A stretch of 64,000 nt of DNA from Torymus aiolomorphi. Lineage: Eukaryota; Arthropoda; Insecta; Hymenoptera; Torymidae. The DNA is taken from assembly GCA_036365515.1 (NCBI GenBank), contig CM070873.1:68569529-68633528 (forward strand). The letters run 5' to 3'. The position numbers and the translations under genes were made by a program. Below, piece after piece: positions 1-64,000 of this stretch. The notes beneath the pieces were generated by a model. That model saw nothing but the letters and a program-made list of their open reading frames with translations. It searched no databases and was not told the DNA's origin. How positions within the stretch are numbered: position 1 is the first letter of the stretch; every line of letters begins with the position of its first letter.

Positions 1-260
1 ACGATGATGAGGGCAGCTCTCGCGTGGTATATATACGCCTGAATTTCGTGGTGTTTGTTATCGCCTGTTTTTTTTTTGCAGGGGGATGGGGACGGCTCAA
101 TCCGTGGTTTTGTACGAGGTAGCCGCGTGTGATATTGCGAAAGCTTGATGATGGATGCGAGGGGATGGGGTGGCGAATTAAATGTGGTGATTTTGGTGGG
201 ACGAGAGGTGAGATGGAAATTTGGAGGTTGGTGAGGCAGAGCGGCAAGTAATTTTCGGTT
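1..260. other. G-rich right shoulder of an island cut by the window edge
   Basis: No gene seen. The plus strand is strongly G-rich: in 181-240 I count 27 G and 2 C. This matches the right shoulder of the islands described further on, so the island core probably lies just left of position 1. Confidence 0.6.
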
Positions 261-880
261 GATTGATGTCGCTTAGAACATTCAATGTTTTGATTTATTT
301 TTGTTGGTCACGAACAGTGTCGGTTGAGAAATATGATTGTGAAGAGATGTAAGAGCATATTAGGTTAGCTTTGTTTTGGTTATAGAATTTAAAAAATTTA
401 GTCCATTCGGTATTAAATTGATAATAGAGTATTACGATTGCGATCTAAAAACGAACATTCTTTTCTATTTGTATATAAAAATGCACAGTTATTTTTATTG
501 ATTAGATATTTTATCTGTTTATATATACTCTTATTTATACGAATACCTATATATAAAAACTATCCCTATGGATAATCGATTATGACGTAATATTTACGAT
601 AATTTCTTCATAAAAGTAACATCTTTTCATTGCTACAGTTTCACAAAAAGTTCTACAACAAATGAAGGTTTATATCCCTAGTATTTATTTATTCTCTTTA
701 CTGTACAAAAACTCTACCATTATTTTAAATAACAATATTATATTACGTATAATTCGAAATCTTCTCTCATATTCTTACTCTTCCAGCTCCTATATTTATT
801 GCGACTTCCTATTATACCAACTCGCTCAATACTATACAGACCAAAAAAAAGAGAGGATAAATGCCTCCTATATAAACTCC
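261..880. other. AT-rich inter-island DNA
   Basis: AT-rich sequence with scattered short TA runs. No open frame with protein-like composition, no RNA gene and no transposon ends recognised. Towards the right, C and A rise as the next island is approached. Confidence 0.6.
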
Positions 881-2040
881 GGCATCTGACCTTAGATAAA
901 CCGTGGCGAAGGTGGCACACGCGCGCTATCACCATACACACACATACACATTACATACATAACACACGGGAGAAAAATAAACTCTTTCTCCAGCGAAACG
1001 GGCAACGACATAATCAGCTCATAAATTGCTATAAGCCCAGTGGGTGGTTATGTCACGCCCTCTCCTCTCCCCTCCTCCTACTCAACTCTTCCTCCCTAAG
1101 AAAGCCTCTCCTATTTTTATACGCACCTACACACACCCTCTCCGCGGGTAGTAATAGCTGCCGCACACGCGCGCTTATGAATCGAAGAAAGGCCCGATTA
1201 AAAATAGTCTACACTTACACGCACCGTGGAAAATCAATTTCCAACCCTCTCTCTCTCTTTACACCCACAAAAAAAGCTCCGATGGCTGGAGCGGGGTGGG
1301 GACCGAGAAAGAGGAGAGAGCGCGCCGGAGAGGTGCGCACGTGTGAGAGTCGAAAAACGGCGGGGGCGTCGGGGTGGGGATATTCGTGCTCTGCTCCTCT
1401 CTCGCTTGCTCGCTCGCTCCCCACCCACGCGGCCGCTCGTCGTTTTCACGGTCAAGCATATTGATTTTCCCGCCGCCGACGACGACGACGACGACGCTCC
1501 GCCGCTGGCATGAGGCGGCGCGGAAGGAAGAGCGAGCGAGAGAGAGAGAAAAGAAGAAGCTAGCTCTACGCGCAAGCGCTCGCTCGCTCTGTCGGCGCTC
1601 TTGGAGTGCATCCAAAGGCCGTTGAACCCGGGCGAGCGAGAGCGCGGGTATAGCGTATATATACAGAGACGCATACATACACAGAGAGCCATCAGGCGGC
1701 TTTTCTGGCAGCGGCGCGCTGGCTCGCTCGCAGGCGCCGTATAATGCGATAATTGTTGAATCCTCGCGAGGGTGGGAACGACGGGGAGTTGTCCGAAAAA
1801 TTAAAGAGTTCGTTATTGCAGGAGTGGGAGAGTCTAAACGAGATAATTGCCGTGAGGGGCTGGGCGCGCGCGTTTGGATTAGGTGTGAGAGGCGCGCGGG
1901 CTTTGTTTTGGCCTGACGCGCGGCACGTCGTATACTGTGCCGGGGTGTGTCATTGTGAGTTATGCGGTTTGACATAAGGCGCTGGATTAGGTCATTCTTT
2001 TCGGGGATTGTGGTGATTTGTTGGATTTTTTTCATTGAGC
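881..2040. other. GC/CpG-rich island with skew flip
   Basis: The left shoulder (about 880-1260) is C/T/A-rich and the core (about 1280-1740) is CpG-dense with CGAGCG and GACGAC runs. The right part (about 1760-2035) is G/T-rich. Open frames of up to 258 codons overlap on both strands here, but they consist of Arg, Ser, Ala and Leu runs produced by the simple sequence, so I do not call them genes. A promoter or other initiation region is possible. No clear TATA-plus-initiator pair or splice site decides it. Confidence 0.55.
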
Positions 2041-2380
2041 TTGTACAAAGAATGAAATAAGAATTTAATTGACGAATTTAAGGTCTTGAAATAATCAATT
2101 TTTATGGTTCAGTAAACTTTAAGTGTTACTTTATTAAAAGTAACTTTCAGTTTACGAAACACCGTGTTTGTAAACGATCCATCAAGTATATCCAAAGGAT
2201 TATATTATTATTGTTATTGAGGATTCATTTGTACCTCTAATTTTATAAAAAGTAAAATTGTGCATTTTTAGTTTTTAACAATTTTTAATAATTTTGGTTC
2301 AAAATTAAACAACCAATTTCGTTGTGAATAATAATATTCAATTTATTTATTCCAGTTTCGCCATACAATTCCAAAAACCT
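2041..2380. other. AT-rich inter-island DNA
   Basis: AT-rich sequence with no gene or element ends recognised. Confidence 0.55.
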
Positions 2381-3060
2381 TGAGCAGCAGTAGTAATATC
2401 AATCAACACACTGCTACGCTCCCTCATACTTCCTAAACCTCACTTCCGGGCGCATTCCCTCACCCCAAGCCCATACCACCGCATCTCACTCCCGAATTCC
2501 CCGTAGCGTCTTACCGAAAGCCCCTCTCTCTCCCACTAGCACTGAATTACGCTCGGCGAGATGGAAGCGAATTGCCGCAGCTCTCTCGTTCTCCTTTCTA
2601 ACTAGACACGCAATTTGATCAACATGACGCGCGAATCGCATCTCTTTCTCCTACCCATCCGCGCGCACGTGCGGATTCCTATGCTCCTACTCGCTAGAGA
2701 AATTCGAGCGCCCTCGCTCTGGCATCGAGAGATTTCCGATTAGCTTTGCCGAGGAAGCGAGAGAGAGAGATATGACGCCTCCTCGAGATGAGCTTTTCCT
2801 CGCGAGTCTATGGTGAGAGAGGAGGTTCTAAGAGCGCGCACGCGATGGTGAAGACGACGCCGCCCGATCGATTGTGCTTGACGATTTCTCTAGTATCCGC
2901 TGATTCTCGCGCGATGGAGATGAGAGAGTTTGCGTTGTGGGGAATTGGTTTAGCGTTGTTTGAAGGATTGTTATTGGAAGTATTGAAAAGAGAGAATGAT
3001 TGTTTGGCACTTTTTGATTTTGAAAAATGTGTTTTTGTATAGAAAAAGTTTGTTGTATAC
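2381..3060. other. GC-rich island with strong skew flip
   Basis: The left shoulder line 2401-2460 has 25 C and 6 G; the right shoulder line 2941-3000 has 19 G and 1 C. The core carries CTCTCT-type tracts on the left and GAGAGA on the right. No credible coding frame. This is one of the clearest examples of the recurrent island architecture. Confidence 0.65.
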
Positions 3061-3206
3061 TTTGAAACTGATAAAACGTATATTTAATCTGATAGTTGAA
3101 AAAGATCAAGTAGAGGGATTAAATCAAATGTCAGTTTTATTTATACACGATGATCAGTGTGTCGATTGTATTTTCTTAATAAAAGGGTATAGATATATGG
3201 AGAAAA

Positions 3207-4085
3207 TAACTATACACGAAAAAAAAGTTTCCAGTAAAAATTACTCCTTCAATGACTAAAATTTAGTAAACTGTATAGAAAACTGGGGACATACTCGAAA
3301 TGTATTGAATCTTAGAATCCACTTTACCAAATTTTAGTATTTCGGAAACTCAAGTGGAAATTACAATAAAAAAATGTTTTTTTGCAATCTATATTACCGA
3401 CGTTATATTTTAGATTGCGAATGCACAGTAGAAGAAATAAATAATTTTTTGTATTTGAAAAAAAAGCAGAAAGCTGGGATCGGAACCCGAATCCGCTGCG
3501 CGAGAAGCCGCAGTCTTATCGCTACGCCAACGTGCACTTACACGAAAGACGTTTCGACTCGCCTATATATGCTACAGCTTGTGTAGTTCCACAATAGGAC
3601 AAATTCGACATCTTAATAAGTTAATTAACTATTTGTTTCACGAAGGATGTAGTACACGAGTTTCCAAATTAATAAATATTTGTAAAAATATGCAGGTTAT
3701 ATTTTATAATTAATTTTATAGAAGAGAAGGTGATAAGTAAATCTCTTTTGAGGTTATGTCGACTTGCTGATGTTGTCATTAGTAGCATTTTTGGTAAAGT
3801 GACTCGTAGAAATTGCTACAATTCTATCAAATTTTAGGAAAGTGGCTCGTAAAAATTGCTACATCTTCTATCAAATATTAGTGTTTTGAAAATTTAGTAT
3901 ATAGTAAATACTACATTTTATATAAGTAATGTAGCAAATTTTATAACCATATTTATTTATTTTTAAAAAGGTGTATACCATTAATTGCTAAAAATATATT
4001 AAATATCTTGAGAATTTGAGTATGTCCTCAGACTAGTAGAGAAAATAGTAATTTTTAATGGAAACTTTTTTTCCGTGTAACTATA
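3207..4085. mobile_element. Non-autonomous DNA transposon with 8-bp TSD
   Basis: Imperfect terminal inverted repeats begin CACGAAAAAAAAGTTTCC at 3215 and end with the complement at 4077. Similarity continues inward to the GGGGACATACTCGAAA / complementary TTTGAGTATGTCCTCAG region. The element is 863 bp and is flanked by an exact 8-bp direct repeat TAACTATA (3207-3214 and 4078-4085). An 8-bp duplication is seen in hAT and a few other cut-and-paste superfamilies; assigning hAT is inference, as the TAACTATA target does not match the usual hAT preference well. There is no transposase frame, so it would depend on a partner. A tRNA-like segment lies inside. Confidence 0.75.
3462..3565 (-). mobile_element. 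tRNA-like, probably SINE-head segment inside the transposon
   Basis: On the minus strand there is an A-box-like TGGCGTAGCGA followed about 30 bases later by a B-box-like GGTTCCGATCC (9 of 11 with the GGTTCGANTCC consensus). A possible 5-bp anticodon stem CTGCG/CGCAG lies between them. The stretch ends in a T-run next to AT-rich DNA. The acceptor stem does not pair well and the loop is 8 nt, so this is not a functional tRNA. A tRNA-derived SINE head or tRNA pseudogene fits best. Confidence 0.45.
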
Positions 4086-4123
4086 TATAGAGAAACGTAA
4101 TTGATACATATATGTCAAACGGT

Positions 4124-4655
4124 ATATGAGGAGTTTCACGTCAACTGTCCCAGCGCGCGGCGCGCGAGCCCTAAATCGTGCTATTTCTAACTCATGTTTA
4201 TGATACTAAAATGTACTTAAAAAAATTGTTTGATAAACGTTTTCGGCGTATTTTTTCCTCAGCTTTCCAATGACGTAAGCAGTTTTTCCAAAATTTTAAA
4301 TTTCCACCTTCAAAAAGTACAAAACATGTTATATCTCAAAAAGTGTATTTTTAATATTTTTTTTGACCCTCTAGATCGAAAGCTGAGCATTTTTTACGTA
4401 GAAAAGGATATTTTCCAAAGAGTGCCCGAGATGTTTTTTGCGAGAAATAGAATGCGAAAGCGTTTTTGAAGATGAAAATGGAAAATTTTGAAAAAACTAC
4501 CTACATCATTGGAAAGCTGAGGAAAAAATACGTCGAAAACGCCTATTAAACAATTTTTTTAACTACTTTTTAGTATCATAAACATAAGTTAGAAATAGCA
4601 CGATTTAGGGCTCGCGAGCCGCGCGCTGGGACAGTTGACGTGAAACGCCTCATAT
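4124..4655. mobile_element. Long palindromic (foldback-type) element, 532 bp
   Basis: Nearly the whole unit is an inverted repeat. The left arm starts ATATGAGGAGTTTCACG and runs through a GCGCGCGG block and a CAGCTTTCCAATGACGTAAG segment; the right arm mirrors these and ends at CTCATAT. The arms differ at scattered positions and in the size of an A-run, and the centre is an AT-rich spacer. No coding frame. If transcribed it would fold into a long hairpin. Confidence 0.75.
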
Positions 4656-5760
4656 TTATCTTTGAACACCCACAACACAATCAATAAATCCAAAACTTTT
4701 AAAATCTTATCTTATTAATATTATTATCTGCACATATAATAATAATACATTTTTATATTATCCCAACTGTACAAAGTTCCACCCATTGTTTACCGTAGGT
4801 GTCTCCAACCTCCCAACAACACCGACCCAACCCTCGTAAAACAGGCCCAATTCAGCCTAATCCCCGGAAAAAAGCGAAAATCCACTCAACTTTTGACAAA
4901 TGACGAGCCACTGCGTTTCCTCCTCCGCATACCAAAAAAAAGGCGACGCGCACACGCAATTCTCGCGCACGTGCCCATCTTCAACTTCTCTCCTCTGTCT
5001 CTCTCTCCCCCATAAGATACAATCGGAATCCCCTTACCCTCATACGCGCGCGCGCCCTTGGCTGGCTTTTCCCGCGAGGCGCGCGCGTGGAAAACAAACG
5101 AAGGCGCGCGAGAATGAGGAAGAGAAAGAGAGGATGAAAAGCGCGAGGCAAAAAGGGACGCGAGAGCGACGAAAAGCAGCGGCGAGATAGACGACGACCC
5201 CCGTATGTGTGTGTGTGTGTTTATCGAGTTAGAAGCTTTGAGCCGAGTGAAAGTGGTAAGTAGCTGCGAGCGAGAGCGTCTTTTTCGCATCGCTGTGGCT
5301 TATTGATTGAGGAGTCGGCAGGTTCTGATGACGCTGTGTCTATTTTGAATTTCTAAGGTGCTGAAGGTGCTGCTGGTATGCGGTGGTAGTAAGTTGGAGT
5401 GCGAGAGGAGCTGGCCCGATTGAAGTTCGCCGGGGAAGTTTAGAAGTTGAGTCTGGTGTACTTCGACGGCTGGTTTGAAGTTTAACGGATAAAGAGAGCA
5501 TTTTATTCCTCGGCGTTGATAGAATTTTCGACTGGATGGTTCAGCATTTATATATTTCATTAAGAATTTGTGTGAAAAGGATATTGTAAATTCAATGAGA
5601 AACTGATAAATTATGGAACAACTGTTCACTAAAAGTTTCTGTAGTGTAAGGATAAATTTTTTGTTTTAAATGAAGTAAAAGATCAAAATATATGCCCATA
5701 TTTTACGAGAATTAACAACAAAAAATTAATGTTCTATTTAAAAATAGCAAAGTTCAATTC
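4656..5760. other. GC-rich island with skew flip, then AT-rich DNA
   Basis: The left shoulder (about 4740-4900) is C/A-rich. The core (about 4900-5290) holds CGCGCG runs and (GT)n near 5210. The right shoulder (about 5290-5480) is G/T-rich and includes a splice-donor-like GTGGTAAGTAG near 5250. From 5540 on the sequence is AT-rich. No gene supported. Confidence 0.5.
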
Positions 5761-7130
5761 AGGTATCATCCAAAAGCTAAAATGTACAAACACTTCAAAT
5801 ACAAATAACAAACTCTCCGAAGGGAAAGCCCATCATCCTCGACATACCCCTGAAACATCCCGAAAATACACAAAGACATCGCGTCGCTCGTAGACGAAAA
5901 CGAGCGCCCGCGCCCCTCCGGAAAAATCCATAAAGAAAAATTCAACGCATCGCTTGAGAAAGAGAGTATATCGAGCTATCTTTCTCTCTCTCTCTTCGCT
6001 CGCTCGCACAAAAGAAAAAGACGCCAACCTCGAACACGTTATACACACACGTGTACAAACCCATATACACAGAGAGAGAGCCGAACGATCGAGCGAGAGA
6101 GAGAGAGAGAAGGGCGCGAGCGCAACAACGATGTATTTCGGTGCAGTAGCGCGCTGCATGCACACACCGCGAGCGAGCGCTCGGCTAGAGGTCAATGCCC
6201 GTCCTTACTCCCGACCCGAGGAGAGAGCGCGAGATAGCGGCCGCTCATGCCGGGCGCGCATGCGCCGGGGGGTGCGATAGCTCGTCTCGCGAGCGCTCTC
6301 TCTCTCTCTCGCTTCCGAGGGTGGAGAGGTAGAGGAGAGAACGAAAGAGAGCGAGAGAAAGATGAGGAGAAAGAGAGGCAGAAGGAAGGACGGTAAATGA
6401 GAAAAATGAACAAACATCCGTGAGAAGAAGAGAGAAATGGAGCGAGCTCGTATGTGTGTTTCTTTCTCGAAGAGAGCGATCTCCTTTAAAGCCTGACCGG
6501 CTACGTCACGGACCCGCGCGCCCACCGCTCATTGATTAACATTTGAATTCGCGCGCGCGTGAGATGCACTCGCTTGTTTTTGCATACGCGCAAAGATGCG
6601 CGAATGCAGTTCGGGGAAAGAGCCTTTTTTCGCGCATTGTCATGCGCGCGGGTCGCAGAGGTGATTTTTACATTGAGGGTGAGGTGATAAGGGCAGTTTG
6701 GCGAAATGCAAGTGGGGTAATCGGATTCCATATTTTGTGAAGAAAATGGGACGTCCGCGGCGCGAAATACGGGGAATATTTTTTCATGGATTCGTGCAAC
6801 ATTTAAATGAAAATGTATAGCATTGTTGTAAGACTTACAATGAAATGGTAGTGTAAATATAGCATACGTGCGAGTTATCCTTGACGTTTGACTTACCTGA
6901 AAAGAAATGTTTTTATTAAATCGAGGTGAATTGAAATATCGCATTTTGTCAATAATTTTTGTATAATGAAATTTACATAATATTCTATAAGAATAGGACT
7001 AGTAATATTTGTTTAATTATTGTAAAAGTAATATAGGAATTTTATGTATATCAATGACTAAAACTAAGAAAATTAATGATAAAAATAGTGCCCATCAATT
7101 TATGAACATGTTATAAAAATCTCGATAAAA
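5761..7130. other. GC-rich island with GA/CT tracts and skew flip
   Basis: The A/C-rich left shoulder (about 5780-5880) leads into a core (about 5880-6560) with GA tracts near 6100 and a CT tract near 6297-6311. The right shoulder (about 6590-6730) is G-rich. The remainder to 7130 is AT-rich. Open frames of up to 147 codons are low-complexity Arg/Ser/Leu frames and are not called. Confidence 0.5.
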
Positions 7131-8310
7131 TATCCGCATCGTTAAAACTAAAACACCAGCCCCCACATATCACAGGCGGAAAAAGATCAGCTGGAGATCA
7201 CACAGTTATTACGCGTCCGCGACGCGAGAACCGACGAACGAGAGTAGAAGGAAGAAGTGACGAGAAAATCGCGGTAATGTTCGCGTATTATCCGATGCCG
7301 GCGTCGCGCACGCGCGGTGAAGTAATCCGCCGGCAATGACCGGAATGAAAAAGAGAAGAGAGAAAGAGAGCCGCGCAAGTGTTGCGCTCCTGTCCCCCCG
7401 CGACGCGCATACATATTTCTTCTTCTCTCGCGCTGGTATACGCGGCCTTCTTCGAGATTAATTCCAAGTTTTGTTTGTCACCGCGTTGGCGCGCTCGCTC
7501 GTGGCGATTTATGCGTAATTTTGTATTTGTTGCGTGTTCCGTTGACTCCTATGCTTGCATGAATAAGGTGGTGACATAGGTTGTAATTTCGTTTTGCGTA
7601 ATCTGGCAGATTAAGGTAGCTTTATATTTATGTTTGATTCTATTATTTACGGTTTTAAAAGGTTGTCTATGAAAATTTATTTTTGTCTTTTTTTGTTAAA
7701 AATGAATTTTATATTTTAGTCCTATTAAGAGTTTTAAAAAAAAGTTATCAACTCATTTCACACATATTTGCTATGCATTTGCGAATGTAAATATCTCGTT
7801 TTTAAAAAATTATTACAATTTCATTTTCATATATTTTAGCATTGTTTAATTTGCGACTTTGTATTATTATGTCTCTTTGTCAATAGAAAGTTCAAACTTT
7901 ATAAAGAACCTGCTCTCTTTCTGGAGTTTTTCAAAAAGAACAATCCGAGCATTAAAAGCCACCCTCGTTTCTTAATCATTTGTAAAATGAAATTGATGAA
8001 GGGTGAATGGCAGACGCACGGAAAAATCGAGGCGAAGGGAGTGGCATTTTACAAGGGGTTTTGCAGAAAGGGAAAAAGAGCGCGCGGAGGGACACGAGCG
8101 GAGGGTAGCGATGTCATAAGAAACAATGATCACGCGAGAGAACCCTCGCCTAGTTCATTCAAAGGATTAAAGGAGTGAAGTCCGAAGTGGGCGGAGAGGC
8201 ACGGGGATGATGCGCAAATGAGAGAAAATGAATTGTAGAAGGGAGCAGGAATTGCAAAATGTTGGAAAGGGATGAGTCATCGTCAAATGGTCGCCGTAAT
8301 ATAGCAGTGT
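7131..8310. other. Two GC-rich islands separated by AT-rich DNA
   Basis: Island one spans about 7140-7610: a C-rich start near 7150, a CpG-rich core, and a G/T-rich end. Island two spans about 7900-8280, with C-rich sequence near 7960 and strongly G/A-rich sequence from 8020 to 8280. The DNA between them is AT-rich and empty as far as I can see. Confidence 0.5.
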
Positions 8311-8480
8311 TACCCAGCTGGAAATCGTTCATTTTTTTCCCAGTTGTGAACCGATTTGTCGAACATTTTCTATAGTCATTTTATGTCGATTTCGGTCAAT
8401 TTGCCATAAAATAGCTAGAAAATGTTCGAAAAATTGTTTCACAAATGAGAAAAAAAAAATGGACGATTTCTAGCAGGGTA
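8311..8480. mobile_element. 170-bp palindromic MITE flanked by TA
   Basis: The ends are TACCCAGCTGGAAATCG and the complement of TACCCTGCTAGAAATCG. The two arms pair almost throughout, with CGAACATTTTCTA present in both orientations. Ends of the form TA|CCC...GGG|TA fit a Tc1/mariner-type TA duplication, but that assignment is inference. No coding capacity. Confidence 0.7.
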
Positions 8481-9308
8481 TAAAGAAAATTAGTATTCGT
8501 TTTGTAAAATATTTTATGCTGACATTCGACAAACCGATTCGCAATCTTTAAATATCTTATTTATAAACTTCCCTCACATTAGCCGTTTACAAGGTATAAG
8601 TGCGTTATATATAGTACCCGCAAGCGCGTCAATCGCACCCAATACACGCCACAAATTGCTTTCAACTACGTTGTCGCTCACCCCGAGCTGCCCCAAAATC
8701 GCACCAAAGCCTATAGCTTTTACCACTGACACGCGCAATTACTATCGCAAAATTAGCTCTCCCTCTCTCACTCGACAATCCTCATTCGCGCTTACCCCAC
8801 CCCTCTGCCCTAAATCATCACCGACTTCAAACCCTAACCTCCCTTTCCCCACCTCTCTAAATCTCTTTGAACTCGCGGCCGCAGCAGCGGCAACTTGTCG
8901 CTCGGCCCCGGCCATCCGCGTCCAAACAAACAGTAGCGCCTGCAGCCCCGCCGAAATTCGCACGCGCGCGCGCGTTGCGCTCGTAAAATCGTACCCGCGC
9001 ATGTATAGAAGAGAGAAAGAGAGAGTGTGTGTGTGCGCGCATTTACGATCGCCGCGTATAAATACGAGCGCGTGGCGGGTAAAAATATAGGGTAAGGGCC
9101 GATGGTTTCGATGATTCGCGAGAGGAAAAGAGAGAGAGAGAGAGAGAAGACTTTGTCGAAGTGCGTTGAACTTTTCAGAGCTTGCGGTGGTAATTGGTTT
9201 GACAGCTTGGTTGTTGGTTTTCCGAAGATGGAGTAGTGGTTATTTGATTGGTTGTGTTTTTGTACATGAATTTCATAAGAAGTTAAGCTTTGTTTGATAT
9301 TTAATAAT
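8481..9308. other. GC-rich island with skew flip
   Basis: The left shoulder (about 8620-8860) is C/A-rich. The core (about 8870-9070) has GCGCGCG and GTGTGTGTGCG runs. The right shoulder contains a (GA)n tract at about 9127-9148 and then G/T-rich sequence to about 9260. No gene supported. Confidence 0.5.
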
Positions 9309-9564
9309 TACACGGATTTTTCAGGAAAAATTACCATGAAATTCACGGAAATCAGAGAACAACCGGAGTCTCTAGGAATTTTTACCGTTGTCAAGGGTAA
9401 TTTTTACTAACCTTCCCTACAAATTTTCCTTTACACTCAGAGAAAATTTGTAGGGAAGGTTAGCAAATATTACCGTGACAACAGTAAAAATTCCCAGAGA
9501 ATTCGGAATTCCCCGATTGCCGTGAATTTCACGGTAATTTTTCCTGAAAAATTCTATCCGTGTA
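9309..9564. mobile_element. 256-bp palindromic MITE flanked by TA
   Basis: The ends are TACACGGATTTTTCAGGAAA and its near-exact complement. The two arms pair over almost their whole length, including a CCTTCCCTACAAATTTTC / GAAAATTTGTAGGGAAGG core stem. A TA dinucleotide at each end fits a TA target duplication. No coding frame. This family differs in sequence from the 8311 element. Confidence 0.8.
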
Positions 9565-10800
9565 TCAACATTTTCAATGACCAATTATAAGAGGAATAGA
9601 ACATATGTGGTCAGTAATAAAACATAATAATTAAGTATTTATACAAAAAAAAAAATTGTTTGAATCACAAAAGATGGAATTTAGTCTAACGGTTTTACAA
9701 ATCGTTATTCGCCGAAAAATACAGTTGAAGCTTTGATTCTGATAATTTTTTTCCGACTTACAAAGATCAGAGGCATCTGTCATGACATGATTTCAAAATA
9801 ATCTCGAATTCTCGAGAATTACAATTCATCGGTTTTATATATGGACTTCCATAGCTTTCTTTTAAACTTAGACATTTCAATGAGTCATTTTATATACAGC
9901 CTCATATCAGAAGCATAATTATTTCCATAACTCTCAAAGAACAAAAACACATAATTTAAATGTGCGCAGTCATTGAACCTTGCTAAACAACCGATCTCCA
10001 AAATCTCTCAAAATAAATCAATCTTTTAATTAACCCTATTAAAAAAAAGGCCACACACTAAACGTATACATCATTACAACATTCAATCCGCACGCGTCCA
10101 CAACATTAATCAGCCCCACCTATACCCAACTCCATCAGCAGCCCATTATCGACCAATCCATCACCGAACCCACACATAAGAACCAGCCGCCGCACGACGA
10201 CTCTTACACCGCGCGAATCGCGCTCTCTTTTCCTCCTCCTCCTCTGCCTCTCTTGTGCGCGATGTCATTGCTCCCGCGGTTGCGCGCGGCTGTGTAAAGA
10301 AACCGGCGAACTGCAATTATTGCGACTACTCTGGGCGCGCGCACACACGCGCCGATAATGAAGCTGCTCGAGCTTGCAAACCCGGAGCGAGAGAGTTTAC
10401 TGCTCTGGTAACGCAGTTACCGATGTGACGAGAGGTAGGTGCGTTAAAGATGATGGGTGATGACGGTGGCGATGACAGGGGCGCGGAGTGAGAATGGCTG
10501 AGTGAGTTGGTGTTTGATTGCGAGAATGGACGGCGTAAGGGTATGGAGAGAAGGGAAGGTTTAAAAGTTTTAATGAACAGTGTAATGCAGATAATGGGCG
10601 GTGTAAATGACGTACCAATGGTCGTGTGCATATTTGAAAGTCTGTACAGTCTCATTTATATAGACGTCGTTAAAAATATTTCAAGCGCAAAGTGGATTGT
10701 CTCTTATTAATCAAGCGTCTATAATGCTTTTTACATTCTTTATCGTGTAGGTGAAAAATCGTATTTTCAATTAAATTCTAGCTTAATTTTACGTATTTTA
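9565..10800. other. AT-rich DNA then GC-rich island with strong skew flip
   Basis: AT-rich to about 10010 with no element ends recognised. The island spans about 10030-10640: line 10081-10140 has 25 C and 5 G, while line 10441-10500 has 28 G and 7 C. AT-rich DNA follows to 10800. No coding frame that looks like protein. Confidence 0.6.
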
Positions 10801-12180
10801 CGACAACGACGAGAATAGAAATTACAAAGATTTTTATTAACCACCATAGAAGTCAACTCGGCTCCGCCCATTGTACCTTCATATATTACGCTCCATCCAC
10901 TCCACAAATCCTCAAAGCACCTGCGCTGCACTCCAGTCAACAGAATCGAAAATTTACACACGCGGCGTCTAATCCCATTACACCCCGACGTATCCGCGCG
11001 CAGCAGCCACATCCCTTCAAAATCCTCCACCTCAAAGCGCCCAAACGCACGCATTCTCCGCTGTGCCAAAGGACAAGATGCCAAAGTGCCGCGAAGCACT
11101 GACCGTGCAGTCCCAACCAGCGCGCATAAATTAACCATGTCTCACTCGCGCTGCGTACATATATACACCAACTCTCCTAATCCTGCTAAACCGAAACCTA
11201 GTGAAAGTTGCGCGCCCGGCCGAGGTCGCTACTCCTTTTCTTCCGCGCGCGCGCGGCCGAGAGAAGTTGTATAACGCGGGGTTCTATATACACTCGCGCG
11301 ATCTGCTCTAGATGGTGCACTACAGTGCGGCACCGCTGCAGTTTTCGCTCGCGTTTTTCTCGCTATAGCTCGCTCGCCGGTTGATGTAATTCGAGAGAGC
11401 GAGCGGCTTTGAGGAAGTGTTGCCGTGCGCGCGTTGCGTAATGCTGCAGCGTGGTTTTTGCGCGACCAGGGTTGTTGTTGTTTTTGGAGGCTGGTAAAGC
11501 GGTGTCGAAGTATGTATATATATATATATAGTCGCGAAGTTTCGATTGAGATGTTGTAAGAGTGCTGGTTTGGTATTGAGTTTTGTACATATCGTTGTAC
11601 GTATAGAGTTACATGAAGAATGTTTTCGATTTCATACTGAGTAATTGCAGATCGATAACAAAAGGCTAATTAATTGTTGCTATAATATATACGGAGATAA
11701 GATTGAAGCTCCAATAAATCATGGTATATATGTTTATACGCCGAGCAAGCTACGTTCTTCGTTATCAAGACTCCAATGAGGTTGCGAGCGGTATATAACT
11801 GTTCTTCGGGAAACTACTTGTTCATTGTTATAGCCAATCTTTCCCCGCAGAGTAAAGAATATTAATTAACATTTTAAATTTACCAACAAGTGGCTATAGT
11901 TGTGGCCGATACCAACACGGCAATATCGACTGCTATTATCGCACTTATTATAGTTCTATATTGCAATTACCGTTAACATTTCTATTACTACGATGCACGA
12001 TTCATTCAGAATATTACTACCGCCACGTTGACTTCTTACTCGCACTCTATTTTCCACGTTGCATAAGAACTTCTGCTAATGCGACGTCGAACAACAAACA
12101 CGACAATATCCACATTATAATCGGAAAAAAGGCTATACACCAAGTGCAAAAACAAAACGCGGTATTATCGTTGTACGTGC
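10801..12180. other. GC-rich island with skew flip and AT-rich tail
   Basis: The left shoulder (about 10840-11080) is C/A-rich. The core (about 11090-11420) holds CGCGCGCG runs. The right shoulder (about 11420-11590) is G/T-rich and ends beside a short (TA)n at about 11514-11530. From 11600 to 12180 the DNA is AT-rich with no gene recognised. Confidence 0.5.
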
Positions 12181-13408
12181 CACATCGACGGGTTCAATTT
12201 CGCATTAAATAAGTCATTGCCAGTTGAAAAGCGCGAGAGCAGGAAGGGGGAGAAAGAGAGAGAGCCGCCTCGGTAAATTGATCTATCTAGTCATATAGAT
12301 TCCAGTCGTGATTGGCAGACTGCCACGGAGATCACGAAGATCGTGACGCGGAAGTCGCGCTATGCAATTTCTCTCTTTCTCTCCGTTTCTCTCTATTATT
12401 TTCAACTCCTCGTTCGCGCGTGGCGTGCCTCTCCGCTGTGCGCTTTTGCGAGCACGCTGTAGTAGCGCGAGGCTCGTCTTTTTTTTGCTTTATGACCAGT
12501 TGCATTGCAGTTTCAATTGATCATAAAGCGCGCGCGTGTAAGGAATGTACAAGTTTTAAATTATGTTTCATTCAAAGGGGTATACTGTAGGTAAAAACTA
12601 CATAAGGAATCCCCCGATAGATATTGCCCAATTTTTGTACTCGACAGCAAAATAAAAATCAAAGCTACGCCAGTTTACGCAACGCTATACTTCGAGCAAT
12701 AAAATTCGTTGTTAAACCACAATATCGCTGCAACTTCAACTAGTTTTTCTATCTGACCAAAGTCTGTGTACCACTTAATATATATACATCCCCAGAAACC
12801 AAGCAATCCATTACATAACCAGAAAAACTCCAACTGATCCTTTTCTCTTTCCATCCACAAAATATGTCCCCTCCCCAACGCCACATTTTTCCTTTTCCCA
12901 ATCCCACCCACACCCGAAAAACAAAAAACTCCACCTGTCCGCGTCCCTATACGAATTCCCCGAGCAATTGCCGCTAACCAATCGGCCGCGTGCGCACAGC
13001 GAAAAGGCCAATTACGTCCAGGAAGAGCAGCAACGGTAGCGGCGGCGGCGACTACTCCCCCACCGGCTACTGCGCGCCGCCGGCCACTTTCACTGGTGAC
13101 CTAGTGGGGCAGCGACGCGGACGTACACCGTCCTGCAGCAGCAGACGAATCGCGCGCGGCAACGAACTTTGCGCGCCGCGGGGTCGTCCCTTCTTGCCTC
13201 GCTGCTGCTACCGCTACTGCAAGAGAGGAGAGGAGGGAGATCGTTGTCCGAGATGTGGGTTAGCGTACAGAGCGGATTCTTGGAGTTGTTGGGGGATATT
13301 AGGAGGATGGTATAGTGTGGTCTAAGAAGGTTTAAGTTGGAGATATAGAGAGAAGTTGTATGTTTGGTTTTTGGCGGATTAGTTGGCTTTCAGCCGGTTT
13401 ACGGTGGT
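12181..13408. other. Two GC-rich islands; the second has a strong skew flip
   Basis: A small island lies at about 12220-12540. The second spans about 12780-13400: line 12901-12960 has 26 C and 5 G, and line 13261-13320 has 25 G and 4 C. A 111-codon plus-strand frame at 12990-13325 begins with a Gly/Ser-rich stretch and could be mistaken for an exon. I see no supporting splice signals or recognisable domain. Confidence 0.55.
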
Positions 13409-13661
13409 TGTAACGAACTAATACTAGTTTAATAAATAAATAAGCACAATAGCATTTCAATAGATTTTATTGACGACGATGCGGCTCGTTACAAAGCACG
13501 TTCTAAAGCACGAATGACATTATGTTTCTCTTTCTTATTGGCTATAGCTTGTCTCACGTACTCCTTTTATCTTTTATAAACAAATTTCCTAAGCAACATA
13601 ACATTCGAAATACAAGGGCCTCTCACTCCCCTTTTCGTGTAGAAACCTTTCGGACTCTACA
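13409..13661 (-). mobile_element. Probable LTR of a retrotransposon (solo or 3' remnant)
   Basis: Read on the minus strand, the unit begins TGTAGAGTCCG at 13661 and ends GTTCGTTACA at 13409, so it has TG...CA ends. It is preceded by a purine-rich tract GGCGGGGGAGGCCGGGG that looks like a polypurine tract. Inside are a TATA-like TTTATAAAAG and AATAAA-type signals close to the end. The length (253 bp) is normal for an LTR. I found no second copy and no matching short flanking duplication, so it may be the 3' end of a deleted element. Confidence 0.45.
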
Positions 13662-15030
13662 CCCCGGCCTCCCCCGCCTCGTATCGATATAATCGATAAC
13701 TAAGGGGGCAGCGTGTATATCGTCGATTGGTTAATGGAGATGCATACTTTACGCAGCGTACTAATTACGTCACGTCGAGACACCTATATTTTATTGTATA
13801 AAGTTAATACCCCCCTTTAAAACTAAAAAGGTTACGTAAAAAAGCCAGAAAAATTACAAAAGGCGTATATGTCGGTAACAGTGGTTCTTTGGTACGATGA
13901 GAGATCTTGGGTGGATTTTGAAATTTCGCACGATGTTTTGTGAATAAAACAGAAAGATATTACAAAAAAAGGGATTTACGTGTTGATACGTATAATAATG
14001 AAAGATTAGCTGATGCAAAAAACAGGGAAAAGCGATCCTAGAATGCAGAACATAAAAGGTTCACGACTTATCTAATTGTATACTATTACAGGTCTAGAAA
14101 ATGGATATATTTATCACCTGGAAGTACTGACCCCTATAATCAATATGCAATAAAAATACAAGTGAATGTTTGTTGGAAACAATATGCGCGTATCGAGACT
14201 TCAATATATTGTTCCTAGTGCAAATCAATTCGATTTTCACTTGTCCAGTCGATGTCCAGATACAGTTAATAGAATGCATTATTCATTTGCATTGATTTAG
14301 CACTTAATGATAGCCATTGATTAGATTTAACATTATCAATTAATAGATTAGATAAGTCGTTATTTAAAATTACATTGATTTTTTAGTGCTTTATCCCTGT
14401 CTAAACTGAAAGCTTATAAAGTATTTCTTTTCACTTGCACACTTTGCTTAGAAAGGTTAAGAATTAAAAGAGAATGATATTTTTATTTGCTTCGCTTCGT
14501 CAGGTGCAAACGTAACTAAACGTTGCATTTTTCATCGAGCTCGAACTTATTACCTAATCATTCCGTGCAAAATTCAAATTAAACGTATAGATTTTGCCGA
14601 AGTCGCAAATTGCTATCGAGTCGTTTTTTTTTGTGCGACATTAAAAATTACTATTACCGTAACACTATGGGCGTGCGCAACAGTAAAACTTTCAACGACC
14701 GTTTTCGCGTGCTGAAAAAAGCTCAGTTTTTGCGAAAATCAATGTTATGTAGGGACTTTAAGTATGCAAATTTATGGCCGAACTCACTTGAACCCACGAA
14801 ATACGGCTCTACTTTACGGGTTTGACAAACTCGTGTAATAGGCATATGTGCCGTATAGTAGATGGATAATGCCCATACTAGACGTACTTGCAAAACAATC
14901 GAGATTACGGAAGTTTAGCGCAGGAAAAAGGCATTTTCTATTTAAAAAAACTAACAACCGTTGTTTACATCAAAATAATTTCATAATAACGTATAAAATT
15001 AAAACATCTATCATAACAGCAAATCTACAT
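13662..15030. other. AT-rich stretch without an island
   Basis: Apart from C-rich bases next to the LTR-like unit (13662-13680), this is AT-rich to moderately mixed sequence without the usual GC-rich island. No gene, no RNA gene and no transposon ends recognised. It may hide remains of the retroelement associated with the LTR; I see no recognisable coding frame. Confidence 0.5.
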
Positions 15031-15672
15031 AAAATTTCGAAACCCCAAACTCGCATCGTCAACCGATTTTCCAACGATTCACGATCGATATCCGTAATTA
15101 CACTCCTATACACACCGCTACCGATGAAAAAAAGGAAACCTAAACAAAACCTCCTCCACAAAAGCCCCCCCGCCGCACACACGACATTGTTCGTAGGTAT
15201 ATATATATGCAGCAGCACACGCGAGCCCGGCTCTATTTTTCCTAAGCCTCTTTCGCTCTCTTCCGTGCGTCGGCGTGTGTTGTGTTTAGAGGCGGCGGCG
15301 GCGGCGGGTCAGTAACCAGGTCATTCGCGCTCCCACCTATAGGCGCGCGCGCGCTCACGTGACCCCCGCAGGCTCGCGCGCGGAAAAAAGTGCATCGTCC
15401 AGCAGAGCGAGTGCGCGCTCGATCGAAATAGAACGTTTCCGCCTTCAACCTGCACGCGTGCGTGTCCGAGCCGACGCGTATACTGTATGGTGGTTGTGCG
15501 GTAGGAAGTGGAGAGCTGGGTTAGGTTTTTTTTTCCTTTCGCTTGGGTGGTGGGGCTGGTCGAGGTTAATGAAAGTATGGAGATGTTATAAAAATGGGTT
15601 TAGGTCTTGGATTTGTAACTGTTGAGTTGAGATATTAGTTAGCGTTTGGTTTGCAATACTTCATAAGTCTAT
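15031..15672. other. GC-rich island with skew flip
   Basis: The left part (about 15040-15180) is C/A-rich. The core (about 15200-15480) includes GGCGGCGGCGG and GCGCGCGCG. The right part (about 15480-15650) is G/T-rich. No gene supported. Confidence 0.5.
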
Positions 15673-16245
15673 TTAACTCTTTCGCTTTTAGAGATGACAT
15701 GATGGGACCGATTCTTTTTATAAAAGCAAATACACAATTTTTTCACACGGGACGAACAATTTAAAAAAAAATTTGAGGGTATACCTCTGAAGAAATTTTT
15801 TTCTCATTCTCTAGGTTATAAAATAGATGAGAAAGTTTTCGCACACTCGAAAATGGTCTTGCGACACGTGAATATATTTGTTGGCACCTTCAAGAGCTTC
15901 CTATTGGCTAATCATCAGTGACTGTTTTTTGTTCATTTTTAAATATTTTTTAAAACCGTGTCCCAAGACCATTTTCAAGTGTTTTTTTTTTCAAATTTTT
16001 TTTTTTTTATTTTTTGAATCCTCTAAGTGTAGACAAATTGTGGATTTTCTCATAAATATATCGCTATTATAAAATTAAATATTGAGTTCAAATGTGCATG
16101 ATATCCGATAAGATTTTTTCTTTTCAATTCAATGAATGTAATGAAATACTAGTAGATGCAGGTCATCATAAAATATTTGAAAAATTTTTTAATAGCAGAA
16201 ACTTCTTATGTTACTACATATTAGCCGTGGGAGCGAAAGGGTTAA
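15673..16245. mobile_element. piggyBac-like MITE flanked by TTAA
   Basis: TTAA occurs at 15673-15676 and 16242-16245. Immediately inside, the ends read CTCTTTCGCT on the left and the complement of CCCTTTCGCT on the right. TTAA followed by a CCCTTT-type start is the pattern of piggyBac-superfamily termini. The 565-bp interior is AT-rich. Its short frames (60 to 85 codons) show no transposase features, so it is non-autonomous. Confidence 0.6.
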
Positions 16246-17740
16246 ATGCAATAGATTATTTACGTACGCCGCAATAATTTTAAGAAATTCAATTTTTTCC
16301 ACCATCGAATTCCCAAAATTTTTTGTTTTAATTTTTATTTCTATTAAGATAATTTTTCTTGGATAAAGAATGTATAAAACCTGATATAGGTTAATAAATA
16401 ATAAAAAGGTGTCGAGAAAAAATCGAAATAATTTTATGCTGTTCAAAACAAGTGGGTATTATGTAGGACATAGTTGAACGAGATATTTGTGCATGCGCGA
16501 GCAGTCAGGCTCGAAACATTCAATTAATGAGAAAGTCATTTTATTTTCGCTCGCGCGTCAGCAAAATTCTTCAGGTTCATATTACGCCTATGATCACACT
16601 TATTAAGCTGTTTATGAATGTCATGTATTAAAACGATAATCACGAAGTACTCGTATATGCATTACATAACTTGTATATGTAGGTAACGTGTCAAAAAAAC
16701 ATTCCAAGAATTTTCAATTTGCCTCGCAATTTCAAGTAATTTTATTTTTAAGAAAAGAGAATTTTAATTTCAGATTAATTAAACTGCCACCAACGTGATA
16801 CCACAAAGAACGAAAGTTTTAAAATGAAATTTTCCACGAACAAAGTATTTGTAATTGAAAATCTGTTGATTCGTGAACGTCAAGAAATCTGGTTGTAATT
16901 TCACCCTGATCATTACACAAAAGTAACCATTATCTTCGTGCACAATTATCCGTACCTCGGAGTGTTATAATTAAAAATCTAATCACTCGTTCGAAAATCA
17001 AATTCAAAGCCTACACTTAAAACCTTTTATACTAAATCCTCATTGCACATTTTCCCGCATTCTCACTTCTCGCGCGCTGCACAGCACCGCCTTTTCCCTC
17101 ACTACTATACCGCGAAAGAGAAAGTTCGGGAATCAAAGCTGGCGCGCTTATCTCACGGCGGCGGGTCACTATACCCGCGACATTGTCGTATATGTATGTA
17201 TATGCGTCTCGAGAGAGGAAGGAAAGGCTGCCGCGTGCGCACTCGAGATTAATTCCTGTGCCCGTACGCATGCGGTCACAGACGCTGACGCGCGACCAAG
17301 GTTTAGGTTACCCGAGAGAGAGAGGGAGAGACAAGTCGGAAGCAGGAAGAGAAGAGAAGTTGCCTGTGTCGAGAGTGCGTATGTGTGAATGGTGTACAAG
17401 GAAGAGGTTTCGGTTTTCTAGGAGCGGTAAAGAATTATTATTGTTTGATTTAGAAGTAATGGGTTGAGGAGAAGAGAATGGCCCGTTGAGTAGTTTTTGT
17501 AGGTGGCTCTGTGTTACGAATGACTTGACTGTATGATTTATGAATAGAAACGTATATTATATAAAGTAGTTGGTATTATGAACAATGTAGTAACATATAC
17601 TTACTGGAGCGTATGCGATACAATAAATCAATTTTAGTTTTCAATTAAGCAAGCGTTAAGCGTTTTCTAAATTTTAACCTTACATAAATTTAAAAACTAA
17701 TTAAAAATTTCAACTTTACTATTATTATAAACGTTAAAAA
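16246..17740. other. AT-rich DNA followed by GC-rich island
   Basis: AT-rich to about 16980 with no element recognised. The island spans about 16990-17520: an A/C-rich left shoulder near 16990-17060, a CpG-rich core, and a G-rich right shoulder from 17380 to 17520. AT-rich DNA follows. No gene supported. Confidence 0.5.
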
Positions 17741-19200
17741 AATGTTAAAAACTCATGACAAATACACCGTTTTACAGTCGCTAATAACACAGATACCTTT
17801 ACAACGATTCCCCCATTCAACCCACCACACAATCTGCCGAACCGACAGCATTCCTCGCGTTCTCCAGCAATTATTTCTTACACCGCCGACGCCGCCTCTG
17901 TCTCATCCGCGAATTTCGCTGGTTTTGTCGCGTGTCGCGCTTTTTTCCAGCGCGCCGCGCGGTCCGTGCACTTTGCGCTCGCGAGCGGGTATTTTTACGC
18001 CCGAGTCATCGCTCCCACGCCGGTTTGTATTTTTGCAGCCATCCGGGCGAAAATATGTAACGACGTCTGACGCTTAACATCTGTAGCGCGAGAGAGAGGG
18101 TCGAACGATTCATAAAAATGTGCGCGGGCCATTGAGGAGGAGGAGAAGCGGACGTGAATTTTTGGGGGTGAATGAGAAGAAAAAGGCGCATGAATGCGTC
18201 GTAGCGTTGTTTGGCGTGGGATATTTTTAGGGTATTGTTTATTGGGAGTAAAGTTGAGTTGACGGTTTGGTTTGTTGCTGCGTTTCCAAGATGAGAGAAG
18301 TAGGATGGAAAGAAATGTAAGTTGTGATTAAATTGGATTCACTTAATGTGCTTGGCTTTACTATAGTTTAATTGGTAAACTCGTACTATATCATAAAAAT
18401 TAAAAATTTTTTCTTATAAAAATTGAAGAAAGTATAAAGATAAACTCTAAACACTACAAAATAACACGTAAACCAAACGACCCATCAAATCGATAAAACA
18501 TTATGAAACCTAGACGAGATAAAGAAAGAAAAAACATCGCGACACTTTTCACAGCACCCGAGCACGGCGCAGTATACAGCGCACTCGGCGAACTGAAAAG
18601 CAGAGGAGCGGCGTGAACGAAGTTAAAAGAAACGCGCGCGAGCGCGAGAATGAATGAGACAGACGTGAAGTGCCGGCGAAAAGAGACCCAAAAAGAAGCG
18701 CAAAGACGAGAGCGAGAGAGAAAGAAAAAAATGAACCGGCGGAGAGAGCGTCTCTACTTTTCGAGAAGGCGAGACATTCGTCCCGCCTCGGCGAAGATCG
18801 CGCATTAATTCTGGCACTTCTCGCTCGGAGTGGGTAGGAGTATAACGACGACGCGTCTGAAACGAAGCGCGCGAGACCAATTGAAACTTTCGGACTGTCG
18901 TGGATTGGAAGGCAAATTAAGCTGCTTGGTTTTTAATTTGATATACTGTAGTTTTTGGTGGACAAAATTTACGGTTTAGTTTTTAAAGTTCGGTTTTTGG
19001 GATCGTTGATAGATTGGTAGGTTATTATTAGTTGCCATTTAATTAATCTTTGTACATTAGTAGATAATGGAAACTAATCAATTTATATGTTCAGAGTATT
19101 ATTCTCATTTAATGCATAAGCTAATGCAACAATTTCAATACATTATATACAATCAAAACAGTGAAAAAGGATTTATTTAACATTCAAATTATAACTATTC
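17741..19200. other. Two GC-rich islands with skew flips
   Basis: The first island (about 17750-18310) has C/A-rich sequence at 17810-17910 and G-rich sequence at 18130-18310. The second (about 18470-19020) has A/C-rich sequence near 18470-18500, a GA-rich core, and G/T-rich sequence from 18895 to 19020. No protein-like frame. Confidence 0.5.
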
Positions 19201-20738
19201 GATATAAACAAAAATAACTCCATTATCAAAATCATACCAAAAAACAAACAAACTTTATCTCACTAACAACCATACAATTACAATGAAAACTCTCCACATA
19301 AACACATTACAACCCAACGAAAATACCATCCCTCACCTCGGCACGTCGTTAGCCGCACTTGACCCCTAAAAAAGCTCTAAAAATCTCCTCGCTCCGTTTT
19401 TCATGGCTAATATAACGAGTCGCGACCCCCGCCGCGACTCTAAATACATACCCCCCCCCCCTCCACAAGGCAACAAAAAAATGAGAACAGCAGCGTCTCG
19501 CTCTGCGACTCCTAAAAAAATGAATCAAAGCGTCTGCCCGTCTTCTCGCGCGAGAAAACTCGAGACTCGTAAAGCGGCGAATTAACGGCCTCCACTGCCG
19601 CCGAGTCAATAACACGGCGCCCGTCAATAAAGCGGCCGATGCACGCGTCGCCGGAAAAGTCGCCAAAAAAGAAGGAATAATCCGGTGCATCGCGTCGAGA
19701 GCCACATTGTGTGTAGACAGAGAGAGAGAGAGAGAGAGAGAGAAGAGTGCGAGGAGGGATCAAAGGAAGGGTTTCGGGGTTTTTCTCCTCGCTCGCGATT
19801 CTGGTGAAATCGGTGCGCGGCGGCGCGGAGGTCGACGAACTCCCGGAGTTCGCGGCGGCAGCGCTTTTTATACAAGCGGCGATCGATGAATCAGTTTTAA
19901 CGGATGGCACATACGCACGGCGCGTGGGAGGAACGAAAGGAGTGTCGTCGTTGTGACGCATGCGGCGTTCTTTTTGATTTTCGGATGAGAATAGCCATGC
20001 GGGATGAGTTGATTCCGAGGAGGTCAAAGTAAATAATTGCACGTTTTAGGGAGAATAGTGCGTTGAGAATCGTTATAACGTATATAAATATTAGGTAGGG
20101 TTCTAAATTCGTTTACGAATAGCTTCTACACAATCAACACACCTAATTCCCGGTGATCAAACGGTACATCCGAACTTCCGATAACCCATAGCGCTATCGG
20201 CATTTATCTCAGGCAATACAATACTACGTACAGCCACAGGAAGCGAAGACAAAGTCAGCCGAAAGTTCAAAAACCCCTCATTGTCGAATTATCCTAGTTC
20301 AAACAGAGCGGTCGGGTGTTAGGCAACACGAAAATTTATCTTCCTGTGTGTATATATCGCTTGACTCTTTTCCACTTCCGCTCTCGCTCGGGTGTGTATT
20401 TTTATTCACCCATTGGTGCGCGCGTGCGCTTACGTATCATCGTGTGTGCGTGTGTATAGCGTAACGGTTCCAGGCGCGCAAGCGCACGCACCCGCGTGAT
20501 AAGAGGTTTTTCACCTGGGCGTCGATAAGCGGCTGTGCGTTGGCCCCCTCCCGAAATAGCCCGAAGTTCAAGTGCGAGCTGCCGGAAGGTTGCGCACGCA
20601 CGCACATGTGTGTCTGTGTGTGTCTACTGAATGGTAAGTGGGATCGGCTGATGGAAATATCGTGAAAGAATGAAAATGAATTACAAATGTTGTAAATGGA
20701 GTTTGATCTAGTATAAATTTGTCGTAAGGTATTTATAT
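19201..20738. other. Two GC-rich islands; C11 tract, (GA)n and a donor-like site
   Basis: The first island (about 19210-20060) contains a C11 homopolymer at 19451-19461 and (AG)n at 19719-19742. Frames of up to 176 codons in it are compositional. The second (about 20110-20660) flips from C/A-rich to G-rich and ends with ATG followed directly by the splice-donor consensus GTAAGTG at 20631-20640. I see no convincing core promoter upstream of that site. Confidence 0.45.
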
Positions 20739-20992
20739 CACTTACAAAAACGTTTAGTAAAAATTATTAATAATTTTGTAAAAATTACTATACTTTATGG
20801 GAAAGCCATCACAAACTGTAAAAACTCAAAAAATTACCATACTTTGTAAGAAATTTTGCTAGAAAGATAGGAAAATTTACTATAAGTACTGTAAAACTTA
20901 CTGTAAAGTATGGTAATTTTTTGGATTTTTTACAGTTCGTAGTAGCTTTATCAGACAGTATAGTAACTTTTCCAAAACTTTTTTCTCAGTAC
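20739..20992. mobile_element. Imperfect palindromic MITE, about 254 bp
   Basis: The segment containing ACTGTAAAAACTCAAAAAATTACCATAC on the left (about 20813-20842) is mirrored on the right (about 20906-20938), and weaker pairing continues outward on both sides. The outer limits are approximate. AT-rich with no coding capacity. It differs in sequence from the other palindromes in the window. Confidence 0.6.
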
Positions 20993-22780
20993 ATGAATAG
21001 AAAAAAAACGAATTCATTCGTATGGTTACGTCAGAACAAGGAAAACAATCACGACTAGTTCGAGTCTTGTATATATTTTCAAAGTTGTAATGCATTCGTA
21101 AAACAATAAAAGTCTCAAGTTGATCGTTGAAACGTGTGCCACACTTTAAACTTTATTTCAAAAGCCCAATTTCTTTTACTTCCTCATAGAGAAAGTTTTC
21201 CATTCAACAATGAGAAATACAGTTTATCTAAAATATTGTTCTACATATTTGTTTAATGACAGTGAGTACAAATTCTTATTACCATTGTTCTGTTAATTTT
21301 AAATAGCTTCTCAGAAACCTTCATAACCAAACCAAAAAAGCCGAGACCTCCCATCCCGTTTCTAAGCCTCGCACCAGCGAACCACGGCATTACGCACCGA
21401 ACTAGACCAAAAAAGCCCTCCCATCAAACTCCACTTACATAACCAGCTCCTTCTCCCAAGCCGTCCTCCTCACCCATCTATCCATCCATCCCCTCCAGCA
21501 AAAACCCCCACTCCGAAAAAGAAAATCGCCCCATTCAATCTCACAGTTACAGCGCGCGCAAATCTCTCTCTCTCTCTCTCACGCACTGCGCGCCGTCTCT
21601 TTTTGCACTCGATCGCGCCGCCAGATCGCGTCTCTCTAACCGCTCTGCGGGGATAAAAATTCCCTAGCCGAAGGAGGGAAAGAGTGAGTGGGGAAGTGAG
21701 CGAGTGCATCGTCCTCGAGGAGAAAGTGAGTTGCGCCATAGCAGTGGAGCTGCTATAGGTCTCTGTGTGTATGTATGGGGTATACACGTACATGCTGCGG
21801 ATCAAAGCCTCGATTCTGCGTTAGAACCCGCGCGGATCTGTTTTCGCGTGCACACAGACACGGGCTGACGTTTCGTAACGGGCGATATACGTTAGAGAGA
21901 GAGAGAGAGAGAGAGAGAGTTTCCTGCATTGTCAGCGCGCTCGCGCGAACTTCCTAATGCGGGATTCGAGGGATCAGGTTGCTTGCGCGCGGTGAGTTTG
22001 ATTGGTCGCGGGAGTTGTTGTTTCTATATTCGCTTCTGTACGAAACGATGACTTTTCCGTGGCAGTTGTGTGCGCGCGTAGATTTTCCTGGGAATTTGTG
22101 TAATCGTTTCGCAGGTAGTTACGAGTCTCAAGGTATCTTAAACGGCGCCTTTTATTGGACTTTCCGGTTTTAACGAGCGCGGGCGCTTTCCTCGTGAGGT
22201 AAACGGTGTATATATGTATGATGTGCCTCATAACGGCCAAAGTGTTTTTATGACAGGCAGAATTTAAATTCCGACGGCTTTTCATGTTTACAGATAAATC
22301 TGACGTCGCTGCTGATATAGCCGGGTTTTAACAAGTTATGTAGCTCTCTTATCGCCGCGTTTGTCAATGTATTCTATTTGATAATAGCGAACGATAACAA
22401 ATAACTATGTTCATATAGTTATATATGTGAGTGTACAGAACAAGTATAACTAAGGAAGTTGTACACAAAACTTTCGCCTACTTGTAAAAAAAACAACTTT
22501 AAAATGTATATTTATACATATAGAATGGAACTCCATTCGACATTTAGTTGTTTTCAGGAAGAAAATGTTTCCAAATTCATATTTAAAAAGTTGTTCTGGA
22601 TAAATTTGTGTACCAGCAGAAATAGATATGTAAGGTAAGACGTGATATTTCTGAAAATTCAGAAAATCTTGTTCGCACTTTCTATCTTAAATTGTACATC
22701 AGACAATAATATTGTATATAAAAAGTGAGTTTTTAAAGGCCACTGAAGTTCGCATCTTTCTTTAAAATAGACTAGACAGA
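20993..22780. other. GC-rich island with CT tract left and GA tract right
   Basis: AT-rich to about 21310. The island spans about 21320-22060: C/A-rich at 21330-21500, a CT tract near 21562-21580, a CpG-rich core, (GA)n at 21894-21919, then G/T-rich to about 22060. Mixed and AT-rich sequence follows to 22780. No gene recognised. Confidence 0.5.
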
Positions 22781-24134
22781 GACTATAAATCATCTGCACC
22801 AACCGTCACGAAAAAATCCATTCATTAAAAACCCCATCCCCACCACTCCACCTCCGTTACACAACGTATACGCATGCACGCAGGCATTGCACCGACCGCT
22901 TAGAACATTTCCCTAGACGTTTCTCAGCCGCGCGCAGAAAGCGAGAAGGCAAACGACTGCCCTTCACCTCGCAGCGCGCTGCAGCCGCAGCCGCAAGTTC
23001 TTAACGCGCGAGTGTATGATGGCGCGAACAAAAGGATAACGCAATCGCGTAACCGCCCGGAGGCCATCGCAGCGGGATTCGCGCGCGAATGTTGTTGCAG
23101 CAGCAGCAGCCGTTCACCTGCGACGACGAAGATGAGTGGTGGTGCTGTGCGTGCGAGGTGCGTGGGATGGGTGGATGAAGGTTTTGGGATTTTGAAATTG
23201 ATGATATGGGTGGTAAGGATAAAGGGATTGGGAAATTTTATGAAAAGTATCAGTATAGTGTCAGCTGGATTGAAGATTTATTTTTCAAAGCTCATTTCAA
23301 GCTAATAATAGGTCGCCGGTGAAGTTTGAGCTGTTGGTATTAAATTTTGTTATACGCGTGTTATTTTAAGCTAAAGCTGCTTATAGTTGAGGATAGGCGA
23401 AGTATGAGTAAACACGACTTTTACATCTATTTCTGAAACTAATAAATTTCATTCAACCTCACACCGTGTATTTTTAGGTATATGACATCAACGAGCAAAT
23501 GGTCCTGATTCCAATCGCCTAATGTAATCGATTGGCCATAAACTTTGCAATATTGCAGGTAATATTGTAAGTTGCATTTTACGTCAGGCCGGGAAAAGTC
23601 TCGAATATGATTTATGATATTGTTACATAATGATCGTTAAAGTTTCTGTCTTTTTTATGAACTACAAAATGCTACCTTAAACTCCATTAGCAATTTTATA
23701 ACCTTCTTTTTTAAGCAAATGAAACGTTACGTGACTCGGTCATTTAATGGCCTTAACTGGATATTTACTGGTTCAGTTACCTTAAAGCGCACTGCGTTTA
23801 CATAACTATTTAGATGGTGTCTTTTCAAATTGCAATATTATAGCATCGTACTGCTAATCCATGCGATCGCTTAAACCTATCGACTAATTCCATCCATTTA
23901 CCATTTCTTGCTGCCAAGCTAGCGCATAATGTCCTGAGAGCCCAGACTTAATAATAATTCCTTCGTATTCAAATTCACTTTCTATAACTAACTAAAAGTT
24001 AAAATTTAATTCTTTACACTGCGTAATATGTAAAGAATTATATAATGAAGTCAAATTTCACCTGTATTCAACGTTCACTTATCATTATAATTACTGACTT
24101 ATCCGCAACAATATACCTTTCCTCCATTAATTCA
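22781..24134. other. GC-rich island with very strong skew flip, then AT-rich DNA
   Basis: Line 22801-22860 has 25 C and 3 G; line 23161-23220 has 25 G and 1 C. The core near 23090-23130 has CAG-type repeats. From about 23300 to 24134 the sequence is AT-rich with nothing recognised. Confidence 0.6.
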
Positions 24135-24461
24135 TACCCACGTAAAAAAAATTACGTTTGGAAAAAGTTCGGGAAAAGTTTTATTTGGCTTCAGTTTGGG
24201 AAAACTTATGAAATGAGACAATGCCAAACTTCCCAATTCAGCCCGTATCAAACATATTTACTTAAGTATTGTCATACGACACCTATCGGTAGTCGCTAGT
24301 ACTTGAATAATTTATTTACGAAAATTTTTCAAACTTTAGCCAAACTTTTTAAAACATTATATCTAAGTTTGGCATTGTCTCATTGCATAAGTATCTCAAA
24401 CTTGAGTCAAACAAAACTTTTCCCAAACTTCTTCCAAATGTAATTTCTTTTTACGTAGGTA
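24135..24461. mobile_element. 327-bp MITE flanked by TA, long terminal inverted repeats
   Basis: The ends are TACCCACGTAAAAAAAATTACG and the near complement ending ACGTAGGTA. Each arm continues about 95 bp inward (GGGAAAAGTTTT, ATGAGACAATGCCAAACTT), leaving a central spacer of about 130 bp. TA at both ends fits a TA target duplication. No coding frame. Confidence 0.75.
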
Positions 24462-24713
24462 CTCTCCATAAACAACCGAATTGTCAATTCACGTTACAGA
24501 CCCGAGGAAGTAACCATTCGCAAGCCAATCGCTATATCCCTGTACGAATTCGTGACCACTCTCTCATACATCGCAGCCCAGCCTGCGCAAGGAACCGCAA
24601 TGTCGTCGCAAGCTTGTACACTCTCTGCACTCTGAAGCGTATAAATCCATCAGAGTAACCCCGGCCCTTGATTTTTCAATCCCTCCAGCTGCCGCAACAG
24701 CAGCAACCTTATC

Positions 24714-24749
<36 letters not shown>

Positions 24750-24874
24750 CGAACAATCCGCGAAACGAGTGCAACTTTTACGACCCCACCTTCCCCCCCT
24801 CTGGGATTATATCGCACCTGTAACCCAGTTAATTTTAATAGCTCGTAAAAATGGCGCGCGAGCGCGAGAGAATA

Positions 24875-24905
<31 letters not shown>

Positions 24906-25064
24906 GAGAAGGATACACACGCCATTGTTGCGGTCGGCGCGATTTAACCTGGCGATATCGCGCGGGCGAGTGTAGACCGCCGCCCGAAACGCCCATCAAT
25001 TATCGGCCGAGGCGATAAACTTGGCCGAGGCGCGAGAGAGATGCAAGGAGAGCCGAGAAAAATC

Positions 25065-25101
<37 letters not shown>

Positions 25102-25274
25102 GAGAGTCCGCTGGCGTTGGAGTTTGGTAAGAGCAGGGGTTACGTAATGAGGGAGGTAGCGTAGAGAGAATGGATTTTGAGAGATTTGTAAGTTTTTTTT
25201 ATAAATAGGGCACGCGATGTTTTTGTCTATGTTTAATTAGATATTCGCAGGATTGCACTATCAGGATACGGTAG
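24462..25274. other. GC-rich island bounded by (CT)n and (GA)n
   Basis: The C/A-rich left shoulder (about 24480-24700) leads to (CT)n at 24716-24746. The core is CpG-rich with GA tracts. (GA)n at 25067-25099 is followed by a G-rich right shoulder to about 25170. No protein-like frame. Confidence 0.55.
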
Positions 25275-25876
25275 TACCCTAGTAGAAATTTGTCTATTAC
25301 GAAGTGGTGAGAGAGTCAGAAATAGCTAGAATAAATGCCTAGTTAATGGCCATGTTGAAACGCTTTTTTCCTATTATTCGCCCATTTAATATATTGGAAA
25401 TAGAATAGCATAACCTCAAAATATTCAATTTAAATTTACTTATAGACTTGACGTTACATTTAAGAGCATTCAATTGTAATAAATAGCTTACAACAAAACG
25501 GTAAAAATAAACACAGACTAAAAAATCATTTATAGCACTCCTTTCTTAGATATTAACTGAAATCCATATTTTTCTATTAGATTTTATCTCACTCCTCGTC
25601 ATAAGAACAAGCCTTCTACTAGCCACTTCCTAACTAAAAAAATTGACCAACAGTTTCTTTTTCTCTCCAATTTTAATACCTATGAAATAGTTAAGAACAA
25701 GCTTGTGTAACTCTTTAAAAAAAGTCTTTCTATTTTCAATTTATTAAATGATCGAATAATGTTGGACTAATCGTTCCATCGATAGATAGAAATATCCAAG
25801 AAAAGTCGCTAGTTTTTGGCTATACCCCACTAAAACTAGCTATTTATTAGGCAAACAATGAAGTTTCTACCAGGGT
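25275..25876. mobile_element. 602-bp MITE with TACCCTRGTAGAAA ends
   Basis: The left end reads TACCCTAGTAGAAATTTG and the right end complements to TACCCTGGTAGAAACTTC. The terminal repeats are short (about 15-18 bp). A GCCTA...AATAGCTAG block recurs in inverted orientation a little further in. The terminal TA may be the target duplication. No coding frame in the AT-rich interior. Confidence 0.55.
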
Positions 25877-26787
25877 ACACTTTGAATAAATGAAGCTTAT
25901 GTATAGAACGACAAATTTTGAGATTTATTTGATGAATGAATTATTGTGAGTGTGTACTTTAAGGTAATTATAGTGCGATAAGGACACTATAATTCTATAA
26001 AAAACAAAGAAAAACAATACTATAAGATTTTGTTGACATCGGTGATAAAATCGACGGATCAAGTACAAAGTACTATAGCATAAAGACCAAAGCCGGAGAA
26101 TTTAAATAAGTTCCTTTTCCAAAAACGACCAACCAAGGAACCCGAAAAAACTCTCGTAGATCGCGTACCTACATGCTATATTATCGGGCGCAGCACGAGT
26201 GGAGAGCCAGATAGAGATAACTAGTCGCGCGGCAGCGTGTGTCACGGTCGATAAAACAATATAAATATCCTAGCTGCGACCTCCGTGATTTCTCTCTCTA
26301 TGCCCATACTGCGCCCGCGAGCTAGATGTAGGTGTTACATATACGACCGGTCCGCACGAGTCGTTATTTTCCCATGACTGATTGCAATAGGTACGCGCTC
26401 TCTCGCGAGATGAGACGCTAAGGTTACGGAGGTTCGCACGCGCGGGCATTTTCCGCATGGGTGTCGAATTTTTCGACATGTTAATTAGCCCATTGTTTTC
26501 GTGCGCACGGTGCGGTTATCGCGATGCGAAAGTTTTGAGAGCGGAGTGAAGGTGACGCGCGTGGGCTTGAGCCGCTCGTTGTGGAAGGTTTCAACCTTAG
26601 GGATTGAATGGACGGATGAAAGTGTATAATTGGCCGTTTGGTGCGTAATTGTTGGGTTTGTTGTTAAGTGAGGATCTGTGTTTGCTCGTGCTCTCGGAAT
26701 AATTGATTCTAAAGCAGCTGCAATTTACCTTAACTGTTAGAACCCTCATATTTTTGTTAATATTATAACCGTGGTCGAGAGCTCATG
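25877..26787. other. GC-rich island with skew flip
   Basis: AT-rich to about 26080, then a C/A-rich shoulder (about 26090-26160), a mixed CpG-rich core (about 26160-26520) and a G-rich shoulder (about 26520-26640). No gene recognised. Confidence 0.45.
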
Positions 26788-27570
26788 TGTTAGGAAATTT
26801 AGAAAAAGTTTCAACTTTTCGCGTCCCCAAAACCGGGAAAATTTTTTTTTGAAGGCGCATCTTCCGGACGCGGTTTTTCTTCTTTCTTATGTCACAAAAT
26901 ATACGGAGAAAATCGTGTACAATTAAAAACGTCTTTGTCTCACATTTTTTTTAACGGTTGAAATTTTTCAAGAAAATGGCAAAAAAGTCCTTTTCTTTCA
27001 ACCTCAACCATTTAGCTCAGAAACGATCAACCCAAAGTTTCGAAAAAGAAATTGAAACTAGAAAGAAAGAGCTTTCATTCTCTTTTTTGAAAATTCAAAA
27101 ATGTCGATTCCTTCAAAAGTTATAAAGATTTGAAGTTGATCATCGAAAAGGCATAAAAATGCACATATCGCAGAAATCGGCAGCGCCGATTTTGAGAGCA
27201 TTTTGATGCCTTTTCGATGATCAACTTCAAACCCTTATAACTTTTGAAGGAATCGACATTTTTTAATTTTCAAAAAAAGGAATGAAAGTTCTTTCTTTCT
27301 AGTTTCCATTTCTTTTTTGAAACTTTGAGTTGATTGTTTCTGAACTAAATGGCTGAGGTTGAAAGAAAAGGGCTTTTTGCCAAGTTCTTGAAAAATTTCA
27401 ATCTTTAAAAGAATGTGAGACAAAGACGTTTCTAATTGTACATGATTTTCTCCGTATATTTTGTGATATAAGAAAGAAGAAAAACCGCGTCCGGAAGGTA
27501 TGGCTTTAAAAAAAAAATTTTGACCGGTTTTGGGGACGCGAAAAGTTGAAATTTTCTCTGAATTTCCTCA
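26788..27570. mobile_element. Near-complete 780-bp hairpin element
   Basis: Two arms of about 370 bp are inverted copies. They include GACGCGGTTTTTCTTCTTTC, TATACGGAGAAAAT, GACAAAGACGTTT (right-hand form), AAGGAATCGACAT and GATGATCAACTTCAA in opposite orientations, with a central loop of only about 30-50 bp near 27165-27200. The arms have diverged by scattered substitutions and small indels. The short frames inside are mirror frames of the arms and not genes. No target duplication identified. Confidence 0.8.
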
Positions 27571-29280
27571 TTTCCATCGGCTTGAAAATTCTTTATAGTA
27601 ATGATGGTATTATCATCGGGTCTTATTAAAATTACCCTGCGGAAAAGACCCAAGCATATATAGTTTCTGGCAAAGTTGGCCGAGCCAATTTAACTACGAG
27701 CGCCCGCGTGATAAGGCCGAGAGAACTGTCGAAGCCCCCCCCCCCGTAGATTTCACCGGAGTTCTTAATGGTTCGACGACCTCGCCAGCATAATCGCGTT
27801 ATTCAAAAGTTTCCGGATATTTTTCTTCCAACAACGCTCGACGTTCCACTATCCGCGACTTTTGGAATTTTAGCACCGCGCAAGACAGCAGCCAATGCTT
27901 ACACAAGCTAAAATCCTAGGATCCAAAATTAGTTCCCAACACGCGGCGTCTCGCGTCGAGAAACATATACAAATATCGCTCGCGCATGCACGACCAGGAA
28001 GCTGCGCGCACTATACGCACGTGCACTCAATAGAACAGTTGAGAGCTATAATGGGAAACTTAAGGGACAAAGCGAGCGAGAGAGGCGACCAAGCAGTCGA
28101 CGATCGGAGTTATCTTCGGCGAGCGCCCGAGACAACGGGGATTAGTCGGGATAGTATTCTGCAAGATACACAAATGTGCGAGGTAGCGCTCCCTCTGAGC
28201 CGGGGCTGTATACGGTACGCTGTGTTTTACAATTGGATATAAAATTTTATTGCGCAAAAATTTTATTGTTAGATTGTTGTACGTAGTTCTTTTTATTTTG
28301 CAAATATTAGATTAGGATTTATCGTGTGGTTGTTAGGAAAGAAAACGTATATAATATATTAATCATAACTAATTTCACGTAAAATCTGCCGTTTCGGTAT
28401 TATATTATTAAATAATAATAGAGTTGCTCAATCAGCAACATATTGCATTCTAAAGCGTAACATATTAATCTCTTTCTAAACGTTATATATTCTTTCGATA
28501 AACATTCCCATATTTATCGTCCAAGCTAAAACACCTCACATCGCATCCATTACCGCGTCATTAAACGCCCCACAGTAGATATCACCTTCGTCCACCCTAT
28601 ACACCCTCCCAACAAAGCCACAAAGACACAAAGCGCGCAACCGGCATCCCCTAGCTGCGAACACGCGCACCGCCATTTAATTAAAACTAAAAGCAGCCCT
28701 TCGCGACTCTCCGATACCTCAAAGAAGCACATCGCTCTTGCACCACCCTTCCCTTGGATATACCCGAGATTTCCACACACACACACACTTCGCATCTTTG
28801 TATAAGCACGGCTACGGCGAAAGAAGACGCAGCGAGAGCGCAACTCTCGCGAGCGCAAATATTTATAAAGAGCGCTTTATCAGCGGCTCGTTTTCCCTCC
28901 CTCGCGTGCGCTGATATTGAGATGCGTGTGTTTCTTCGGGAAATGAAAGACACCGGAACCTTTCAACTCTCTTTCTCTGTCTCTCTCGTGTAAGCGCGCA
29001 GTGCGTTTGTCTTTTCGCACTGCGCTTTGTGGAGTGCGAGAGGAGTTAACGATGTGCGTAAAGGAGCGAGAGGCTACGCGCACGCTGTAAAAGTGACTTC
29101 GCCAGAGGTGACAGCATTGTCGATGGGTTGTGTATAAAGGGAGATAAATAAATACATAAGTTTTGCGTTGACAAATAGCCCGATAAGATCTGCAGCAGCG
29201 CTTTCGCGTTGCGTAAAGGCAGCCACTGAAAAACAGGGGATCGCGCTTTTTCTCGTTCGGAGAATGCAACTACGCAGCGC
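27571..29280. other. Two GC-rich islands; C11 homopolymer
   Basis: The first island (about 27660-28220) has a C11 run at 27735-27745 and no clear skew flip, so it is an exception to the pattern. The second (about 28510-29110) runs from C/A-rich (28520-28790) through (CA)n near 28772-28787 to G-rich (29020-29110). No protein-like frame. Confidence 0.45.
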
Positions 29281-31640
29281 CATAAATTTCGACCGAATTA
29301 CACTACACCTCTGACAATGCGCTCAACGAATCCCAAAAATTCCCCCCTTATTCGAGCGTTCAAAAATTTCACGTATTTCCGCGCAATAACACACACTCAC
29401 GTAGTCCATCGCGCAGAAACAGCCTCGATAAATCTCGCGCTCCCTCCCCCGCGATCCAGATTTAATCTACCGTTAGCGTATACAAGACGCTTGCTTGCAT
29501 CGCCTGAATTACGGGCTAATTGAATGAACCAGGCGCGCAAGGGAGCGATCGAAAGTCGCTGCATTTCATTATGTATAGTGAGGGGGTACCGGGAGCCGCG
29601 CGCACGTCGAGATAAACAAATTGCCGATTAATAGACAGTGATAGTGTGTGTATGTGTGTGGAAAAGCGGCAGCGACTTGACGAATTCGCGAGTGGACGGG
29701 TGCAAGAGAGCGGCGGGCGCAGAGCGTGGATATGTAAACCGAATGTGTCGTCGCCTGCAGTTTTTGTGAAATCGGTGCGGAAAGGTTTTGGAATGTTTCG
29801 GCGGCAGCGACAAATAATGGCTTTCGCGGGTAACGCAATCGGGGGTTTTTTCATTCTGTAATATAACAAACATTTGGAAACATGGAAGAAAGATATATAT
29901 TTCAATTATTAACTATACTGCAATCTCGAAAATAGTTTTCAATTACTTGTTTTGAAAAAATAAGATTATTTTCTTATTTACCGAAGAAAGAAACTATACC
30001 GATCGTCGGCCACTTTGATCACACAATCAGTCTTTAATTCGATTAAAACTATCCCAACTCCTTGCCAAACAAACCCGCGGACTCATCGTTCATTCAAAAC
30101 GCGAAGATTCACTTATACCACACTCTCTCGCAAAAACCGTCTAGACCGTCTCCTTCCCGCGCTCTTCAGCGCGCTTCAAAAAACGCGGCGCTCTCCCTCT
30201 CGCTCACTCTCTACCCACAGAGCCTATCTCTCACTTACACTCTCTACCTACACGAGCAGAGCGCATACCGCGCTGCCGAGTGCGATGGCCGCGAGTGAAA
30301 GTCCGCGAAGCTCCGCGCGAGACAGCGGCGGCGGCGGCGTCCGGAAGCGTGTTTCACCGCTTATAGCGGTACAGTGCGATCGGTCGTGCGTGCAGCAGCA
30401 GAAACGCCGGCTAGATTGACGTACTCACGGTACCGCTAGACTATACCGGCGCAGCGAACGCTTTCTCCTTCGCTGCAAGGATGCGCGCGGAGGTGTGCAA
30501 GTATGACGGTGCGATGATGCGCGCGCTGGGTATACTGGGAGGAGCGGGGCTTTTTGTGCGTGTTTTTTTTCCTGGGTTCACTTTCGACTTTTGTCATGGG
30601 GATTTGAGAGGAGGGTATATGTGGGTGAGGTAGGGAACTTTTTGGGCTTTCATCGAACTTGTATCAATTATTTTTCTCAAAAGTATAGTCTTGAAGAAAA
30701 GTTTCTATCGAATAAGTTTGTGAATATTATTTGCTTATAACTTTGTTAAATGTCTATTACGACTTTTTTTCTGGTAATTTATGAAACGTAAATAAGGAAA
30801 TTTATAAAGTAAATAATGGTCGTGAAATATAAAGAAACCCAGCTCTTGTTTATATAACATTAAGAGAGCTATTACTTTTTTAGGATTAGAAAAGACAAGA
30901 TATAAATCTTTCTGTTACTCTTTTTCAAGATAATGTTGGGTGAGTAAAAAAATGAGCAAAAGAAGCAATTCAATTACGTTTTCTTTCTTCGCGTAAAGTA
31001 CGTTTTACTGTTTATTAGAAAATTGCATTATATCCCGGTAAGTACTAGGGACTTATTTTCTCTTCTCTATTTTCTTTGTTATTTTCCTTTGTTATGTTTA
31101 TAAAATAATGTACGAAGAAACAGCGGAGGCCTTGTACCGCGCGATAAATTAAATGAACTCTATAGGACTTTCCTGAAAAACGCGAGTATTATATTATCTC
31201 GGGACAAAAAGTACGACGTTCAATTAATGTAGCTTTAATAATTATATATTTATACAGAAGTTATATGGGGAGCAATTTCAGTGCGATGTAGGTAGGCGTA
31301 AAAATAATGAATACGAGAATAAAAGTATCGTATATTACTATTCTAGTAATTATCCTTATGGAAAGAATTGCTTCTGGAACGCGAGCGCAAATGTAGCATT
31401 AAATTGTCTCTCTGCGTTCCCAGAAATGCATTTTGCATACTTTTTTTTTTCACCGACGCAACTTTTTCTTTTTATTATATAGCAATAATTGTGAGAATAG
31501 AAGGTTATTGCTTTTTACGTAAGCTACTTTTTAAACCCCCCATTGCTTTTCCATGCACCGCAGCCTTATGTAACGAGAAACGCGAATTTCTTATTATCCT
31601 CATTGTGCCCGGCCGCTACACTAATTCCTAATAAAAAGAG
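29281..31640. other. Two GC-rich islands, then AT-rich DNA
   Basis: The first island (about 29290-29870) is C/A-rich at 29300-29480 and G-rich at 29640-29840. The second (about 30030-30650) is C/A-rich at 30040-30270 and strongly G-rich at 30480-30650. From 30660 to 31640 the sequence is AT-rich with nothing recognised. Confidence 0.5.
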
Positions 31641-33423
31641 CCTACACGAGGCACGAGAATTTACGCGCATACATTATATCCATAAAAGTAGATTGTAATA
31701 TAATATAATAATGAATAAAATATAACGAGCTATTCGTACACTGCATTTCCTTGGATCGAGGAAATTGCTCGCTGATTAGACGCAAAAAAAAATCGATCGC
31801 GGAAAAAAATGAAACCGACCGCACGGAAGAAGAGCTTCTGCTACTGCTGCCCAAGACCGGAAGTTAAAAAAACCAATTAAGCATGCGGAATTAGGAAAAG
31901 TGGAGCTCACCAACGACGACGATGTGGCTCTCAGTCGAGCGGTTTCGATCCATTATTCTTCTTCAAATGCGGAATGACAGTTTCGTACACGTATAAGATA
32001 TGTATATACGGTCGATTAACGGGTGGTCGTTAACTCGTAGAGAGCGTGTATATAGTCGAGCATCAAATTTTTAATATCCGTATTATGTGCGAGGACTCGT
32101 GATGACGATGCCTCTTTAAATCGCTGTACTTTAAATCACTCCGTAAAACATGATGACGGCTCGGTATGAGGAATGCCTCCGATAAACAATAGGTTGGCTA
32201 AGAAGGGAAAGGGGAATTTCGTGAATATGGCCTTGTTTTATGGTATACTTTGTATTAATTATGAATAGTGGTGTAGATGTTTTAAAATCTATTTAAATTC
32301 TTATGTTTTTACGGGAAGGGAATTTACGATTTTGAAGCAATGTTGAAAATATATTTTTGATATAAAATAGAACAAACTATTTTAACTATTAAAGAGAAAT
32401 TAAAAAACTAAAATATTTTATACTGATGATTCTATACAGGCCATGAATAAGTGAAAGAAGTGGTACAGAATTATAACTTGAATGGTTAGAGAATTCATCT
32501 ATTTTAGTTTTTCTTGTAGTTTAATTTAAAACTAACTGTGATTCACAAACCAGTGAACATTGCCTTATCCTAGGTATCTATCTATAAGCTCACATTTTAT
32601 TTACTTTAACATTTTTAGAATCATTTTAATCTTATCAATCTCGATTCAAATTTCTCCTGATACATTAATAATTTACATTCTTCAATTTCTCCTCATGTGA
32701 ATCCTTAAAATCCTCCCTAATAAAATCCCTGTACACCCATCTCCCCGCCGCGACATTACCATAATGAAACTATATCAGTTGCACTATACCTCCCTCCCGG
32801 CGGCATGCGGCAGAAAGCCAATGAAGACATAAAAAGAAAGTAATGAGCAAACTCACTCGAACGCGAGTGTGTATGTGTATGTGTACGAGACAGAACGAGG
32901 AAGAAGACGAGCAGCCGCACGGGGGGCGACACGATGACACGACGTAATCAAAAGTCACGAATTATCCGACATGAATAATGCATGCTGCTACTGCAACATT
33001 CATGCTAACCTGAGCGAGAGAGCGCCACAGCCTTTATATATATGCTGGTGCACTTTTCGATCGCTATCGCGTGCACGTGTGTGTGGAGTGGAAAGGGGGA
33101 GTCGAGGAGACGAGGAGGCGAGAGGGGCAGTCGCAGCATCCTCATGATTTCCTCGGTGGGTAAACAATGCAGACGTTGTATCGAGTGTTTTTTTTCTACT
33201 TTATTGGCTTAAATCTTGGGATGTTGTTTTGAGGAAGGTATATATACGTATGGCTTTTGTCTCGACAATGAGACAAAAATTGTTTTTGTAGAGAACTTCC
33301 TTTTAGGAAAAAATGTTTTTTTTTTTCATATATAGGATTATGAACTCTAATGTAAGTGAATAGAATGCAACTCCACATGTTGAAAAAGGAAAACTTTAAA
33401 AATTATATTTTCTGATAGATTAT
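31641..33423. other. Weak island, AT-rich DNA and one clear island
   Basis: A weak GC-richer block lies at about 31740-32210. AT-rich DNA fills 32220-32680. A clear island at about 32690-33180 runs from C-rich (32700-32810) to G-rich (33080-33150). AT-rich sequence with A and T runs follows. No gene recognised. Confidence 0.45.
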
Positions 33424-33645
33424 GGTTGTATTGGCCGTAAGGTCCCTGCCAAAAGTTAGTTTTTCACGTTAAAACTGCGATAAATAATTATGTAAAGCAA
33501 TTGATCAATTTTGATATGCAATTGGAATATTATAAGCTTTAAAAATCAAAAATCAAAGCAAAATTGTAAACTCCGCACTATTTTTTTTAAATTGTCAAAA
33601 AACACTAATTTCGACGTAATAACATTTTTTACGGCCAATGCAACC
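33424..33645. mobile_element. Possible small MITE, 17-bp terminal inverted repeats
   Basis: GGTTGTATTGGCCGTAA at 33424-33440 is the complement, with one mismatch, of the sequence at 33629-33645. The 188 bp between are AT-rich. No target duplication is evident, so this may be a short element or a chance inverted repeat. Confidence 0.4.
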
Positions 33646-35400
33646 TTAAGAAGGGAAAATAAGATTAAGAATCAAAAGATTAACTGTGAATATTAGCTAA
33701 AACTTCTTGTCACTCTGTATACTTTTCTGTTTCTACTCATACACATTTCTTATCGAAGTAAATGGTAACATAGGGTTAACAAACTTTTCTGATATGCACA
33801 TTTAAATATCAACTAATATAGCCATATAACTCTATAATAAGAATTGGATAAGCTTAAAAATTAAAAAAGCCGATTAAAATATTAACTTATTCTGCATTTA
33901 AGTAACAGAATAAATTTTGATTTTATAAAGAAATAAGTTGCAATTATTACAGACAATCTTATGTATGCACATATCATTGAGTTTCCATTGATCGAACTCG
34001 TAATATCATCAGATCTGTTTTACCAAACGATGCCATTTAAATATCAAACTATTAATACCGGAAAGTCAACAAAACGATCCTTTTCCGAGTTCTCCTCTTA
34101 TACGATTCATTATTAGCAATCTCTCAATATCTGCCTGTCTTTGCTCGCAACTTAAGAATTCAACACCATCAATTCGCTCCAGCATTACCATTCATTTCCA
34201 TTCCAAAAAGATTCATCAAACCCCCTATACCGAACCTCACTATATACCCCACCCCCCTCCCTCGCCTTCATCTCCCCTTTCCAATCCAATGTCTCTCCAT
34301 AAGACGTTACGGCCGTCTAACGCCCGCGCGCCTGCGATAAAACGGAAAAGTCATCCTATGCACCTATACGCTACACACGACATCCTCCACCCCGATACCT
34401 ATAACGCGTCTCGAGCCACGGGGGAGAGAGAAAGAGCGAATGTTTTCGCACGTGGGCGGTCCTAAAAGCGTACAAAAAAAAAGATAAAAATCGATGCACG
34501 CGCGTTAGAGTTTTTCTTTGCGCCCGCTCCACGGTCGTTGCTCGCCCTTCGTTTTTTTCGCTCTTCTTCCCGTCGAGGGCAAATTTTTTTTTGTCCCGGC
34601 CCGCGAGGCGGGAGGGCGCGCGGAACAGCGTCCGGCTAAGTGAGTTTTAAGCGATAGTGCTACTGGACGTGTGATGAAAAAAGCTGGCAGGATTAAGGGT
34701 GTACGGTGGACGGAGTGAGGTGTGCTGGATTGTTTAAGAGAATAGATTTTGTTGGCGCAAGTGACAGGCTTTTGTAAGTTAAATAAAGAAATGTAGTCAG
34801 AAAGTTTATCGCTGAAAAGAATGCCGAAAAATTCTACAATAAGATATAAATAATGACGTAACTTTATGAAAAAAAAAAAATAATTTATCTTGGGAGTAAT
34901 TTAAGTTAATATTTTTCAAACAAAGTGTTTAAATTGCCGAAAATTAGACTATTTAACTGAAATAATGGTAAATAAATAACAAATCTTAAATAAGAGGAAA
35001 ACCTTGTATCAAATATTGTAAATTATACGTAATGAAGAAGATACTAATTAACAAGGGTTAATACCACTTTGAATTCACTGAAAGGACACAATTAAATACG
35101 TTATAGGAGTGTGCATATATTATACACATTTGAACCTTTGACAATTGACCGTGAAGAGTGACAATCACATTCTGTTCAGCTAAATAATCCTGTACTTGTT
35201 TTACTTTGCAGAGGAATGAAAGAATTTAATTCATTTACGAAGAGCTATACTGCGCATAGTTATTTAAGTAATTTAACGTGAACAAGTATTACGTCATCTG
35301 TGAATATACCGATAAAATAAAATTTATTCAACAGAGTCAAACATTCATCAAATGAACACACGTCGCTCGATTTAAAAGATAAATAAGTCAAACATTGTCG
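33646..35400. other. AT-rich DNA with one strong skew-flip island
   Basis: AT-rich to about 34140. The island spans about 34180-34780: line 34201-34260 has 27 C and 2 G, and line 34681-34740 has 26 G and 5 C. AT-rich DNA follows to 35400. No gene recognised. Confidence 0.6.
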
Positions 35401-35511
35401 ACGATTATTTAATTGACTTTGTAGCTTCTCTACAATCCGAACGAAACCCGAAAATCGATACCGAGCGCACTCTGCCTCATCCGCGCTCCACGCAGCAAAC
35501 TCGCGAAACAA

Positions 35512-35597
<86 letters not shown>

Positions 35598-36440
35598 TTT
35601 CTCTGTCTCTATGGCTCTACTCGCTGCAAAAAAGACCCGCGAAAGCTCTGCAAAAAAGCAGAAATTCCTGGCATTCGGCAACAATAAAAATAATCGCCAT
35701 CTCTCTACTAGCCGTCCTCGACTCCGTGCTTACACTCGTCACATCCCTCTCTCTACCGTCAGAGACAGGGACGAGGCCGTGTGCGCGCGCGTGACGTTTT
35801 CGCCGTCGTCGTCGTCGACGTCGCCGCTCGCTCTCCCTCTCCCGCATCCCCACCAGTACCCGCTGCCTCCCCTCCGCCGCTGACGCTGTGCTACGGGTGG
35901 GGAGGCAGTGGTAGGAGAGAGAGAGAGAGAGAGCAGCCTCGGTGTCATTGCCTCGGCGCTCAGGGCGGCCAGTGACTCCATCACTGACCTAGTGCCGAGC
36001 ACGACCGAGCCGCGGCTGCGGAGCTGCCCGAGCGCGCGGGCGTTGAACTCCGGGGCACAGCGAGCGAGAACGCGCGTATAGTGGGAGTAGAGAGAGAGAG
36101 AAGAGCGAGCGAGTCGATGCCGATGGTGCGCGAGCCGCGGCGAGACGCCAGCGGCGACTAGGCTAGGTGTGGGTGGCGAGAGAAAGAGAGCTTTTGTGGG
36201 TGTATACGGGAGAGATTTTTCGAAAGGGCGGTGTTTGTTTTTTTTATAGGGGAAACGCGGGAGGATTGTGGGGAATTTTTGAGGAATGGGTGTAGTTTGT
36301 TAAATGACGGGAGGAGGTTTAGATTTTGTTGGCGGAAGCTTTTGCGGAGCTTGCAGTCGCTTTCAGGTTGGTTTAGGTGACTCGAGGCGTTTTGCGCTGC
36401 TAGATGAACTGACAATATGTCGTCGAAAGAAAATGCAGAC
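35401..36440. other. GC-rich island with the longest (CT)n in the window
   Basis: The core (about 35610-36170) is CpG-rich with GTCGTCGTCG and a (GA)n tract near 35916-35932. The right shoulder (about 36160-36380) is G/T-rich. The (CT)n tract forms the left border. Frames of up to 90 codons are compositional. The G+C-rich, repeat-bounded core would be a good promoter candidate, but no exon or core promoter motif decides this. Confidence 0.5.
35515..35592. repeat. (CT)n microsatellite, about 39 units
   Basis: An uninterrupted CT dinucleotide run of about 78 bp. GAGAG on the other strand is a GAGA-factor-type binding motif in insects, which is general knowledge; binding here is not shown. Confidence 0.95.
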
Positions 36441-38370
36441 GGAAATTGTCGCGTCTTTTTCTATCTGATATATAGAATTTTACTACTGAAAATTTAATTA
36501 CTAGAATGCGAATTGAATGTCAAGTTTAAAATGATCAGTTTTAATGGCTAATTGGTAGTGCAAGAGATTTTTATAATGTAAAGATAGATCAATTATAATA
36601 AAAACTATTTATATAGTAAAAAAAGTACCTTGTAAAAAGATATCTGAAACATAGATATTATAATTAAAAGTGTGTTCTAATTTTATGCATTTTTTAAGCT
36701 GAAGAAAATCGTTCTTTTATTTTTATTTTGTCAGCTTTCTGCATATAGCAGTATGTTAAGAAACCGACTCGATCCATTATTCAAACTTAATTGGCGATGA
36801 TCATTAAGTTATGTAGCCATGACGTTAATTTTAAATCATATTGTGCGAGTTATAATCGGCACGATCATATGAAAAAGGTTAACGTACTGTTATCTGCTTA
36901 TAAGGTATATATATACCGTAAAATGTTTTTTTACGGATCACGTCTCCACTGAGGTAATATGATTTAATCGAATTTTAAATTATTGTAATTTGTGGATAAA
37001 TTTGTTTTAAATGGCAGAAGTAAAATGACAACTAAGTAATATATCATCATATTGTCTGCAACTACTTAAACTACTTACAAAAAATTTGATTATCTTATCT
37101 TATCCAAATTTGTTCTATATGAAACTTCAACTTTACACTTCATTTAAAAAATGAATAAACTTTTAAATATTATTGATTCGGAATCGGTATGAAGTTAATT
37201 TAAATTGTATTCGCCAGAAAGGTCACGCCAGTGAGGAAAAGAACACCTGCTCGCCGTATAAGATAAGATATTATTTTCACGAAAAATCATTTGTCCAGAC
37301 ACTTAATGCCGCCTGTCACTCATAACAAGTTTTAAAAACAGCATACTTCACACAATATTTATGAAACAAAAATATAAAAACATCAAGCCAACATGTTTTT
37401 GACTAAATTAACGCGTAAAAATATTGCATATAGTCTCTGCAACGTCTAATCCACACTCGAAACAAAGCTGTGCAAACAACATATTTTCAACTACCTACCG
37501 TTTCACGGATGATCGATTTAACAACCGTAATTTTCATCTATACGATCCTAAAACACTCACAATGAATCTTATTATTAGAAACGCGCAACAGCTCACGTGC
37601 ACGTATTTCTACTCTGATTCATTCATGTATCTGCCACATCTCACCCTTACCACTTTAAAAAAAAACACCTTCCAGCAAACAAGAAAAGTGTCTTATACGC
37701 CGCGCCGCGCGTCTATACATAAATCGATAATACCTACACTCGATCGTGGAAAACCACAGCGTCGCCGCGCAGTGGGAGGGGCACATATAAGTGCGAATTT
37801 TGTAGCGCGTCTCGTATAATCGCGGAAGCGTCGGCAGCAGCCTCCTATAGGCTTTCCGACGACGGCGACGGCGTCGCGCTTGGCTTGTCGCCGCGTTATT
37901 GACTTCATCGGGCGCGCTCGATACGTCGATCGAGTCGAGGTCTAGGAGACGCGCGACGGTCGCTGCTACTGAGAATGCTCGTGTGGGAGTGGTTGAGAAT
38001 GGACAGTGAAGTTTTGTATAAAAGAAAAATCATTTAATTTATGATATGTATCCGCGTGGTGGTTAATAACGTATATTTTATCGTAATGAGGATTAATTTT
38101 TATTTCGTAAATGTAGAAGATACGTGATGAAGTGGGTAAAGAATATATAATTTGCTTCAATTGATAGTAACGTTATCAGATTGTACCCACAAAAACATGA
38201 CCTTGTCGTCAAGCATGCCTCTTAAATTTATTATTACCGTGTTTGCTGGTATATCTAATCGCGTAAAGCGTTCTGGAGGATAATATTTATTAGTTTGCCT
38301 AATAGATATAAAAAAAATATCACAATTATCATAATATTTTTATCTGACGAAGAAAAAAGGCCAAAGAATT
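36441..38370. other. AT-rich DNA with one island at its right part
   Basis: AT-rich from 36441 to about 37400 with no element ends recognised. The island spans about 37430-38000: A/C-rich at 37430-37700, a CpG-rich core at 37690-37960 and a G-rich edge at 37975-38010. AT-rich DNA follows. No gene recognised. Confidence 0.5.
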
Positions 38371-40000
38371 TTCTTAACTCTTCAACATCCCAAGTTAACA
38401 ACCAAAATTAAAAGGAGATCCTCCCACTTGGCAACTACAAATTGAACGTTAGAAACCACAGACGCAGTATGCGGTTCAAGAAACTACAGACACGACCGAT
38501 GATGCAGAACCGCGATGCACGATGACGAAATCTGGGTCGTCGAACGGCGAAGCGAGAAAAAAGAGCGAACATGTTGATCCTCCGCGCGCACGCGTCAGAC
38601 CAGGAAGCGAACGCGGATGGATGCTCACGTGAATGGGGAAAGTTTTCCGCGCGCATTTTTTTTTGCAGCCGAGTTGCGCGAGGCACGCGGGACTAGTGGG
38701 TCTTTTGTCTTTGGGCACTGACGGGCTTGGAATAGTTGTGCGGGTGTGCGTTGGATTACTGCAGAAATTGAGTAGGCTAGAAAAAGGTTGATAGATTTTG
38801 GGAATAGACATGCAGGTCCTGATAGATAATGAGTAGGAGAATATTACGACTTGAATGATATACCCACTATATTTATAATAACGAAGGAGAAAATTATTCG
38901 ACACATTAGAGCTTGAACACTTTTCCCATCCATACATGTTACTCCGCTGCTGCTTACATTAGCTTTCATCACGATATGCTCATGTACCCTCATAATCGCG
39001 ATCACACATCACCAAGCATCGTACAACACAGAAACATTGCAAAAGCCGCCATCGCCAAAGAACCCTATACTGCCAGAAAAACGAAATAAAGTCATCACCG
39101 TACAGCACGCCCAGCCGCCGAAAGTATCGAATTCCCCAATCGAGGATTACGCAATCCCTCTCGACCACCTACTACTATACTAGAACGCCAGTTCCATTAG
39201 CCACGCCATCGCGCACAAATGACCGATTGTTACATGCGCGAAAGCCGGCCGCGAACAGCGCTCCCTCTCATATTATCAAATCGACGGTTCTCGAGTATAT
39301 GTAAAGGTACAAAAAACGTCCGGCGAAGGAGGAAAGCTGAATGGAATCGAACGAATTCTAATATACCTCTCTCTTAGGAATGTTTCCTATACACATAATA
39401 ACGACATAACGCGCACGGTCTACGATACTTTTGTCGTTAAACGAAACTGTGCAGCGCGCGCGCGCGTGCAATAGTTGCGCAACGACGACGAAACTTCTAG
39501 CGAACAACGAGCAGCCGACTTTTTCGGCTCGAAGTTTCCGAACGTGTAACGGCGGACGTGTGTGTGTGTGTACCTTTTTGCCATTTTTCACCCGGAAAGG
39601 AAACGAACGGCACGCGGTGTGTTGCGAGCGATTTTTCCTCGAGACGCGCGCGTGATGTCGTGCTATGTACGCGTTTTGGTCTGCGGCGACGCGTTCTTCC
39701 TTATTATTTAAGCGGACGCTTATATTCGTATTGCTATACCGTGCATATGAAATATGGAAAATTGTAAAATAGTAAGAATCAATAGGGAGGGTATAGATTT
39801 AATTGGGCGCGTGAAAGATCTATGCCACTTTTGCCCACGGTTATGCTATTGCGGTATGTATCTATTATTAAGAGTTTCTGGTGCTACAATGTTGACAGTG
39901 CATATCTAAAATGTACGATGATAAATTTTTAAAGAACCGTGCCATTACTATCTTTTTTTTGTTCAATTATCCGTTTTCATACAGAAAAATAGGTCTGCTA
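38371..40000. other. Two GC-rich islands
   Basis: The first (about 38370-38840) runs from A/C-rich to G/T-rich. The second (about 38950-39720) is C/A-rich at 38960-39200, CpG-rich at 39400-39680 and carries (GT)n at about 39558-39571; its right-hand G-richness is weak. No protein-like frame. Confidence 0.45.
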
Positions 40001-40008
40001 TGCTGTGC

Positions 40009-40116
40009 TATATAAAGTATAACAGCGCGGCGAGACACGAGTTCGATCGATCGGCGATTCGTTCGAGGCGATATATTCATATCGGCGATCGATTCAGCAC
40101 GACACGAATGGTAAGT
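40009..40116 (+). promoter_or_regulatory. Candidate TATA promoter and short first exon ending in ATG|GTAAGT
   Basis: A canonical TATATAAAG lies at 40009-40017. About 90 bp further on, ATG (40108-40110) is followed immediately by the consensus splice donor GTAAGT (40111-40116). The intervening sequence is moderately CG-rich with repeated CGATCG/GGCGAT blocks, like a short 5' untranslated exon. If real, transcription would start near 40040 and the first exon would carry only the start codon, the rest of the coding region lying downstream, perhaps outside the window. I find no matching coding exon and no clear initiator motif at the expected distance. Confidence 0.3.
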
Positions 40117-42120
40117 AATGTGTATTAAAGATAATTGACATGGTATTAATTCAGTCGAGGATCGCGAATTCAATCATTGGTCAGGGAATCTCCCACTTAC
40201 GTGGCTTCACTTTAGCCGGTGATTGTGCTTCTTGGTCGCGCCTGCGGTATTGTATTACATTCTTCGTATCGCAGCCCATCAGTTACATTACTTATTGAAA
40301 AACTATACTATAAATACGTGGTTTATGCGTTAGGACTGAAGGTTTAATCACGAGACGGCCTATGTCGATCTTACAGATGATCGTTTTATATATTAAAGTT
40401 ATCTAATCTTCTAGACGATGATTGATTTTCATGTTAAAACTTATACATATATAGCAAACCGATACATTTACCATTAAAGTGATGCAAGACATCAAGTAAG
40501 ATAAAATAGTGCAAAACGGTTCTACATTAGAATCGATTCCATTTTTTCGAAACCTTTCTTTGAGCATTTAATTGAATTTGTCAAATCGATTATCACAGTA
40601 TAGGTTTTATCTTAAGTTGAAACACGCATCGTAAGGTTTCCCTGCAGTAAGAAATAACACGATAATACACGAATGCTCGCACTTATACATTTGCATAAGT
40701 GAAAGTAATTTACCGTTAAAAACGATATTATCTATACTTCCTTCGACAATAAATTCCGCCGCTACTATATGCACTCGCCTTGATCTTCCCAACAACCAAA
40801 ATCCATTCATACAATCCAGCCAAACTTTCATCCCTAATCGCCTTATCAATTCGCTCCTGCATTCGAAACCATATACCTTATACACGCGCAAGTACGTATC
40901 CCTCATTACCATTTCTAATGCGCACCGATAATCCTCCACTTCTCCGCGTAACGACGTCCGTCCGAACTATATACGCTCTTGCGCATCACGCGCTAACGAA
41001 GGTAATGAAGGGTAATTTGGCGGAAAAAAGACCGAGGGACGACGACGCGGTAAAATTCGCGCAGCAGCGCTTCCGGATTCTCGCTGCGCACACATACACC
41101 ACATGTGTGCACGGAAAGAAAGAGGAGTGAAACTCGATACCGCGCGCCGTATTCCGCTTCCCCTTTCCTTTTTCCGATCGCAGGTATTAAGCTCGGCGGG
41201 AGAGCAGGAGGAGTCCGCGGCGGCGGTGGTAGTAAGGATACGTCGGATTACGCGCCACGTATGGTTTAATTGACGGGGTTTTTGCAAGGGGGTTAATATG
41301 GTTGCAGTTAAGTTCGTTAGGGCGATCACTAAATGCGGGGATAACAAATTTTTGTCACGTGGTTGTCGAATTTGAAGAACTATAATACTTGCAAAGACTT
41401 GAGGTTTTAAGTCTGATTCGACCATTCGTTTTCTATTCTGTTATCAAGTTTAGCGGCATATATTATGCACAGATGCAAATCTTTTTCATATTTTTGCATG
41501 AATTCTTCATTGCGCAAGACGTCGCATTTGCAAGGTATTTATACAGACTTTCCCATTTTCTATATGTTCTCCGCAGTAAAAGTTTTTAGAAGCTATTATT
41601 TTTTTACCCTAGAGATATTTTATCAAGGATACAGGCAGATATTTATCAACCGATTTATGATAATGAAAGTGTGTTTATATAATAATTACGCATACTTTTA
41701 TTTCCATTTGTAAGCGCAGAAGTATAGAATATGCGCTAATAATATGTTTATTTTGCAATTTTCAAAATACGAATTATCGTTGTGGTAAAAATTGCGCAAC
41801 CGTTATTTCTATGCTAAACTTTTCGCCAATATGATTTCGAGAATGTTTCTTTTATTTCTCTGGTGAGCATTTCCTATGCTAATGTGAATATCACTATATA
41901 TTTTCAAGAAAAATAAAAAGAAGCAGAACAAATGAACATTCAAATATGCGAGCCAAACAGTATAATATTCGGCAAAAATTTCTTTCAAAGCCAATTGTAA
42001 GCACATAAAAAATGATAAATAAATTCGTACAAATATATATTTACGGAAAGTTATATAAACATTCCGTACCAAAAAATTTTGACCTAATGACATTTAAGCT
42101 TGCTCACTTATAATCAACTC
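40117..42120. other. Mixed DNA with one GC-rich island, then AT-rich DNA
   Basis: AT-rich to mixed sequence to about 40760. The island spans about 40770-41310: C/A-rich at 40780-40970 and G-rich at 41190-41310. From 41320 to 42120 the DNA is AT-rich and shows no gene. Confidence 0.45.
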
Positions 42121-44600
42121 TATAGTTACGCAATTTTCACGTAATCAGGCGCGCGCATTCCAGCACCAAAAACGATCTAAAAAAAATTTTCAAAAATCCA
42201 AAATCAGAATAATATTGTAATAATATACATTGTACGATCAGCGCGTACGCATGGAAAAAAAAACAGCACAAAATCATAACGTAACTGTCGATATGTCCAA
42301 GAAATACGTTAAAATGGTGTATAAGCTTACATTTTTGTCGCGTCGATGATCTGCCATCAATGTAAACGCCAGTGCAGATATCCTCCCTCCTCGGCGAATG
42401 TCCTCAAGTCCCGGAAGAGTCGTCCTCCGCGGGCGGCGCGTGCGCGTGTGTGTTCCTCTTTAGCGGCGAACTTCACCGACGACACTCACGATCATCATCA
42501 TCGTCATTTGCACGATCGTCGATAACATCGTCCGTCCCTTTTCCGACACTCTCTCTTGTTTCTTTTTTTTTTGTTCACCCTCGACGCGTCTCTTCGTGGG
42601 TACAACGCACTACCACACCACTTTGAACTTTCGCGCGACGACGATACGGCCGTGTATGCGTGTGTCTGTGTGTACGTCTTCTTTAGCGGCGGGTTAGCGC
42701 GGTGTCCTCGTCACAACTGAATGGGAAAAAAACATACAAATGGGGCGTGAGTACACTGAGGTGGCGAGGTTGGTGGAATGTTTTATTTGGATTCTGTTTT
42801 AATTTGTAGGGTGTCCGGTAGTAAAAAGAATATTACAGCGATGTATTGAATGGTATTACGTTTGAGTATTATTATTTTAATTACAAGTTATTGTAAACTA
42901 TATAACAAGCTTTAGACAATGAATATTTGGCATCCATGAATGAAACACCTATCGAGAAAAGCGCACTCGTCAGTAAACCAAAGGAAACAGAAAGGACAAG
43001 TGGAGAATCTCCCCCTCTTACATATATATATATACGCTCTCACGAAGAAGGGGGTCGAAAAAATCGAAAGGCATATCACTCGTATTTTTCCCGCGCGTTC
43101 CGTTTGTTCGGCGTGCGCTCGCTCGCTGGCGTCTCCCCTCTCACTCCGTTATAGCTCGCTCGCTCGGGCGTACCGTTAGCCGGGTACTCTCCGTTTCTAT
43201 ACGGAGCGCGAAAAGAACCGGTACGCACGCTGGACGATGACACGTTAAACTAGATATCGGCTGCTGCGGGGGAAAGTCATCGTTGAAAATTGGAGTGACG
43301 AGTGGCCGCGGGATGATTCTTTTACCGTAAGTAGAAAGGGAAGGAAAAGTCGATGCAAGCACCCTTGCTGTCAAGTGAAAGTATAAAAACAATCGCTTAA
43401 AACGTGGTATACGTAAGGGTTAGCGTATCGTTATGTATATTTAGCGATGCCGAAATGTATAATTAAAGCCGGTAAAAAGACTATTTTGTTTCTCGCATTG
43501 CGATGCGAAATTTCTCCTTAACGATTCGCGTACATATATATAGATATTACCGCTCGCACTTTTCGCTTAACTACTGTCCCTTGCGAAATTCCTTCCCCGT
43601 TTGTCAAAGCAGTTACAACTGAAAATCATGGTAAAAACGTCCATTCAAATAACAAGTATCCCAGAGCCGGAAGGTAATCATCGTTCGGTCGATAAGTGAT
43701 CGAATATTCAATGAACGGTTTCATAATGACCTTATATAACGGCTACCATAGGCCAGTTCGACAATAAAACGTAATCCCGTGTTACAGAATCGCGCCCACC
43801 ACCAAACAATGCGACAATGCCCCTTTCCGAAAACTTCATCATAGCTGTAAACAAAAGTCGCCTTTGACAAGAAGAAACAACACAAAGTGCAACAGCAGCA
43901 GCTTTCCTCGTCGAGTTGCACAACCACCACCGCCTCCCGGAGGAAGAGAACCGCGGGGTGGGGAAAAAGGCGCTAGTTTCCGGTCGTGCCTCCGCGCCGG
44001 AGAATGCAATTTCAGCGCGCGCAGAAGAAACGGCTTTCCGGGTGCCGGCAATTTCCGCGTCGTGGTCGGTCACGTGACGATTCTTTCTCTCTCTTTCTCT
44101 CTCTCTTGACCGACACAATGACGACGACGAGGAGAGTCGCACTTTCTCTCCGCGAGTCGATGAATCGCAAATTTTCAGCCGTTTTAGAGTTCGTTGTCTG
44201 TGACCCCACGCGCGCGCGCACGACACCGTAAAGCCGAGTAATTACCCGACCAGCATTAGCATAAATTTGGTTCTGAAGGAGGAAGTGAACGAGAGCAGAA
44301 GAGAGGGAGAGAGAGAGAGAAAGGTTTTTTGTGCTATGTGAAGTAACGATAGAAGAAACCGTGTTTTTGCCGAGAGTTATGGGGTAAATATTGAATTATT
44401 GAAGAAAGTCAGCCGAAGTAATGCAATGTTATATAAAAATGAAAAGTGGTTTAGTGGTATTCGCGGTGATATAACGTTTTTACGAAGCTACGGCTGGTTT
44501 ATTTACCGTTGAATAAAAGATATAACGATATTTCTCACGGAGGCGAGTATTGTTTTATTGACGATACGTACAGCGACTTCAGTGGAGATCCCATCCCTAC
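42121..44600. other. Three GC-rich islands
   Basis: Islands lie at about 42350-42790, 42940-43400 and 43780-44400. Each is C-richer on the left and G-richer on the right, most clearly in the first (G-rich at 42740-42780) and third (GA-rich at 44270-44330). A (TA)n block lies near 43021-43033. No protein-like frame. Confidence 0.45.
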
Positions 44601-46734
44601 ACTATTACAGTTTTCGAGCGCTCTCTCTGAATATACTAAAACAAGTACGATTATCTAACACTAAACTTCCCTGACTGATCAATATTAACAAACTTTCCTA
44701 TTTAAAAAACGGAAAGCACTTGAAAACTATTCCCAACATCAGCTAGCGCAACCACATCAATCATCGACCTATCGACGCGATTCACCAGCCACCCAGCTGT
44801 ATTTTAAAGCGGTCGCGACCGTGAGCAGGCTTGCCTGCTCTCTCTCTCTCTCTCTCTCTCAACCGAGCACTTGACCTTCGCCGCCGCCGAATATTTTGGT
44901 GTACGCACACTCACGGCCGGTCTCTCGGGCCGATCCGCAGCTGGCGATAAGTCGGTACACCGCCCGCTCGCTCGGCTTTTTATCTAGGCCTCTTGCCCCT
45001 TCTCGCGCTGTTTCTTTTCACGGGCGCGCGCGCGCTGGGTTATAGTTGCACGATAAGAACCGAGCGAGCGAGCGTTCGTTGACACCCGATCGATCAAAGC
45101 GCTGCGCTGCTGCTGCTGCTGCTGCTGCTACGTGTCATCGATTTTAGAGGAGGAGGAGGAGAAAGAATGAAGTTTATGCAGGAACGTGGTGTATTTGATT
45201 ATGGAGATTTGGGCTGGATAAGGAAGTTTGGGAGGAGGATTGATGTTCTATTAATAGGACATAAGCCGGCGATTTTACTCTTTAGATAAAAACGAAGCAC
45301 TTGTTGAGCGCGACCTTTGCAATGCTAATACAACGCCGCGACGTATAATATAAGCGCGAAGTAGATTGTTATCGAGATAAAATTCTATAATCAGCTCATG
45401 CGGCGGCCGAAACTCGTTCGTTCAACTTGCGCGAAGTCCGGGCTATCGCGTAATCGGCAAAAACCCGGCGAATTAGAAGTCTTCGACTTCGCTTTTACGA
45501 GCGCGCGCGCGGAGAGAAATTTCTCTCGCAGCGTGCCGTTAAAGTTAATGCCGGAGCTATGCGGTGTGTGACATAATATAGGAACCTGCTACTGTATAAT
45601 TCGAGCGTGGTGTGCGCGATGATTATTATATCGTTCGTTAAATTTTGAGCAGGTACAAGTTTGGCGAGTGTAAAGTTACGTCCGTTATCGAAGACAATAT
45701 CGCATCGCCTGACCTTTTTCGAGAAAAAGTTGGGTGTTACGAGGCGAGGATAAAAGTGGCACGACGACCCTTCGCGATCGCCATTGAAAATATTTCGTTA
45801 ATTTTAGCCTCCTCGCGTGACCCACTTCGCAAAGTGCGCGTCTTTCATATGCGCGCGCGTGCGTTACATAAAACGAGAGATGCCGGAGAGCGCGCGTGTT
45901 ATCATGCTAAATTGTGCGTAACACATTCTGCAAATACCCCTGTCGCGAAGTTAATGTTACTTCAAACAAAGCGGACGTGTTATTCCCTCTCTCCTCTGCG
46001 ACAATTATATGAGCGCGTCCCCAATTCCAGAGCCGTATTTTCCATTTTGCCACCTACAATAATAATAATAATAATAGTAAGTGTGTACGTATGTCCGTGT
46101 GTGGATGTCGAAATGACGGGACTACCGGAAAAACTGTTTAAACAGTTACTACCGCCTGTTATATACAGATTACTCGCAGCGATAAGGCATAATATAGCCA
46201 CGTAGCTTCGACACGAATAAACTCGCGGTTACAATGTGTATCGCACGCCGTAAATTTTTAACTTTTCAATCACCCTCGCGCGGCCGCCATCAAATCACTA
46301 CCGCGCGCAACACAACACAACTCGCCGCTATATTCCGCAAACTAGAGACCCTACTTCCTCCCCCACCATTTTTCAATAAAATCACCGCGAGCGCGAATAC
46401 CAGTTTTCCACCGCGGCGGTTCATCTATTTTTCAGCCCGCGCGCGTCACTTTTTATATTACACTTACTTTACACGCCGTACACACCAACTTTCTACACGC
46501 GCCACCGCACACCGAGCCGCTCGAATTTCCTTCTCTCGTTTGTCAGCACCTAGGTATATCTCCTCCTCCCGCAGCGCGGCGACTTCGAATCCGTCCCTAA
46601 ATCAATCAAAAACGAATTTCCTCTACTTCCAGTGCGTATAGCGACACACAGAGACCACTTTCACGCGGAAGTGCGTAAGAGTTAATCGCGCGGCGTCGAA
46701 AAAAAATTCCGCGACAATTATATATATATATATA
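44601..46734. other. GC-rich islands with (GCT)n and (AAT)n
   Basis: The first island (about 44640-45240) has a CT tract near 44838-44860, (GCT)n at 45107-45129 and a G-rich right shoulder at 45145-45250. Mixed CpG-containing sequence to about 46210 includes (AAT)n near 46058-46078 and a stop-free 186-codon plus frame (45645-46205) that I do not recognise. From 46220 to 46700 is a C-rich left half-island whose right half appears beyond the element at 46735-47619. Confidence 0.45.
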
Positions 46735-47619
46735 GGGGAGACTGGGGTAAAACCGGAATTCTCAATTTCTCGGTTACTATTAGTGCGATCTATATAATAG
46801 CTATCTTTGAGATGTTCCTATTATCATTTTGTATACGATCGGCTTGTCAAAAATAGCCCCGTGTTGACTTTAGAAGAGGTCAAAGATTTGTTAGCTCGCA
46901 AGATCGTGTTCATCGTAACAGTCATAGTGCGTATAATGTTCCTGTAAGAAACATATTCTTTCAGTATGTATATAATCTTATTTTGAGTCGGGGCAATTCC
47001 GTTTCTTAATTTCACTTTTAATTGCAAAAAATGAACAATTACTTTTTTTTTCGAACTTTGGTGTAAAATCGGATACTTTAGGTTGGGGTAAAACAGGATA
47101 GCTTATTTTCTCTTTTCTTTTTATGTAATGATAAAATAAACTAATAATAGACATTTACTGCGCTGTTCATACATTATACATATAAAATGTATTTGTTTTT
47201 TGGTGCAAAAATGCATAAATGTATTAGAAAGTCATCCCGGCAAAGATGGTCAGAAGAAAATATGGCTTCAGTGATCTTTTATAAAAAAAACGTTAATTTA
47301 TAATTATTAATAAAAGATTTCTTCATTAAACAACGTTTTTACATCATAGTATTATTTCTAGAATGTCGAATACCGCTTAAAATTAATTTTGAAAAGAATA
47401 ATGAAAGTACCCGGTTTTACCCCGATAATTTTTAAGATCGGATACTTTCGTAAATTTCTAATAACATTTTTGACAAATATTTTTTTCGCTAACCAAGTCG
47501 ATTTTCAGCTACCTGAATGTAAACTAAAAACAATTCCAGTGTTAAATATTGTTATTACTTTATTATCTACTTTTAATAAACAATTTCCAAAAAGTATCCA
47601 GATTCACCCCAGTGTCCCC
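46735..47619. mobile_element. 885-bp element with GGGGTAAAAC motifs
   Basis: The terminal inverted repeats are GGGGAGACTGGGGTAAAAC on the left and the complement of GGGGACACTGGGGTGAATC on the right. The GGGGTAAAAC motif recurs inside: near 47084 in the same orientation, and near 47408-47418 inverted (GTTTTACCCC). The interior is AT-rich, with frames under 100 codons and no recognisable transposase. It interrupts a GC-rich island. I do not assign a superfamily. Confidence 0.6.
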
Positions 47620-49920
47620 AATCGCGTGCGTATGCGCGCTTTTGTAATTTTCTCGTTTGTCGCGCGGTGTATATAGCTGTGAAGCGGTTATCGCGGGTTT
47701 GCCATCGGCGCGAGAGCATCGGCGAGCTTTGAGAATTTTCACAGGGAAGCGATCCGCGACGATCGCCCGCTCGTTGCATAAATGCAGTGTCAGTTTAGTT
47801 GCGTTTGAAAGGAAAGAGATTCGAAGAAGAGGCACGGTTGGAAAGTTTGGCGACAGTTTTATGCACAATTTGAGATTTTTTCTTCTTTTTTTGTTTTTTT
47901 TTCAGAACTTTTGACTTGCTCCTAATTTAAACACTTTGTACTTTATGAGTAATCTTCCTTTAATTAAATTTCCTAATCTTTAAAAATTAAATTTAAAATG
48001 TTTAGTGTTTTAATATTTAATTAAACTTCTTCAATTCTGATTTATCTTAAAAGTGCACTAAACTTCTCAACTGTGCTTCTTCTTCCGCAACTGGTGTACA
48101 CGACTCGATGACCACTTCCTCCTCGTAATCTAATTTCTATGATTGCAGTATACTTTCCGACAACGTAGTGCATAAAAATTTACTCAATTCCGGCTTTCCT
48201 TCTCGCTTGCCGAAACCACTACTGTTTCCTCTTCGGTCAAACCGCACGCTTACAATCCACTCGTTATCCTACACCCAAACGGCGGGAAATTCAAATATTT
48301 CCAGCCAATTCTCAAAAAATCTCTTCTCCTCTCTGCACTACCCCCCCGTCAAGCAACCACCACACAGCAGTAAACACTATTGTCCCCCACGTCAAAAAAG
48401 TCCATCATCCCCCACAATCCACACGAACTTCTTTCTCCCCCTCCACAATACAACAAAACAGTCCAACGATACACCTCGCGCACGCGCGAATTGCAACAAT
48501 TGCACAGGAGACGCAGCTATGTCGCAGTTATACTCTCTGTATCGCGTGCATATAACGCTGTTGCAGCGAGCACAGCACACGGCGTGCGCGAAACTCGTCT
48601 AGCCTAGGCCTCGGCTGCTCTATTCGCGGGCGCCGCGCTCGGAGAGAGTTTAGCCTGCTGCTGCTGCTCCGCTGCGCCGGCGACGACGACGACGACGAGA
48701 GGAGAGAGAGAAAACCCTTTCTCCGCCGCGCGCGCGCGAGCGCACTTCCTCGTTGCAACGAGCGAGCGAGCGAGCCCCCCGACCAGCAGCGCTAGGCTAC
48801 ATGGTTAGCTAGCTTTGCTCGTGTGTGTGCGTGTGTATGTGATGTTGTATGCACCGAGCGCTAGCTGCTCGCGGAAAGCGTGTCACGCCGAATATCGCGA
48901 GAGAGACAGTGGGTGGGTGTGGGGGAGCGCAGGACAAGGTCGAGGATGATGATGCGCGCCGGGGTCCTGGGTGGAGGTTGGGGTGAGGTAGGGTGGAGAA
49001 GGGCGGGTTGGAGAGTGCGATTGTTTTTTTTTTCGTAATAGGTGGATGATTAGTGATTTGAATATTTTTAAATTGAGAAAGATCCAGGTATTTCGTTCAT
49101 GAATGCAGGTTGTCAAGAAAATACAATAAAACTAAAGGTGCATAGCTGTAGATGAAATTTTCATATTGTATGGAAAAAAAACAATATTTTAGTTTTTCTC
49201 GTATCAACTCATAATAAATTTACTGTCATTTCATTCCTATTTCAAGTTGCTTCAAATCGTAAAAATATCATGTTTCAACGAACGTGCAATTTTAAAATGT
49301 TTCCTAAGAATAAGTTAATTGTTAGTCATCGTGATTCATTGTTTGTATCGATCCAATGTTTGTTTCAGTTCACCTAAGATAGAAACGCTAATGGCATACA
49401 GATAAGACGTCTGGAATCTAACAAACATGTGTCGCTGTATAAGAGTTTCTTTCATTTTATGTGTAATAAAAAAGCTTGCGCTCTATTGATATAAGTTTCA
49501 TTCTAAACAGATATCCACGTATCGTGCAATTGAAAGGGCCAATAAAAAAGTCGATTGCGCTTATTTAATGTATGTAAACAAACAGCAACTATAAAAGAAT
49601 ATTGCACTGGAAAGAACGAAAATCTATAACCGTTTCTTCAAACGCGACATCATTTTAGATCATTCATTACGACTTCTCTTCAACTCAATTCGAACCTGTA
49701 CACAATCTTATTTTCAATTCACAGCATACATCTGCTGCCGAATACTGTCAACCGATCACTTTCACAGTACCCAGCATTTTGAAATTGCACGTTCGTCATT
49801 AATTTTCATTTCGTTATGTAACTGAAGCAACGGAACCCCGGGCCCACCTAGATCGTTCGCGAATTCAGCGAGCAATTATTTTTAGTGAAACAACGCCGCG
49901 CGTTACATCAGCGCTCGCGA
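47620..49920. other. Right half-island, a strong skew-flip island and AT-rich DNA
   Basis: 47640-47860 is G-rich and completes the island cut by the preceding element. A second island spans about 48070-49020: line 48361-48420 has 24 C and 5 G, and line 48961-49020 has 36 G and 4 C. Its right shoulder includes a run fitting the canonical G-quadruplex pattern (48980-49007). From 49030 to 49920 the DNA is AT-rich with nothing recognised. Confidence 0.6.
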
Positions 49921-52450
49921 ATTTGGCGATCGATGAATCACCGGCGAAAACAGAAATTTTACACTAACCTTCATCTCATCCCAACTTCCTCGATTTTCTC
50001 CTCCCTGGATCTATCGCGTAGTCCTCCGTGGCTCCAGTTTTTCTCTGACAAGTGAATGCAGATTTATTTCCTCGCTTATCCCAGCCGAAACCCACGAACC
50101 ACAGAAGCTTACATGTATATCTTACCGCGCACTTTCCCGTCCTCACTGTTTCTTGACTCTCCCCCCACCCCCCCTGCACTATGAAAACTTGTACACACCT
50201 CTCTTGCAAAAACCACCACAGTGTCACTGCCTATAGTCCCCAAAAAAACCGGCCGCGCACTGCACTGTCACTTGCTGCCGGCGAAAAGCGCGCGACAACA
50301 CCGTTTTTTTCTTACTACTTCCTTTTATCTTTCTTTTTTTTTGAGGAAAGAAAAGCACACACAGAAGCTCGCCTGCGCGCGTGCGCTTCCTCCTCCTCCT
50401 ACTTCACTTCGCCTCCTCCTTCTCCACTTCACTTTCTCTTCTCTACTTCCTCTTACTTCCGCCTTCTCTCGGCCGGCGCCTCACCGTTCACTCTCTCTCT
50501 CTCTCTCTCTCTTCACTCCGAAAACACAAAGATTTCTCACTGTACTACTCGTTCTTCTTCTACTTCCTTCGAAAATCTCGACACAGAGACACGGATCACA
50601 GACACTTCCTCCGAGTTCGTCCGTCCTCACAGCAGCAGCACACAGCACACACCGTCGTCACCGTCAACGCCGTCGTCGTCGTCGAGGAGAACCTAGAGAA
50701 CCTCGCCGCGTTCGTTCGCTCTCGCCTCGCTCTCGCGCGCTAGCAGCCGGCAAGCAGCGAGCCACTGGGGTCAATGACCTCTCCGTGCCGTCGTCGTCGC
50801 GCTGAGGTTCTCCTCTCCGCGCTCTCTGTGTGTGCTCTCTATCTCGCTCGCTTTCTCCCCACCTCGTGTACATTCGCCCGCTCGCGTATATATACCTATA
50901 TACGTACATATATATGTCTCGCTCCCCGTATATACCCGTGTGTGCGTGTATGCGTGCCTATATGTATATACGTGTGCACGCGGCGGGGCGAATTCGTTTC
51001 TCCGACTTCTCCTCTCGCGCCGCGCGCATATGGGTGTACACGCTATGTATGTGTGCGAGCGTGTGTATATACGTTGTATACGTACGCCCCCCAGCGCTTT
51101 CCGCCCCGCCGTACGGTGCTGCTTCCGTCTCGCTCTCGCTTTTAGCCGAGCGCCGTTGCTTTCTCTCGCGTAGTAAGTACATGTCACTCTCTCACTTTCT
51201 CGCACGCGCGCGCAGTGGTCGGGATGTGCGCTACTGCTGCGGCTGCCTCCCCTCTCGCGCCGTTATGCGCGCGCGCGCGCTCGTCTTTACGCGGTGCTCT
51301 CACTCTCGCTCGCGCGCGATGTGATGCAGCAGCAGCGGTATCTCTCTCTCTTTTCTCGTGTATATGTATATGTACGTCTTATGCTGCTGCACTCGCGCAC
51401 TGACACGAGCAGATGCGTTCACGCGACTCTCTGTGCGCGAGCTGTGTTTATGTCTTTACTGATTTAAGTGAGAAATTACGTGTTTATACTTCTATACAAG
51501 TATAATATGTAATAACTCATGTTTTTTTTTGTATATGTTACTGCTTTATCGAATATGCAAAAGTTGACGAAAGTCTATACGGAAATTTTCATCATTCGTC
51601 GACATTTTGTCATCACTTTTCAGTCATCTTCGTCATTTTTCATTTCCGCTACAAAGGCCGCCTTTATATTCTCATCTGTCTCCACTCCTAGACCAATTCG
51701 AACCACCACCACCAGAGCGAAAAAGGCACAGAGAGAGAGAGAGATAGAAAGAGAAAAGCCCCCCTACATTTCCCTACACCGTCACCCTCGCAGGCTACCC
51801 TACCTGCCCCTCTCTCTCTCTGATGGTGGGGATATCGTGAAAAGCCGCGAGGAGAACAATAATCCCCCTACCACCCCTCCATTCTCCCCTCTCTGTATCC
51901 ACCCAAAGGGGGTGGGTACGTAGTCGCGCGCGCACAGTATTCCCCTCTCATCGCGCGCGGCGGGGAAATCGACGGCGGGTTCACTGGTACAGTGTACCCT
52001 CGGCGGTGCAACGCTCTCTCTTCCTGATTCCGCGAGCTTGCTCGCGCTCCCTCTCTTTCGCTCGTTCCGTTTTTCTCTCTTTTCACGGGTAATGCCGCCG
52101 CTGCACGCTAATGCAGCCTGCAGCCCGTTGTTGCGCCGCCGCCGCCGCCGAGACGGTACTTCTTCTTTTTTCGATGCGACGTCGTGGGCGTATGTGTGTG
52201 CTGTGTTGCACGCGATCGTTGGGTTATTATCTTGGATGTTGGAAGGAGGATGATGGTGATGAGTCAGAGATGATGGGTGATTTGTGGAGCTTTTTTGGGC
52301 AGAGGGATGGGAGAGAGAAAGAGAGAGATTAGAGTGGAATGAGAAGGGAGAGAAAGAAGAAACGATTGATTGTTTTTGATGGGAATTAATTGGGATGAAG
52401 GTTCCTTTGAAATGTCAAAGTCAAGTTTGTGTCCGTGAGAAATGAACATT
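49921..52450. other. Large GC-rich double island
   Basis: The longest GC-rich block in the window. About 49970-50240 is C/A-rich, 50280-50700 is CT/CTC-rich, and 50700-51460 is mixed CpG with TATATA and GTGTGT alternation. A second unit follows at about 51640-52330, ending G-rich (52230-52400). Overlapping frames of up to 194 codons on both strands are Ser/Leu/Arg low-complexity and are not called. Its size makes it a plausible promoter-associated region, but no exon could be identified. Confidence 0.5.
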
Positions 52451-53102
52451 GGATTGATGGGAATAGGTTCGCGAAACGCGAGTGTGCGGCGCCGGTATTC
52501 CCTGATGCGGATTATTAATTTGAAGGAGTTATTTCGACATTATGCTACAGCAGAAATTTAAATCTGTATCGTTTGTATATATACTTGTTCACTCAATTTT
52601 AATAAATGCTCTTTGATTTAAGATATTAGGTAGACACTAAGCTGTAAACGACCGTTGGATTCTTATTCACTTTATAAATGATTTGATACTTTAATAAAGT
52701 AAAATGAAATTATATTAATATTAATTTGTTAGTCTTATTTTTATCGAAATTATTGTTAACGTGCTGTTCTGGAAATACTATTTTAATTGACAATTATACT
52801 TATCTTTATAAAGCAAGTTACATAAAATTATTTATTTTAACACAATTCTATAATTTATAATGACAGACTTATTCGTAATGAAAGGAATTAAATAGCAAAA
52901 ATCCCTCTTTGAATTACATTCGTTCATCCAGCAAATATCCAAATTCCATTACACCATGGCCATCTCCAACCGACCACTATATAGAAACTTCTATATAAAC
53001 CACACGGCGATCTTCCACAAACAAACCTTTATTCAAAAAACTCTCGCGACGACAATTGTCAATTCAGCCCGCCCCTCATCCGATATCTCTCGATCCGCCG
53101 AC

Positions 53103-53105
<3 letters not shown>

Positions 53106-53153
<48 letters not shown>
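53106..53153. repeat. (CT)n microsatellite
   Basis: Uninterrupted CT run of about 48 bp on the left side of an island. Confidence 0.95.
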
Positions 53154-53158
<5 letters not shown>

Positions 53159-53582
53159 TGAAAATAGAGAGCCACTAAGACGACGCTCGGTCGAAAATAA
53201 CCATCGAGCTTCCATCATCTCCCGTCACTCTCTTTCTCTCCCTCGCCTCGTTGCATTATAACGCGCGCCCCATCAGCGTCGCACTGAGTATAAAGACATA
53301 ATCGCGGCCACCCCGAAAACCCCATCTCGCAATCACCATACGCAGCTCTCTCTCACCCGCTATGGCGAGAAAAGGGTCAATAGCGAGAAGAGGCCAGGCT
53401 CGGCCTGGTATGCCGTGTCCTTGTGTTCGCGCGCGCGCGAGAGAGCGCGTGATGGATGGGGCCGACATGTCGCACGCTTCCGCGCGAGCTTTTTTAAGGT
53501 CAACGCGCCTGCGGAGGAGGCGTCGGCCGAGCTCCTATATAGCAATGTATATAGCAGTGACGATTCTGGGGGCGCGCATGTG

Positions 53583-53585
<3 letters not shown>

Positions 53586-53631
<46 letters not shown>
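53586..53631. repeat. (GA)n microsatellite
   Basis: Uninterrupted AG run of about 46 bp on the right side of the same island as the (CT)n at 53106. Confidence 0.95.
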
Positions 53632-53634
<3 letters not shown>

Positions 53635-53970
53635 CGTACGTTATATACTTGCACACTGACGCGTGTGTGAGGTTATCGCCAACGTGAGGGAGCGAGCAAG
53701 GAGAGAGCGATAGATGCGTGGGATGACGAACTATTTTTACAGTAGTCGGTGTGAGAGGCCGTGGAGGAATGCTGGCCATAGAGAGAGAGAGAGAGAGGAT
53801 TATTGTTGTTGTGAAAAAGCGAGGAAAGTTATTTTGTTTGATGAGAGCAACGATGGTGGTGGTGGTCGGACATTGGATTACAGGGTTTGGGGAGTAGGAT
53901 TTTTCTTTATGACATTTGTGGAAAATTAATTGTCGCTTAATGGAGGAGAAAGAATCGATTACAAAACTTC

Positions 53971-54331
53971 CCAGATAGCAGAAACGTTTGAGAAATGTTT
54001 CTGAAACATTTCATTGGAAACGTACGTACGTTCCACCTGTTTAGCCGGAAATGTTTCTACAACGTTTCAGAAACGATGAAATGTCCGGCTTGGTTGCAAG
54101 GTCATGTCGTAAGAAACATTTCGGAAACCGTAACCGGAAACGTTGCAGAAACTTTTCTATAACGAAATTATAATAATTTACATTGTCAGTTATTAACACT
54201 GATATTATTTCAAACAGTATTGGGTATACTTTGTTAGAGTAAACGTCCCTTATATACTCTGGAAATATGCTTTCTTTTATGAAATGAATTACGCCACCTA
54301 CGTTTCCAGTGAAATGTTTCTTGCTATCTGG
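53971..54331. mobile_element. 361-bp MITE with CCAGATAGCA termini
   Basis: CCAGATAGCA at 53971-53980 is exactly complemented at 54322-54331. The inner ends also carry related GAAACRTTT motifs. The left half contains many GAAACRTTTC-like half-sites in both orientations, for example around ACGTACGTACGT near 54022-54033, whereas the right half is AT-rich. No coding frame. A target duplication was not identified. Confidence 0.65.
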
Positions 54332-55489
54332 ATTGTAACGATTAAATTTTATTTTGTAATATAATATGCCATTAGATACAAATGAAAATTATAGATAAAT
54401 CAATAATGATATTTAAGCGATATGTAGATGCATAAGAAGAATTGACTATTGAATTAAATTAAGTAAATGGTCTTTTCTATTTCATATGACGGTTAATAAT
54501 ATTCAGATGATGAAGATTTACTCTATATAATGAGGTATTTTGGATGCGTTATTCCAATGTATTAAAAAAAAGTATTACATCATAAATTATTCTGGTGTTA
54601 AGCTGAATCATCATTTCGTTGAGACGATCAATGCTTTTTTAAATAAATTATATTAATGAAACAATGCCATATCTTTATCACAGATTTACTTCGTAGCGGT
54701 CAATGTACAGTTAATGAAAATAAATACCAAATATGACTCAATCAGTAATAAAATTCTTTCATATCGTTGCAATCTTGTAATTACCACATCGAGTTCTGTG
54801 ACCCGTTACAGAATCCTCGAATGAGACTATTTGCAACGTTTTCAACAAAAAAAAAAACCGCTATCAATTCATTGGCACGTGGCTTCCTCAAACTTAAGTT
54901 ACTGATTCCTTTAATTAATTTTTAATGCTAAAATTTAAAATTATTACACCAATTTATTACACAATTAATTTATTAAGATTAAAAAGTATTAATTTTTAAA
55001 TTGTGTATAAATATGAAGAAAATAACAGGTGTGATTTAATTTTCAAATTATGTATAAATAATGACTAAAATAATTGATTACAATATTAAATTCAAAACCT
55101 TTTAAAATTACTAAATAACATTTACTTCCAGTCATATTTTCTTGATCAAATATTACACTTATATTACCTATATATCCCACAAACACTGATAGAAAGAATG
55201 GTCTGAGAGAAATGCGCAATTTATTTGCGAAGAAATTTTTTCATTACGTTTTTCATTATGCGATATAGCCAATACCTATGTAAAATTTCATCCAGATTAT
55301 ATGGTTAGTTTTTGAGATATTTGATATTTAAAATTTTGGTATTTCTGGAAATGACTTTCTATGTCGTACAATAACTAGAGTAAAATTGTATTACTTTGAA
55401 ATTTGATGGAGATGTAGAGTTTATATATTATTTATTACATGAGTTCTTAGGGTAAAAGAATTAGTTTATAAATTTCAGAGACATTTAAG
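54332..55489. other. AT-rich stretch with no island
   Basis: Very AT-rich. The segment near 55260-55370 (...AAAATTTCATC..., GTTTTTGAGATATTTGATATTTAAAATTTT) resembles 56780-56885, suggesting an old dispersed repeat. No gene recognised. Confidence 0.5.
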
Positions 55490-55541
55490 GTTAAAACGGT
55501 TAAAACTGTTAAAACTGTTAAAACTGTTAAAACTGTTTTAG
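55490..55541. repeat. 10-bp minisatellite (GTTAAAACTG unit)
   Basis: Five tandem copies of a 10-bp unit, the first with one substitution (ACGG instead of ACTG). The array ends at GTTTTAG. Confidence 0.85.
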
Positions 55542-55588
55542 CCCTCTTTTCAAATCCTAATTTTTCGTGAACGGTTTTATGTATATGT

Positions 55589-55945
55589 TCCTATTATAAA
55601 AGGGAGATAGCGATTAGTATCGAAAAAGCTTATAGAACCAACTTCAGAGCGTTATCAAAAAATTTCATTGATCGAACGGTCGTAGTGCCCTCTACGCGCG
55701 CATAGTCCTTAATATAAATTGAGCGATCGAAATTCGTTCGGTTTTCGAGCGTTTTTGCGAGGTATCTCGAAATCTCGAATCGATCTCGAAACTCGAAAGA
55801 AATCGAGAAACAGCGAAGAGAGGGCGCGCGTAGCGCGCCAAATTAACGCTAGTCCTATTATAAAAGGGAGATAGCGATATTATCGAATTGAAGCTTACAG
55901 AGCCAACTTCAGAGCGTTATCAAAAAGTTTCATTGGCTAATACAG
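55589..55945. repeat. Direct duplication with a 264-bp period
   Basis: A block of about 85 bp beginning TCCTATTATAAAAGGGAGAT and ending ...CGTTATCAAAAARTTTCATTG occurs at 55589-55670 and again at 55853-55935, with small differences. The DNA between the copies includes the left member of the inverted-repeat pair described in the next entry. This could be a partial tandem duplication, or the short repeats flanking an inserted segment. Confidence 0.7.
55713..55853 (+). repeat. Left member of a near-identical inverted-repeat pair
   Basis: About 130 bp containing CGAAAGAAATCGAGAAACAGC and GGGCGCGCGTAGCGCGCC. It is the reverse complement of 58567-58717, with about four differences (all C/T-type) over the best-matched part. 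The intervening 2.7 kb has AT-rich DNA and one GC-rich island but no recognisable transposase. Confidence 0.8.
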
Positions 55946-57219
55946 TAGGTAAGATAGGGTAGTGTCGACAGGCGCGCGTAGTGGGACGGAAATGACGCGC
56001 GATACGCGCGCGTGTTGTTTACTTGCTTTTGTTTTTTATTGAGGTTAATTTACAGCGAGTTGTGCAGAAACATGAAATTAGTCAGATACGCTGGCCAATT
56101 ATTTTGAGTTTGAACTAATTTTTCGAATAATAGCGATTTAAGAAGTGAATATAATAAGAATTGCCCTCTCTCAATTTTGAGATAAAAATTTTAAAGTTGA
56201 AACATTTATGGTTCATGGACATATAATTTTATATACACTCATTTTGCCTTTATAAATTTATGTAAATGTTTTTATTAGCTGCCACTGATATTTGTATTTA
56301 CATTAATCCTGTTTTATCAGCTAAACATCTCAAAATAATTAATATTAAAATTATTTATTAAAATGTAGTAAATTGATCTGACGGAGGCAGGTAAAAGAAA
56401 AACAAAGTTTTTTCTTTTATTTCAGTAATATTTCGTTGGCATGGTCTGCCAAACTCTTCAGACTTATTTGTTTTATGTGTCACATAGAACACATACATCG
56501 ATTAAAATTAATTATTTGTGTCTTAAACAAATTAAATAAAATAAATGTGAAATAACAAATAATTTCAATAATAAAAAATATATGCATTTTTTAGATATTA
56601 ATGAATTATTAAATCATTGAAAAAGAAAGTATAATGAATAAACATATTTTATATTTAAAATATATAGCATACATATAGGAACGATACATTAATTTAGAGG
56701 AAGGTTTTTAACCTTTTTTTTTAAATCGTAATTTCTCGAGAACGGCTTGATGTATCATCTTAAAATTTATAGACAATTTTGTATGTTATATAGGCAATAT
56801 TTGTGCAAAATTTTATCAATATCATTCTGTTATTTTTGAAAATATTTAACATTTAAAATTTTCTTATTTTAAAAAGTTATTTTCATGTCCTCACGGCGGC
56901 GTGTGGAAAGTTATTTCGCGTGCTGTTATAGGGCACTTTCAGAACGAAAACGTGTACGGAAAAACGAACTTTCCGTAACTTGTGAGGAAAAATAGCAATT
57001 TATTAAATACATCAATTTATAGTTCGTTTTTGCTCTAATATACAAATTTTGATTGGAAAAGCTATAAAGTTGCAATGATTCTATTTATGTATTTTTAGTA
57101 CCTAAATCGAATGGTAAAGAATTGTGAATAAACGTACTAAATGCCAGTGACATTTCATAGCAAATCATTCATCATCATATGACATACGTTCATCTATGAC
57201 TCAACATTATACGAATACC
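55946..57219. other. AT-rich, probably old repeats
   Basis: A CpG-containing patch at 55965-56010 (repeats of TACGCGCG/GCGCGTAG type) is followed by AT-rich DNA. Around 56718-56885 a segment is similar to 55255-55370. No gene recognised. Confidence 0.45.
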
Positions 57220-57489
57220 TTATCCAGCGGCCGAAAATTTAATTTTCCCCAAGATTAAAACTTGGTCACAAGTAAACCCAAAAAAGCACATACACACGCA
57301 CCGTCCCCGAATTCATCCACGGAACTGAAAACTAATCAAACATCCATGTATTGGCACTGCACAAGCGCGGTTCTCTTCCCCTGCTCGATCCCAATTAAAC
57401 AAAACCACATCATCGCGCGCGGGGAATGCGAATTCACTTCCGCGATTCCCCGCGCGATAATTTCACGAGACTTGCTTGCGCGCGTGAGC

Positions 57490-57539
<50 letters not shown>

Positions 57540-58566
57540 ACACCGTGCTTTATAGGACATTGACTTTGAGATATCGCCGAGGCGCTTCGTTGACGCGACG
57601 ACGCTATCTCGGACGCAGAGGCTTATCGCGACGCGTATACTCGTTCGCCGTACTTATACTCTCTCTCCTCTCTCTCTCGCGTTGGTGCACCTTATCTGCA
57701 GGGAAGAAAGAGAGAGAGAGAGTGCATGTGTGTGTGCGTAGTTGGCTTTTCTTCGATTCTCCATGTTGGGTTCACGAAGAGACTAGGAAAATGCACCACG
57801 GTGTGCGAGTGCAGCAATCTCGGGATGAGCTTGGTAGGTAAATATTCGGGTGGGGGCGCGAGAGGTTCGTGAACTCGAGTTGAATGTGATACAGATTCGT
57901 GAAGATAGAGTACATGGAGGCGTTGACATTGTCTTAGGAATGGTTCTTATATTGATGAGTTACGACTATAAAAACTGATTTCTTGTAGTCTACGACACAC
58001 AGACACAATCTAGAGATAGAGTCCTTTAGAATAATTAGCAGTAATAAAAGAAACAAGAACAGATAAGGTTTAATATTTTATTCAAATCAACAACAAGTAA
58101 AGAAAAGTGAATCAATAGTATTGTACAAAAGAAGATAACTGGAAAGGCTTAAATTCTATTCTCTTGATCAGAGTTGGAGCTTTAATATCTATATCAGATA
58201 AGTATAAACATTTCAAATAATATTTTACATTGTTATTTGTTTTTTTGATTCTTTGTGCTTGTATTTCAGCTCAAGAAAAAGAGCAATAGCTTTCAAACTG
58301 GAGAAGTATACTTATACATACAGAGAGAAGGAAAGAAATTACGGCTGGAGGATATTGCTTATATTAAGATTGGGGGTAACCTAATTATATTAATTATTGA
58401 TCAATATAATGATTTTCCTGTGTTGTGTTAATGTGAAGATATCAGTGTGACTTATTAGTTACTCTTATTTATCAGATCTACTTGAAGAGGTTGTAAAAGT
58501 GTACATTTGTGAAAGGAATAAAAATAAAATCCAAGTGTATTCAATAAAAAGGAAGATTTAAAAGCT
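57220..58566. other. Island with (GA)n, then AT-rich DNA
   Basis: The island spans about 57230-57920: line 57241-57300 has 16 C and 6 G, and line 57841-57900 has 22 G and 8 C. (AG)n occupies 57493-57537. From 57940 to 58566 the DNA is AT-rich with nothing recognised. This island lies between the two members of the inverted-repeat pair. Confidence 0.55.
57493..57537. repeat. (GA)n microsatellite
   Basis: Uninterrupted AG run of about 45 bp. Confidence 0.95.
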
Positions 58567-58717
58567 ACTAGTGTTAATTTGGCGTGCTACGCGCGCCCTC
58601 TCTTCGCTGTTTCTCGATTTCTTTCGAGTTTCGAGATCGATTCGAGATTTCGAGATACCTCGCAAAAACGCTCGAAAACCGAACGAATCTCGATCGCTTA
58701 ATTATAATATAGGATTG
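58567..58717 (-). repeat. Right member of the near-identical inverted-repeat pair
   Basis: Reverse-complement copy of 55713-55853, carrying GGCGTGCTACGCGCGCCC and the TTTCGAGTTTCGAGATCGAT block. The high identity implies a recent event or gene conversion. The 58718-58995 stretch that follows is AT-rich with nothing recognised. Confidence 0.8.
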
Positions 58718-58995
58718 TTATAAAGTGAATATTATTCATAACAACAGTGCATCAATGTGTATAATGAGAATTTTGTAAATAAATAAGAAAATTTAGTGTT
58801 GTATAGAGTAGTGAGGAGATTTTTCAACACAGTTCACGTCAAATTACAAAATACTGCATTATTTCTTATTGTGTGATATTTTTCTATGTGCTCTTGAGAA
58901 AATCAGATACTTCTGATTATTTGATAATGGTTTAAACATTATTATATGTGAAAAAGTTTGACAACTGTTGCAAATAGTGAGAATGAAGAAATATC

Positions 58996-60261
58996 GGTTG
59001 GAGAAGGAGTCATTTCAGCGTCCGGTTGGAAAAGGGGTCATCTCGGCGCCCGATTGGAGAAGGAGTCATCTCAACGCCCGGTTGGAGAAGGAGTCAGTTC
59101 GCGCGCAAATTTTTTTATCTCTGATTTAAGTTGGCAGTACTGCCAAAGTATATTTTTCGGAAGAGCCTTATATTATTACCAGTGCGAATAGTAATTAATT
59201 CATTAATATGAATTAATTACTATTCGCAAGTCGCATATAATTATTAATTATAATTAATAATACTTTAGTTTAAAAATAATAAAATATGGTTGCAGAAGTG
59301 TCTAAGTGAGCTGTCGCAAGTTTTTGTAATAAAAATTATCGGACCCGGGCTTGACTAGGGCCGCCGACTCGCGAGTCTGACCTCGAGTCAAACACCCTAT
59401 ACCAAGTAGTCACGACTGCCATCGCTCGGCTATGTGCTAATACCCTTTATATCGAAGAGCTTTATATCGCTTCATATAGTAATTATTTTTATATTACTAG
59501 AATTTTGGGCGAGCTAAGTTGTATCTGAGCTGTATTTGAAAATATTATAATACTTTGATATGTATTGTTGATTCGTATTTTCATTACGTATCAAAATTTT
59601 AAGTTAAAATATTTATTTACTGAAACTTTGCGACATCTCGACTGATAATATTAGAGTCGCCATAAATAGTAACGTATAAAAACCAACAAAGTAACGTAAA
59701 ATAAAAGATAACTTAGTTTAATGCCCAATTTTTAGTGTTATCATCCACATAAAACTTTCATTTATAACTAAAACATAAAACTTTCATTTGCGCTTCAACA
59801 CATGCCTTAACACGTACTTCCCACGCACTTGGGCACATGGCAAAAAATAATTACTATATAAAGTGATATAAAGCTCTTCGATATAAAGGGTATTAGCAGA
59901 TAGCCGAGCGATGGCAGTCGTGACTAGTTATTATAGAGTGTCTGACTCGAGGTCACTTCTGCAACCATATTTTATTATTTTTAAACTAAAGTATTATTAT
60001 AATATGAATTAATTACTATTCGCACTGGTAATAATATAAGGCTCTTCCGAAAAATATACTTTGGCAGTGCTGTCAACTTAAATCAGAGATAAAAAAATTT
60101 GCGCGCGAGCTGACTCCTTCTCCAACCGGGCGCTGAGATGGCTCCTTTTCCAACCGCGCGCTGAGATGGCACTTTTTCCAACCGGGCGCCGAGATGACTC
60201 CTTCTCCAACCGGGCGCTGAAATGACCCCTTTTCCAACCAGGCGTTGAGATAACCCCTTCT
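58996..60261. mobile_element. Foldback-type element with 28-bp subterminal tandem repeats
   Basis: Both ends carry tandem copies of a 28-bp unit (GGTTGGAGAAGGAGTCATYT + CRRCGYCC): four on the left (58996-59107), and five plus a 10-bp partial copy in inverted orientation on the right (60112-60261). Inside these, inverted arms follow (about 59101-59475 and 59855-60111; TTTATCTCTGATTTAAGTTG, GCGAATAGTAATTAATTC, ATCGCTCGGCTA, CTTTATATCGAAGAGC), with an AT-rich spacer of about 380 bp. The left arm carries about 80 extra bases (near 59300-59385) and a small palindrome (59184-59227) absent from the right arm. Long inverted ends made of tandem repeats are typical of foldback/Galileo-type transposons; that assignment is by architecture only. 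No transposase frame; no clear target duplication. Confidence 0.8.
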
Positions 60262-60479
60262 TATTCGGGAGCGACGATTTGATCTTGGGTCAGATTGATC
60301 CTTAGGGACTCTCTGAAGGTCAAATCAGCTGTCCGACTGAAATGTTTACAGTTTTTGGCAAAGATTGACTCATTTTTTAATAGCCTCGTAGCATTGCGTC
60401 GGGTAGGATCTGTTATTATCCTTCGTGGATCCCACGTTGGAAGCTTATCATTCTTACCTCTCCCTTCCTCTGTTTTTTA
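60262..60479. other. Junction between foldback element and retroelement
   Basis: About 220 bp of mixed sequence. It may include the 3' untranslated tail of the retroelement. No poly-A or simple tail recognised. Confidence 0.35.
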
Positions 60480-60916
60480 AGGTTAGGAGTTCGGAACTGG
60501 CTTCTTCTTACCGCTCTTATCGTTACTTGATTTCTCGTTCTTTTTCTCTCTTCTTACTGATCACCATCCTGAAGAAGGAGACTATCGTGTTCCATTTGCA
60601 CGTATCTGTGCAAGAAATTGCACGGCGTTGGTAACCGATAATTTCACACGTAGCTCGGTCTCCAGCGCATCCCTCTTAGACTGAAAGGCTGAACATGTGA
60701 ACAATGAGTGCTCACATCATCCGACTCGTGGCCGCAGTGTTGGCAATGTACAGTTTTTTGTTAAAGTGTTTACGAGTTCTAATTTGTTTAATCAGTATTT
60801 GAAACTAAGAAATTCCATCGTTTTAAGCACCGCAGCTGCCACGGTGCGTAACTACAGGAGGTAGTTTTCGTGACCGTACGCCAGGAGCACGAAGAGTTGG
60901 TTTCTCTTCGGGGCTG

Positions 60917-60919
<3 letters not shown>

Positions 60920-60985
<66 letters not shown>
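60920..60985. repeat. (GA)n microsatellite inside the retroelement region
   Basis: Uninterrupted GA run of about 66 bp, lying in a segment (about 60785-61240) that does not match the retroelement and separates its HGCF block from its zinc-knuckle block. Confidence 0.9.
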
Positions 60986-60990
<5 letters not shown>

Positions 60991-61557
60991 AAAACGATGA
61001 GTTGCTTAGCAACAAGACTGTTGAAAAGCAGTTTTTGTTTTTTCTTAGCATTTGGGTCGAGAGGGCGGTCTCTGGCGGAACGCAGGTTTTTTTTTTTTAG
61101 AAGTCTGGTTTTCTTGTGCTTGCGCTCGTAAACGCTTAGCTTCTCACGTTGTATTACTATTTTGTCCTTTCTAATAAATAAATATCTTCGTTGAATAAAA
61201 ATAGACGATTTGGTTTTACTCATTCGCGTTATAGTTGGCATGCCGCATTATTTATGTGTTGATACTTTAGCAGGTAAGTGCGAAACATCCATGTCTACTG
61301 AGAGCTGGCGCCAGGTGATAGTCCAGTTTCCCGTGTGTCTTATCTGATACATCCCACTCCGGTTGCCATTCCATGAGCAGGAGATCTCGGGCTCTCTTCT
61401 TAATCGCTTTTTACTCAACTACAGCCACGTGTCTGTAACTGAGGAATCGTTTCTTGTTCTTGACAGATATTTGCCTTCTTCTTGGCGAGGAGATGTATAG
61501 GCGGAGTCGAAGATAGCACGTTTGCTGCATCTTTGGAGATCGTCCTGAATCCACTAA

Positions 61558-62900
61558 TTACTCGGAGCTCCATTTTCCGCTGCACTGGACCCAGCCCTTG
61601 CTTGATGACACTTTGCGACGCTTTGGGCTCCAGACTGATGCGCTATGTAGAAGGATGGAATGAACCACGTTCATCAGGAGGGTCCTTCGGTCGGTCCTAG
61701 ATCCTCCAACGTTGGGCATCAACTGTTGGAGTGCCGATGATACGCGGTCGGCTTTGTTGGCGGCCTCAGTAACATGAACTTTAAAGGACCAGTTCTTGTT
61801 GATCCACATCCCTAGATAGTTAATCCGGTCTTTAAGTGGTACCTCAAAGCCGTTCAACTCAAAGCATGGTGGTTTGAACTCTCGCCTCTTGTTTATCAGC
61901 ACAGCCTTGCCTTTTTGTTCTATCAGTGTCAAACTTGTCCTCTTTATCAACTCGTGTATCATTTCCAATACCTGGTTGCAGATTATTTCTAGCTCTGTCG
62001 AAACCTCCGCCATCGTCATCATCACGACGTCATCCGCAAGCGCTGCAACAGTGACTCCTTCATGATAGTTTAATCGAAGAAGGCTATTATACTGGACATT
62101 CTAGTAAAATGGCTCTTTAGCCGATCCTTGAGGAACTCCCGCCGATAGGTCGTCTTCAGTTCTGCCTTAGTCTGTATCGATCACTAGCTTCCTTTGTTGG
62201 AAGTAGGAGCTCACTACTTTGAGTAGATCTTACCATCCAGTCCCCGATAGATGTGTTCCCATCCAGCGGTATTGAGCGCTTTTTTTACGTTGAGGGCTGT
62301 AACCGTGCAGTACCCGTCTTTTGCCCATCCTATTGTCCTGCCTTCTGTCACGATCCTGTCTATCCTCTTCATTGCGTGTATGGCCGGCCGTCTTTTGTGG
62401 AAGCCATTTTGCGAATCAGACAGTCCACAACTTTCCTCGTACGCTTTCTCTAGTCGATTCAACACCATGATTTCATACAACTTTTCCGTGGTATCGAGCC
62501 TGTCGAGGGGCCTAAATGAGGATGGGTCCCTAGGATTATTCTTTCCAGGCTTCGGTATAAGCACCAGCCTTTGTCGCTTCTAATCTTTTGGAAAATAGCC
62601 TTCGAGGAGACATCGTCGCGCGGTACGAAGAAAAGCCAACTTAGAAGAGCCAGACGAAGAAAAGCCAGTTCTGCGCGAAAAAAGTCAAAGAATGGGCATA
62701 TTTTTGGCTTTTTTCGCGCGAAACTTGGCTTTTCTTCGTACCGCGTCTGGCTCTTCTAAGTTAGCTTTTCTTCATACCGCGCAAAGACATCTGTTGTACA
62801 GTTGTAGTAAGAGTCCGGGTTTTCCTTTTGTGACCGACTTGAGAACCTCATTTGAAACTCCGTCCAGCTCCGGAGATTTGCCTGTATTTTGCCTGTATTA
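61558..62900 (-). pseudogene. Reverse transcriptase part of the R1-clade pseudogene
   Basis: Recognisable blocks in order are ELDGVSNEVLK, LLLQLYNRC, LVLIPKPGK, SSFRPLDRLDTTEKLYE, a decayed GFHKRRPA block, ALNVKKALN (the family has an Asp where N is seen), GVPQGS, and ALADDVV with the catalytic Asp pair still present. A thumb-like segment follows (INYLGMWINKNWSF). Internal stops lie at about 62580, 62167 and 62101, with a frameshift near 62230. Loss of the first catalytic Asp plus the stops shows inactivity. Confidence 0.85.
62608..62791. mobile_element. 170-bp hairpin MITE inserted in the R1 pseudogene, 7-bp TSD
   Basis: The element itself is 62615-62784. Its arms are inverted copies containing GCGCGGTACGAAG, GCCAACTTAGAAGAGCCAGAC and GAAGAAAAGCC, with a short loop near 62690-62700. 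AGACATC is repeated directly on both sides (62608-62614 and 62785-62791). On the minus strand the retroelement match stops at ...LYNRCL and resumes with LEGYFPKD directly across it, so the insertion boundary is confirmed independently by the host reading frame. No coding capacity. Confidence 0.85.
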
Positions 62901-63257
62901 ATTTTACCAATCGCCCGTTGTAGTTTCTACATGTTTAAAGAGTTCTACATCCGATGTTTCATTTTGCGGGTAGGAGGTCCTTGGTTCGCCCGCAGAGAAT
63001 AATGTATTGACGATATCGAGCGAAGTTCGTCTGTCTGCGACTCTGCTGTGAGTGCGTAGCTAGCTCATTACTAGTCTGTAGGGGGTTTCCTACTGACCTC
63101 GGTTTATGGTATCTATCAGGGCTCTCCAGCACTCTCTTTTGCGTGATCCGATTGCGTTACGCAGATTAGCTATACGTTTAGCTTTCCGGAATCTCAGAAA
63201 TCTCATTCTGTGTGCCGTCGTGGTCTTCCTCATTCCGGCTATGTCATCAGTTCACCA

Positions 63258-63822
63258 CTAGCCTTCGGTGCGGCGGATCAGTTCCTTCTTTGGGCATGGA
63301 AGTACTACAAGCCTCGGTACTATTACCTCCTCCGTAGCTTGTTCCATGGACCACTCATCTCTGATACTAGGGAACAGGACGAGAGATTCCAATAACAGTT
63401 CTTCATTCAGCTTCCGACTAACCCACCTGACTTGTCTTTGACTTGGTCTCAAGTTCATCTCTCTGATCTCGAATAAGATGTCTATGATCATTGAGAGTTG
63501 TTTCATCGGATACCTCCCACATCGTGAAGTTTCTAACCAGTGATGGGCTTGTCCATGTAAGGTCAAGTACTGATTCAGATTTTCCTTCCTTTCCCTTCTC
63601 CCAGAACGTCGGGACTCCGATCTGGTTCATCACTACCAGATTTAGAGAAGCCATCAGTTCATTTAGGCACTGGCCCCTTGTATCTTCCGGTCCTCCATTC
63701 CATGAGGGAGACTTATCAGGAGAGTGTACTACCTTAGGGTCCTGAAATTGCTTGCAGTTGAGCGGAGAACTTCCTTCTACCATAAAAAGATGAAATCTAA
63801 AGCCGTAGGGTGTAACGCTCAA
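63258..63822 (-). pseudogene. Endonuclease part of the R1-clade pseudogene
   Basis: A 134-codon frame (63822-63418) holds SPSWNGGPEDTRG, a LVVMN segment, SVLDLTWTSP and TTLNDHR. These correspond to the APE-type endonuclease C-terminal half, where the family normally has a catalytic SDH. Here it reads NDH. A frame change near 63420-63480 moves the match to the 102-codon frame ending at 63258, which carries the RWVSRKLNEE linker. The N-terminal catalytic part of the endonuclease is absent or too decayed to see. Confidence 0.75.
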
Positions 63823-64000
63823 GGGTTTTTTTTTGTTGTAGAGCCGGATACTCTGAAAAATGTAATAACATTAATAAGTACATGCAATTACAAGGCTCAG
63901 AGTATATCCCTTAGTTTAAGTGTTAATAATTAGGCACATATAATTAATATATATTTTTTAGTATATCTTACAGTAATTTACTCTTGGTTGTTGTCATCTT
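63823..64000. other. AT-rich window end
   Basis: A T-run at about 63826-63836 is followed by AT-rich sequence. No element end or gene recognised; the 5' limit of the retroelement remnant lies near its left edge. Confidence 0.45.

Follow-up and report, generated by a model that had tools for sequence, protein, structure and literature searches.

Strand-skew flips at a dense array of GC-rich islands in Torymus aiolomorphi, with divergent germline transcription as a tentative reading

The islands and their closest described counterparts

Two-sided flips of strand composition have precedents in vertebrates, at divergent promoters (PMC3882496) and at replication origins (PMC6547456, PMC9645720). 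The 64,000-nt stretch of T. aiolomorphi DNA analysed here (the window) carries islands that share with mammalian divergent CpG-island promoters a GC-rich centre, a C-rich upstream side, a G-rich downstream side, a reach of about 500 bp and mirror symmetry, the regions compared in the available portion of that study being those from -500 to +500 bp (PMC3882496). Whereas those promoters are located at genes, the islands come in dozens, one per 1.3 kb, with no ordinary gene recognised, and are known from sequence alone. Vertebrate origins likewise combine a local GC peak, inversion of GC and AT skews at the centre and CpG-island character (PMC6547456, PMC9645720, PMC9303276), but their skew is given as more than 2 kb per side in the accessible text of PMC6547456, against about 0.5 kb for the islands, which were read from their letters only. 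R-loop enhancers with GC skew (PMC7901872) are regulatory elements with a G-rich non-template strand, which is also how the islands may be viewed; unlike the islands, these R-loops come from mammalian cell data and are described, in the part of the source at hand, as unidirectional. In an insect, the honeybee, bidirectional enhancer RNA clusters defined by CAGE (PMC13207783) consist of transcripts that head outward in pairs from elements some 400-560 bp long, similar to what the islands would produce. The honeybee differs in having only 842 bidirectional clusters genome-wide, and skew, CpG and GC content are terms absent from the main text of that paper. An array of this kind, free of recognised genes, is not described for any non-vertebrate in the literature matches listed.

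Islands were called on Gaussian-smoothed GC across the window, resulting in 45 islands, 41 of which end before 54.5 kb. Over these first 54.5 kb, the midpoints are spaced by 1300 bp on average (median 1250, sd 466 bp), only somewhat more regularly than islands placed at random (CV 0.36 versus 0.49 ± 0.07, P = 0.012), and islands cover 52% of the window. The first-pass annotation had described about 35-40 islands, one per 1.3-2 kb, over positions 1-53930. The array itself stands; its supposed end at 53.9 kb does not, as the islands run on at both sides, for at least 50 kb more leftward and thinning rightward. No ordinary genes were recognised within the parts of the array tested. As in a CpG-island divergent promoter or enhancer, the centres are rich in GC and CpG, with a median CpG observed/expected ratio of 1.35, 9.5 CpG per 100 bp and 17.8 CGCG per kb (37 window islands). 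This ratio is almost equal in the valleys (1.31 versus 1.36 in islands), and the islands are therefore not vertebrate-style islands of CpG protection.

Direction, range and composition of the skew

From left to right, GC skew passes from C-rich to G-rich at 35 of the 41 islands, and at 37 of 41 after microsatellite masking (p = 1e-7). The mean rise across islands is 0.348, compared with -0.009 ± 0.063 for circular shifts of the island set. The same-direction flip claimed at the outset is thus borne out, and the six pairs of C and G counts in 60-base lines quoted in its support are all exact. Twelve variant island definitions gave a flip in 93-100% of islands (27/27 at best, 40/43 at worst; 39/40 in one variant). 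Cumulative-skew minima, where C-richness turns to G-richness, fall inside islands in 35 of 39 cases, whereas the reverse turning points, the maxima, do so in 5 of 40. T-over-A skew, which had also been said to follow, does so across islands, if more weakly (31/41 unmasked, 33/41 masked), but per side the GC and TA skews are not positively correlated (r = -0.20, p = 0.09, 74 sides).

The earlier statement that every island flips did not hold. With z > 2 required on each side, significance on both sides was found at 21 of the 41 islands, given here with outward z to the left and right of the midpoint: 879-2010 (3.1, 4.1), 2396-2955 (4.7, 3.3), 4791-5490 (4.8, 4.9), 8600-9211 (5.4, 2.4), 10060-10608 (5.1, 4.9), 10851-11548 (5.3, 3.2), 12785-13391 (6.0, 3.7), 15080-15608 (3.8, 2.9), 17010-17453 (2.1, 4.6), 17799-18249 (3.8, 4.6), 22787-23256 (2.8, 5.3), 24474-25215 (4.5, 4.2), 30040-30631 (4.5, 3.2), 32744-33203 (2.2, 2.7), 34146-34742 (6.4, 2.9), 35413-36400 (4.0, 5.6), 37601-38031 (3.3, 3.1), 43609-44364 (2.1, 2.7), 48155-49061 (6.0, 3.8), 51629-52445 (2.7, 4.3) and 52999-53922 (4.1, 4.1).

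The remaining islands comprise 4 right-only, 4 left-only, 9 with neither side significant and 3 with other patterns, and in 4 of the 8 one-sided islands the other side reaches z 1.8-2.0. One side lies just under the threshold at 5839-6773 (1.9, 4.8; right significant), 21325-22277 (3.7, 1.9) and 40787-41367 (3.9, 1.8; left significant in both), and both sides are close to it at 42292-42788 (2.0, 2.0). A few islands are clearly one-sided, such as 18523-18922 (-0.3, 3.1) and 26119-26718 (0.2, 3.4), both right-only; 38918-39776 (2.4, 1.3) is left-only. The exceptions already named at about 12.2-12.5 and 27.7-28.2 kb correspond to 12080-12571 (1.4, -0.9) and 27605-28219 (0.0, 1.8), and both are indeed weak, with no significant flip. 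The same applies to 7166-7547 (-0.7, 1.3), 31779-32108 (-0.5, 2.0), 38425-38850 (-0.2, 1.8), 42975-43431 (0.8, 1.7) and the small island 47609-47823 (0.7, 1.1), while the small island 40038-40258 (-1.2, 0.1) has no flip and 7986-8308 (-2.3, 3.0) is G-rich on both sides. Another weak case, the long island 19327-20656 (1.5, 1.2; skew minima 19651 and 20411), is probably two merged islands, as is 28531-29839 (2.4, 0.7; minima 28909 and 29503). The 2.1 kb GC-rich block 44661-46751 (-0.3, -3.7; minima 45028 and 46668), exceptional about its midpoint, probably also consists of merged islands, and the 1.7 kb block 49750-51467 (7.3, -3.0) is C-rich on the + strand on either side of its midpoint. Past the range described earlier, 57260-57928 (2.9, 2.9) has a two-sided flip and 55698-56015 (-0.6, 3.2), which overlaps repeat arms, is right-only. 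GC-rich retroelement remains on the - strand at 61229-63785 (PF14529 and a weak RVT_1) provide an internal contrast, their flip not being significant (1.8, -0.6).

The skew is confined to the vicinity of the islands. On the outward strand, read in 100-bp steps, GC skew stands at +0.35 just inside the edge, drops to +0.29 just outside it and to +0.10 one step further, and is down to +0.02 at 200-400 bp; it therefore peaks at the island edges and is mostly over by 200 bp. Beyond 400 bp, where at most 12 flanks are left, values scatter from -0.01 to +0.14. Once CpGs are removed, the skew reaches up to +0.49. Measured from the flip point, which is itself picked from the skew, the maximum lies at about 200-350 bp and the skew is lost by about 650 bp. 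As at divergent promoters, a pair of opposite GC-skew peaks is present over a reach of about 500 bp, and so is the inversion of GC and AT skews at the GC peak seen at replication origins. Immediately beyond the edge (first 100 bp), with GC already close to that of the valleys, C and A are depleted and T and G raised, as expected from C-to-T plus A-to-G changes on the outward strand. Strand ratios of triplets track single-base composition (r = 0.98), so the asymmetry is mostly compositional, although some k-mers deviate (chi-square per degree of freedom 4.2, 2.5, 1.5 and 1.05 for 2- to 5-mers).

Occurrence across the genome

Twenty random stretches, together 200 kb of the 1.08 Gb genome, were examined. 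A flip is present in 14 of the 15 islands that are CGCG-rich and at least 400 bp long, whereas other GC-rich segments display little bias (18/37). A prediction set beforehand for 30 kb of additional sequence was confirmed, with 13 of 14 islands flipping, and pooling all strong islands gives 69 of 71 in the same direction. From the random stretches and the additional 30 kb, the flip-bearing islands look like a genome-wide element class that is unusually dense in this region. Extrapolation from the 15 islands in 200 kb yields a total of about 81,000 (95% interval 46,000-134,000). It is conceivable, somewhat short of an even chance, that the genome holds tens of thousands of bidirectional initiation sites active in the germline and independent of genes, packed in places at 1.3 kb intervals across more than 100 kb, and that mutation at these sites produced the GC islands together with their strand bias. 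If initiation is the cause, individual initiation sites could be recognised with high fidelity from base composition alone (69/71). Regulatory elements or origins could then be mapped from sequence only in an unannotated genome, and it could be tested cleanly which kind of initiation, that of transcription or that of replication, imprints strand bias.

Transcription, replication and other possible causes

The best reading, which we hold tentatively, is short-range divergent transcription from CpG-rich regulatory elements active in the germline. Each strong island would be an enhancer-like element or orphan promoter where RNA polymerase II initiates both ways in germline cells, producing short transcripts of a few hundred nucleotides. 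The exposed outward non-template strand would gain G and T and lose C and A, turning the right flank G-rich and the left flank C-rich on the + strand. The sequence itself shows the flip, its direction and range, its mostly compositional nature, its tie to the islands and its occurrence elsewhere in the genome, whereas a mutational cause, action in the germline, and transcription instead of replication are what we infer. The direction and mirror symmetry of both skews support this reading, as do the mostly compositional asymmetry and its specificity to CGCG islands; the short range resembles mammalian divergent promoters, unlike vertebrate origins, and clearly one-sided islands are easily accommodated. 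Against it count the absent per-side correlation of GC and TA skew, the k-mers departing from composition and a skew of 0.35-0.5, much above the 5-prime gene ends of primates and rodents, for which the available part of PMC2927911 gives values above 0.1. The initial proposal of bidirectional initiation with strand-biased germline mutation thus fits in direction, mirror symmetry, island-centred range and composition, with two corrections: the flip is missing at some islands, and a fork-type gradient does not fit well.

The main rival, which we consider rather unlikely, places a replication start site at each island, where mutation during initiation and early synthesis, biased between the outgoing leading strands, would account for the flip as well as for the raised GC. 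In three vertebrates, both skews change sign at the origin peak (PMC6547456, in part), a model of strand-biased mutation at human constitutive origins yields GC peaks, skews and CpG islands (PMC9645720), and the direction of the island flip matches the negative-to-positive jump of G-over-C and T-over-A at origins (PMC9303276). Left and right skew strengths go together in the short islands (n = 37, r = 0.51, p = 0.001), in keeping with a single common centre. Strong islands, however, give no significant correlation (r = 0.11, n = 29; r = 0.21, n = 28), and part of the relationship stems from island GC and length (partial r 0.03-0.44, depending on edge window and island set). The few clearly one-sided islands also speak against a replication start, and a skew of more than 2 kb per side was not found, the bias having faded within a few hundred bp and neighbouring islands intruding before 2 kb. 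A fork-direction gradient as in human N-domains fits poorly with a mean bias near zero at 200-400 bp outside the edges, so that replication could leave its mark only in the immediate surroundings of the place where it starts. The 1.3 kb spacing is, to our knowledge, far denser than any known origin use, which also counts against replication.

Selection on the sequence itself appears improbable; it could, for instance, maintain G-rich, C-poor outward flanks because these help regulatory elements to form R-loops, keep chromatin open or arrange nucleosomes. R-loops at enhancers are linked with GC skew (PMC7901872, in part), the edge skew is very large if mutation alone is responsible, and the missing per-side correlation is awkward for a single mutational cause; the mostly compositional asymmetry argues the other way, and G-quadruplex patterns are rare within 900 bp of the midpoints of the 41 islands (4 outward, 1 inward). 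Meiotic break hotspots, where GC-biased repair would raise GC and the exposure of one strand at resected ends would cause the flip, are more doubtful still. Breaks are expected to leave a mirror-symmetric pattern, and the honeybee, a possible relative, has very strong GC-biased gene conversion with a preference for CpG (PMC4406589, in the portion available). However, plain cytosine deamination of resected 3-prime ends should cause C loss on the left + strand, opposite to what is observed, and the single literature match listed for this reading concerns mutation rates in the barn owl. Copies of one palindromic or terminal-inverted-repeat element would render the mirror flip automatic, and foldback elements do occur in the window, but this origin is refuted for the 41 islands: left halves match reverse-complemented right halves no better than unrelated pairs do (mean score 20.6 versus 20.7), no two islands align, and second copies are absent from the sampled DNA for 37 window islands and 18 flank islands, leaving it a negligible chance.

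Returning to divergent transcription, a search of the islands for splice-donor, poly(A) and core-promoter grammar gave nothing consistent, and transcription is therefore only inferred; outward splice-site or poly(A) grammar is not a defining feature of enhancer RNAs. Compared with letter-permuted words at 57 islands, the counts of splice-donor words show no enrichment (GGTAAG rank 49/60, GGTGAG 9/30, GTAAGT 63/90, GTGAGT 34/60), and TATA words lack an orientation bias. AATAAA occurs outward versus inward 1 versus 12 times at 0-300 bp and 23 versus 23 at 300-600 bp in the window, and 7 versus 7 and 19 versus 40 outside it. TCAGT reaches 12 versus 1 in one zone outside the window and 37 versus 34 over 0-600 bp at all 57 islands. 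The GGTGAG ratio is the most outward-biased among its 30 permutations (28 versus 1, 57 islands).

The skew flip across the islands of the window

The 64-kb window spans positions 68569529-68633528 of contig CM070873.1, in a 1.08-Gb genome assembled as 21 contigs, and has a GC content of 41% and a CpG observed/expected ratio of 1.42. Taken with five large contigs and the remains of retroelements and transposases, this high CpG ratio would fit an insect, perhaps a wasp. The 41 GC-rich islands that end before 54.5 kb have a mean length of 700 bp and a mean gap of 609 bp. The first-pass annotation had proposed that GC skew changes from C-rich on the left to G-rich on the right at each of these islands, and the six pairs of 60-base counts on which it relied were all exact on recount. 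Most islands behaved as proposed: with microsatellites masked, 37 of 41 islands (35 unmasked) had a higher GC skew on their right side than on their left, and 33 (31 unmasked) a higher excess of T over A, and the flip frequency was 93-100% across twelve variant island definitions. The extension to every island was too broad, as only 21 islands count as two-sided when z > 2 is demanded of both sides. Of the rest, 8 are one-sided, 9 are significant on neither side and 3 follow other patterns; the weaker side reached z 1.8-2.0 in four of the one-sided islands. Skew minima were located inside islands in 35 of 39 cases and skew maxima in 5 of 40, and valley centres necessarily show the reverse flip. 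Between 61 and 64 kb, the GC-rich retroelement remains lack a significant flip. A 1.7-kb block at 49750-51467 departs from the keto pattern of the other islands: on the + strand, C is in excess along almost all of it and T along a large part. It may represent a one-sided unit or a - strand transcript that escaped recognition.

Islands beyond the window

Random sampling of five contigs of 157-267 Mb, in twenty stretches of 10 kb, showed the flip in 32 of 52 unselected GC islands (p = 0.13) and the T-over-A rise in 39, which shows that the statement that all GC islands flip is false. A selection rule (a length of 400 bp or more, with 8 or more CGCG per kb), set after inspection of the random-stretch list, separated 15 islands, of which 14 flip (skew of +0.28 and +0.38 on either side of the edge), from another 37, of which 18 flip (-0.04 and +0.07). 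In the flanks of the window, the flip was observed in all nine strong islands, as those passing this rule are called, and in 15 of 18 islands of any kind; all four strong islands at loci taken for another purpose also flip. A prediction of at least 90% flips under this rule, recorded before looking at 30 kb farther left of the array, was borne out there, with 13 of 14 for GC skew and 14 of 14 for T over A. When islands are counted regardless of kind, the flip is seen in 72 of 78 across 134 contiguous kb, and pooling of the strong islands from all sets gives 69 of 71. The greater part of the array has an island density of 5-9 per 10 kb, which drops to 2-3 at the right end.

Shape and possible origin of the skew

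Read on the outward strand, from island centre to flank, GC skew is close to zero at the centre and reaches +0.35 within the final 100 bp before the edge; it is +0.29 immediately beyond the edge, +0.10 at 100-200 bp from it and +0.02 at both 200-300 bp (33 flanks) and 300-400 bp (25 flanks). Farther out, at most 12 flanks are left, with values of -0.01 to +0.14, and individual wide valleys are noisy. Outward-strand composition is A 0.308, C 0.117, G 0.213 and T 0.362 directly outside the edge and A 0.341, C 0.149, G 0.155 and T 0.354 at 200-300 bp, and the strand bias therefore reaches farther than the rise in GC. The skew is carried by non-CpG positions (+0.49), CpG-containing triplets being less biased (e.g., CGA 465 vs TCG 465). 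Motifs were rejected as the source of the asymmetry because k-mer bias is mostly base composition: triplet strand ratios track single-base composition with r = 0.98, with some context effects left over (chi-square per degree of freedom of 2.5 for triplets and 1.05 for 5-mers). The 5-mer AATCC, with 6 occurrences vs 65 for its complement, is more unbalanced than composition predicts. CGCG is maximal at the flip, at about the level expected from CpG density, this expectation being an estimate. Simple repeats were dismissed as a cause, since the flip survives microsatellite masking.

The mirror symmetry, the short range and the mostly compositional outward bias towards G and T point to some process with its start at the island centre and an unequal effect on the two strands. 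Divergent transcription is our tentative first choice, mainly because of the range of the bias. According to PMC3882496, head-to-head coding pairs have two inverted GC-skew peaks, and promoters with upstream antisense transcripts have weaker ones. Among splice-donor words in 57 islands, no enrichment over permuted words was found by count, and GGTGAG was strongly one-sided (28 outward vs 1 inward). Depletion of the poly(A) signal AATAAA looked promising in the window, where a deficit is apparent, but was abandoned as a transcription signal, being inconsistent outside it (7 vs 7 at 0-300 bp and 19 vs 40 at 300-600 bp). The tested words thus held no consistent transcription grammar.

Replication initiation at the islands is a less likely source, which nevertheless gained slightly at the expense of transcription because four of the eight one-sided islands barely miss the threshold on their other side. 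A single origin is expected to couple left and right strengths. Such coupling was seen in 37 short islands (r = 0.51), but it was non-significant among strong islands (r = 0.11 and 0.21) and lessened when GC and length were held constant (partial r of 0.03-0.44). PMC9645720 presents a model in which strand-biased mutation gives human origins their GC peaks, skews and CpG islands. The same inversion is described for vertebrate origins in PMC6547456, where it extends for more than 2 kb to each side, whereas that of the window islands is short-range. The absence of a per-side correlation between GC and TA skew tells against a single simple mutational bias. Selection as the source of the outward bias appears improbable, and recombination more so. 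Among the literature matches listed, which included few subscription papers and are thus weak evidence, none described such islands in the nuclear genome of an insect or any other non-vertebrate. Most of those listed for Nasonia and GC skew appeared mitochondrial or bacterial from their titles and opening abstract lines.

Coding content and repeats

The window has 146 ORFs of 90 aa or longer, of which 31 were scanned with Pfam. No match at E <= 0.01 came from the 27 that lie outside the retroelement, the DUF7632 match of one (E 0.082) being below its cut-off, and these together with seven flank ORFs yielded transposon-type matches only and no cellular protein. Two of the seven are transposase-like; in one flank ORF, the top match, named GerE, is a helix-turn-helix stretch adjoining a Tc-type transposase piece. 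Tc-type pieces (PF01498, E 3.5e-8) lie 18-19 kb to the right of the window, at 8042-8915 of L032, a stretch of right-flank DNA. Remains of a non-LTR retroelement occupy 60-64 kb on the - strand, with an endonuclease (PF14529, E 7e-11), reverse transcriptase matches under the curated cut-off and pieces in separate frames. The period-3 signal was low (best value 2.6 among 45 islands), and the window contained no tRNA gene according to ARAGORN (bacterial code) and no structured RNA at Rfam gathering scores. As Pfam covered 31 window and seven flank ORFs, coding sequence may still be present in small exons, among the remaining ORFs and in the 30 kb at the far left, and the region may yet belong to a gene, as part of a long intron or a regulatory domain.

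A palindromic origin of the 41 islands was rejected, their half-to-half complementarity being 20.6 vs 20.7 for halves of other islands, as was a shared repeat: within the DNA compared, further copies were found for 0 of 37 window and 0 of 18 flank islands, and for 13 of 52 random-stretch islands. A foldback-like element has 209-bp inverted arms at 58995-59203 and 60004-60212, 93% complementary, 800 bp apart and partly made of a 28-bp tandem repeat. Foldback elements with long inverted arms also lie at 4124-4655 and 26838-27520. Substitutions in seven copies of one foldback element, most of them adjoining islands, showed no clear asymmetry, in numbers too small for a test. The element at 26838-27520 is repeated many times across the genome (40 scored out of 1718 first-look candidates), and of six other copies examined, five have a GC island no more than about 400 bp away, which perhaps reflects an insertion preference.
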